Virus record (IMG/VR): IMGVR_UViG_3300042569_002534
Coordinates: 1-38,745 of that record
Direction: 5' to 3' (one strand)
Source of the DNA: a virus
Length of the DNA stretch: 38,745 bases
The stretch's first letter is position 1. Each line of letters opens with the position of its first letter. The position numbers and the translations under genes were made by a program. Positions 1 through 38,745 of this stretch are shown here, one piece after another. The notes beneath the pieces are model-generated. The model was not told where the DNA came from. It saw nothing but the letters and a program-made list of their open reading frames with translations, and ran no database searches.

Positions 1-30
1 TATTGGGATATTTCTGATTGGATTAGATAA
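1..30 (+). CDS. C-terminal fragment of an upstream gene
   Basis: The first ten codons read in frame 1 as YWDISDWIR followed by TAA at 28-30. They lie directly before the next ATG at 36, with the tight spacing seen across this block. Too little is present to assign a function; the rest of the gene lies outside the window. Confidence 0.4.
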   Translation, partial: YWDISDWIR

Positions 31-35
31 GCAAA

Positions 36-239
36 ATGGAAAAAATTATTACAGAACAACAAGATGTTATTGTTAATCGAAATAATGATTTATATATGAC
101 TAAAGAATATAGAAAATATATTGGACAGGTTTGTACTGTACAGAAGCAATACAAGAACGGAAAATTTTTAGTAAAACATTCTGATGGTTCTACTATGGCT
201 TTTGCTAAGAAAAATCTCGATCCTGTAATATCTAATTGA
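36..239 (+). CDS. Small hypothetical protein (67 aa)
   Basis: This is a 67-aa basic protein with no recognised family. The middle (residues about 29-60) alternates short hydrophobic and charged stretches (GQVCTVQKQY, GKFLVKHSDG) and could form a small beta-barrel of SH3/KOW type, but that is only an impression. It opens the early-type plus-strand cluster, and an intergenic gap of about 70 nt carrying a promoter follows it. Confidence 0.6.
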   Translation: MEKIITEQQDVIVNRNNDLYMTKEYRKYIGQVCTVQKQYKNGKFLVKHSDGSTMAFAKKNLDPVISN

Positions 240-275
240 AGAAAATAATTTTTTTGATGCTGGGTAAAATAAAGA

Positions 276-304
276 TTGACTATTCCTCAAACAATCTCTA
301 ATAT
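276..304 (+). promoter_or_regulatory. Sigma70-type promoter abutting ATG
   Basis: TTGACT at 276-281, a 17-nt spacer and TAATAT at 299-304. Only six bases separate the -10 box from the ATG at 311, so the predicted start of transcription is the A of the start codon. The element is almost the same as the one at 1659-1687 (about four differences over 32 nt). Confidence 0.7.
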
Positions 305-310
305 TAAACT

Positions 311-631
311 ATGACAAACGAAGAAATCAATATTGCCATCGCTGAGGCGTGTGGGTGGCAGTTCGTTACCTACAAAGAAACATTTGCAAAACCACCAAAT
401 GGTGGTCCTTGTCAATACAAGGAGGGAATCCCAAACTACTGCAAAGACCTCAACGCAATGCACGAAGCGGAGAAGACGCTGATACTTACAAAGCGAGGAG
501 AATATCTCTGGCACTTGGCACTGATATGTTGCAATTGTGAAGAAGGAAGTCGCACATTTGAAACAACCACAGCAACCGCCAAACAACGCGCAGAGGCTTT
601 TCTAAAAACACTCGGAAAGTGGGAGGAATAA
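311..631 (+). CDS. Phage ABA-sandwich domain protein
   Basis: This 106-aa protein matches the pattern of the phage ABA sandwich family (Pfam Phage_ABA_S): an N-terminal helix around INIAIAEACGW, a central PNYCKDLNAMHEAEKTL stretch (about residues 41-57), and a C-terminal ATAKQRAEAFLKTLGKWEE helix. Members are common in phages and prophages; their biochemical role is unknown. It has its own promoter fused to the ATG. The gene looks clearly richer in G+C than its neighbours, which suggests recent acquisition. The family call is from memory of the sequence pattern. Confidence 0.8.
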   Translation: MTNEEINIAIAEACGWQFVTYKETFAKPPNGGPCQYKEGIPNYCKDLNAMHEAEKTLILTKRGEYLWHLALICCNCEEGSRTFETTTATAKQRAEAFLKTLGKWEE

Positions 632-632
632 T

Positions 633-1073
633 ATGAAACCAATACTAACAAAAGAAGAAAACGTGAATCTATATCTAAAAAACTTCATGCAACTTGGTGA
701 AGCTCTTATGAATGCTGGTGGTAATTCATTTCCAATTCTTAAAAAATATGATGACTTTTTAAGGACACTTGCTGCTAATAATATTGAAGTTACCGCAAAA
801 TATAATCCTCCAGATGAAACAATGCCTTTAAAAACTACAGGCGAAAATGAAATGATCTTCTTTGATGAAGTTGATCAAAAAATGACAGAAGAAGGTTATA
901 ATGAGTTTGGAGAATACATTCTCAGTCCAAAAAATCTTGAATTGCAGAAAAAATGGAGAGAAAAAAAAGCTAAGTTTGATGAAGATTTTGCAAAAATTGG
1001 TATACGAAGAGATCCAATGTGGCAAAAACCTCTAAGCACCAGCAATCCAATTCCAAATACAACAAGTCCTTGA
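633..1073 (+). CDS. Hypothetical protein (146 aa)
   Basis: This soluble, highly charged protein starts one base after the previous stop; GGAGG at 623-627 inside the end of the upstream gene can serve as ribosome binding site. The C-terminal third (about residues 100-125) is a lysine/glutamate-rich helix followed by a proline/serine tail. I do not recognise a family. Its placement suggests co-transcription with the ABA-sandwich gene. Confidence 0.65.
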   Translation: MKPILTKEENVNLYLKNFMQLGEALMNAGGNSFPILKKYDDFLRTLAANNIEVTAKYNPPDETMPLKTTGENEMIFFDEVDQKMTEEGYNEFGEYILSPKNLELQKKWREKKAKFDEDFAKIGIRRDPMWQKPLSTSNPIPNTTSP

Positions 1074-1074
1074 T

Positions 1075-1173
1075 ATGCACTTTGGAGAACCAGAAATCAT
1101 TCAATTGCTTTTAATAGGTTTAGGGTTTGTTCTTGGATATTTCTTTGGAGAAACTTTTAAAAATAAAGATTAA
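1075..1173 (+). CDS. Tiny membrane protein (32 aa)
   Basis: The ATG at 1075 lies one base after the stop of the previous gene and the TAA is at 1171-1173. The 32-residue product has one hydrophobic segment (residues about 8-24, LIQLLLIGLG-like) followed by a short charged tail ending NKD. The next gene starts one base after its stop. The tight fit on both sides and the membrane-like composition support a real gene. Function unknown. Confidence 0.55.
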   Translation: MHFGEPEIIQLLLIGLGFVLGYFFGETFKNKD

Positions 1174-1174
1174 C

Positions 1175-1453
1175 ATGACATTCAAACAAAAAATTGTTAG
1201 TATTGTAATAGTAGGTGGTTTATTTAGAATCTCTGAATTTATTGCAAATATAATCATGTGGTTGATGAGATTGTTTAAGACCAGAAAGCCTCATTATTTT
1301 TATGTATATTTGAAATATGAACAAGACTTTCTTTATCCTCTAGCAGAAAAGATTTGCTATTGCTTGGGTCTTAAAAAAGAATGGGATGTTCATCAAGAAG
1401 GTTTGGATAAATTACACAAATTAATTTTTGGAGAAGATGCAAAAAAAGATTGA
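1175..1453 (+). CDS. Hypothetical membrane-associated protein (92 aa)
   Basis: The start is set at ATG 1175, one base after the tiny upstream gene; a longer frame from 1127 would overlap that gene. Residues about 6-30 are hydrophobic and probably insert in the membrane; the rest is soluble, ending KD. The stop codon TGA (1451-1453) lies inside the -35 box of the next promoter. No family is recognised. Confidence 0.6.
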   Translation: MTFKQKIVSIVIVGGLFRISEFIANIIMWLMRLFKTRKPHYFYVYLKYEQDFLYPLAEKICYCLGLKKEWDVHQEGLDKLHKLIFGEDAKKD

Positions 1454-1478
1454 CGTTTCCAGAAATAATCTCTAACAT
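1450..1478 (+). promoter_or_regulatory. Sigma70-type promoter overlapping upstream stop codon
   Basis: TTGACG at 1450-1455 contains the TGA stop of the preceding gene. After a 17-nt spacer, TAACAT lies at 1473-1478, and the ATG at 1486 follows after seven bases. This predicts a leaderless or nearly leaderless transcript. It is related in sequence to the elements at 276 and 1659. Confidence 0.65.
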
Positions 1479-1485
1479 ATAAGCT

Positions 1486-1662
1486 ATGAAAATTTCAGAA
1501 CTCATCGAGAAACTCCAACATCAAAAAAATCTTTGGGGAGATTTGCCAGTTATCCACAATATAGGAGTTTGCTACGAACCAACATATGATGAAGTAGATG
1601 ATGTCCAACCAGTTGATGATGTGACTATTGGAAAACCGCCGATATCAATTGAATTGATTTGA
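1486..1662 (+). CDS. Small acidic protein (58 aa)
   Basis: The product begins MKISELIEKLQ and continues with GDLPVIHNIG, then an acidic stretch rich in Asp and Val. This N-terminal pattern (short helix with ELIxxLxxL, then a strand near LPV) recurs in small phage proteins of unknown role, and the next gene starts in a similar way (MTYKELLEQLQQL). The start is fixed by the promoter directly upstream. Its TGA stop at 1660-1662 forms part of the next -35 box. Confidence 0.65.
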   Translation: MKISELIEKLQHQKNLWGDLPVIHNIGVCYEPTYDEVDDVQPVDDVTIGKPPISIELI

Positions 1663-1687
1663 CATTTCCTCAAACAACCTCTAATAT
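1659..1687 (+). promoter_or_regulatory. Near-consensus sigma70 promoter overlapping upstream stop
   Basis: TTGACA at 1659-1664 (containing the upstream TGA stop), a 17-nt spacer and TAATAT at 1682-1687. Seven bases separate the -10 box from the ATG at 1695. This is the best match to the sigma70 consensus among the early-type promoters in the window. Confidence 0.75.
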
Positions 1688-1694
1688 CAAAACC

Positions 1695-2183
1695 ATGACA
1701 TACAAAGAACTACTTGAACAACTCCAACAGCTTTCACCAGAACGTCTCGAAGATACAGTCACTGTACATGATCCTCACGAGGATGAAATGATTGTAGAAA
1801 TAGCAGAAAAAATACAAACTTTAACAGCAGAAGACGAAAACTGGAAAATACCAGAAAACTGGCAAACAGTAGGAGATGTAATATACTATTATTACAATAC
1901 AGTTAAAGAATATTTGTATGATATTTTTCTTTATGTAAACGATAAACTCACGAAAGCTCTCATTAAGGATGATGTAGATCCAAATAGCTTTCTCGGACAA
2001 GGTGGCCTGTTTGTTGCAATGTTTATGTTATTGTTTGCTTATGTAGTTGTTGAATGGAGTATAGGTTATTGGCAGTTTTTGGGACGCATACCAGAAAACA
2101 GAATAAGTGTTTTTAAATGGAGGTTCTATTGGATATTTCTAATTGTTAACGTTTTAATTTTTTTATTTGTTATACTTCCATGA
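1695..2183 (+). CDS. Two-helix membrane protein with small N-terminal domain
   Basis: The start is placed at ATG 1695, seven bases after the promoter, giving 162 aa; a longer frame from 1659 would begin inside the promoter. Residues 1-35 resemble the small protein encoded just upstream (MTYKELLEQLQQL, then VTVHDPHEDE). The C-terminal part has two clear transmembrane segments (about residues 98-116 and 142-161). It could anchor the N-terminal domain to the inner membrane. The function is unknown. It overlaps the next gene by ATGA. Confidence 0.7.
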   Translation: MTYKELLEQLQQLSPERLEDTVTVHDPHEDEMIVEIAEKIQTLTAEDENWKIPENWQTVGDVIYYYYNTVKEYLYDIFLYVNDKLTKALIKDDVDPNSFLGQGGLFVAMFMLLFAYVVVEWSIGYWQFLGRIPENRISVFKWRFYWIFLIVNVLIFLFVILP

Positions 2184-2392
2184 AAACAATAAAACACAAA
2201 TTACATAAGTGGTTATATGAAGAATATTCACACTATTTAAATCCGATAATAACAGCATTTTTATTTTTTATATTGTTTCTATCTTTTATCTTAGTGGAAA
2301 CTGCCCCTAAGCCGCAAGAAAAAAAGGAAGTCGATCATATTCGTACAGAAAACAGAGAACAAGTCATCATTGATATACGATCAAAAAAATAA
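2180..2392 (+). CDS. Single-pass membrane protein (70 aa)
   Basis: The gene starts in an ATGA overlap with the upstream membrane-protein gene, so the two are probably translationally coupled. A basic N-terminus is followed by one transmembrane helix (about residues 22-41) and a charged C-terminal tail. The pair may form a membrane complex, but no family is recognised. Confidence 0.65.
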   Translation: MKTIKHKLHKWLYEEYSHYLNPIITAFLFFILFLSFILVETAPKPQEKKEVDHIRTENREQVIIDIRSKK

Positions 2393-2421
2393 TTGATCTG
2401 TCCACCATAAACCAATAGAAT
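2393..2421 (+). promoter_or_regulatory. Sigma70-type promoter
   Basis: TTGATC at 2393-2398 follows the upstream TAA stop directly. A 17-nt spacer leads to TAGAAT at 2416-2421, and the ATG at 2432 lies ten bases further on. A transcript from here would have a leader of only about four bases. Confidence 0.55.
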
Positions 2422-2431
2422 CTTCCCTGTA

Positions 2432-2713
2432 ATGACTACTACATACAAACAACCTGGCAAAATCAAAATCTCTTTTGAGATGGAAGAAGACATTCTTGAC
2501 TTGCTTGATACAACTCTTCACGACATCGCAAACGACAACTACACAGAACCTAAGTCTTTTATTAGTACTTCTCATCATGAAAAAGTATTGGACTTGAATG
2601 ACTTATATAGAGAAATTCTAGGCGCAGACTATCTTATTAAACAACTACAAAAGATTAAGATCGAAAGAACTAAAGAAGCTAGCAAGTTACTGAAACGAAT
2701 CAATAAACTCTAA
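2432..2713 (+). CDS. Hypothetical protein (93 aa)
   Basis: This acidic N-terminal region is followed by a mostly helical protein with a basic C-terminal helix (residues about 68-93, rich in Lys and Arg). No domain is recognised. It has its own promoter about ten bases upstream of the ATG. Confidence 0.65.
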   Translation: MTTTYKQPGKIKISFEMEEDILDLLDTTLHDIANDNYTEPKSFISTSHHEKVLDLNDLYREILGADYLIKQLQKIKIERTKEASKLLKRINKL

Positions 2714-2716
2714 TAT
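2687..2716 (+). promoter_or_regulatory. Possible sigma70-type promoter inside gene end
   Basis: TAATAT at 2711-2716 matches the -10 box of the neighbouring promoters and lies ten bases before ATG 2727. The best -35 candidate is TTACTG at 2687-2692 with an 18-nt spacer. It overlaps the last codons of the upstream gene. It is weaker than its neighbours. Confidence 0.35.
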
Positions 2717-2726
2717 CAATACTGTT

Positions 2727-2921
2727 ATGATTACTATATACAAAAACCAAAAAGAATACGAAAAAGCTGAAATGATGGATATGCATAATAAAGCCGATGT
2801 AGTTGCGGTAGCAAACGGTGATAATTACGATATTAAGAAATCTCGTTATACTTGTCGCGTGTCAGGCGTGAGTTATTATTATCTAGTAGATTTAATAAGA
2901 AAAACTTTGATGAATGAATAA
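2727..2921 (+). CDS. Hypothetical protein (64 aa)
   Basis: This small mixed alpha/beta protein has no recognised family. It overlaps the start of the YopX-family gene by eight bases, which suggests co-translation. Confidence 0.6.
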   Translation: MITIYKNQKEYEKAEMMDMHNKADVVAVANGDNYDIKKSRYTCRVSGVSYYYLVDLIRKTLMNE

Positions 2922-3282
2922 AAACAAATACAGATTTTGGTGTAATGCAGCAAAAGGTTTTATAACAAATTACAATTACAATGGAGCAGTAGACGAACTG
3001 TTTGACGACTCTCTTCTTGTTCCTCAACAGTTTCTTGGTATCCTCGACAAGAACATGAAAGAGGTTTATGAGGGTGATATAGTAAAAGGTACGTATGGTT
3101 TAGAAGGAATTGATATAATTGGTGAGGTCAAATATAGTTGTGATTTGTGTGCTTATGTAGTAGATTGGCATTATGAAATTTCCAATATAGCATTTGACTC
3201 TTTAGAAATTGTCGGTAATGTTTTTGAAGATTATATGTATGACGAGAGCGGAAAATTAGTAAAAAAGCTTGCCCTGTCCTAA
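2914..3282 (+). CDS. YopX-family protein
   Basis: This 122-aa protein follows the YopX pattern (Pfam YopX): an N-terminal FWC..KGF segment, then QFLGILDKNMKEVYEGDIVKG (about residues 39-59, the family's typical G.xDKNGKEIYEGDIV), and near the end SLEIVGNVFEDY (the family's EVIGNIYENP). YopX proteins are common in Firmicutes and Bacteroidetes phages and prophages; their role is not established. The last part of the gene contains the promoter for the next gene. Confidence 0.85.
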   Translation: MNKNKYRFWCNAAKGFITNYNYNGAVDELFDDSLLVPQQFLGILDKNMKEVYEGDIVKGTYGLEGIDIIGEVKYSCDLCAYVVDWHYEISNIAFDSLEIVGNVFEDYMYDESGKLVKKLALS

Positions 3283-3297
3283 CGATTCCACTAATAT
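3269..3297 (+). promoter_or_regulatory. Sigma70-type promoter abutting ATG
   Basis: TTGCCC at 3269-3274, a 17-nt spacer and TAATAT at 3292-3297. Seven bases separate it from ATG 3305. The -35 box lies within the end of the YopX gene. Confidence 0.6.
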
Positions 3298-3304
3298 TGA
3301 CTAC

Positions 3305-3577
3305 ATGAAGACACCAACACTCAGACAAAAGGTAGCCCAATATGAGGCTTTCCTGCACAAGATCAATATGTGCTGTATTTCTGGTAATCATGGATGTATT
3401 GCAGAGTTAGTCGCAAATGCTGATAATTGGAGCTACAGCCACAGAGTTTCCAACGGAGAGTTTTCAGACAAAGAGCAACAACAAGCAATCAATAATGCAT
3501 TTTGGAAACTTTGTGATACTCCAAATGCAGATAAAGTTACTCAACAAAGACAGAAAGTTCTTTGGGAAAACTTTTAA
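3305..3577 (+). CDS. Hypothetical protein (90 aa)
   Basis: The start is set at ATG 3305 because the promoter ends seven bases upstream; an earlier in-frame start at 3269 lies inside the promoter. The protein is helical, with CCISGNHGC near residues 23-31 and a C-terminal run of Gln-rich helix (KEQQQAINNAFWKL). Base composition is somewhat richer in G+C than in the following genes. Function unknown. Confidence 0.65.
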   Translation: MKTPTLRQKVAQYEAFLHKINMCCISGNHGCIAELVANADNWSYSHRVSNGEFSDKEQQQAINNAFWKLCDTPNADKVTQQRQKVLWENF

Positions 3578-3584
3578 AAATAAT

Positions 3585-3770
3585 ATGAATAAATCAACAG
3601 TAGCATTTATTGGCGGTGTTTATGCAGGTTTTCTTCTTACTGCATCGTTAATGTTTATTTTTGTAGTTGATCCAATTAAGAAAGAAGCAATTAAGCTAGG
3701 ATATGCGGAAATGAAGATTAGCACACCATACGACACAAAATCAGTTTTCACTTGGAAGGAAACAAAATGA
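3585..3770 (+). CDS. Single-pass membrane protein (61 aa)
   Basis: The start is ATG 3585, preceded by AAATAAT, a context that recurs before many starts here. A hydrophobic segment at residues about 6-28 (STVAFIGGVYAGFLLTASLM region) is a transmembrane helix or uncleaved signal anchor; the remainder is soluble. It overlaps the next gene by ATGA. No family is recognised. Confidence 0.6.
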   Translation: MNKSTVAFIGGVYAGFLLTASLMFIFVVDPIKKEAIKLGYAEMKISTPYDTKSVFTWKETK

Positions 3771-4006
3771 AATATATCCCTCAAATAATAGAACTTGCTG
3801 ATGGAACAAAATGCGTAGCACTCGAAGATTATGACAAACTTGCAACAGAAAACATGCTGGAAGTTAATGAAATTTGCAATCAACGAGACGCAGCAATAGA
3901 TGCATTAATGAAAATAGAGGATATCTTTATTGATGGTGATGATACTTACGAAGATTGGAAAAGCATGGGACAAATTGCCAGAACATTTTTTGAAAAAAAT
4001 ACATGA
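3767..4006 (+). CDS. Hypothetical protein (79 aa)
   Basis: The start at ATG 3767 overlaps the upstream TGA, with GGAAGG about ten bases before it; an in-frame ATG at 3752 would add five residues. The protein is acidic and helical. The pattern of its first 40 residues (LADGTKCVALEDYDKLATEN...EINEICNQRDAAIDAL) resembles small coiled-coil phage proteins of unknown role. Confidence 0.6.
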   Translation: MKYIPQIIELADGTKCVALEDYDKLATENMLEVNEICNQRDAAIDALMKIEDIFIDGDDTYEDWKSMGQIARTFFEKNT

Positions 4007-4413
4007 GTCCAGAATTAATTAAAATAATTAAAAAAGTAGATTCTTTTAGAGAAGTTCTAAAGCAATATGGTTTTGAGAATCTTCAATGCTTATGGTATGC
4101 TGATGGTCGTTATTGCGGCAACTGGAAAGATATGTCGGTTGCTAAAGAAAAGCCAGATATAGAAGAATCTTCAACATTTTGGCAATTCGGTTTTAGGAGT
4201 CAACATGAAAAGGTCAAAAGAATTCATCTTGAAGCATTGATGCCAGTTTTTGAAGATTATTTTACATTTGATTTGAGATACTATCCAGAAGTAAAATTGC
4301 ATGACAGAGAAGGTTATTCTGGACCAACAGCGAAATTAGAAGTTTGTGGAATCTTAGAAGAAGACTTGACAAATCTTCAAAAATATATAGACTATTTATT
4401 GAACCTAAAATGA
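4003..4413 (+). CDS. Hypothetical protein (136 aa)
   Basis: This alpha/beta soluble protein is chained by ATGA overlaps to both neighbours. Tryptophan- and tyrosine-rich strands occur around residues 28-45 and 60-66, and the C-terminal helix includes EEDLTNLQKYIDYLL. No domain is recognised. The chain of overlaps from 3585 to 5308 indicates a single operon. Confidence 0.65.
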   Translation: MSPELIKIIKKVDSFREVLKQYGFENLQCLWYADGRYCGNWKDMSVAKEKPDIEESSTFWQFGFRSQHEKVKRIHLEALMPVFEDYFTFDLRYYPEVKLHDREGYSGPTAKLEVCGILEEDLTNLQKYIDYLLNLK

Positions 4414-4694
4414 AAACTAAATTAAATTGGAAGAAAAAGTGGCTCGATGATAAATCTGGCTACTGGCATTCTGCAAAAGTACCTATTATCAATTGGGAAT
4501 ATATCGTAGACGAATACTATTGCATGGAAGACTCAAAAAGGTTTGTTGGATGTTTATTTTTTAGTAAATTTGATGATGATGCTACAAGAGTCTCTAATAA
4601 ATTTTATAAGACAGAAGAAGCTGCCATGTTTGCTTGTGAAAAACACTTGCAAGATACTGCTGAAAAATTTACTAAATGGATCAATAAAAAATGA
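4410..4694 (+). CDS. Hypothetical protein (94 aa)
   Basis: The start at ATG 4410 is in ATGA overlap with the preceding stop; the longer frame from 4344 would overlap that gene by 70 nt. The protein is basic at the N-terminus (KTKLNWKKKW) with mixed alpha/beta content. No family is recognised. Confidence 0.6.
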   Translation: MKTKLNWKKKWLDDKSGYWHSAKVPIINWEYIVDEYYCMEDSKRFVGCLFFSKFDDDATRVSNKFYKTEEAAMFACEKHLQDTAEKFTKWINKK

Positions 4695-5308
4695 ACGAAG
4701 AAAAATTTATAGCTAAAAATCACTGCTTGAAAGATTTTCCCAAAAAGGATGAAACTCTATTTGGAAAAGTAAGGAGTTATATTTTTGAAAAATATGGCTT
4801 TTGGGATGCTTGGGATTTGTTTCCTTATAGCTGGAGAATGACATATTACGATAAAATTAGACCAATCATTAAACCTCAAAACCAAAAGATTAGAAAGTCT
4901 ATTCCTCGTACTTGGGTTGATGTTACTGAATTGGTAGTGAGTGTTAATTTTGAATTTATTAAAGCATTCTACGAAGACGAATTTAAAGCAGATATTGTAG
5001 ATTGGGAAGCAACAGAAAAACATAGTGAATTTGCAAAATGGTTGGAAGAAGCTTATGAATATGTAACTAAAATTAGACCTCAACTGGAAATTGATCTACA
5101 AAATGCATACCCTCCTCATAAAGACTTTGACGATATGTTTGAGCAAAAAACGGATGAAAACGGAAGAAAATTATTTCAAATGGTAGATGATGGTATTCCT
5201 TATGAAGTAAAATATAAGGATGTCAATAGAATCGAAGAAGAGATCGAAAAACGAGATACAGAAGTTTTAACTCAACTTATCAAACGGAGAAATTATTTCT
5301 GGACATGA
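4691..5308 (+). CDS. Hypothetical protein (205 aa)
   Basis: This 205-aa soluble protein is rich in aromatic residues in its first half (KYGFWDAWDLFPYSWRMTYY, residues about 34-53) and has a helical, charged second half. The gene is ATGA-coupled to both the 94-aa gene upstream and thyX downstream. The function is unknown; its translational coupling to thyX is the only contextual hint. Confidence 0.65.
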   Translation: MNEEKFIAKNHCLKDFPKKDETLFGKVRSYIFEKYGFWDAWDLFPYSWRMTYYDKIRPIIKPQNQKIRKSIPRTWVDVTELVVSVNFEFIKAFYEDEFKADIVDWEATEKHSEFAKWLEEAYEYVTKIRPQLEIDLQNAYPPHKDFDDMFEQKTDENGRKLFQMVDDGIPYEVKYKDVNRIEEEIEKRDTEVLTQLIKRRNYFWT

Positions 5309-5943
5309 TTAAATTAATATCACTTACTCAACCTAATATAGAGGGACTAAAAACAGCTGAAGATTTGATATCTTATTGTGCAAGAGTTTCTAATCCTTCA
5401 AATCAACTAAATACTGAAACTGCTCCAAAGCTTCTAAAGTATCTAATCACCCACAAACATTTCAGTCCATACGAAATGGTTAATATGTGTGTAGAAATTA
5501 AAACATCGAGAGCTATTGCAGCACAGATTCTTAGACATAGAAGCTTTAGCTTTCAAGAATTTTCACAAAGATATTCCCAATCAACTTCTTTTGAAGATAT
5601 TGAATGGAGAATGCAGGGTAAAACAAATAGACAAGTTGGGGATGAAGAAGTAGATTTGTCACCAGAATTAAAATATGAAGTTGATACCACTTTAACTAAT
5701 TGTAAAGAACTTTATGATAAACTTATTAAAAATGGTTTAGCTAAAGAATGTGCTAGAATGGTTCTGCCTTTGACGACATCCACTACATTGTACATGACAG
5801 GAAATATAAGAAGTTGGTTATTCTACATTGATTTAAGAACCAAGGAAGACACCCAAAAGGAACACAGAATTATTGCAGAAGAGATTAAGAAAATTTTCAT
5901 TAAAGAATTTCCTGCTACTTCTTGTGCTTTAAATTGGTTATAA
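5305..5943 (+). CDS. thyX: Flavin-dependent thymidylate synthase ThyX
   Basis: ThyX methylates dUMP to dTMP using methylene-tetrahydrofolate, with FAD and NAD(P)H as reductant. The 212-aa length fits the family. The signature RHRX7S is present as RHRSFSFQEFS (R77, H78, R79, S87), followed by QRY. ECARMVLPLTTSTTLYMTGN and the WLFYIDLR region (about residues 147-178) match the conserved C-terminal half that binds dUMP and FAD. It starts in an ATGA overlap with the upstream gene. It fits with nrdAB and the dNMP kinase in dNTP supply. A 38-nt near-copy of its start region lies at 9291-9328. Confidence 0.96.
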   Translation: MIKLISLTQPNIEGLKTAEDLISYCARVSNPSNQLNTETAPKLLKYLITHKHFSPYEMVNMCVEIKTSRAIAAQILRHRSFSFQEFSQRYSQSTSFEDIEWRMQGKTNRQVGDEEVDLSPELKYEVDTTLTNCKELYDKLIKNGLAKECARMVLPLTTSTTLYMTGNIRSWLFYIDLRTKEDTQKEHRIIAEEIKKIFIKEFPATSCALNWL

Positions 5944-5946
5944 TAC

Positions 5947-5974
5947 TTGACAATATAAAATAATAAAATATAAT
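5947..5974 (+). promoter_or_regulatory. Strong sigma70-type promoter abutting ATG
   Basis: TTGACA at 5947-5952, a 16-nt A+T-only spacer and TATAAT at 5969-5974: both boxes are perfect consensus. Seven bases separate it from ATG 5982, so the transcript should be leaderless or nearly so. It begins four bases after the thyX stop. Confidence 0.75.
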
Positions 5975-5981
5975 AAAACTT

Positions 5982-6575
5982 ATGGGAATGTTTTCATATA
6001 TCAAATGCAAGAGAGAATTGCCACTAACAGATGAACTAAAGAATCTTTCTGTAAAGTGGGATGAAACACAATTTCAAACTAAAGATTTGGATAATTGTTT
6101 AGAGACTTATATTATTTCAGAAGATGGGGAACTATTGGAAGAGGTAATAGAGTATGAGTATACGTATTACACTGAAGAAGAAAAAAAACACAAAGATCAC
6201 AAACCTTGGAATATTGTTAAAGATCAAAAAGTAGTAAAGCAAGAAACAAAGAAAGTAGATTTTCATGGTAAAATTACTTTTTATGAGACTCTTGACTTAA
6301 ATGATGAAGAATCCATTTGGGTAGATTTTGATGCATATTTTGTTTACGGAAAACTAGATAAACTAGAATTAGCTAAGGTTGAAAAATACGAAAACCGTAA
6401 AGTAAAGATGGATGAGTATTGGAAAACTTACGAGAGTAGACAAAATAGTATTTCCTATAAGATTAGGAAATACTCTGGTTGGTTTTGGGTTTGGAATAAA
6501 ATTGGAAGAGGATGTTATTCTTTATCTAAATTTTTAGATAGCATTCGATACTTTATTATTAGAAATTTTCTATGA
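5982..6575 (+). CDS. Conserved phage protein of the MGMF type (197 aa)
   Basis: The N-terminus (MGMFSYIKCKRELPLTDE, later QFQTKDLDNCLETYIISEDG, residues about 31-50) matches a widespread but uncharacterised phage protein whose members usually begin MGMFD. The middle is very acidic and beta-rich. The C-terminal 40 residues are aromatic and basic (YSGWFWVWNKIGRG) and may associate with membrane. The gene has its own near-perfect promoter. It is ATGA-coupled to the secreted protein downstream. The family resemblance is from memory; the role is unknown. Confidence 0.7.
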   Translation: MGMFSYIKCKRELPLTDELKNLSVKWDETQFQTKDLDNCLETYIISEDGELLEEVIEYEYTYYTEEEKKHKDHKPWNIVKDQKVVKQETKKVDFHGKITFYETLDLNDEESIWVDFDAYFVYGKLDKLELAKVEKYENRKVKMDEYWKTYESRQNSISYKIRKYSGWFWVWNKIGRGCYSLSKFLDSIRYFIIRNFL

Positions 6576-6829
6576 AAAATATACTTGCTTTAATTCTATT
6601 AAGTGCTAACATTAGTTTTGCTCAGGTAAGCTTTAACGGTAATGTAAATTACATAAAACAAGACTCTGAAAATCTAACATCAAAGAATAATATAGCATAC
6701 AAGTTTAAACTGTATGAAGACCACAAATACATTGTTAGCTTATCTAATGCATTGAGCGTGGACTTAGACGCTTTTAAGAACGAAATAAAAGAAACAAATG
6801 TATTCACAACACTACAAATAGAATTTTAA
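6572..6829 (+). CDS. Small exported protein with signal peptide (85 aa)
   Basis: A lysine at residue 3 is followed by a hydrophobic core and a likely signal-peptidase I site after ...NISFA (residue 17), leaving a mature chain of about 68 residues beginning QVSFNGN. The mature part looks beta-rich and has no cysteines. The product should be periplasmic or outer-membrane associated. SFA-Q cleavage is typical of Bacteroidetes exported proteins, a weak hint about the host. It could act in superinfection exclusion or envelope modification; both are guesses. Confidence 0.65.
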   Translation: MKNILALILLSANISFAQVSFNGNVNYIKQDSENLTSKNNIAYKFKLYEDHKYIVSLSNALSVDLDAFKNEIKETNVFTTLQIEF

Positions 6830-6830
6830 T

Positions 6831-7145
6831 ATGGAATACAAACAATTCGAAAAGTTAATCAAAAACTTAGAAAAAGGCAGAGAACGATCTCATTCTTTGT
6901 ATCAGTTGGGTATAAATTTGATAGACTATGATGAAATTTATCAAGAAGTAATTGGAGCTTTAATGCTATCTACTTTCAATGTAGAAGGTAAAGATTGGAT
7001 AGATTGGTATCTATACGAAAAGCCAAGCATGTTTAGTGATAAAGAACCACTAAAAGCATTTGATAAAGACAACAATGAAATTTGCCACAATATAGAATCA
7101 CTTTGGGAAACAGTTAAGGAATACATGAATGAAAAAAACAACTAA
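6831..7145 (+). CDS. Hypothetical protein (104 aa)
   Basis: The protein resembles small phage proteins with a helical N-terminus (FEKLIKNLEKGRERSHSLYQLGINLIDYDE) and a WIDWYLYE segment (about residues 60-67), ending with a helix SLWETVKEY. Its start is one base after the preceding stop, and its end overlaps the next gene by 17 nt. The function is unknown. Confidence 0.65.
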   Translation: MEYKQFEKLIKNLEKGRERSHSLYQLGINLIDYDEIYQEVIGALMLSTFNVEGKDWIDWYLYEKPSMFSDKEPLKAFDKDNNEICHNIESLWETVKEYMNEKNN

Positions 7146-7470
7146 ACCAGCACAACAAGAAGAAGCAACTTACTATTCAGATTTTTCTGGAAAATGTTTT
7201 GGGGATTTTCATCCTCCTGTAGAGTTAATGATTGACTTTAATTACGGATCAAAGTATGATGGTAGTAAGTTAAGGTTTGATTTAGATGATAAAGACGTTG
7301 AGGACATTCTAGCTCTTTTGAAATCTAAATTGAGTAATGATACTAAAAAAGCACTCAAAACTATGTATACTGTCTTAGATGACAAATACGAAGATAGCTT
7401 TCAAAGTAGAGATTGGACTGATTGCAACCTTATTTGTAACGAAAAAGATTTACTAGAAAAATTAATATGA
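7129..7470 (+). CDS. Hypothetical protein (113 aa)
   Basis: This acidic, soluble protein has a basic Gln-rich first 12 residues. A central LRFDLDDKDVEDILALLKSKL stretch suggests a strand followed by a helix. It overlaps the next gene by ATGA. No family is recognised. Confidence 0.65.
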   Translation: MKKTTKPAQQEEATYYSDFSGKCFGDFHPPVELMIDFNYGSKYDGSKLRFDLDDKDVEDILALLKSKLSNDTKKALKTMYTVLDDKYEDSFQSRDWTDCNLICNEKDLLEKLI

Positions 7471-7742
7471 TTAAAAAAACTATAGAACCAACAGGAGATG
7501 TCTGTGTTAAATTTACAGAAGATGAACTTGCGCAATTGAATATTAAGCAAGGAGATAAGTTCTCTATTAAAGAAACTGATGGAGGAATTTTACTTGAAAA
7601 GTTTTCTACGGTTGACATTAATTTATCTGAGCTTGACAGAGAACTAATAGAATTTTTTATTCAAGAATCTTGTGATAAAGATATTTCGGTTAATCAGGTT
7701 ATTTCAGATCTTTTAGAGAAAGGTCTTGAGCAATACAAATGA
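7467..7742 (+). CDS. AbrB-like swapped-hairpin protein
   Basis: Residues 1-45 (TGDVCVKFTEDELAQLNIKQGDKF..KETDGGILLEK) have the AbrB/MazE-type pattern of a beta strand, a helix at a DEL..L segment, a GDK turn and two more strands. The remaining half ends with a helix pair (DISVNQVISDLLEKGLEQY) that looks like the end of a ribbon-helix-helix domain. Such proteins are common in phages and are presumed DNA-binding; a regulatory role is plausible but unproven. It is ATGA-linked on both sides. Confidence 0.6.
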   Translation: MIKKTIEPTGDVCVKFTEDELAQLNIKQGDKFSIKETDGGILLEKFSTVDINLSELDRELIEFFIQESCDKDISVNQVISDLLEKGLEQYK

Positions 7743-7891
7743 AAATATACCACAAAGACGTTTGGGGTTTTTGGTTTTTTAAACGTTATTCTTTTTATGT
7801 AGAAGATGAATCTGAAGGATTGACAGAAATTTTAGTTGACAGAAATACATGGGTACGTTATAATGCGGGAGACTGTTATGAAATATCTTGA
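7739..7891 (+). CDS. Small aromatic-rich protein (50 aa)
   Basis: ATG 7739 overlaps the preceding stop (ATGA), and the frame ends TGA at 7889-7891, overlapping the start of the next gene by 14 nt. The N-terminal half is very aromatic (VWGFWFFKRYSFYVE). The coupling and composition suggest a real gene. Function unknown. Confidence 0.5.
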   Translation: MKIYHKDVWGFWFFKRYSFYVEDESEGLTEILVDRNTWVRYNAGDCYEIS

Positions 7892-8555
7892 ACAACGTGT
7901 AGAAGAATTGGAATTAGAAGTAAAACTTCTTAAGGCTAAAAATAAATTAGAAGAAACTAAAAAACTCGATTATCTGTTTAGTCATTCAGATCAGGAGTTT
8001 ATAACAAAATTTGGGTTAGAAACTTCCAATGATCATTTTTGGGATTCTTCTGAATTGCAGAATAATCCTTTAGGTGCTATCACCGTAAATTTAAGTTCTA
8101 TTGCAGATGATAATATTCAAAATCTTAATTATGTAGATTCTATTGATCTTCCTCCCGATCTACCCGAATACATGCCACCTTATCCTGATATAATTGGTTC
8201 TTATGATAATTTTGATTGGACTACTATGAAAGATTGGGCGAGTTTTAATCAAACCGATGAAATTCCACCGTATACGGGTCATGAAAATATCGTATCGGAA
8301 TATCTTTGTCCACAGGAAAAAAAAATAGAAAAAGATTTCGGTAAAATTATTTCTAAGTTTAAAATTTTACATCATGAATGGGAAATGGATGGATATGGTT
8401 ATATAGTTAACGACAATTTTATTGACTGTAAAAAAATAATTGTTACTAATCACGGTAAACCTATAGTCGTTGATAAGGATCATTTAAATAATATTATTTC
8501 AAGTTATAAAGAAGTAATCCAAGAAACTCAAAGAGCTTTATTTTTAATCAAATGA
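7878..8555 (+). CDS. Hypothetical coiled-coil protein (225 aa)
   Basis: The start is placed at ATG 7878, preceded by GGGAG; the longer frame from 7836 would lie across the upstream 50-aa gene. Residues 1-35 form a coiled coil (EQRVEELELEVKLLKAKNKLEE). A proline-rich middle (IDLPPDLPEYMPPYPD, about residues 89-104) and an alpha/beta C-terminus follow. No family is recognised. It is ATGA-coupled to the next gene. Confidence 0.65.
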   Translation: MKYLEQRVEELELEVKLLKAKNKLEETKKLDYLFSHSDQEFITKFGLETSNDHFWDSSELQNNPLGAITVNLSSIADDNIQNLNYVDSIDLPPDLPEYMPPYPDIIGSYDNFDWTTMKDWASFNQTDEIPPYTGHENIVSEYLCPQEKKIEKDFGKIISKFKILHHEWEMDGYGYIVNDNFIDCKKIIVTNHGKPIVVDKDHLNNIISSYKEVIQETQRALFLIK

Positions 8556-8752
8556 ATAATTGGATTCAAAATTTGGAAAAAATTTCTTTGAATGGTGGTC
8601 ATATCAAAGAAAGTGAAATTCTTTTTAATTTACCAAGCAGCCTCCATAATGATTGGGATAATTTTATGAGAGGTAAAACTTGTCCCGTTTTAGAAAATGG
8701 TGAGCATGGTGTTTATAGTTGGGATTTAAATCAGTTTTTGAATAGATTTTAA
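8552..8752 (+). CDS. Hypothetical protein (66 aa)
   Basis: This small soluble protein lies between two coupled genes (ATGA upstream, TAATG downstream). It has no recognised domain. Its short length and the couplings suggest it works with its neighbours. Confidence 0.6.
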   Translation: MNNWIQNLEKISLNGGHIKESEILFNLPSSLHNDWDNFMRGKTCPVLENGEHGVYSWDLNQFLNRF

Positions 8753-9291
8753 TGATTAAAAGTGTTATAATTACCGACCTTTCTTCTGCGGTTTCTACTT
8801 CTTTTAAAGATTGTATTCAAACCGTTTGGATTTCTGCTGTGGATGAAGCAGATCAAAAAAAAATTCGAATGATGAAAAAAAATTTTTCTCAAAAACAAAT
8901 TCCACATTTTGTACAATATTTTTATGATTGGTCTGATGAAGATAATGACGTATACATACAAAGACACATAGAAGAACTAGGACCAAAAGAACAGCATGTC
9001 AATAATATTATTTCTTTTTTACAACCAATTGTGGAATCTAATAAAGAGCATAATCTTGGTGTTAATTGTTTTGCTGGCGTTTCTAGATCCACAGCAATAG
9101 GCATTATAGCTTGGGTAATGCAAGGTAAAACACCTACTGAGGCTCTGGAAGAAATAGTTAAGGTGCGACCTATGGCTTGGCCTAACTTGCGTATTTTGAG
9201 ATTTGCTTCAAAAAGGTTAGGTGTTGATTTAACTGAGCCGATTAAAAATTGGAAAAATTTTAATAACGGAATTTATACAGGTGGTTGGTAA
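8752..9291 (+). CDS. Dual-specificity / tyrosine phosphatase-like protein
   Basis: The CX5R catalytic loop of cysteine-dependent phosphatases is present as NCFAGVSRS (C106, R112), followed by the usual helix STAIGIIAWVMQ. An upstream aspartate in YDWSDEDND (about residues 59-66) is placed like the general acid of dual-specificity phosphatases. The 179-aa length fits a minimal DSP domain. It could dephosphorylate host or phage proteins, or another phosphate ester. Start and stop are tightly packed (TAATG with the upstream gene). No signal peptide: cytoplasmic. Confidence 0.8.
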   Translation: MIKSVIITDLSSAVSTSFKDCIQTVWISAVDEADQKKIRMMKKNFSQKQIPHFVQYFYDWSDEDNDVYIQRHIEELGPKEQHVNNIISFLQPIVESNKEHNLGVNCFAGVSRSTAIGIIAWVMQGKTPTEALEEIVKVRPMAWPNLRILRFASKRLGVDLTEPIKNWKNFNNGIYTGGW

Positions 9292-9328
9292 ACGCAGAAG
9301 CTATTTCCGGACATGATTAAACTAATAT
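9291..9328 (+). repeat. 38-nt near-copy of the thyX start region
   Basis: This stretch aligns without gaps to 5283-5320, which spans the end of the 205-aa gene and the first five codons of thyX, with 33 of 38 bases identical by eye. In this copy the ATG at 9313 opens an eight-codon frame (MIKLIYTP, stop at 9337-9339). It begins at the last base of the phosphatase stop codon. It may be a remnant of a duplication or a shared regulatory sequence. Confidence 0.6.
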
Positions 9329-9341
9329 ATACACCGTAAAC

Positions 9342-9364
9342 ATCTCAAATGAGCCATTTGAGAT
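9342..9364 (+). promoter_or_regulatory. Perfect 9-bp hairpin upstream of 9375 gene
   Basis: ATCTCAAAT (9342-9350) pairs with ATTTGAGAT (9356-9364) around the loop GAGCC. There is no U-tract after it, so it is not a standard terminator. Its right arm runs into the late-promoter-like octamer at 9362-9369. It could be an operator or an RNA processing site. Confidence 0.4.
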
Positions 9365-9369
9365 AAGTA
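9362..9369 (+). promoter_or_regulatory. Late-type promoter octamer (variant)
   Basis: GATAAGTA differs by one base from the GATAAATA octamer found before several genes here, and it keeps the recurrent 5-nt gap to the ATG at 9375. Confidence 0.4.
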
Positions 9370-9374
9370 TATGC

Positions 9375-9614
9375 ATGAAAAAATTTAATTTAATAGCAGA
9401 AGGCATATTAAATGGTTTGGCCAAAAATAAAACTTTAGAAGATATAGCAAAAAAACATAAAGTAAAATTGCAAACCATTAAAAAAGAACTTATGATGGGT
9501 TTGAAGATTGAAAAAGAACATACAGATTCTAAATTTACTGCCAAAAAAATAGCGATGGATCATTTAATAGAAGATCCGTATTATTATACCAAATTAAAAA
9601 AAATGGAAAAGTGA
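9375..9614 (+). CDS. DUF5661-like protein with HTH-like N-terminus
   Basis: The C-terminal half (MMGLKIEKEHT...KKIAMDHLIEDPYYYTKLKKMEK, about residues 40-79) matches the DUF5661 pattern of GxKxExEHT followed by AxDHLxEDPxYYTxL. The N-terminal 35 residues (LEDIAKKHKVKLQTIKKEL) look like a helix-turn-helix. DUF5661 proteins occur in phages and bacteria without known function. The family call is from memory. Confidence 0.7.
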   Translation: MKKFNLIAEGILNGLAKNKTLEDIAKKHKVKLQTIKKELMMGLKIEKEHTDSKFTAKKIAMDHLIEDPYYYTKLKKMEK

Positions 9615-9615
9615 T

Positions 9616-10017
9616 ATGGCAATATATAAAGATATAAAAATTACTCAAGAATTTTTAGATAATAATCTAGATACCTATTTTGTTTTCGGTGATAATCTAG
9701 AGAGACGGGGACATGGTGGTGCTGCAAAGTTGAGGGATCATCCACACGCAATTGGGTTTATTACTAAAAAATTTCCAGATAACAAAGATAATTCTTTTTA
9801 TAAACCAGAAGAGTATTCTTCTGTATTTTTTGAAGAACTGGAAAAATTGAAAAGAATAATTGAAAAACGTCCCGATAAAACCTTTTACATATCTCAATTG
9901 GGCGGTGGTTTAGCAAATAGATATTATATTTGGCAAAAATTAATCAGACACAACTTAGTACGAACTCTAGAAAAATTTAAAAACGTAATTTTTTGTTGGG
10001 ATGATTCTTTTAAGTAA
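9616..10017 (+). CDS. Conserved GDNL/GGG-loop phage protein (133 aa)
   Basis: The protein has a strong, recognisable pattern: YFVFGDNLERRGHGGAAKLRDHP (residues about 21-43), GFITKKFP, then SFYKPEEY and YISQLGGGLANRYYIW (about 91-106), and a final strand NVIFCWDD. These resemble an uncharacterised phage family (DUF7831-like). The glycine-rich loops recall macro-domain nucleotide-binding loops, so binding of an ADP-ribose-like ligand is possible but speculative. It starts one base after the preceding stop. Confidence 0.6.
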   Translation: MAIYKDIKITQEFLDNNLDTYFVFGDNLERRGHGGAAKLRDHPHAIGFITKKFPDNKDNSFYKPEEYSSVFFEELEKLKRIIEKRPDKTFYISQLGGGLANRYYIWQKLIRHNLVRTLEKFKNVIFCWDDSFK

Positions 10018-10024
10018 AAATCTG

Positions 10025-10053
10025 TTGAGTTTTCCTGATAAAATCTATATTAT
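10025..10053 (+). promoter_or_regulatory. Sigma70-type promoter abutting ATG
   Basis: TTGAGT at 10025-10030, a 17-nt spacer and TATTAT at 10048-10053, with eight bases to ATG 10062. Confidence 0.6.
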
Positions 10054-10061
10054 AAAAAAAT

Positions 10062-10175
10062 ATGAAAACACTAATATTGAAATTTTTATTATCTTTAGAA
10101 GCAGCACATTTTAGGTTGAAATTTATACATGTACCTCGATTAAGTAAAAAAATAAAAAATGTGTTTAATCTATAA
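10062..10175 (+). CDS. Tiny basic protein (37 aa)
   Basis: The gene lies directly behind a promoter and its TAA is at 10173-10175. The 37-residue product has a hydrophobic N-terminal helix (LILKFLLSLEAAHFRLKF) and a basic tail (RLSKKIK), so it may sit at the membrane surface. The promoter placement is the main support. Function unknown. Confidence 0.5.
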   Translation: MKTLILKFLLSLEAAHFRLKFIHVPRLSKKIKNVFNL

Positions 10176-10179
10176 TAAG

Positions 10180-10187
10180 TATAAATA
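10180..10187 (+). promoter_or_regulatory. T4-type late promoter octamer
   Basis: A perfect TATAAATA lies 13 bases before ATG 10201. Confidence 0.6.
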
Positions 10188-10200
10188 GTATATACATATT

Positions 10201-10593
10201 ATGGAGTTAAAATTTTTAATAGAGCAGGTTCTTTTAGAACAAGAATTGTGTTATATCGCTGAACAGGCTGAATTGATTGCAGAAGATTTGAATAATTTAA
10301 AAGATTTTGCAAATGAAGCGGATAGTGAAGCCGTGGAAGCAAAAAATATTCAAAGGCAAACCAGAGAAGTGATAGATGTTTCTCAATTGCAAGCTTTAAG
10401 ATTACAATTGATGGAATTTTTACAAAATGCTTTAAGACAAAGATTTGACGACAAATCTTTGGATCAATATATAGATTTAATTTTATTCAACCCTAATAAA
10501 GTAGTGGGTCCGCGTGGTGAAAGACTTTTTGACCCAAATGAAAATATGAGGGGTTTGAGGTATCTAAAGACAGACTTTATTGGTGGTCTTTAG
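10201..10593 (+). CDS. Hypothetical late protein (130 aa)
   Basis: This mostly helical acidic protein has a long helix at residues about 3-50, rich in Glu, Ala and Gln, a second helical part (QLQALRLQLMEFLQNALRQRF) and a C-terminal NPNKVVGPRGERLFDP segment. A perfect late octamer 13 nt upstream suggests late expression and possibly a virion or assembly role. No family is recognised. Confidence 0.65.
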   Translation: MELKFLIEQVLLEQELCYIAEQAELIAEDLNNLKDFANEADSEAVEAKNIQRQTREVIDVSQLQALRLQLMEFLQNALRQRFDDKSLDQYIDLILFNPNKVVGPRGERLFDPNENMRGLRYLKTDFIGGL

Positions 10594-10602
10594 GCTTAAC
10601 AA

Positions 10603-10619
10603 GACTAAAAGTATTAGTC
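10603..10619. terminator. Weak hairpin between convergent genes
   Basis: GACTAA (10603-10608) and TTAGTC (10614-10619) form a 6-bp stem with loop AAGTA between the convergent 130-aa and hsp20 genes. It overlaps the hsp20 stop and has no T-run, so any terminator function is weak. Confidence 0.3.
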
Positions 10620-11099
10620 GACTTTAATGTCGATATTTAATACCTCTGGTTGAGTTACAGGAACGGTTACTCGCAATAATCCGTCAATATAACTTGATTT
10701 TATTTCTTTGACATTGGCATTTTCATTTAATAAAAATGACAATTGCCCTTTCCTCGTACTAATTCCTCTTTTAACATAAAAACTAGAATTAATACTATCT
10801 TCTGTTTTTTCTTCTTTTAATACTTCAATGTACAAATGCCCTTCTCGGACTTTTACATCGATGTTATTTTTACCTACTCCGGCTAAGGCCACCTCAACGA
10901 CATATTCTTTTAATTCGTCGTTTTTGTCCTTAACTGTTTTTACGTTGTAGGGATATACTGCATTGGGAACGTCGAAAGCTTTTTCGAATTCACCGAATAC
11001 ATTGTTAAACCAGTTGTCATTGAACAGAGCAGGTAACTGGCGATAAACCCTCTCTGTGGACGAAAAATGTCCAGGTGTTAATGTTGTTAATGTTGTCAT
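10614..11099 (-). CDS. hsp20: Small heat-shock protein (Hsp20 / alpha-crystallin)
   Basis: This is a 161-aa member of the Hsp20 family. The alpha-crystallin domain spans about residues 48-150, with the family pattern VEVALAGVGKNNIDVKVREGHLYI at the start and SSYIDGLLRVTVPV near the end; the C-terminal I-x-I motif is NIDIKVD. Such ATP-independent chaperones hold unfolding proteins and occur in most marine T4-like phages, where they may aid particle assembly. AAAGGAG lies ten bases before the ATG, a clear ribosome binding site, unlike most genes in this window. Confidence 0.93.
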   Translation of the reverse strand: MTTLTTLTPGHFSSTERVYRQLPALFNDNWFNNVFGEFEKAFDVPNAVYPYNVKTVKDKNDELKEYVVEVALAGVGKNNIDVKVREGHLYIEVLKEEKTEDSINSSFYVKRGISTRKGQLSFLLNENANVKEIKSSYIDGLLRVTVPVTQPEVLNIDIKVD

Positions 11100-11164
11100 A
11101 TTTTATTTCTCCTTTATTAAGCGAGTATGTTTTGTTTAGCCTTGTTAAGCACTAAAACCAATAA

Positions 11165-11172
11165 TATTTATT
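11165..11172 (-). promoter_or_regulatory. Possible late promoter for hsp20
   Basis: Read on the minus strand, AATAAATA lies 65 bases before the hsp20 start and just after the terminator of the nrd operon, which is where a separate hsp20 promoter would be needed. Confidence 0.4.
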
Positions 11173-11193
11173 CTCCAAATTTATTTTTGCCAT

Positions 11194-11229
11194 AAAAAAT
11201 CCTCTCAGGTTGGTGGCCCAAGAGGATTT
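11194..11229 (-). terminator. Rho-independent terminator of the nrd operon
   Basis: On the minus strand, AAATCCTCT pairs with AGAGGATTT (9 bp, 15-nt loop) and the second arm runs into TTTTTT. It lies 18 bases past the stop of the 70-aa gene, so it separates the nrd operon from hsp20. Confidence 0.8.
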
Positions 11230-11246
11230 AGGGTTCGACTCAATTA

Positions 11247-11459
11247 TTAAAGACCTTTGTCTTCAACAAATTTATAAAGTTCTTCTGCTCTTGCGATAAT
11301 GTCTGATGTCTTTGGTGTCAAAATATCAATACTATTAGTGTCATCCAAGAAACCATCGCTATTGCGAATGGTATCTAGCTTATGATGATATCTACTATAT
11401 TCATCACTATGAGCCATCTGAAGAACTTCTAAACGAATTTCGTATGCGTTTTTAGCCAT
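11247..11459 (-). CDS. Conserved small protein of T4-like marine phages (70 aa)
   Basis: The start is ATG 11459, which has AAAGGAG upstream; a longer frame from 11528 would overlap the end of nrdA. The N-terminal MAKNAYEIRLEVLQMAH matches a small uncharacterised protein seen in many marine T4-like phages. It is the last gene of the nrd operon, before a terminator. An AATAAATA octamer at 11511-11518 could give it extra late expression. Confidence 0.7.
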   Translation of the reverse strand: MAKNAYEIRLEVLQMAHSDEYSRYHHKLDTIRNSDGFLDDTNSIDILTPKTSDIIARAEELYKFVEDKGL

Positions 11460-11506
11460 ATGTGTGTGTTTCTCCTTTCTGTTGAAAGTGTGTATAATGA
11501 TATTTA

Positions 11507-13162
11507 TTATGCTTCGCAAGATTTGCAAGTCATTATAGATCTTGCTAACTCTTGTGCCGGATTTGCGCTGCGTTGATAATATAAAGATTTAATTCCTTGT
11601 TCCCAAGCAAAGATCATGAGTTCATTTACTTCTTTTGGTTTAGTGTTGGGGGGAATCATTATATTCAAACTTTGACCCTGATCGATATATTTCTGGCGTT
11701 GTGCTGCTTGAATGATAATTTCTTTTTGTGAAATTTCTCCAAATGTTTTAAATACATCCTTTTCTTCTTCTGAAAGAAATTCTATATGTTGAACAGATCC
11801 TCCCTTCACCAAAATAGATTTCCATGTATCATCATCATCTTTACCCTTTTCTTTTAAAAGGGTTTTGAGATGAGGATTTTTAAATGTGAATTTACCTTTT
11901 GCAAGATCTTTTACAAAATAATTACTATTAAGTGGTTCTATACTAGGAGATACTTGGCCAAGAATAAAGCTAGATGATGTTGTGGGTGCAACGGCAAGAG
12001 TTGTTGTATTTCTTCTAGTGTATTCGGTTCCTTCATATATTGGAGCATTACCAAAATTCTGTGCCAAAAATCGTGTTGCATAATCAGCACGTTTTCTAAT
12101 ATCTCCCCAAATTTGATTGTTTAGTATCTTTGCTTCCATTGATTCAAACGCAATCATCTTGGATTGTAACAAAGAATGCCAACCAAGAACACCTACACCT
12201 AATGCTCTTTGATTCATAGCAAACTTTCTAGGCGCTTCCATGAACTTCATTCCTTCTGTCTTTTCAATAAATTCAGACATTACTGCATCCAAGAAATAAA
12301 CTAAAATCTCCACAGCATCGGTAGTTTTCCAATCTTCCCAAGTCTCCAAATTTAAAGAAGAAAGATCACACACAAAAGATTCTTCGTCTTCGTTTGAAAG
12401 CATAATTTCACTACAAAGGTTTGAATTGTTAATTTTCAATCCCTTGTCTTTGTATATTTGAGGTGCTTGGTTATTGGCATTATCACTGAAGAAAATGTAA
12501 GGATAACCAGATTCAAAACGTTTTTTAATTATTTCTCCCCATATCTTACGTTTAGTTTTATCACCGTCAATCATTGATTTCATCCATTCGTCTGATACAC
12601 AAACACCAATAGACATGTCCTGAATTTCATGTCCTTCTGAACGAATTTTAAGAAATTCTTCAATATCTGGATGATCTACCGGAAGATATGCTGCAAATGA
12701 ACCGCGCCGAACATTACCCTGAGAAATGACATTCATTAACTTGTTATACAATTCCATGAAATGTACAGAACCTGTTGATTCACCACCGGAAGAAATTTTA
12801 GTACCACGTCCCCGAACTGCTCCGAAATATGCTGATGTACCACCACCACACTTAGTCATAATACCCACTTCTCCTACCTTACGCATAATAGCTTCCATGT
12901 GATCATCAACATACGAACCAAAGCAAGAAATGGGAAGGCCCCTGTCTCTTCCAAAATTAGACCATATAGGAGAACTTAAACTATAAAATCCTCTAGCCAT
13001 ATAATCTTCAAATTTATCTGCAAACCCCCTTGAATTTAAATATCGTTCTGCTGTTTCTGCTATATCTCTAATTCTTTGTTCTGCTGTTTCTCCCTCTAAC
13101 AAATAACCTCTTTCGAGAAATTTTCGTGAATCTTTGTTTAGCCATTCGTATTTGTTTGTCAT
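11507..13162 (-). CDS. nrdA: Ribonucleotide reductase alpha subunit, class Ia (NrdA)
   Basis: NrdA reduces ribonucleoside diphosphates to deoxyribonucleotides. Key residues are visible: C80 (PISCFGSY) and C265 (VCDLSSLNL) as the redox pair, NLCSE with N248, radical C250 and E252, the tyrosine pair Y528-Y529 of the radical path (SLYYQRS), and the C-terminal CKSC (C546, C549) that accepts electrons from thioredoxin or glutaredoxin. At 551 aa it is shorter than typical NrdA, and the N-terminal ATP cone seems absent, so dATP shut-off through that domain is unlikely. It lies three bases after nrdB. Confidence 0.96.
   Translation of the reverse strand: MTNKYEWLNKDSRKFLERGYLLEGETAEQRIRDIAETAERYLNSRGFADKFEDYMARGFYSLSSPIWSNFGRDRGLPISCFGSYVDDHMEAIMRKVGEVGIMTKCGGGTSAYFGAVRGRGTKISSGGESTGSVHFMELYNKLMNVISQGNVRRGSFAAYLPVDHPDIEEFLKIRSEGHEIQDMSIGVCVSDEWMKSMIDGDKTKRKIWGEIIKKRFESGYPYIFFSDNANNQAPQIYKDKGLKINNSNLCSEIMLSNEDEESFVCDLSSLNLETWEDWKTTDAVEILVYFLDAVMSEFIEKTEGMKFMEAPRKFAMNQRALGVGVLGWHSLLQSKMIAFESMEAKILNNQIWGDIRKRADYATRFLAQNFGNAPIYEGTEYTRRNTTTLAVAPTTSSSFILGQVSPSIEPLNSNYFVKDLAKGKFTFKNPHLKTLLKEKGKDDDDTWKSILVKGGSVQHIEFLSEEEKDVFKTFGEISQKEIIIQAAQRQKYIDQGQSLNIMIPPNTKPKEVNELMIFAWEQGIKSLYYQRSANPAQELARSIMTCKSCEA
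11511..11518 (-). promoter_or_regulatory. Possible late promoter at the nrdA stop
   Basis: On the minus strand AATAAATA lies at the nrdA stop codon, about 50 bases before the 70-aa gene. It fits the window's late-octamer pattern in sequence but not in spacing. Confidence 0.3.
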
Positions 13163-13165
13163 ATA

Positions 13166-14137
13166 TTAAAATAAATCGTCTTCAGAAAATGATTGGTTTT
13201 TCTTAGAGTAACCAGTGTCTTTGCTGTGAAAAAAGTCCGTCATATTGTTACCTAAAAGTTCCTCTGTAAACCACATTGTAGATGAAATAATTTTTTTATC
13301 AATCTCAAAAGCTTTAGAAAATCCAATCATTTCTAAAGATTCGTTGATTCTATTCTTAACAAACTCTTTAAGAATATCTGCATTAAGACCTTCTTCTTTA
13401 ATTCCATTAACCATCCAATCAATAATCTTTGCTTCTGCTTTGAATGCTTCCTGTGCTTCGTCTAAAACCTTAGACTGCAATTCCTCATCAAACAGATCCG
13501 GGTACTCTTCTCTGATTGTGTTGATAATTTTAGCACCTACCAAGGCATGAATATTTTCTTCATTGCGAGTATACTTCACTTGCTGATCGGTGTCTTTAAG
13601 AACATTCTTAAAACGAGCAAACCAGTTGATCACATAGAACTGAGAAAACAACGAAACATTTTCAACGAATAAAGTAAACAAGATCAATGCATAAAGGTAT
13701 TGTTTCTTTGAGTCCTTATAATACTTGTGTGTATACTTTTTAAGATACTTGACACGACCTTGAATCCAATCAAGTTTAAGGTTTTGTTCAAATACTTCTT
13801 CTAAACCTAAGGCAGATATAAGACGTTCATATGCATTATTATGAATTACCTCAACATTTGCCATCACATATCCTAGGTCTGACAATGAGGGATGCGGTAG
13901 ATTTTCCCCTAATTTTGCCCAAAATGTTTTAACCGCAATTTCTATCTGACCAATAGCTGACAACGTCCTTACAACAATTTCTCTTTGTTGGTCGTTTAGA
14001 GTAACTTTAAATTGTTGTATATCTGCTTTAAAATTAAATTCTTTGTCTGTCCAAAAACCATTATGCATGGTTTCTATGAAGGTTTCTGTCCAGGAATAGT
14101 GGTTTGGTTTGCGCGAGATTTGTTCTTCAAAAATCAT
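13166..14137 (-). CDS. nrdB: Ribonucleotide reductase beta subunit, class Ia (NrdB)
   Basis: NrdB carries the di-iron centre and tyrosyl radical used by NrdA. With the start at ATG 14137 (323 aa), likely metal ligands are E66, E96, H99, E159, E194 and H197, and the radical tyrosine is Y103 (EVIHNNAY). The first ligand is Glu where E. coli has Asp84. The ATG lies one base after the stop of a 56-aa gene in the recurrent AAATAATATG context. An in-frame TTG at 14185 could extend the protein by 16 residues but would overlap that gene. nrdA follows three bases downstream. Confidence 0.94.
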   Translation of the reverse strand: MIFEEQISRKPNHYSWTETFIETMHNGFWTDKEFNFKADIQQFKVTLNDQQREIVVRTLSAIGQIEIAVKTFWAKLGENLPHPSLSDLGYVMANVEVIHNNAYERLISALGLEEVFEQNLKLDWIQGRVKYLKKYTHKYYKDSKKQYLYALILFTLFVENVSLFSQFYVINWFARFKNVLKDTDQQVKYTRNEENIHALVGAKIINTIREEYPDLFDEELQSKVLDEAQEAFKAEAKIIDWMVNGIKEEGLNADILKEFVKNRINESLEMIGFSKAFEIDKKIISSTMWFTEELLGNNMTDFFHSKDTGYSKKNQSFSEDDLF

Positions 14138-14138
14138 A

Positions 14139-14309
14139 TTATTTAGAGGGTTGTTTCCAAATTTGAAATCCAATTTTTTCGTCAAAATTTATAGAAAGTT
14201 GCATCGATTTTTGATACATACTGTATGTAAATTCTGTAGGTATACGCCATAATAAATCTCCTACAAAGTAAAAGATATAAGCGAGTGTTTTGTATAGCGT
14301 ATTTTTCAT
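14139..14309 (-). CDS. Small membrane-like protein at the head of the nrd operon (56 aa)
   Basis: ATG at 14309 and TAA at 14139-14141. The product starts MKNTLYKTLAYIFYFVGDLLWR, with a hydrophobic helix at about residues 5-20, then YSMYQKSMQLSINFDEKIGFQIWK. Small proteins of this layout (hydrophobic start with a GDL motif, LYxKLM-like centre, a final W-K) are found in T4-like cyanophages. The stop lies one base from the nrdB ATG, so it is probably the first gene of the operon. Function unknown. Confidence 0.6.
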   Translation of the reverse strand: MKNTLYKTLAYIFYFVGDLLWRIPTEFTYSMYQKSMQLSINFDEKIGFQIWKQPSK

Positions 14310-14324
14310 GTTTGGTGTGTTATA

Positions 14325-14331
14325 TATTTAG
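14325..14331 (-). promoter_or_regulatory. Possible late-type promoter for the nrd operon
   Basis: CTAAATA on the minus strand lies 15 bases before the start of the 56-aa gene. An overlapping TATAAC could instead be a -10 box. No good -35 box is seen. Confidence 0.3.
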
Positions 14332-14380
14332 AGTTTCAACACTCATATTCTATGTAATAAATTATAGTTTTTTCATTTTT

Positions 14381-14408
14381 AATATCAACGCAAGAGTTGA
14401 TATTTTTT
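14381..14408 (+). terminator. Terminator-like hairpin in the leader of a plus gene
   Basis: AATATCAAC (14381-14389) pairs with GTTGATATT (14396-14404) around GCAAGA, and a T-run follows on the plus strand. No plus-strand gene lies within 3.7 kb upstream; the gene at 14431 starts shortly after. It may block antisense transcription from the 130-aa gene, or act as an attenuator. Confidence 0.5.
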
Positions 14409-14430
14409 ATTATTATTTGAATATGGATAT

Positions 14431-15195
14431 ATGTTTAATCCTGATATAAATTTAACATTTTATCCATCTAAACCGGAGTATTTAGATTATATAGAAAAAC
14501 CGTGCCCGGCTATTAAAAATATGCCTTCCTGGCTAGAAAATACTCCTTCTTATTACACAGGTGAAAAATCCGTGGACGAAAATAATGATCCCACATCAAC
14601 CATAAAAAAATGTTTGCCTGTAATAGATTGTATGTCTGCAGGTTATCACATTCCTCTACCTTGTGATGTATGGGTAGAAAGAATTACAGATAGAAACGGC
14701 AGAGAGGGTATAAATTTAAAATGGTCTTTGACACATATCAAAATTGCAGAAATGCATAAAATGGAACAATTAATAAATTATCCGTTAGATACACAATATG
14801 AAGATATAGTTTTTAAATGGATTAATTTATGGACACTGAGGACACCTAAAGGATGGTCTTGTATATTTATTCAGCCTCAGTATCATGAAGAATTACCGTT
14901 TAAATGTATGAGTGCTTTGGTAGATACTGATAAATTTCCCATACCAGTTAATTTTCCCTTTTTGATAAAGAAAGGTTTTGTGGGGTTGATACCTAAAGGA
15001 ACTCCAATGATTCAAGTAATACCATTCAAAAGGCAGAAATTTGTAGCAACTTTCAAACGAGATCATTCAAAATTATTAAATGAATGGTTTAAAGCAGCAT
15101 CTGTATTTTTTGATATTTATAAAAAACACTTTCGAACAAAAAAAGAGTATACAGTAAATGAATCTAAATGCCCATTTGCTAGATTACTCAAGTGA
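14431..15195 (+). CDS. DUF6065-like phage protein (254 aa)
   Basis: The pattern fits the DUF6065 family: CPAIKNMPSWLE near the N-terminus, TIKKCLPVIDCMSAGYHIPLPCDVWVER (about residues 57-84), WINLWTLRTPKGWSCIFIQP (about 130-149), ALVDTDKFPIPVNFPFLIKKGFVGLIPKGTPMIQVIPFKR (about 162-203). Members occur in many T4-like phages; the fold and role are not established to my knowledge. A C-terminal tail holds a late cysteine (KCPF). It converges on the minus-strand HExxH gene, with a 12-nt overlap of the two ends. Confidence 0.75.
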   Translation: MFNPDINLTFYPSKPEYLDYIEKPCPAIKNMPSWLENTPSYYTGEKSVDENNDPTSTIKKCLPVIDCMSAGYHIPLPCDVWVERITDRNGREGINLKWSLTHIKIAEMHKMEQLINYPLDTQYEDIVFKWINLWTLRTPKGWSCIFIQPQYHEELPFKCMSALVDTDKFPIPVNFPFLIKKGFVGLIPKGTPMIQVIPFKRQKFVATFKRDHSKLLNEWFKAASVFFDIYKKHFRTKKEYTVNESKCPFARLLK

Positions 15196-15519
15196 TTTAC
15201 GACATTCTGATAGATATAATTTTTTACTAAAAAATAATAAAAACTCTGCAATTTTAACTGGAGGCAAATAATTTATTATACGAGATTCTACGTATTTTAC
15301 CTTTGTTTCAGACCATTCTGGATATAATTGATGGAAGCATTCATGGAATGCTGTTGGTATTATGTCTTTTCTATAATCAAATTCTAGGTGATCGTTTTCG
15401 TAACATAATCCTACGGATCCTCTCATTTTTCGTAAAACAAAAAAATTAGACTTTTTATTTTTAATCAACTTTAAACATTCATTATACAGCTCGTCTAATT
15501 TTTTATTTGTTATTTTCAT
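15184..15519 (-). CDS. Small HExxH protein, putative metallopeptidase
   Basis: The 111-aa protein has H59-E60-C-F-H63 in a helix after a strand (HLEFDYRKDIIPTAFHECFHQLYPEWSE in pieces), the layout of a minimal zincin with two histidines and a catalytic glutamate; E78 (YVESR) is a candidate third ligand. The arrangement recalls SprT-like or similar small proteases. Its substrate is unknown; processing of a virion protein is one idea. The late octamer GATAAATA lies seven bases before the start. Confidence 0.6.
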   Translation of the reverse strand: MKITNKKLDELYNECLKLIKNKKSNFFVLRKMRGSVGLCYENDHLEFDYRKDIIPTAFHECFHQLYPEWSETKVKYVESRIINYLPPVKIAEFLLFFSKKLYLSECRKSLE

Positions 15520-15525
15520 AACATA

Positions 15526-15813
15526 TTATTTATCGGATAATATTTCTTTAAATTTTGTTTCTGCATCTTTTTGGTTTTGATAAGTAAATCCAGATACTCC
15601 CCATTGCGTTGAAGATGGGTACATTTCTGATGGCGGTATATAATTGCCGCCCAATGTCATGCCATTGTGGGATTTAATTTTAATCACTTCAAACCATTCA
15701 CTTTTCACCGCAATATCTAAATTTTTTTGTTTATATATTGCTACGTCATTTACACGTTTAATCTGAGTATACACAAATCCTTTTTTATTAATTTCTAGTG
15801 GTAATTTTTTCAT
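15526..15813 (-). CDS. Hypothetical protein (95 aa)
   Basis: This small, beta-rich protein has a central RVNDVAIYKQ..IAVKSEWFEVIKIKSHNG stretch and a C-terminal GVSGFTYQNQKDAETKFKEI. Its last codons, GAT AAA TAA, form the late octamer used by the next gene. No family is recognised. Confidence 0.65.
   Translation of the reverse strand: MKKLPLEINKKGFVYTQIKRVNDVAIYKQKNLDIAVKSEWFEVIKIKSHNGMTLGGNYIPPSEMYPSSTQWGVSGFTYQNQKDAETKFKEILSDK
15527..15534 (-). promoter_or_regulatory. Late promoter octamer formed by a gene end
   Basis: GATAAATA on the minus strand is the Asp-Lys-stop end of the 95-aa gene. Seven bases separate it from the start of the HExxH gene at 15519. Confidence 0.55.
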
Positions 15814-15857
15814 ACTTAAAGTATAATATTTTTTAGAGGAAAGATCAACAACAATAT

Positions 15858-16667
15858 ATGATAGACGTACTAAAATTGGAAGAGTGTTTTGAAAATGTAA
15901 TTTTTATAGATAAAAATCACTCTTATAAAATAGATGGAAATAATGCAAGATGTTCCGTAACAACATTATTAAAAAAATATACTCCAGAATTTAAGGGAGA
16001 AGGGCCTGCAAGATTTATTGCAGCTAAGCGCGGTGTATCTATTGAGGATGTGCTGGCAGAATGGGATTATAAAAAGGAATATTCTTGCCACAAAGGCACT
16101 GAATTTCATAAATTTGCAGAAAATTATTTGGCGAGAAAACAAACCTCTTTGGATGAGGTGGCGGCAAAACAATTTTTTATAAACAAAAACACCATGAACG
16201 TTTTGACAGATTTTAAAAACTATAAAAATGAAATGTTAAGCATGATATCAAATTTTTTAAAATTTTATAATTGGTATAAAGAAACATATACCATGGTTAA
16301 GTCTGAATTGGTAATAGGAGACGTAGATACGAAAATTTGTGGAACTATAGACAATTTGTCTTTGAATAAAAAAACTGGAGAGTTAGCAATTTTTGATTAT
16401 AAAACAAATCAAAACATAAAAACAGAAGGATATAAAAAAGAAACTCTATTAGAACCCTTTAAACATCTACAAAATTGTGAAATGGTGAAATATAGTTTAC
16501 AATTGTGGATATATAAATTAATTTTAGAAAAAAACACTCCATACAAAGTAGGTGATTTGTTTATTGTTTGGGTGGCCAAGGAAGGCAATTATGAATTAAT
16601 ACCAACATTAGATTTAAGTATAGAGGCCAATAAAATATTAGATGCAGAATATAATATTTTATGTTGA
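15858..16667 (+). CDS. PD-(D/E)XK nuclease, RecB/Cas4-like
   Basis: This 269-aa protein carries the RecB-type nuclease motifs in order: H84 in GTEFHKFAENY, E150 (KSELVIG), D165 in CGTIDNL, D180-Y-K182 (FDYKTN) and a QxxxY motif (Q215, Y219 in SLQLWIYK). The N-terminal part (SVTTLLKKYTPEF) matches phage exonucleases of this type. It probably degrades or processes DNA, in recombination, repair or host-DNA breakdown. No four-cysteine iron-sulphur motif is seen. Divergent from the minus-strand gene at 15813. Confidence 0.8.
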   Translation: MIDVLKLEECFENVIFIDKNHSYKIDGNNARCSVTTLLKKYTPEFKGEGPARFIAAKRGVSIEDVLAEWDYKKEYSCHKGTEFHKFAENYLARKQTSLDEVAAKQFFINKNTMNVLTDFKNYKNEMLSMISNFLKFYNWYKETYTMVKSELVIGDVDTKICGTIDNLSLNKKTGELAIFDYKTNQNIKTEGYKKETLLEPFKHLQNCEMVKYSLQLWIYKLILEKNTPYKVGDLFIVWVAKEGNYELIPTLDLSIEANKILDAEYNILC

Positions 16668-16698
16668 AAGGGAAACATCTTGGGTAAATATAATTACA

Positions 16699-16706
16699 AC
16701 TAAATA
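16699..16706 (+). promoter_or_regulatory. Late-type promoter octamer
   Basis: ACTAAATA, with a five-base gap to ATG 16712. Confidence 0.5.
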
Positions 16707-16711
16707 ATATT

Positions 16712-17473
16712 ATGGATTCACTAGTCGCAAAATATCTCGATGTATTAAATGAAGATGTCAACAAAACAGGAGTGGTAAAAAACGCTGTTCCAAAACCCGG
16801 AGCCGATCTTTTTGGAACACCAAAAGCAGAAGATACTAAAAAACAATCTGAAAACGTAGACATTGAAACACCAAAAGAAGACAAGGACAATTCTTGTGAT
16901 GAGTGTGACGGAGAACCAGAAAAACTAACAACTAAAAGTGAATCAGTTAATCCTTTTGACGAACTTTATAATAAAATTTTAAAAGAAGAAACATTTGGTT
17001 GGGCTATTGATGAAGACGAATCCGAAAATAATGAGTTCGGTGGTGAAGAAGAAATGTCAGAAGAGTCTGAATCAGGGGAAGAAGAAAATGAAGAAGAAAA
17101 GGAAGGTTTAGCTGCTGTTTTAGATCATTTAAAATCTGCAGTGTCTGCATTGGAAACATTACTTAATGATGCCGATGAAGAAGAAAATGAATTTGGCGAA
17201 GAAGGCGAAGAAGTAAAAGAAGAAGCCGTTGATGCAGAGACTCTTGGCCATGCCTTAGTCGATCAGGAAAGACTTACAGGCGGATTGACCGGTAAAAACA
17301 ATGTAGTCAAAGCAGGTATCACTGCAGTTAAAAAGAAAGCAGAAGTACCCACATCAAACAAAGGGCATGACGGTGAAGTTAAAAAAGAATCTGAGTCTGC
17401 TGGTAAACAATTAACTGGTAAAAATAACAAAGTAGACGGTGTTAAGGTTGGAAATTTATTCAACAACAAATAA
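16712..17473 (+). CDS. Acidic low-complexity late protein (253 aa)
   Basis: The N-terminus begins MDSLVAKYLDVLNED. Residues about 100-175 are extremely rich in Glu with Asp and Ser. Two related segments, GLTGKNNVVKAGI (about 191-203) and QLTGKNNKVDGVKVG (about 233-247), flank a lysine-rich stretch. It is preceded by a late octamer at 5 nt and closed by a strong terminator. A scaffold-core or internal head protein would fit this composition, but the assignment is an inference. No catalytic motif is seen. Confidence 0.65.
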   Translation: MDSLVAKYLDVLNEDVNKTGVVKNAVPKPGADLFGTPKAEDTKKQSENVDIETPKEDKDNSCDECDGEPEKLTTKSESVNPFDELYNKILKEETFGWAIDEDESENNEFGGEEEMSEESESGEEENEEEKEGLAAVLDHLKSAVSALETLLNDADEEENEFGEEGEEVKEEAVDAETLGHALVDQERLTGGLTGKNNVVKAGITAVKKKAEVPTSNKGHDGEVKKESESAGKQLTGKNNKVDGVKVGNLFNNK

Positions 17474-17498
17474 CATTTATTAAATATTAAAAACATTT

Positions 17499-17536
17499 AA
17501 CTCCGTTTGTTTAATAGACAAACGGAGTTTTTTTTT
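17499..17536 (+). terminator. Strong rho-independent terminator
   Basis: AACTCCGTTTGT (17499-17510) and ACAAACGGAGTT (17518-17529) form a perfect 12-bp stem with a 7-nt loop, followed by nine T. It ends the acidic-protein transcript. The last T of its tail is the first base of the next late promoter. Confidence 0.93.
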
Positions 17537-17543
17537 ATAAATA
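17536..17543 (+). promoter_or_regulatory. T4-type late promoter octamer
   Basis: Perfect TATAAATA directly after the terminator T-run, five bases before ATG 17549. This placement predicts a leaderless mRNA. Confidence 0.7.
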
Positions 17544-17548
17544 AATAT

Positions 17549-17881
17549 ATGGACTTTAAAACTTTTTTTTCTACTTCGACACCACATACAAGAGAACATC
17601 AACAAACTCCTATAAGGTCGTTCAACAGAAAACGTCTCAATCAGGTTCCTTATTCAAAAAATCCCCAAAAAGCACATCCATATATTACCACATTGCTCAA
17701 AAATAAAATTTCCAAAAACGAAAAAATATCTGAATTATTAGCTGCAGATATAGCAAAAGTTTATGGGTTAAATTTTGAAAAAGAAGAAAATAAAGATTTT
17801 GTTAAAAATATCAATAGAACTGGTGCATCTATTAAAAGAAAAGGCGACAGTTATTACATAACATATAATCCAGATAAATAA
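17549..17881 (+). CDS. Hypothetical late protein (110 aa)
   Basis: The start is ATG 17549, right behind the late octamer; an earlier in-frame start at 17507 lies inside the terminator stem. The N-terminal half is basic and extended; the second half includes ELLAADIAKVYGLNF and a final beta hairpin (ASIKRKGDSYYITYNPDK). The last codons GAT AAA TAA form the promoter of the next gene. No family is recognised; its place before the neck gene suggests a head or connector role. Confidence 0.65.
   Translation: MDFKTFFSTSTPHTREHQQTPIRSFNRKRLNQVPYSKNPQKAHPYITTLLKNKISKNEKISELLAADIAKVYGLNFEKEENKDFVKNINRTGASIKRKGDSYYITYNPDK
17873..17880 (+). promoter_or_regulatory. Late promoter octamer formed by a gene end
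   Basis: GATAAATA is the Asp-Lys-stop end of the 110-aa gene, and five bases later comes ATG 17886. Confidence 0.65.
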
Positions 17882-17885
17882 TAAT

Positions 17886-18512
17886 ATGGAGACTCTTCGT
17901 TATTTAAATAAGTCTGTTAATTCCAATGAAAGAAATAATTTTGATAATTGGAATCTAGAACTTATAAACATATATGGGCAGGAGGTTGAATATTATACTA
18001 ATTTAACACAACTTGCTTCAGCTTATGCTTTATACGGTGAACAACCAGATGCTGGTTTTGCCGATGCACATAAACTTATTGTTTTATTGAATTTAAACAA
18101 TGACGCTTATCTACTATCAAAATTTGGCATAGTTGCTGATAGTGATTTAAATGGAGTTATACATCCAAAACCCTTTGAATTTATTTTCGGTGCAGGGACT
18201 GAACCCAAAGCAGGAGATTTACTTAAATTGACAGAGTTTGGTTCTGACCGTATACATTATCCCAAAAGAGGTGCTACTGTATACGAACTGACAGAAGTTA
18301 TTGATGAATTTCAAATCAATCCGTTAGGTGGGCATTATATGTGGTTTTTTAAAGCTAGAAGATATGACTTTAGTCATGAACCACAAAGTCCCGGTGCAGG
18401 AGAGGGTAATGTTGCTGCAAATGATAATGATGTAATAGAACAACTTTCACAGCAAAATTTTGATTACGAACAATCTGCTTGCACCAGAACTAGTGTTTAC
18501 GGAGAGTATTAA
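17886..18512 (+). CDS. T4 gp14-like neck protein
   Basis: The 208-aa length and pattern fit T4 gp14-type neck proteins: ELINIYGQEVEYYT near residues 25-38, a central LSKFGI and IHPKPFEFIFG, GDLLKLTEFGSDRIHYPKRGATVYELTEVIDE (about 112-143), and GGHYMWFFKARRYDFSHE (about 148-165). gp14 joins the head to the tail with gp13. The C-terminal 40 residues are Asn/Gln rich. It converges with a minus-strand gene, overlapping by four bases. Confidence 0.65.
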   Translation: METLRYLNKSVNSNERNNFDNWNLELINIYGQEVEYYTNLTQLASAYALYGEQPDAGFADAHKLIVLLNLNNDAYLLSKFGIVADSDLNGVIHPKPFEFIFGAGTEPKAGDLLKLTEFGSDRIHYPKRGATVYELTEVIDEFQINPLGGHYMWFFKARRYDFSHEPQSPGAGEGNVAANDNDVIEQLSQQNFDYEQSACTRTSVYGEY

Positions 18513-18811
18513 ACCGCAAACACTTCTTGGTCTTCTGTGTTGTCTGTATGATGTATGTGAATATTATACATATCTTGCAATATTTTGCGATGTATAATAT
18601 CTTCTACGCCATTAATATAATCTTTAATATCAAGAGGTTTAAATTCAATTTCATCTAATTTTTTACCCCTTTCTTCACCTTTATCGGCAATAAGATTAAC
18701 AGCTTCGTATAGAGCAATCCATCTAGCTAAGCACCCAGCCTCTTCATATATTTTTTTCAACGGAGATGTTGTTTTAACATTGTTTGTTTGCGTGTGTGTT
18801 TGTGTTTGCAT
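18509..18811 (-). CDS. Hypothetical protein (100 aa)
   Basis: After a Thr/Gln-rich start (MQTQTHTQTNN) the protein is helical (PLKKIYEEAGCLARWIALYEAVNLIADKGEE) and ends in an acidic tail. It starts one base after the upstream membrane-protein gene, in an AAATAATATG context. No family is recognised. Confidence 0.65.
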   Translation of the reverse strand: MQTQTHTQTNNVKTTSPLKKIYEEAGCLARWIALYEAVNLIADKGEERGKKLDEIEFKPLDIKDYINGVEDIIHRKILQDMYNIHIHHTDNTEDQEVFAV

Positions 18812-18812
18812 A

Positions 18813-19202
18813 TTATTTCTGTAAAAGTGAATTGATTTCTAGAGGTTCTGTGGTGCGTGCTACTATAAATTGAATAATCACTGAATTGTTATTGTCGCAA
18901 CCAGAACATTTAAATTGTATTTTTTCGTGTTGATCTGGAATAAACGTCATAACATTTTTGGTTGAACAATATGCGCAGTCCAAAATAGTGGATAGATTTT
19001 CTAATTTGTCCAATTCTTTTTGTTTTGTTTTTTCTTTAAAATAATTGGTTATAACATTTAACAATACGGAATATAAAATGTATTGCAGTATAACAAAAAA
19101 ACTAAAAGTAAACCAAAAATTACCAATAAACAAATAAGAGGCATATCCGGCTATACTAGAAATACCCAAAACTAAAAGTGAAGATTTTATCAAATTTTTC
19201 AT
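18813..19202 (-). CDS. Membrane protein with zinc-ribbon-like domain (129 aa)
   Basis: Two transmembrane helices (about residues 5-25 and 29-52) are followed by a basic linker and a soluble domain with CAYC (about 75-78) and CSGC (about 99-102), the layout of a zinc ribbon. Proteins with this arrangement are present in T4-like cyanophages. The zinc domain should face the cytoplasm. The role is unknown. A TATAAATT octamer lies eight bases upstream. Confidence 0.65.
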   Translation of the reverse strand: MKNLIKSSLLVLGISSIAGYASYLFIGNFWFTFSFFVILQYILYSVLLNVITNYFKEKTKQKELDKLENLSTILDCAYCSTKNVMTFIPDQHEKIQFKCSGCDNNNSVIIQFIVARTTEPLEINSLLQK

Positions 19203-19210
19203 TTGATATT

Positions 19211-19218
19211 AATTTATA
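19211..19218 (-). promoter_or_regulatory. Possible late promoter octamer
   Basis: TATAAATT on the minus strand, eight bases before the start at 19202. Confidence 0.4.
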
Positions 19219-19235
19219 GAATTAAATAGGGAATA

Positions 19236-19643
19236 TCAATTTAATTCTGCTTTATTAATTACGTTAACCCCTATATTTTTAATTATATCCAATGCATTTT
19301 TACAAAGTTTTAAATATTTTTTTAAATCTTTTCGCTGAGTGGGTGATAAAGAAGGGTTGTTTTTAAGGGCCTGATTAATTTTATTGCCAGCTGTCAACAG
19401 ATAAATATAACTGTCTGATAGGTCTTCAGTCACACCTTCTAACGGCCACGGAATACTTGGTATATGTGGAGAAATTGCATTTGCCGGTGCCGGAGTTGCG
19501 GATGTGTTTTGCTGGTATGGATAATTGTAACCTGCTTTGTTTGAATATGGAACGAAGTCTTTTCTTGGTGGTTCATTATACGCAGTGTATTGTTTACCAC
19601 CAGGAGCACCAAGCATTTCTTCTATAACTTCGTTTAGTTTCAT
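19236..19643 (-). CDS. Hypothetical protein (135 aa)
   Basis: The N-terminal helix MKLNEVIEEMLGAPGG is followed by a flexible Pro/Asn/Tyr-rich region (about residues 20-70) and a helical C-terminal domain (SDSYIYLLTAGNKINQAL ... LKKYLKLCKNALDIIKNIG). GGAAAGG upstream could be a ribosome binding site. No family is recognised. Its stop lies about 34 bases before the membrane zinc protein. Confidence 0.65.
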   Translation of the reverse strand: MKLNEVIEEMLGAPGGKQYTAYNEPPRKDFVPYSNKAGYNYPYQQNTSATPAPANAISPHIPSIPWPLEGVTEDLSDSYIYLLTAGNKINQALKNNPSLSPTQRKDLKKYLKLCKNALDIIKNIGVNVINKAELN

Positions 19644-19808
19644 TTAAACCTTTCCTATGCGTACTAAATTGCCACATCTATCACACTGCCAACGTATTTG
19701 TTTTTCGCCTTGTCCACTTTGTACCACTTTTCCTATCACTGTAGCACCACAGTATATACATCCAATAGGTTTATTTGAAAGGGTTTGATATTCTGGTTGA
19801 TCGTTCAT
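19644..19808 (-). CDS. Small zinc-ribbon protein (54 aa)
   Basis: CIYC (C17, C20) and CDRC (C42, C45) form a typical zinc ribbon in a 54-aa protein. The start is ATG 19808, five bases after the ACTAAATA octamer at the end of phoH; a frame from 19853 would overlap phoH. It could act in transcription or nucleic-acid binding. It abuts the next gene without a gap. Confidence 0.7.
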   Translation of the reverse strand: MNDQPEYQTLSNKPIGCIYCGATVIGKVVQSGQGEKQIRWQCDRCGNLVRIGKV

Positions 19809-19812
19809 AATA

Positions 19813-20610
19813 CTATTTAGTCCCACTCTTAGGTTTCCAAGTGTCTTTTTCATTTTCTAATTTGTTTACTACAAATTTAACGAATTCAGATCTGACTATA
19901 TCGTCTTTTGTAAATTGAAAATAATGTATACCATGTTTTTTGGACTCTTCGTCTGCAAAAATATCACATATTTTTGAAAACCCCCCGGATTTATTTTCTG
20001 CCAAATCCGATTGCATAGGATCACCACAAAATATAATTTTTGAAAATTCTCCCATACGTGTAATAGTGGTAATCAATTCCCTAAAAGTTATATTTTGGCA
20101 TTCGTCTACTATAATAACTTTAGCTGCCCAGTGTAATCCTCTAATATAATTTACAGGCGTTGCACTAAATCTTTCATCATTACGCAAACGATTTAAAGTA
20201 CCTTTTTCTAAAAGTTCCTCTAATTTTTCCATAAATGGAACCATATAAGCTTCAAACTTTTCATCGATAGAACCTGGCAAATAACCGATTTTAGAATCCG
20301 CACTTTCAACAGCACTTCTGATAAAAACTATGTCTGATATTTTTTTAGATTTTAATAGATTTAAAGCACCGTAAACTGCTGTAAGTGTTTTAGATGTGCC
20401 TGCCGGCCCTTCTATTAAAATACACTTGGCATTTTTGTCTTTAATAATTTCTATTAATTGTTTTTGTTTTTCTGTCCAAGGTAATTCTTTAATAGAAAAT
20501 TCAAATCCAACTTTTTCTCTTTGAAAGACATAAGGAGATTCATCTTTCGATTTTTCAATGTATGTATTTGAATTTTCTGTTTTGTTTTTTGTTTTTTGCT
20601 TTTTGTGCAT
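19813..20610 (-). CDS. phoH: PhoH-like P-loop ATPase
   Basis: The 265-aa protein has Walker A GPAGTSKT (residues 68-75) and Walker B VIIVDECQN (D169, E170), followed by the sensor-like region FCGDPMQSDL, the standard PhoH/SF1-helicase-like core. PhoH genes are frequent in marine phages; an RNA helicase or ATPase role is assumed from host relatives. The first 30 residues are basic and disordered. Its last codons (ACT AAA TAG) form the promoter of the next gene. Confidence 0.92.
   Translation of the reverse strand: MHKKQKTKNKTENSNTYIEKSKDESPYVFQREKVGFEFSIKELPWTEKQKQLIEIIKDKNAKCILIEGPAGTSKTLTAVYGALNLLKSKKISDIVFIRSAVESADSKIGYLPGSIDEKFEAYMVPFMEKLEELLEKGTLNRLRNDERFSATPVNYIRGLHWAAKVIIVDECQNITFRELITTITRMGEFSKIIFCGDPMQSDLAENKSGGFSKICDIFADEESKKHGIHYFQFTKDDIVRSEFVKFVVNKLENEKDTWKPKSGTK
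19814..19821 (-). promoter_or_regulatory. Late promoter octamer formed by the phoH end
   Basis: ACTAAATA on the minus strand is the Thr-Lys-stop end of phoH, and five bases later comes the ATG at 19808. Confidence 0.6.
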
Positions 20611-20613
20611 AAA

Positions 20614-20880
20614 TTATGATTTAATTCCGGGCGTACTAGTCGCTGGTGGAATTACTGCTCCTGTTGGTGTGGTCGCAGTTTGTTGAACATTTGTGTTTGT
20701 TTGTTTTTTATCTTCGTCCTGATCCAATATATCCGCTATAGCTTTTAATACATTCTGATCTGTGACATTAGCCTTTTTTAATATTTCTGTGATAGCTAAT
20801 GTTTTTATATTAGAATTGGTTGGATTGGTTGTTTGATATTCATTAAGAAGATCAAAACACAATTGTTCGTATAATTTCAT
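20614..20880 (-). CDS. Hypothetical protein (88 aa)
   Basis: The start is set at ATG 20880 because a late octamer ends shortly upstream; the longer frame from 20919 begins above the promoter. Residues 1-55 are helical (MKLYEQLCFDLLNEY ... ITEILKKANVTDQNVLKAIADILDQ), the rest is a Thr/Pro/Gln-rich tail. It lies three bases before phoH. Function unknown. Confidence 0.6.
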   Translation of the reverse strand: MKLYEQLCFDLLNEYQTTNPTNSNIKTLAITEILKKANVTDQNVLKAIADILDQDEDKKQTNTNVQQTATTPTGAVIPPATSTPGIKS

Positions 20881-20885
20881 ATTAT

Positions 20886-20899
20886 CATTTATATTTATC
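20886..20899 (-). promoter_or_regulatory. Overlapping late octamers
   Basis: GATAAATA (20892-20899) overlaps TATAAATG (20886-20893) on the minus strand. The second lies five bases before ATG 20880, matching the recurrent spacing. Confidence 0.55.
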
Positions 20900-20935
20900 C
20901 TTTGTATCGAAATATTCAAAATGGGTCTTTAATAG

Positions 20936-20943
20936 GATAAATA
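20936..20943 (+). promoter_or_regulatory. Late promoter octamer of the sheath gene
   Basis: GATAAATA, 16 bases before ATG 20960; with the octamers at 20886-20899 it forms a divergent late promoter pair. This one leaves a short leader. Confidence 0.6.
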
Positions 20944-20959
20944 TTTTTATATCAAATTT

Positions 20960-23656
20960 ATGGCAACAACAATAATCCAATCACCAAGAACTATTGAATC
21001 ACCCGGTGTTCAAATCATAGAAACAGATTTGACCGCAAGATCATCAGATAGAGATCTTGTCCCAACTGCAGTCGTAACCGGATTTGCTTCACAAGGCCCT
21101 ACGGACGAAATAATCACCGTTAAAAGTACATCTGAATTTCAAAACATTTTCGGATTACCGCAAAACGCAGCAGAAAGATATTTGTGGCATACTGTAGATC
21201 AATTATTGGCTTCTGGGCCAGAAGTAAAAGTGACTAGACTTCCATACGGAGCTAACGGTGGCGACGGATCTCAAAATTATTATAGTGCATTGTTGTTCCC
21301 TGTATTGCCACACGGTACAGACTTATCTTCAGCTTCTGCTTATTACATATTGCCTCCCAAATCTATATTAATAAGTGACGGAGAATATGAAACTTACATT
21401 AAAGAAAATAATGTGAATTGGAATTCAAGTGTAGGGTATGTCAGTTCATTAAATGCACAGACATTTACGTTAAACACTTTAGTAGCTTCTAGTATTTTCT
21501 TAGATATTGTTACAGAATTAAATATTAATGATCCAGCGGATTTGGCGGACATTGAAACTTGGACAGAACCCGGTTGGTATACCCCGACAGTACCAAATAC
21601 CAATCAACATTATTTGACACGCAGTCTTTCCGATTATGATATCAATGGTATATTTATTGATAGATTGAAGGATTATATTAAATTGGATGTCAATAATAAA
21701 ACTGGTTTAACAAATCAACTCGGAAAATATCAAGGTGCTCCTACTGTTTGGGTTGATCAATTTACTACAGACTTTACTACAATAATTAATAATACAACAC
21801 CTTATGAAGATTATGTATCCGGAACAATTTCTGATGATATTGATTATAATTTAAAATACCATTCTTTAAGATCTGCAGAGTCATTTACTGTAAACAATTT
21901 AGAAGATATACATAAGGCTGGTATTGTTGTAGTAAACAAAGACAAGTTGGGTGTAAATGAATTGTATGAAGGGTTTTATATAGGCTTGACTGATAACTCA
22001 GACGATACACCAACTACAAATTTTGAATCTATTAAAGAGGTAAAAGCTGTTAATAATGTAAAGGAAAGCACTGGTTCTGGTGGCACAACGGTTTATACTC
22101 AAGATTTTATTTCTGTGCCTCAAAACAGATTAAGTTTCCCTCTTACAGAACCTTATTCAAGTTCATCATTTTCTAGTATATCAGAAAGAATCTCTAGATA
22201 TCCTTCTTATGATTTTTCTACTAGTGAATATGATGATTGTGTTAAACTTTTCTTATTCAAATTAAATACATCTGCAAATTTACCAGATGGTATTACACTC
22301 AATTACTCAACTGCAGAGGCATATGTTGGATCACTTAATAATAAGAGAACTCAAACTGACTCTAAAGGCGGAAAATTGGTAGCATTTAATTTAGAAACAA
22401 AATTAGAAAACAATGAAAGTTCTCGTATCAGATTAGCTATCAATCCTAATATTTCACAATCTAAGGATTGGACTGATATTTATGGCAAGGCAATAAAAAA
22501 GGTAAGAATAGCCGATGATACTAAAGCTTTATGGTCTGCTGGGTCTTATATCCAAACAACAGCTACACGAGATAAAAAAATTGGTAATCTTGAACTTAAA
22601 ATAGATCGTGCTTTAAAAATGTACGAACTTACAGAAAATGAAAATTCTAACATTGATGTAGTGTGTGAAGCTGGATTAGGTACTATTAACGCTGGTACAA
22701 AAGCAGCAGAACTTAGCTTGGCATCATTTGATGGTTCTTTTGATGATACAGTTTCTGTAGATACACTCAACTTAAAAACTGTGCCTAAAAATGAAGCATA
22801 TTATGATGTACCAGACGTTTTGAGGGATTCTTACTCTAGAATTGTTAATGTGTTTAGAAACTTTGCACAAAGTCGTAAAAACCATGTTTTTATAGCAGAT
22901 CCTTTAAGATATATATTCGTACAAGGTCGCAATTCCCGTGTAGATAGCAAAAAAGCATTTGATTTTGCTACAGACATATTTACACCGTTGCGTAATCTAT
23001 ACGGCAACACAGAAGGTTCCAGTTACATGACAGTTTATGCGAACTGGATTAGAAAGTATGATAATGCTTCTGACCAATTTGTATGGTTGCCTTCTTCTGG
23101 GTTTGCTGGGCGTGCACATTTCCATGCTAAAAACTTTAGACCATGGACAGCACCTGCTGGTTTCAACTACGGCAAATTACACGGAGTAAAAGAATTGGCT
23201 ATTAACCCGAATCAAAGACAGCGTGATATATTATATCGCAATTTCTTCAATCCTATAGTTGATTATCCTAGAGATGGAGTTGCTATTTACGGTCAAAAAA
23301 CATTTAGCCGTACAGAAAGTGCTTTTGATAGATTGAATGTTAGAAATCTTTTCTTACATTTAGAAAAACAAGTATCAAATACTTTAAACCAATTTGTGTT
23401 TGAACCTAACACCATTCCTACACGCAATCGTGTAGTTCTTCGTTTGACACCTTATTTTGAGGCAGCTAAACGTTACGAGGGTCTTTATGATTATCGCTTA
23501 ATTTGCGATGAAAGAAATAATACTTCTGAAGTAATAGATAACAATGAATTGAGATTGGCAGTATATATACAACCAGTCAGATCTGCAGAATTTATTCTTG
23601 CTGATTTCGTTGCTACTAGAACTGGTACCGATTTAGATGAATTGGTGGGAAATTAA
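20960..23656 (+). CDS. Tail sheath protein (T4 gp18-like)
   Basis: This subunit forms the contractile sheath around the tail tube. The N-terminus SPGVQIIETDLT...PTAVVTGFASQGPTDEIITVKS (about residues 13-54) and the C-terminal region (GVKELAINPNQRQRDILYRNFFNPIVDYPRDGVAIYGQKT, then NVRNLFLHLEKQVSNTLNQFVFEPN) are the usual sheath signatures. At 898 aa it is much longer than T4 gp18 (659 aa); the extra length lies in the middle, probably as surface-exposed insertions. It heads the late tail block. Confidence 0.95.
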   Translation: MATTIIQSPRTIESPGVQIIETDLTARSSDRDLVPTAVVTGFASQGPTDEIITVKSTSEFQNIFGLPQNAAERYLWHTVDQLLASGPEVKVTRLPYGANGGDGSQNYYSALLFPVLPHGTDLSSASAYYILPPKSILISDGEYETYIKENNVNWNSSVGYVSSLNAQTFTLNTLVASSIFLDIVTELNINDPADLADIETWTEPGWYTPTVPNTNQHYLTRSLSDYDINGIFIDRLKDYIKLDVNNKTGLTNQLGKYQGAPTVWVDQFTTDFTTIINNTTPYEDYVSGTISDDIDYNLKYHSLRSAESFTVNNLEDIHKAGIVVVNKDKLGVNELYEGFYIGLTDNSDDTPTTNFESIKEVKAVNNVKESTGSGGTTVYTQDFISVPQNRLSFPLTEPYSSSSFSSISERISRYPSYDFSTSEYDDCVKLFLFKLNTSANLPDGITLNYSTAEAYVGSLNNKRTQTDSKGGKLVAFNLETKLENNESSRIRLAINPNISQSKDWTDIYGKAIKKVRIADDTKALWSAGSYIQTTATRDKKIGNLELKIDRALKMYELTENENSNIDVVCEAGLGTINAGTKAAELSLASFDGSFDDTVSVDTLNLKTVPKNEAYYDVPDVLRDSYSRIVNVFRNFAQSRKNHVFIADPLRYIFVQGRNSRVDSKKAFDFATDIFTPLRNLYGNTEGSSYMTVYANWIRKYDNASDQFVWLPSSGFAGRAHFHAKNFRPWTAPAGFNYGKLHGVKELAINPNQRQRDILYRNFFNPIVDYPRDGVAIYGQKTFSRTESAFDRLNVRNLFLHLEKQVSNTLNQFVFEPNTIPTRNRVVLRLTPYFEAAKRYEGLYDYRLICDERNNTSEVIDNNELRLAVYIQPVRSAEFILADFVATRTGTDLDELVGN

Positions 23657-23678
23657 TTCAATAAAATAATAATTTAAG

Positions 23679-23686
23679 GATAAATA
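23679..23686 (+). promoter_or_regulatory. Late promoter octamer
   Basis: GATAAATA, six bases before ATG 23693 of the tube gene. A separate promoter fits the high demand for tube protein. Confidence 0.65.
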
Positions 23687-23692
23687 ATACAT

Positions 23693-24232
23693 ATGGCTGG
23701 AATACTCAATCAACAAGGCATAGCTAATTTCTACGATGTAGCTTCTAGAAAAGATTTCTTTAGACAAAATCTTTTTAGAGTAATCAACTTCGGAGGAGCC
23801 AATTTCTTTAGTCAAGACGATTTGCTCTATATTGAATCTGCTACATTACCTAGCAAATCAATCAACAACGTTGCGGTCCCTTACATGGGTCTTTCTTTCA
23901 ACGTGCCCGGAACCGTGCAATATCCTAATAGCAACAACTGGTCTGTACAGATGCGTATGCCTGCAGATTTAAGCATACGTGATAAAATGGAAGACTGGAT
24001 GACTAGTATTTTTGATGATCGTTCTAGTACTGGTAATTATGGCATACCCTCTGGTGATGAAGGTGTAACTACATTGCTTCTTTTGGATAAAAGAGGAGCA
24101 ACTATACGCACTTATGACTTATTTGGTTGTTATATAACTACTTTGGGTGACATGACTTTAAATGTTACTACAGCCGGTGAGATAGTTACAGTGCCAGCCA
24201 CTATAGCATATCAATACTGGAGAGTACGTTAA
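23693..24232 (+). CDS. Tail tube protein (T4 gp19-like)
   Basis: The 179-aa length is close to T4 gp19 (163 aa). NFGGANFFSQDDLLYIESATLPSKSINNVAVPYMGLSFNVPGTVQYP (about residues 32-78, seen in pieces) and the C-terminal IAYQYWRVR match gp19-type tube proteins, which stack as hexameric rings inside the sheath. Location directly after the sheath gene supports the call. Confidence 0.9.
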   Translation: MAGILNQQGIANFYDVASRKDFFRQNLFRVINFGGANFFSQDDLLYIESATLPSKSINNVAVPYMGLSFNVPGTVQYPNSNNWSVQMRMPADLSIRDKMEDWMTSIFDDRSSTGNYGIPSGDEGVTTLLLLDKRGATIRTYDLFGCYITTLGDMTLNVTTAGEIVTVPATIAYQYWRVR

Positions 24233-24246
24233 TACTAGTTTGTTGA

Positions 24247-24254
24247 GATAAATA
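24247..24254 (+). promoter_or_regulatory. Late promoter octamer
   Basis: GATAAATA, five bases before ATG 24260. Confidence 0.65.
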
Positions 24255-24259
24255 ATCAT

Positions 24260-24979
24260 ATGGTGTATCCTACTTCAGGACCGTATGAGACATATGTTCA
24301 ATTGCTATCTGAATGGCCCACTGCACTGGCTTCTGCCAGTCAGTGGTTCATGTGGTTTGATTTAAGTCAAATAAGTTTACTGAGATCAGACATACAAAAA
24401 AAATTACAATCTAAAGAAAGTGTATTGGGCCCAGCGGGATGGCAATTAAATAAAAACACTCTCGATACATTAGTAGACTGGAAATTACAGTTGAATGCGG
24501 ATCAATTAATGGGATGTGTTTTTGCTAAACAAGTCAATTTGCCAGGAGACGGATTTGATGCTGGTAATAACGGATTAGATTACGGAGGTTATACAGCACC
24601 TGCCACTTCAAATTCTCGAAGTAAATATTCAAAATTAAATATTACATTTGTGGAAAACAATGCATCTTTTGTTGATTTTGTAATAAAACCTTGGTTGGTG
24701 CTGTCTTCCTATTACGGGCTAGTTTCAAGACCGTATAACAGTATCAAAAATGTAAAATGTTCTTGGTGCGACATATGTTTTTTGTCGCGCACATACGCAG
24801 GAATGGCACCGGCTGTAAGGAAAATTTATAGGTTTACTAATTTGGTTCCAGTGAGTATACAGGGAGAACAATATTCTTACATGACAGATGATATGAAATA
24901 CACATCTGTGGATTTTGTATATGATCAATATTATATACAAGATGCTAATACGCCTGGTTTATTATACGATCAGCGATAA
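24260..24979 (+). CDS. Tail-tube-fold or tube-associated protein (239 aa)
   Basis: The second half (ITFVENNASFVDFVIKPWLVLSSYYGLVSRP, about residues 127-157; later RFTNLVPVSIQGEQYSYMTDDMKYTSVDFVYDQYYI, about 190-225) has the strand pattern of the gp19/gp48/gp54 tube fold. The first half is unique. A CSWCDIC motif (about 166-172) adds three closely spaced cysteines. Its position between the tube and baseplate genes fits a tube-end or baseplate-junction role. Confidence 0.6.
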   Translation: MVYPTSGPYETYVQLLSEWPTALASASQWFMWFDLSQISLLRSDIQKKLQSKESVLGPAGWQLNKNTLDTLVDWKLQLNADQLMGCVFAKQVNLPGDGFDAGNNGLDYGGYTAPATSNSRSKYSKLNITFVENNASFVDFVIKPWLVLSSYYGLVSRPYNSIKNVKCSWCDICFLSRTYAGMAPAVRKIYRFTNLVPVSIQGEQYSYMTDDMKYTSVDFVYDQYYIQDANTPGLLYDQR

Positions 24980-24982
24980 TTA
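24975..24982 (+). promoter_or_regulatory. Possible late octamer (variant)
   Basis: GATAATTA differs at one position from GATAAATA but keeps the five-base gap to ATG 24988. Confidence 0.35.
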
Positions 24983-24987
24983 AACGT

Positions 24988-25875
24988 ATGGAATATTATC
25001 CATATGCTTTACAATTTCCTTTCTCTAAAACAATTTTAAATTTTAGAGAATTAACTTGTTACGAACAGTCTGTATTGTCTAAAATTAATATAACTTTACC
25101 GCCATCTCAAGAATATCGAACAGATTATCAAGAGGTTTTATTGGAATTGTTTCAATCAACTCTTAAAAACAAAAACAATATCAATGATTTGGATATTGTA
25201 GAATTTTTAATGTTCGCTGTTCGGTTGAGAGCAGTTTCTATAGGTTCTTTTTTAGAATTTACTGTGGGAGATGAAGAAGAAAAAAGGAAAAAAATAAAAT
25301 TTGATTTATATAGTTTATTAAAAAATATATATGATATAGGCCAAATAATATATGATTTTGACTCTATAGAGAGTGACGATGTTGAAGTTAAATTAAAATG
25401 GCCGGATTTAAAAGGAGAATTTCACTTTTTAAGTTTGATATCAAAGGATAACACAGAAAAATTTTTATCTACAATGTGTGAATTTGTTGAGTATTTAAAA
25501 ATTAAAGGACAGATGTTTAATTTTAAATCTTTCGGAATTAAAGAAAGGGGGGAATTGTTTGATTTATTGCCCGTATCTGTAAAAAATATGATTCAAACAA
25601 ATATCATTTCTCTTTTGCAAAAAATATCAGAGATGCCTTTATTTGAATTACAAGAGTTTGAAAGTTATAAATTTGAATTTTATAATTCAACCATACAAGA
25701 CATAATACGTTTTATTTTCGCCAATGATGAAAACAGTTTAATGATAGAAAATATTTTTTTATTAAACAAGGGATTTACTATAACAGACATAGATAAAATG
25801 TCTCCAGTAATGAAACAAAACTATATAAATCATTTTATAGAACAGGATAATAATAAGAATAGTGAAGTGCAATAA
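24988..25875 (+). CDS. Baseplate hub assembly protein, gp26/gp51-like
   Basis: The start ALQFPFSKTILNFRELTCYEQSVLSKIN (about residues 7-34) and the body (PVSVKNMIQTNIISLLQKIS, FYNSTIQDIIRFIF) resemble the T4 baseplate protein family covering gp26 and gp51 (Pfam T4_baseplate). It forms an adjacent pair with the next gene, as gp51 and gp26 are neighbours in T4. In T4 these are required for hub assembly. Which of the two T4 proteins it corresponds to cannot be told. Confidence 0.6.
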   Translation: MEYYPYALQFPFSKTILNFRELTCYEQSVLSKINITLPPSQEYRTDYQEVLLELFQSTLKNKNNINDLDIVEFLMFAVRLRAVSIGSFLEFTVGDEEEKRKKIKFDLYSLLKNIYDIGQIIYDFDSIESDDVEVKLKWPDLKGEFHFLSLISKDNTEKFLSTMCEFVEYLKIKGQMFNFKSFGIKERGELFDLLPVSVKNMIQTNIISLLQKISEMPLFELQEFESYKFEFYNSTIQDIIRFIFANDENSLMIENIFLLNKGFTITDIDKMSPVMKQNYINHFIEQDNNKNSEVQ

Positions 25876-25886
25876 TAAACACCAAT

Positions 25887-25894
25887 AATAAATA
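25887..25894 (+). promoter_or_regulatory. Late promoter octamer
   Basis: AATAAATA, seven bases before ATG 25902. Confidence 0.5.
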
Positions 25895-25901
25895 TAAAAA
25901 A

Positions 25902-26717
25902 ATGAGCCAAGAAAATACTGTTACTAATTTTAATGATATTCTTAAAAATTTAAAAGATTTAACTAATACATTCGTAGTAGAAGCGTATGTGCCTTCTTTA
26001 GGAAGTTCTTTGACCTTCAAGGAATTAAACGCTAAACAACAAAAACTTTTATTAGAAACTCTGGCAGATGATTCTTTATATAAAACACAATTTGCTAAAC
26101 AATTCCATAATATATTAAAAGAAAATATTGTGTCTAATTTTGACATAAATTCTTTGTCAGTTTTTGATAAAATATTTATTGGTATAAGTTTACGTAATAA
26201 AATTTCTAATAAATATAATGTTGCATTTAACGAAAATCCATTATATTCGGAAGAAATAATTTTGGAAAATGTTTTGAACAATTTTAAAAATTATAAACAA
26301 CCTAAAACAGAACAGATTAAAATTGTTAAAAATGATGCAGAAATATGCGTAGAATTATCGGTGCCTTCAATAATAATTGAATCAAAATACGAAGAAGAAT
26401 TGTATACAAATTACAAAAAAGTAGAAGATATTAAGGATCCTAAAGAAGTGGGCAATATATTATCAAATGCCTTTATAGGAGAAATATCAAAATATATTTC
26501 AAAAATAATATTTTCAGGGCAGGAAGTAGAATTCAATAATTTGACTGTACTGCAAAGAATAAGACTAACGGAGCAATTGACCGGAGATATCATTCAAAAC
26601 ATTTTGACCAAGATTACGGAGTGGAAAGAATCGGTTAATTCATTCATTACTGTAGAATCTTCAGATAAAAAATATACTAAAGTTTTAAGTTTAGATAATT
26701 TATTATTTTTATCATAA
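25902..26717 (+). CDS. Baseplate hub assembly protein, gp26/gp51-like (second copy)
   Basis: VVEAYVPSLGSSLTFKELNAKQQKLLLETL (about residues 25-54) is the hallmark of the T4_baseplate family (PSL..F.L..KQ.K.LL), and the end has FSGQEVEFNNLTVLQRIRLTEQLTGDIIQNILTKI (about 206-240). It is similar in layout to the upstream gene, so the two are likely ancient paralogues, like gp26 and gp51 of T4. Confidence 0.65.
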   Translation: MSQENTVTNFNDILKNLKDLTNTFVVEAYVPSLGSSLTFKELNAKQQKLLLETLADDSLYKTQFAKQFHNILKENIVSNFDINSLSVFDKIFIGISLRNKISNKYNVAFNENPLYSEEIILENVLNNFKNYKQPKTEQIKIVKNDAEICVELSVPSIIIESKYEEELYTNYKKVEDIKDPKEVGNILSNAFIGEISKYISKIIFSGQEVEFNNLTVLQRIRLTEQLTGDIIQNILTKITEWKESVNSFITVESSDKKYTKVLSLDNLLFLS

Positions 26718-26737
26718 TCTCAATAATCGTCTAGACG

Positions 26738-26745
26738 TATAAATA
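26738..26745 (+). promoter_or_regulatory. T4-type late promoter octamer
   Basis: Perfect TATAAATA, five bases before ATG 26751 of the tape measure gene. Confidence 0.7.
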
Positions 26746-26750
26746 TTAAT

Positions 26751-29645
26751 ATGTCTGGTCAAGAATTTGATGATTTTTTAAATAAGTTTGTAAAATTAGG
26801 AGAGCCTATTAAGGCAGAAAAATTTTTACTCAATTTATTGGTTGGAGAAGATCAGACGGATATTTTAAGGCAAGATTTTAAAAGTAAATTTTTATTACCC
26901 CTTTTCAATAAAATGGAATCCTTTAAAGAAGGATTAGTTAAAAATAGAGAAGAGGCGGATAAAATATCGGAAGAATTAATTTCTTTAAAGGAAGAAATTA
27001 AAAAAGGTAAACAACAATTTTTACCTCAAAAGGATATTGCAGTTCCAGTTGTTGGCGAGAACAAAACACCAACAATCTCATCTACTCCATTAACTCAAGA
27101 AAAAACAGAACCTGTCAAAGATTTAAATTTTCTTTCTAAATACATTGACAACAAAGATACATCAAAAAAATTAACTGATATATCTAATATATTATACAAA
27201 AATTCAGAAAGTAATATTAAAAATTTACAGAATTTGGTAGAAAAAATATCTACCAACAAAACAAATTCAGTTCAAGAAATAGGTCAAGAACAGAAAACAT
27301 TAGGACCTAAAGAAACTGTCATATCGTTTTCTGCTTCAACTAATGATTTTATATCCAACAAAATAAATGAAATTATAAAAGGAGAAGATAAAAAAGAATT
27401 AGATAATGTAGTAATACAAGATCAACGACCTAAGGGTGGGATAATGGATTTTATCACTGGTCTAGTAACCGGTTTACCTGCATTATTAGCCGCTGTGGGT
27501 GGTGCTACTGTTCTTGCTGGTATGTTTTGGCCTGAAATAAAAAAGTTTATAGGAGATAAATTTGGTGATAAAGCAGCCGAAGTTTTTGGACAATTGCAAG
27601 GAACTGTTAACGCTATTGGTAAATTTTTTACAATAGGAGGATTACAATTAAAATTTGGTGGCATGTTTAAAAATGTCGGAGAACTTCTGGGAAGAATGGG
27701 AGACGATTTAATTAATTCTTTCAAAGGTATTTTTCTCGGATTAGCAGATGAAGGCGCAGAAGGAGCTGCAAAAGGCGCAGCTGCCGCTATAACTAAAGGA
27801 GGGATGTTTAAAGGAATTTTAAAAGGAGCTGCTGGTGCTATCTTAAAGGGAACTTCAAAAGTTGTTCTTAAAGGGATTCCTTTAATAGGTGCTTTAATAA
27901 GTTTTGCAGATGCTTATGGCAGATTTAAAGAAGGTAACATAATACAAGGAACTATAGATATAGCAGCTGGGTTGACTGGATTAATACCAGGTCTGGGTAC
28001 GCCTATCTCCATTGGCTTGAGTCTTTTAAATGCATTTATAGATACTCGAGGAGAAAATAAAGAAGAAGTAAAGCAACAAAGTATAAACATTAGTAGTATG
28101 CTTTTAAAAGGTGTTGGAATGTTTGCTAAAGTGGGAAGTAAATTAAAATTTTTACCGCTCATTGGCACTGTAATGAGTTTTGCAAGTGCTTGGGATCGTT
28201 TTAAAAATGGAGAAGTTATAAAGGGTGTATTAGATGTGGCGTCTGGTATTGCTGGGCTATTCCCTGGTGTCGGTACAGCTTTGTCTATTGGTGTCGGAGC
28301 ACTCAATGCATTTTTAGATTACCAAGAAGAAAAAAGTGGATTTGCTTCTACTTCTGTTATGTTGGGAAGTTGGGTTAAAGGTTTGTGGGATTGGGCAAAA
28401 AATACAAGTTTTGTTAAAACAATATTAAATTTAACAGAGGGTATTACAGATATGTTATCGCCCTCAAATATGCGCAAAGGTTTAGAAACATTAAATCAAG
28501 TACCTTATTTTGGTTCTTTTGCTGGAGTATTGTTGAGTATTGTAGATTCATTTCAAACTACAACAGATGCTAACGGAAACAAAAAAACTAATTTTTCTTT
28601 TACATCTTTGGCTAATAATTTAAAGAAAAATATATTTAAAAATATGTCTGCTCTTATACCAGAAGGTATGGGTATACGTAAATGGTTTGCGGAATTATTG
28701 GGAGTAGACTATAATCAAAATGACGACACAGAATCACAGAAGCCTATAGCAACTGTACCTAAGAGAGAGTTATCTAAAGTTGAAAAACAAGTTATTAAAA
28801 ATCTTCCTACTGAATATAATGAAGAAGATCATAATAAGGTACAAGAAGAAGGCAAAACTAATATAGCACGGCGCAAAGAAATAGATTCTAAACTAGAAAC
28901 TTTAAAAAATTCAACGATTCAAACCCCAGAAGATAAAGCAGATATTAAACGTTTAGAACAAGAAAAGAACATTTTGATGGAAGATCAAATGGCGAGAAGT
29001 TATAAGGCTAAACGTTATAAAGAACTTAAAGACGGGTCTAAGATTACAACTACAGAAGATTATGGCATAACTGCAGAAAGTGAGAAAGCAGATCTAGAGA
29101 AAGAAATACAAGGTTTAGAAGGCCAAATAAAAAAATTAAAAAGCGAAAGAGGATTTAGCAGAGATGAGGGTGCTAAAAATAAAGTAAAAGAATTAAACGA
29201 TAAAATTAACGAATTAAAAACCCCAAGTATTCCTATATTGGATGGTTCTAAAGGTGTAGATTTGTTTTCTGATGCTATTAAATATAGTTCCTTGTCTAAA
29301 CAATTTAATTCTTTAACGTATCAATCACCAAATTCTCTAGATAATTTTTCTATTAGACCATCACAAGACGATCACTTATTTGCCATGAAAAAAGGTGGTG
29401 CTATAGATAATACATTTAAAGATTTAAAAGCCGCTTTGGATGTATTATCTTTTAACATAACAAATCTTATTAAAACAAATTCTCAAAATCAACAACAAAT
29501 ACAACCTCAACAACCTATTATAGTAAATAATAATTCTACAGAAAAATCATTTGATGATCATATTAAATTTTCTGCAGATAGGGATGAAATATGCTATAGT
29601 AGGTTAGAGTGGGTTAGAGATAATGCTTACACAAGAATAATATGA
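26751..29645 (+). CDS. Tape measure protein (T4 gp29-like position)
   Basis: This 964-aa protein has an N-terminal helical part (1-200), a hydrophobic Gly/Ala-rich centre, and a charged coiled coil at about 700-830 (KSERGF..NKVKELNDKINELK), the usual tape measure layout. It determines tail length and may be ejected with the DNA. The centre includes two related segments 92 residues apart (from about 376 and 468), each with PLIG, SFA, RFK, PG-GT, SIG and LNAF; 31 of 56 positions agree by eye. Its place between gp26/51-like and gp48/54-like genes matches gp29 in T4. Confidence 0.75.
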   Translation: MSGQEFDDFLNKFVKLGEPIKAEKFLLNLLVGEDQTDILRQDFKSKFLLPLFNKMESFKEGLVKNREEADKISEELISLKEEIKKGKQQFLPQKDIAVPVVGENKTPTISSTPLTQEKTEPVKDLNFLSKYIDNKDTSKKLTDISNILYKNSESNIKNLQNLVEKISTNKTNSVQEIGQEQKTLGPKETVISFSASTNDFISNKINEIIKGEDKKELDNVVIQDQRPKGGIMDFITGLVTGLPALLAAVGGATVLAGMFWPEIKKFIGDKFGDKAAEVFGQLQGTVNAIGKFFTIGGLQLKFGGMFKNVGELLGRMGDDLINSFKGIFLGLADEGAEGAAKGAAAAITKGGMFKGILKGAAGAILKGTSKVVLKGIPLIGALISFADAYGRFKEGNIIQGTIDIAAGLTGLIPGLGTPISIGLSLLNAFIDTRGENKEEVKQQSINISSMLLKGVGMFAKVGSKLKFLPLIGTVMSFASAWDRFKNGEVIKGVLDVASGIAGLFPGVGTALSIGVGALNAFLDYQEEKSGFASTSVMLGSWVKGLWDWAKNTSFVKTILNLTEGITDMLSPSNMRKGLETLNQVPYFGSFAGVLLSIVDSFQTTTDANGNKKTNFSFTSLANNLKKNIFKNMSALIPEGMGIRKWFAELLGVDYNQNDDTESQKPIATVPKRELSKVEKQVIKNLPTEYNEEDHNKVQEEGKTNIARRKEIDSKLETLKNSTIQTPEDKADIKRLEQEKNILMEDQMARSYKAKRYKELKDGSKITTTEDYGITAESEKADLEKEIQGLEGQIKKLKSERGFSRDEGAKNKVKELNDKINELKTPSIPILDGSKGVDLFSDAIKYSSLSKQFNSLTYQSPNSLDNFSIRPSQDDHLFAMKKGGAIDNTFKDLKAALDVLSFNITNLIKTNSQNQQQIQPQQPIIVNNNSTEKSFDDHIKFSADRDEICYSRLEWVRDNAYTRII

Positions 29646-30700
29646 GTGATTTATCACATTTTAATAGCAATTCAAATCCCTTATTTAAAATTGACACTGT
29701 AGGGGTGCGCACTAATATAGATTCATCTATAGATAACATTCAAGTATTTAATCGCACTGTACTTAAACCCATTAACAATAACCCGATCAATGTATATGGA
29801 GATTTTGACTGGAAAAATAGAAGTGATGTAGAAGAAGTACCGGTTGTAATACTCAGAGAAAAAACCTTAGCCATGGGAGGCTTAGCTAGAACATTAGTTA
29901 ACACTTATAAATTCGGAGAAAAAGCAGCTGGAGCTTATCAAGCAGGTGGTTTAGCTGGATTGGCAGCGGAAATATCAGATCCGTATGCTAATATGTATGT
30001 AACGGAAAACACTACAGATAATTTTATATATCACCTACCATGGTTGTTGAACAATGGTAGTAATTTAAGAAGAATTTCTAATTCTTGGAAAGATGAAACT
30101 GGCAAACCCTTATCTTCTAGTGGAAATGCTGGTAGTAATTCAACTGCTGGAGATGTATTAGGTACTTTAGGGGGTATAATAGCAGGAGCTGTATCACCTG
30201 GTTTTGGTGTAGAAAAAATACAAAGTTTTGATCAGACAGCTAATATGTCTTTAAACATTACCTTTCCTTTGTATAATACAGTATCTGTAGAATCTACTTT
30301 TAGAAATTATTGTTTTGTAAATTTATTTTCTTATCAAAATTTAAAAAATAGAACCTCTTTAATATCTTATGTACCACCTTGTGTGTATGAAGTAGAATCT
30401 TACGGAGGAGGAGGTGTATATATGCCTATGGCGTGTGTTGAAAATTTGAGTATAGAAAATATCGGCACTGTAAGATTAATGAAAGAATTCACAGAGTATG
30501 TAGGTGACACTCCATTGTTGATACCGGAAGCTTATATGATATCTATTACATTAAAAGAAATGATACCGCAAAGTGCAAATATATTTGCAGCTACTATGGG
30601 TGGAAAAAAGGTTAAAGTGAGTTCTCCCATGGGTGGTACAAATGCCCAAGCAAATGCGCCAGAGGTAGCTCCTGCTGGTTTTGGAAAATTGGGAGGATAA
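29642..30700 (+). CDS. Baseplate tube-cap / initiator protein, gp48/gp54-like
   Basis: This 352-aa protein (T4 gp48 364 aa, gp54 320 aa) has a conserved-looking C-terminal half: FSYQNLKNRTSLISYVPPCVYEVE, then GGGGVYMPMACVENLSIENIGTVR, then LLIPEAYMISITLKEMIPQSANIFA (about residues 225-316). These strands fit a tube-like fold that starts tube polymerisation on the baseplate. It overlaps the tape measure gene by ATGA, as expected if tape measure and cap assemble together. The assignment rests on order and pattern. Confidence 0.6.
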   Translation: MSDLSHFNSNSNPLFKIDTVGVRTNIDSSIDNIQVFNRTVLKPINNNPINVYGDFDWKNRSDVEEVPVVILREKTLAMGGLARTLVNTYKFGEKAAGAYQAGGLAGLAAEISDPYANMYVTENTTDNFIYHLPWLLNNGSNLRRISNSWKDETGKPLSSSGNAGSNSTAGDVLGTLGGIIAGAVSPGFGVEKIQSFDQTANMSLNITFPLYNTVSVESTFRNYCFVNLFSYQNLKNRTSLISYVPPCVYEVESYGGGGVYMPMACVENLSIENIGTVRLMKEFTEYVGDTPLLIPEAYMISITLKEMIPQSANIFAATMGGKKVKVSSPMGGTNAQANAPEVAPAGFGKLGG

Positions 30701-30703
30701 AAT

Positions 30704-31054
30704 ATGAAAAAAATAGATATATCAGAACTTTCTAATAGTATATACAAATATGAAAACTATTTTAATGTATATGAAACGGAAGATGGTTTGAGATTTTTTA
30801 ATATTTTAAGAAATTTATCCGTGTTTCCTGCTAACAATAGTGAAGTAGAAGAAGAGTATTTAACAAAATCTCAAGATACCTGGTATTCAATATCATATGA
30901 TTTTTATGGTACTTTAAATCTGTGGTGGATGATTTGTTTATATAATCAAATAATTAATCCCACAGTTCCCATAAGCAGAGATAAAACATTAAAAATACTT
31001 AAACCAGAATATGTGGGATTAGTTTTATCTGAGTTGCAAAAACAAATATCGTAA
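30704..31054 (+). CDS. Baseplate wedge protein, gp53-like (LysM-like)
   Basis: The segment YLTKSQDTWYSISYDFYGTLNLWWMICLYNQIINP (about residues 52-86) followed by LKILKPEYV has a LysM-like pattern (DTWYSIS...YGT..LWW.I...N.I.NP), as in T4-type gp53 proteins. The protein is 116 aa versus 196 aa in T4. gp53 links wedges around the hub. GGGAGG lies about ten bases before the start. Confidence 0.7.
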   Translation: MKKIDISELSNSIYKYENYFNVYETEDGLRFFNILRNLSVFPANNSEVEEEYLTKSQDTWYSISYDFYGTLNLWWMICLYNQIINPTVPISRDKTLKILKPEYVGLVLSELQKQIS

Positions 31055-31055
31055 T

Positions 31056-32900
31056 ATGCCGAAAAAAATTGTAAAAGAAGTAGATAATGAAGACATATTA
31101 GTTGATGGTTCTTTTTATAAAGGTAACGAAAACCTTTTAAGAGGTAATGCTTCTTTAAAGTGGACCGATGAAATGGTCGAAGATTTAAAATTATGCAGAA
31201 AAAGTATTTTGCATTTTGCTGAAAATCATTTTTATATTATAACTCTGGATGAAGGTAAAACTAAAATTGAATTATATAAATTTCAAAAACAACTACTAAA
31301 ATCTTTTAAAAGTAATAGATTTAATGTAGTATTAGCAAGTCGTCAGGTAGGCAAAAGTACTTGCATAACTATGTATGCTCTTTGGTTGGTATGTTTTTTT
31401 GAAGATAAACGTATTACTATAGTAGCTAATAAAGCAGATACTGCAGAAGAAATATTTTCAAGAGTAAAAATGGCATTTGAAGAATTGCCGCTATATTTGA
31501 AACCTAGTGTTAAATCTTGGAGAAAAAATGGTTTTGTTTTAGCCAATGGATCGGCTATTCAGGTTAGTACCACATCATCTGCTGGTCCGCGTGGTTCGAC
31601 GAGTAATCTTCTTTTGATAGATGAAATGGCTCACTGCCCTAATGAAGTTATGAAAGAATTGTGGAAGAGTGCTATTCCTATTATTTCATCTTCAAAAAAT
31701 TCACAGATTATAGTTATTAGTACTCCTAATGGCACCGACAATAAATTTTACGAATTGTATGAGGATGCCCAGAAGCCAAGCAGTGAATGGAATTTGGAAG
31801 TAGTAAATTGGTGGGACGTTCCGGGGCGCAATGAAGAGTGGAAAAAATCCACTATAGCTCAATTAGGATCACAGGAAGATTTTGATCAAGAATTTGGTAA
31901 CCAATTTCATGCTTCGGGTAAAACTGTAGTAGATTCTGCTTTACTTGCTGAACTTAAAGCTAAATGTAAAGACCCTATTTTAGCTCTAGACGATGGGTCA
32001 TACAAAATATACAACATGCCAATGGAAAATCATTTTTATGTTGTTGGTGTAGACGTTAGTGAAGGCATAGGAAGATCAAACACAGTTGCACAGATTTTGG
32101 ACGTGTCTGATCTACATAATATAGAACAAGTGGCAGTTTATTCTAACAATCAAATAAGTCCGTATTTGTTTGGTACGCGTTTAATGGGTTTGTTAAATGA
32201 TTGGGGCAGACCGCCGGTGTTAGTAGAAAACAATAACAGCGGTCAACAGGTTTTAGATGTTTTGGGTAAGATACACAACTATGAAAATATAGTTTCTTAT
32301 TATGCAGAAGGTGTTAGCAAACAATATAAAAACGATCAACGGTTGGGCATACACAGCCACACAAATACAAAATATAGAGGTACTACTAATTTTAGATATT
32401 GGACAAATTCTTTAAATGCTTTGAGGTTTTATGATTTTGATACGTTAATAGAAATGAATAATTTCGTACAACATCCTAATTATACCTACAGTAAAAGAAC
32501 AAATAACGATTTAGATGATAGAGTATTTGCTTTGATATGGTCTCTGTTTATATTGGATCCTAATATAGTAGAAAAATATTTTTATATTCAATCAACAGAT
32601 GATCAGGGGAGACCTTTATCTATTAGACCTTTGACAGATAATAATGATTTATTAAAAAAGAGCCCCTTATTTTACGGTGCTTCTACAATACATAAAAGAA
32701 CGATTAATAACAACTTTACTCCATTAGCATATGTTGGAGGTGATTTTAATGATGGATTTCAAGAAAATGCTCAATTGGAAATGACAGATTGGTTAAATGA
32801 AATATACGGAGACAAAGAAATAGAAAATAAAAGAAATCAAAATTCTGTAAAAGAACTTTCCAATGTAGAAGAACATAAATATCCTATAGTAGTTTTTTAA
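31056..32900 (+). CDS. terL: Terminase large subunit (T4 gp17-like)
   Basis: This subunit is the DNA-packaging ATPase and headful nuclease. Walker A is SRQVGKST (residues 95-102) and Walker B LLLIDE (185-190, D189 and E190). The RNase H-like nuclease has D332 (VVGVDVSEG), E390 (PVLVENNN) and D486/D487 (NDLDDRVFALIW). At 614 aa it equals T4 gp17 in size (610). It begins one base after the gp53-like gene and lies within the baseplate cluster, unlike T4, where gene 17 precedes the sheath gene. No small terminase gene is visible nearby. Confidence 0.95.
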   Translation: MPKKIVKEVDNEDILVDGSFYKGNENLLRGNASLKWTDEMVEDLKLCRKSILHFAENHFYIITLDEGKTKIELYKFQKQLLKSFKSNRFNVVLASRQVGKSTCITMYALWLVCFFEDKRITIVANKADTAEEIFSRVKMAFEELPLYLKPSVKSWRKNGFVLANGSAIQVSTTSSAGPRGSTSNLLLIDEMAHCPNEVMKELWKSAIPIISSSKNSQIIVISTPNGTDNKFYELYEDAQKPSSEWNLEVVNWWDVPGRNEEWKKSTIAQLGSQEDFDQEFGNQFHASGKTVVDSALLAELKAKCKDPILALDDGSYKIYNMPMENHFYVVGVDVSEGIGRSNTVAQILDVSDLHNIEQVAVYSNNQISPYLFGTRLMGLLNDWGRPPVLVENNNSGQQVLDVLGKIHNYENIVSYYAEGVSKQYKNDQRLGIHSHTNTKYRGTTNFRYWTNSLNALRFYDFDTLIEMNNFVQHPNYTYSKRTNNDLDDRVFALIWSLFILDPNIVEKYFYIQSTDDQGRPLSIRPLTDNNDLLKKSPLFYGASTIHKRTINNNFTPLAYVGGDFNDGFQENAQLEMTDWLNEIYGDKEIENKRNQNSVKELSNVEEHKYPIVVF

Positions 32901-32903
32901 ATT

Positions 32904-33527
32904 ATGAATCAATCTGTATTAAATAAATCTCGTAATGATAAATTCATGTTTTTATTTGGGTTGCCGGTTATTTTTAAAAAAATATACGACCCAGTATTAA
33001 AAAAAGATCTTCACGATGATAAAATAGAATTTTCTGTGTATGGTATTTCTACACCTTCCGTAAGTGTACCTTCATTGTCTTTAGGTTATAGTGGTCAAAA
33101 TTACAAAACAAGTTCTTTTTCTCGGCCAGATTATCCACCGTTAGAATTAAAATTCTTTTTAGATAACGGATATCAAAATTATTATATATTATGGAAATGG
33201 TTAAATTTGTTTAACAATGCGGTGTCTTCCGATACAGATATATTGACCACAAATTCTATTCCATTTAAAAAGAATGAAGCTCTTAAAAATCCTATGTCAG
33301 ATTATACCAGCACCATTAAGGTGGTAACTATGGATGAGTATAATAATAAACTTATTACCTTTGAATACACAGATGCTTTTATAACTAGTTTGGGCGGATT
33401 AAATTATTCCCACCAAGAGGGTGTAGAATTATCTTGCACAGCCACTTTTGCATATAATCAATTTTATACAATTTTAAATAATAATGTTAACGAATGTAAG
33501 GGTTGTAACGATTGTGGAGAATGTTAA
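32904..33527 (+). CDS. Tube-fold-like structural protein with Cys-rich tail (207 aa)
   Basis: The body (YGISTPSVSVPSLSLGYSGQNYKTSSFSRPDYPPLELKFFLD, about residues 46-87, read in pieces) and the end (GVELSCTATFAYNQFYTI) have the strand layout of gp19-like tube or baseplate proteins. The last residues hold four evenly spaced cysteines, CKGCNDCGEC (about 198-207), unusual for a virion protein; metal or Fe-S binding or disulphides are possible. It lies three bases after terL. Confidence 0.55.
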   Translation: MNQSVLNKSRNDKFMFLFGLPVIFKKIYDPVLKKDLHDDKIEFSVYGISTPSVSVPSLSLGYSGQNYKTSSFSRPDYPPLELKFFLDNGYQNYYILWKWLNLFNNAVSSDTDILTTNSIPFKKNEALKNPMSDYTSTIKVVTMDEYNNKLITFEYTDAFITSLGGLNYSHQEGVELSCTATFAYNQFYTILNNNVNECKGCNDCGEC

Positions 33528-33537
33528 TTAAAATAAT

Positions 33538-35166
33538 ATGCCTAATGACAATTCATCTTTAGCTCTGATAAGGGACCAGTATTATAATATACGTATAACT
33601 ATGTATAATATGATTAATAAAACACCTTTTGTCATTCCATTTAAAGGTGTTGATGGTTTAGTCATAGAGGAAACTTTAGCTAACTGGTGGGTTAAAGGTT
33701 GGATTATTTTAAAAAATGATTTTGAGATGATAGAAAGAGGAGCCAAAGAGACTATAAGGAGAACTGCCGGAGCAGACGGAAAAGCTCAATCACAATCCGT
33801 AGCAGATAAAATAGACCCTCTTTATTTGTTTAGACATGATGGGCGTAATAAAATTAATATAAAAATATTTCCAGTTTTAGATAAAACTGAATTGGTGCCC
33901 AAAGATAATTGGGAAATTAATTATGATTTTATAGTATATGATATTGAAGATTTGCCTTCGCCTAATAGTATCAGAAAAAGCAAAAAGTTATATCTTATAG
34001 ATGAAAAATATCAATTATTTTCTGAAAGAAATATACCATGGTCTACATCAACGCACGGCCCAGCAGCTAAAATTTCCCAAACTCCTTGGAAGTTGCCTGA
34101 TGAACAGAGAACTATGAACGCAAATATGGCTTTGGCTTCTATTATTAAGGCTGCTGCTGGGAATGGTTTAGAAAATCAAACAGCTTTAAGCAATTATAGG
34201 GTGGGTTATGATAATAATGGTTCTATAGATAAACCAAATTTATCCATAGACAATATAGACGATTCGAATTGGAATTCAGACGGATCTTTGGCTGCAGCTT
34301 CTGAAGCGGCTGTGATGTATACATCACCAGCAAATGCCAATATAATAGATGATTTGGAATATATATCATATTTTACAAAAGGATCTGATCACGGACCAGT
34401 TTTTTTAAGATTTGGTCGTTCTACAAATAACAAAAAATGGCAATTGTTATCTTTAACAGATTATTTTAGTAAAGGTGAACAAATAGAAAGATTGATATTA
34501 CAAGATGGTTTAGAATCTACATCAAATGTATATATTCCAAGAGCGAATATTGATACAGACAAATCTAATATAATAAATTTTACCTCAGGCAGAGCTTCTT
34601 TGATAAAAAAATATAAATTTACGCCTATGGCTGCGGTAGATGATGCTAGAATAATTAACAGACCGTTGCATCATTATGACTTTTCTACAGGAGAATATAG
34701 TATAACCCATACGGGTAACAGGGCAATTGATGTGGTTACTAAACTTAAAGAAATTGCTTCCAAAGGATTATACAATTTCACAGGTGGCAGTAAAGGTACC
34801 CCACAATTGTTATTAAATATCAACAAAACAAAAAGTAAAGGATTGAGTATATCTAATAGGTTGTCTGTACAAAATCACGGGCCTTCTAATCTTCCTCAAA
34901 TACAAATGATTAAAGATTCTATTTTTTTAAATCAAGGATTGTATTTTCAAGCAGAGGGATTAACTTTCCGTACACCTGGAAAATTTATTTTTGTGGATAG
35001 AACAGATTCAAACGAATTTAATACTTTTGACGATAAATTTTTAGGACAATGGTTCGTAACAAAAGTAACACATTTTTTTACACAAGAACAATATTTAACT
35101 GATGTTGTTGCAACAAAAATAGACAGCTTTAACAAGTGCTGGGACGAAGAAGATACTAATTATTAA
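33538..35166 (+). CDS. Baseplate hub protein, gp27-like
   Basis: This 542-aa protein has a layout expected of a baseplate hub: N-terminal beta domain (NIRITMYNMINKTPF, KGVDGLVIEETLANWW), a linker, YFTKGSDHGPVFLRFGRST (about 280-298), and a final beta domain with GLTFRTPGKFIFVDRT and FLGQWFVTKVTHFFTQEQYLTD (about 478-525). It lies between tube-like and gp5-like genes, and gp27 binds gp5 in T4, so a hub role is likely. It is longer than T4 gp27 (391 aa). Confidence 0.55.
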   Translation: MPNDNSSLALIRDQYYNIRITMYNMINKTPFVIPFKGVDGLVIEETLANWWVKGWIILKNDFEMIERGAKETIRRTAGADGKAQSQSVADKIDPLYLFRHDGRNKINIKIFPVLDKTELVPKDNWEINYDFIVYDIEDLPSPNSIRKSKKLYLIDEKYQLFSERNIPWSTSTHGPAAKISQTPWKLPDEQRTMNANMALASIIKAAAGNGLENQTALSNYRVGYDNNGSIDKPNLSIDNIDDSNWNSDGSLAAASEAAVMYTSPANANIIDDLEYISYFTKGSDHGPVFLRFGRSTNNKKWQLLSLTDYFSKGEQIERLILQDGLESTSNVYIPRANIDTDKSNIINFTSGRASLIKKYKFTPMAAVDDARIINRPLHHYDFSTGEYSITHTGNRAIDVVTKLKEIASKGLYNFTGGSKGTPQLLLNINKTKSKGLSISNRLSVQNHGPSNLPQIQMIKDSIFLNQGLYFQAEGLTFRTPGKFIFVDRTDSNEFNTFDDKFLGQWFVTKVTHFFTQEQYLTDVVATKIDSFNKCWDEEDTNY

Positions 35167-35170
35167 TAAT

Positions 35171-35485
35171 ATGAATCCTGAATATTTAAGCCATCGTTTG
35201 AAGGAAGTTAAAATAAAAAGATTACACTCTTCTAACAAAGGAAGTAATATGCCTTCATATGCTCAAATAGCTAAGAATGTGGGATCTAGTTTAGTGAAAA
35301 ATACAATTAGTGTTGTGCAAGGAAATGATCTTAAAATTAGTAATGAAGAAGCCCAAAAACGGTTAGATATATGTAAGACTTGTGAATTTTTTGACAAAAA
35401 TTCTCAGAGATGTTCTAAGTGCGGATGCTATCTGTCTGTTAAAACATATTTAAAAGCTGAGCACTGTCCAATAGGGAAGTGGTAA
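35171..35485 (+). CDS. Zinc-ribbon protein of T4-like phages (104 aa)
   Basis: The C-terminal half has CKTCEFF (C68, C71), then CSKCGCYLSVKTYLKAEHCPIGKW (about residues 81-104), a motif repeatedly seen at the C-terminus of small T4-like phage proteins beside baseplate genes. The cysteines probably bind zinc. The N-terminal half is basic. The role is unknown. Its 3' end overlaps the minus-strand kinase gene by 47 bases. Confidence 0.75.
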   Translation: MNPEYLSHRLKEVKIKRLHSSNKGSNMPSYAQIAKNVGSSLVKNTISVVQGNDLKISNEEAQKRLDICKTCEFFDKNSQRCSKCGCYLSVKTYLKAEHCPIGKW

Positions 35486-36056
35486 ATGTTTTGTAAGATT
35501 TAATTATTTTTTCAGCAATTGGAGTTAATACAGATATATAATCACTTGCACTTCGAACTTTAAAATATAAAGAACAATTATTTCTTAATAAAATATTGTT
35601 TTTTTCTTCAAATTCATTTGCCGGTTCTATTCCTTCCCTGTCTAAAAAAACCAATAATCCATTTTTTTCATTTTTGAGCCAAAATAATTCGTCTCTTTCA
35701 TATTCTGCATAACGAATGTCTGTTATAATGGGTATACACTGATGGCCGAAATTAATATCATTTTCTAATTTTTCGATAAAATATCTACCCTTAGTTTGGT
35801 TTCTCATTAGTCTTCCATACTCTACTAATAACGGTCTTATGTTTGTTTTTTCTTCTGCATTTGTTGTAAATGCAGATATTCCTATGGTTTTTTGTAACAA
35901 CTGGTCCAAATCATTTTTAATAAAATCTCCAGCTACCGAATATCTCTTGGCAGGACATTCTTTAAAAAGGTCAAGTATTACTTGACATAATGTATCTTTT
36001 CCTACTCCTGCTGCACCCGATAGACCTATAGGAGGGAAAAACTGTGTATGAACCAT
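35439..36056 (-). CDS. Deoxynucleoside monophosphate kinase (T4 gp1-like)
   Basis: The start is set at ATG 36056; the longer frame from 36107 would overlap the next gene's start. The 205-aa product has Walker A GAAGVGKDT near residue 14 (GLSGAAGVGKD) and the typical gp1 pattern, including a LLVEYGRLMRN stretch and ITDIRYAEYERDELFW. It phosphorylates dNMPs to dNDPs for DNA synthesis. In T4, gene 1 also lies near genes 53 and 5, so the neighbourhood is partly conserved, but here the gene is inverted. Confidence 0.8.
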   Translation of the reverse strand: MVHTQFFPPIGLSGAAGVGKDTLCQVILDLFKECPAKRYSVAGDFIKNDLDQLLQKTIGISAFTTNAEEKTNIRPLLVEYGRLMRNQTKGRYFIEKLENDINFGHQCIPIITDIRYAEYERDELFWLKNEKNGLLVFLDREGIEPANEFEEKNNILLRNNCSLYFKVRSASDYISVLTPIAEKIIKSYKTFTTSLLDSAQLLNMF

Positions 36057-36087
36057 AATTATATTATAATAACACAATAATCTCTTT

Positions 36088-37821
36088 ATGGCTACCGATT
36101 CTGACATTTTTATTCAAAGTGAAGTTGCTAGACAAAACGGAGGTAGTGGATTTGTGGGTAAAAATCAAATACAACCTGTACAAAATGCTAGTATACCGGC
36201 TATAAATCCAATTATAAATAATAATTTTAGTAAACAAGTTAACGATGCGTCTGTTTCTATGGCTAATTCTAATGCTATAGCAGCATCCATGGCAAATGCT
36301 GGCACTGCTTCATCATCTTACAATCTGGCTGCTGCTAATGATTTGGCTTTGAAAGGAATGGGTTCTGGAGATTTAACAGTTGCTGTTACTGGAAATTTAG
36401 GTAAGGGTTCGGAAACACAACCAAAGGGTGTAACAAAAGAAGCGGCTGCAACTGCAACTAAAACTGCAGATGCTAGTAAACATAAAACTACATCTCCGGG
36501 CGGAGGAGGAGATGTTACGGTTAATATATCAGAGATGGCAATTGCATCTAAATTAGATGCCAATGATATATTGGCTATATATACCTATTTATGTGGCCCG
36601 GGAAATATAAATTTGTTAGCTGCTTGGGTATATCTTTTATATAATGCTAATGGCGCAGTAGGAATGACCGTATCTGCTGATGTAAATTCTAATAAAAAAG
36701 ATCAACCCATTACAATTTCCGGCAATATGCTGATGTATATGCATATAAGAGGAAATGCTGTTATTAAAAATAAATTTCACAAGGGTGTACTAAAAGCTTT
36801 TAAAAAAACTCCAGCTTATAAATCAAAATTTTTTGAAGATGTGGGTAATATTGGGGTTACTATGGTTTCTAATTCTGATCGTGTTGCTATTAATCCTATG
36901 ACTGGATCTACCAAACATACACCGTCTTTGATAGAACAAGCTTTAAATAAAATTCATCCCAAATTTACGGAAGAATTGGAGAAATATTGTAACGTTTTGA
37001 AAGGCAAACTTTATTTAGCATTGCCGGCTAATATATTGGGATCCATACAATATGCTATCAATTATATTAATGGTGTAGTTACAGCATTTGCACAAATGAT
37101 AAATGAAGTCTATCAAGGTTGTTTGAATGCTATAAAGGAATTTGTAGCCATGATAGACGCTATTATGCAACCAATAATGTTATGGCTTTTAACTTTATTG
37201 GATAGTATAGTTCCGTTGGATATTATTTGTTTAATTTTGGATATATTGTCCTTGTTTATAGGAGATATAACTATGTATACCAATTTATTTTCTCAGTCAG
37301 TTAAAATATCAGATTTTCTTAAAACATTTAATATCGGTTTAGGACCGGTTGGAGATTTTTTATCAGATCCGGTAAACACTTTATCTTCTTTTTTACCTCC
37401 CAATGTGCGGAGTGTAATAGATTTAGTAAATAGTGCATCTAATGATCCTATGGGTTATTTGGGTGGTGTATTGAGTAATTATGGTTACGGATATATGATG
37501 AATTATTTAAAAGGAGATATTATGGGTGGTGTATTAAATCAATTTGGTTCTAAAGCTCCTATACTATATCCAATTAACGGTATTATGAAAAAATATGGGT
37601 TTAACGGAAAAATAGAATTAACAGACCCTAATAAACCTTCACCTAATATAGTTCTGCCAGCGGCTATAACTGGTTTGAGAGATGGTATAGAAAGAACATT
37701 TGATTCTTTTGGTGATTCATTAGATGCTACGACAGGTGCTATATCAGATAGTATTTTTACAGTTTCTGGTGTTGATCCCAATCGAGTATCTACACCACTT
37801 GCTGGCATAACCAGAGTATAA
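36088..37821 (+). CDS. Large baseplate-region structural protein (577 aa)
   Basis: Residues 1-145 are Ala/Asn/Ser/Thr-rich and flexible, with a GGGG linker at about 137. The centre (about 160-260) is soluble, and a long hydrophobic region with several helices follows (about 315-420; LPANILGSIQYAINYINGVV, MLWLLTLLDSIVPLDIICLILDILSLFIG in pieces). The end is Gly/Pro/Asp rich. The hydrophobic helices suggest contact with the tape measure or the host membrane during infection. No T4 protein is recognised; its position beside the spike suggests a hub role. Confidence 0.6.
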   Translation: MATDSDIFIQSEVARQNGGSGFVGKNQIQPVQNASIPAINPIINNNFSKQVNDASVSMANSNAIAASMANAGTASSSYNLAAANDLALKGMGSGDLTVAVTGNLGKGSETQPKGVTKEAAATATKTADASKHKTTSPGGGGDVTVNISEMAIASKLDANDILAIYTYLCGPGNINLLAAWVYLLYNANGAVGMTVSADVNSNKKDQPITISGNMLMYMHIRGNAVIKNKFHKGVLKAFKKTPAYKSKFFEDVGNIGVTMVSNSDRVAINPMTGSTKHTPSLIEQALNKIHPKFTEELEKYCNVLKGKLYLALPANILGSIQYAINYINGVVTAFAQMINEVYQGCLNAIKEFVAMIDAIMQPIMLWLLTLLDSIVPLDIICLILDILSLFIGDITMYTNLFSQSVKISDFLKTFNIGLGPVGDFLSDPVNTLSSFLPPNVRSVIDLVNSASNDPMGYLGGVLSNYGYGYMMNYLKGDIMGGVLNQFGSKAPILYPINGIMKKYGFNGKIELTDPNKPSPNIVLPAAITGLRDGIERTFDSFGDSLDATTGAISDSIFTVSGVDPNRVSTPLAGITRV

Positions 37822-37830
37822 TAAAATAAG

Positions 37831-38745
37831 ATGAAAAAAGATCCAGTATACGGCAATCATATAGGAATTGTAGTTAATCAAGAAGATCCAGAATACAGAG
37901 GACGCGTTCAAATATACATACCTTATTTAACTAATACTTTATATGCAGGATGGAACGAAACCTTAACAGATAAAAAATTTAAAAATATCGGTGGTGGTGG
38001 AGATTTAACACCAGAAGTTGTAGAAAAATTAAAAAATGTATTGCCTTGGGCAGAATGTGCTGCGCCTATTTTTGGCGGTGGCACGTCTGCAACATACAAT
38101 CCCTCAACAGGTAGAACTAGTACCAATCCTTATAAAACTGTCGGGCCAGTAAAACCAGCATCTGCTTTGACAGACCCAACCCAACAAGGTTTAATAGACA
38201 AAGCTAAAAGTATTTTAGGTAACGGTAGAACATTAAACTTTAGTGATACTGCTTGGGGTGGTAGATGTGCTACTGCAGCAACCGCTATAGCTGGTGCTGG
38301 TTTAGGCTACGAACCTTTGGGCCAAGAAGGTATAGGAAAATATGGCCCTCCAAATGCTTCTGGTATGGCAAATGGTTCTAACACAGCCTTGCAAGCCAGT
38401 GGATTTTATAACGGACCAGAACCAGCAATAGCTGGAGTATACAAGCCACAATTGGGTGACGCTATTGCTATGGAGGGAGGTAAACCTGACAAGAATGGAA
38501 TTCGTAATGGCCATGTTATAATATGTATAGATGATGGGCGAGTGAGTGGAAGTGTTAAATTCGTTAGCGATAATACTGGTCGTGAAAATTACGAAGATTA
38601 TTTGCCAGGGGGTCGCAAATATGGAAATTATTATAATACCACCTTTTTAAGACCCAACGCAGAAGGCGCTGCTCGTTGGAATACTACCATGGGTCTTCCG
38701 GCTCCTGGCACCGCAACTTTAGATGCACCCACAGCCCCAAACGCA
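37831..38745 (+). CDS. Baseplate spike (gp5-like) with CHAP/NlpC-type hydrolase domain, partial
   Basis: The gene runs off the window (305 codons seen). Residues 5-32 (YGNHIGIVVNQEDPEYRGRVQIYIP in part) form the OB-fold start typical of gp5 and VgrG-like spikes. After a linker, residues about 125-255 look like a cysteine peptidase/amidase of CHAP or NlpC/P60 type: C146 in GGRCATAATAI, GDAIAME, H228 in NGHVIICID and D247 in VSDN. This would replace the T4 lysozyme domain and cut peptidoglycan during infection. It directly follows the 577-aa gene. Confidence 0.7.
   Translation, partial: MKKDPVYGNHIGIVVNQEDPEYRGRVQIYIPYLTNTLYAGWNETLTDKKFKNIGGGGDLTPEVVEKLKNVLPWAECAAPIFGGGTSATYNPSTGRTSTNPYKTVGPVKPASALTDPTQQGLIDKAKSILGNGRTLNFSDTAWGGRCATAATAIAGAGLGYEPLGQEGIGKYGPPNASGMANGSNTALQASGFYNGPEPAIAGVYKPQLGDAIAMEGGKPDKNGIRNGHVIICIDDGRVSGSVKFVSDNTGRENYEDYLPGGRKYGNYYNTTFLRPNAEGAARWNTTMGLPAPGTATLDAPTAPNA

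Follow-up and report, generated by a model that had tools for sequence, protein, structure and literature searches.

T4-type late octamers close to start codons in an uncultured lake myophage and its relatives: candidate leaderless late mRNAs

Late transcription in bacteriophage T4 is a textbook system, and the late mRNAs of T4 relatives are assumed to have a leader containing a ribosome-binding site. The DNA examined here, the whole 38,745-nucleotide stretch of IMG/VR record IMGVR_UViG_3300042569_002534 (the window), raises the question of whether T4-like phages always keep that leader. An initial annotation had noticed T4-type late octamers before many genes on both strands, often exactly five bases from the ATG, and had proposed that the late mRNAs are leaderless. 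In T4, the octamer TATAAATA has been placed at -13 to -6 (PMC1524935), as that annotation had stated. The published position agrees with the base composition of phages with long leaders, where purines, over the first eight bases after the octamer, peak at the sixth (76–83% purine, 0–6% C). At a gap of five bases, this sixth base is the A of the ATG. The open-licence literature searched yielded no account of T4-like phages with leaderless late transcripts.

The window is part of the genome of an uncultured myophage of the T4 superfamily, with tail sheath, tail tube, terminase, neck protein, PhoH-like and ribonucleotide reductase genes as markers. Membership of the superfamily is indicated by the T4-like terminase, sheath and tube in the window and by the DNA polymerase and clamp loader of its relatives. 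The nearest cultured phages are distant, the window terminase having ~31% identity to those of cyanophages. A clade of lake-phage relatives is present in IMG/VR, including contigs G001 and G002 (210.6 and 211.0 kb) and further contigs of 131 and 114 kb, which were analysed over their whole length. A scan with the window tail tube protein as the query found no relatives; tail tube orthologues do exist in the loci of relatives reached via the terminase. Two window proteins (23693–24232 and 32904–33527) match the tail tube family, and S-SRM01 likewise has two genes annotated as tail tube. The large terminase of relative G004 (IMGVR_UViG_3300032226_000551) is a single 977-aa frame with an intein-like insert. 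The nearest phage-collection relatives of the window protein at 14431–15195 (phrog_7084, no function) are haloarchaeal HF2-like viruses, at 27–32% identity.

Octamers at the gene starts of the window

All octamers of the initial annotation are present at the places and on the strands that it gave. They are listed below with the number of bases to the ATG (gap); for minus-strand octamers, the coordinate quoted in the text is the low end.

9362–9369, plus strand: late octamer variant GATAAGTA, one mismatch, gap 5 to the ATG of the 9375–9614 gene (DUF5661)
10180–10187, plus strand: TATAAATA, gap 13 to the ATG at 10201, predicted 8-nt leader
15527–15534, minus strand: GATAAATA, gap 7 to the ATG at 15519
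16699–16706, plus strand: ACTAAATA, exact, gap 5 to the ATG at 16712
17500–17535, plus strand: intrinsic terminator with a 13-bp stem, a loop of 3 nt and a run of seven T, which reaches the 17536 octamer without a gap
17536–17543, plus strand: TATAAATA, exact, gap 5 to the ATG at 17549
17549–17881, plus strand: 110-aa gene with a predicted leaderless late mRNA, no Pfam match
17873–17880, plus strand: GATAAATA, exact, gap 5 to the ATG at 17886 (head closure Hc2 / T4 neck protein)
19814–19821, minus strand: ACTAAATA, exact, gap 5 to the ATG at 19808; overlaps the upstream phoH-like gene
20886–20899, minus strand: overlapping octamers before the ATG at 20880, GATAAATA at 20899–20892 (gap 11) and TATAAATG at 20893–20886 (gap 5, one mismatch)
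20936–20943, plus strand: GATAAATA, gap 16 to the ATG at 20960 (tail sheath); orthologues retain a short leader
23679–23686, plus strand: GATAAATA, gap 6 to the ATG at 23693 (tail tube); orthologues mostly at gap 5–7
24247–24254, plus strand: GATAAATA, exact, gap 5 to the ATG at 24260
24975–24982, plus strand: GATAATTA, one mismatch, gap 5 to the ATG at 24988; weak, poorly kept
25887–25894, plus strand: AATAAATA, gap 7 to the ATG at 25902; weak, not kept in orthologues
26738–26745, plus strand: TATAAATA, exact, gap 5 to the ATG at 26751 (964 aa)

The nine five-base gaps claimed at the outset are of unequal quality. Six belong to exact octamers (16699, 17536, 17873, 24247, 26738 and, on the minus strand, 19814), and three to octamers with one mismatch (9362, 24975 and, on the minus strand, 20886). 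The variant at 9362 is a good one because in the relatives only one hexamer is more enriched than TAAGTA. The minus-strand site at 20886 fits better as a longer-gap case: a better octamer lies at gap 11 before the same ATG, and TAAATG has no clear enrichment near ATG in the relatives. The positions at 24975 and 25887 are correct, but both sites are graded weak because their orthologues mostly have no clear octamer. The wider gaps were also given correctly, with six bases at 23679, seven at 25887 and at 15527 (minus), 13 at 10180 and 16 at 20936. Conservation is seen at several of the other sites. Octamers also stand just 5' of the ATG in the G002 and G004 orthologues of the 15519 (minus) gene, octamer-like sites are retained 5' of the orthologues of the 19808 (minus) gene in several relatives, and orthologues of the 26751 gene in G001, G003, G005, G006, G008 and G011 have CATAAATA at gap 5.

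The pattern at the gene starts of the window is real and is not due to chance. In a control with 49 window gene starts held fixed, each 40-nt upstream region was dinucleotide-shuffled 1000 times. Exact octamers at gap 5 numbered 6, against 0.05 expected (shuffle maximum 2). With up to one mismatch, there were 10 at gap 5 against 0.56 expected (maximum 4) and 13 at gaps 5–7 against 1.7 expected (maximum 6). None of the 1000 shuffles matched any of the observed counts, and the gap-5 count was unreached at every other single gap too. A shuffled sequence giving as many octamers at this spacing had been named beforehand as grounds against the proposal, and the control fails to give them.

Spacing in the lake clade and in named phages

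A motif search had been suggested in related phages, and it finds the same placement of the octamer near ATG. Gaps were counted in the window and G001–G004, to the first ATG opening at least 60 codons. TAAATA and TAAGTA together occur 5 times at gap 3, twice at gap 4, 38 times at gap 5, 50 at gap 6, 30 at gap 7 and 18 at gap 8. The distribution thus drops sharply below 5, as at a wall, and has its mode at 5–7, and the smaller contigs of the clade have the same 5–7 peak. Such a wall would arise if the AUG had to lie at or downstream of +1, with +1 at the sixth base after the octamer. The enrichment is specific to the motif: NATAAATA lies 5–8 nt 5' of ATG 53 times in five clade genomes, whereas the other 20 permutations of ATAAATA average 11.9 occurrences, and TAAATA (z 24) and TAAGTA (z 22) are the top two of all hexamers 5–7 nt 5' of ATG. 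In T4 and HTVC008M, the top hexamers at this distance are Shine-Dalgarno sequences. Most of the gap 5–7 genes of G001 and G002 have no alternative in-frame upstream start codon. The gene starts were set by a simple ORF rule, and orthologues, which align from the same methionine for several gap 5–7 genes, support but do not prove these starts. Some genes, the tail sheath gene among them, keep predicted leaders of 3–11 nt. The octamer core at gap 5–14 leads genes for 93 proteins in G001 and G002, whose best-matched families are mostly virion structural, including tail tube, tail fibre, baseplate wedge, head-tail adaptor and scaffold.

The same gap rule was applied to reference phages. In T4, Syn9, S-PM2, S-SRM01, AG-345-L05, Aeh1 and phiM12, nearly all gaps are at least 12 nt, so that the comparison with T4 and cyanophages, which had also been proposed, finds long leaders in those phages. 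T4, whose late promoters depend on gp55, the co-activator gp33 and the sliding clamp gp45, shares with the lake clade the octamer, the late structural genes, a gp55 with most of the promoter-reading pocket residues, and gp45, which is divergent in the clade. It differs in its octamer-to-ATG distance of 12–40 nt with a Shine-Dalgarno sequence in most cases, against 5–7 nt without one in the clade, and the clade, unlike T4, also accepts G at -8 (TAAGTA). The NATAAATA late promoters of the cyanophages S-PM2, Syn9 and S-SRM01 resemble those of the clade in their relaxed first octamer base, and in S-SRM01, too, gp55 is surrounded by UvsW and gp47-like genes; however, cyanophage gaps are mostly 19–40 nt.

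A second group with short gaps, made up of cultured ocean phages, was found among Kyanoviridae. Octamers at exactly gap 5 number 12 in SAR11 phage HTVC008M, 6 in SAR11 phage Mosig and 3 in OM43 phage Melnitz. HTVC008M has no octamers at gaps 0–4 or 6, and its annotated starts agree for three genes: a baseplate wedge gene, a tail completion gene and the one that follows the major capsid gene. The fixed five-base spacing therefore holds exactly in these marine phages, whereas in the lake clade it loosens to 5–7. The three phages resemble the lake clade in the short-gap class of octamers and in carrying bS21. They differ in that many of their other genes use Shine-Dalgarno sequences and in that late promoters of another class, at least 16 nt from the ATG, occur beside the first. 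In a terminase tree, they group with the cyanophages, apart from the lake clade, and form a grade below the cyanophages within Kyanoviridae. A single clade of all short-gap phages was rejected on this tree (p-AU 0.0003), in which long branches were flagged. A leader with a ribosome-binding site has apparently been lost in two separate T4-like groups. In Rhodothermus phage RM378, which has a Bacteroidota-related host, neither a gp55 match nor a short-gap signal was found. Late promoters have been sought in pelagimyophages, reportedly without success (PMC7029224); the octamer-gap pattern offers a simple rule for finding late promoters in uncultured phages.

Late transcription machinery and the position of the start

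Homologues of gp55, the late sigma factor, were found in six relatives. In G001, the one inspected, the gene sits between a UvsW-like helicase and a gp47-like nuclease. It is absent from the window fragment itself; judging from the relatives, the window phage would have gp55 as well. The residues of T4 gp55 that read the -10-like element have been identified in a structure (PMC7892883). Of these, the clade keeps L54, Y97 and T99 and the aromatics at 86 and 95, and it differs at N13 and R57, so the start position could shift by a base or so. Homologues of gp45, gp44 and gp43 are also present in relatives. For the divergent sliding clamp gp45, a search with a profile built from known phages picked out a single protein of ~250 aa per genome in eight relatives, with E values from 5e-9 to 1e-3; single-sequence and Pfam PF09116 searches for gp45 gave no match.

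The octamers are very likely late promoters. We consider it highly probable, from the sequence comparisons, that they are gp55-dependent promoters of the T4 type moved downstream, with transcription starting on the A of the start codon or 1–2 bases before it. Observed at the sequence level are the motif, its spacing and specificity, the wall at 5, the missing Shine-Dalgarno signal, the late-gene context, gp55, the abutting terminators and the second group at exactly 5; from these we infer the actual 5' end and the route by which ribosomes initiate. Clade gp55, presumably with gp45 and the host RNA polymerase, would read the octamer at -13 to -6, and RNA synthesis would begin at the sixth base downstream of it. 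Late messages would then begin with AUG or with a stub of 1–2 nt, lack a ribosome-binding site, and be translated by a leaderless or Shine-Dalgarno-independent route. At gaps of 6 and 7, leaders of 0–2 nt are expected. At gap 6, T occupies the canonical +1 position in 54% of cases; together with the many gaps of 6–7, this makes leaders of 1–2 nt or a shifted start likely. The initial proposal of leaderless late mRNAs is supported by the sequence checks, with the amendment that spacing in the lake clade is 5–7 and that some leaders are probably 1–2 nt long.

How far upstream the RNA begins is the point on which one alternative turns. The RNA polymerase and gp55 of the clade might start a few bases further upstream than those of T4, or the 5' end might be processed, so that leaders are short (~3–8 nt) and not absent. 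The divergence of clade gp55, the modal gap of 5–7 rather than 5 and the leaders of 3–11 nt predicted for some genes anyway are in its favor. Against it stand the clade wall at 5, the exact-5 class found in Mosig as well as HTVC008M, and the maximum of purines at the sixth base, each of which indicates a +1 at that base; we regard the alternative as improbable. It is quite improbable that the promoter near the ATG is secondary and that the bulk of late protein comes from longer read-through mRNAs starting upstream. Many octamer genes do lie in same-strand runs, and some late genes of the window lack an octamer; however, strand switches isolate several octamer genes, and terminators adjoin octamers. 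The terminator at 17500–17535 has counterparts at the same place, with different stems, before the orthologues of the 17549 gene in G001, G002, G003 and G005, and two HTVC008M genes have nearly the same layout, the terminator ending at the octamer or a few bases before it. At genes of this type, any message that is not read through must start in the few bases between.

The motif might also be no promoter at all but an A/T-rich sequence context for translation starts in a host that works without Shine-Dalgarno sequences, such as the A enrichment before start codons in Bacteroidota-like hosts. Starts in Bacteroidota have been reported to be A-rich near -10 (PMC5397173), and genes without an octamer also have AT-rich starts, for example AATAAT-ATG. 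Against this, the same letters in permuted order occur 4–5 times less often at this spacing, and the octamer matches the late motif known from T4 and cyanophages. The abutting terminators and the sharp wall at gap 5 also speak against it. HTVC008M has octamers at exactly 5 though its other genes use Shine-Dalgarno sequences. We hold this explanation to be highly improbable and retain gp55-dependent initiation at or next to the start codon.

Translation signals, host and bS21

Shine-Dalgarno motifs in G001–G004 are no commoner near the start than 40–57 nt upstream, while the same comparison gives a near-start enrichment of 7.6-fold in T4 and 14.5-fold in HTVC008M. Among genes with an octamer core 5–24 nt upstream, a Shine-Dalgarno sequence lies between core and start in 1 of 183 in the clade and in 10 of 13 in T4. 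The genome-wide lack of enrichment in G001–G004 therefore points to a host that does not use Shine-Dalgarno sequences. Leaderless mRNAs have been inferred to be frequent in Bacteroidota and other phyla with low Shine-Dalgarno usage (PMC5397173). Bacterial leaderless mRNAs are like those predicted in the clade in that the promoter puts the start codon at or next to the 5' end; they are unlike them in that a host sigma promoter is used, whereas here a phage late sigma factor has its own promoter class. A Bacteroidota host is suggested only, the sole hints being the missing Shine-Dalgarno signal and the published bS21 phages (PMC9723584). The large subunit of ribonucleotide reductase (window 11507–13162; L258), as a host query, matched just two contigs of metagenome-assembled genomes. 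One match had 73% identity to a protein on a 35-kb contig, JABXKB010000009.1, labelled as a Lokiarchaeota genome; this contig is probably a mis-binned phage contig.

Phage bS21 has been tied to late expression and to freshwater Bacteroidota hosts with a hidden anti-Shine-Dalgarno on their ribosomes (PMC9723584, PMC9976891). Genes for bS21 were found in G001 (9618–9755, minus), G002 (134233–134376, minus), HTVC008M (91237–91392), Mosig (9983–10132, minus) and Melnitz (35461–35619). The protein was searched for and not found in T4, Syn9, S-PM2, S-SRM01, P-SSM2, P-SSM4, Aeh1, KVP40, phiM12, AG-345-L05, OLIVR5, Yut3 and RM378; Campylobacter phage F341 belonged to the bS21 search set and stood outside the spacing set. 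The link between bS21 and short gaps is suggestive only, a hypothesis and not a result, because it concerns only two lineages. A bolder proposal, which we think unlikely, is that leaderless late mRNA is a phage translation switch, in which phage bS21 would remodel host ribosomes late in infection and gp55 promoters would be placed so that leaderless messages suit them. The question of why aquatic phages carry bS21 becomes testable in the cultured phage HTVC008M.
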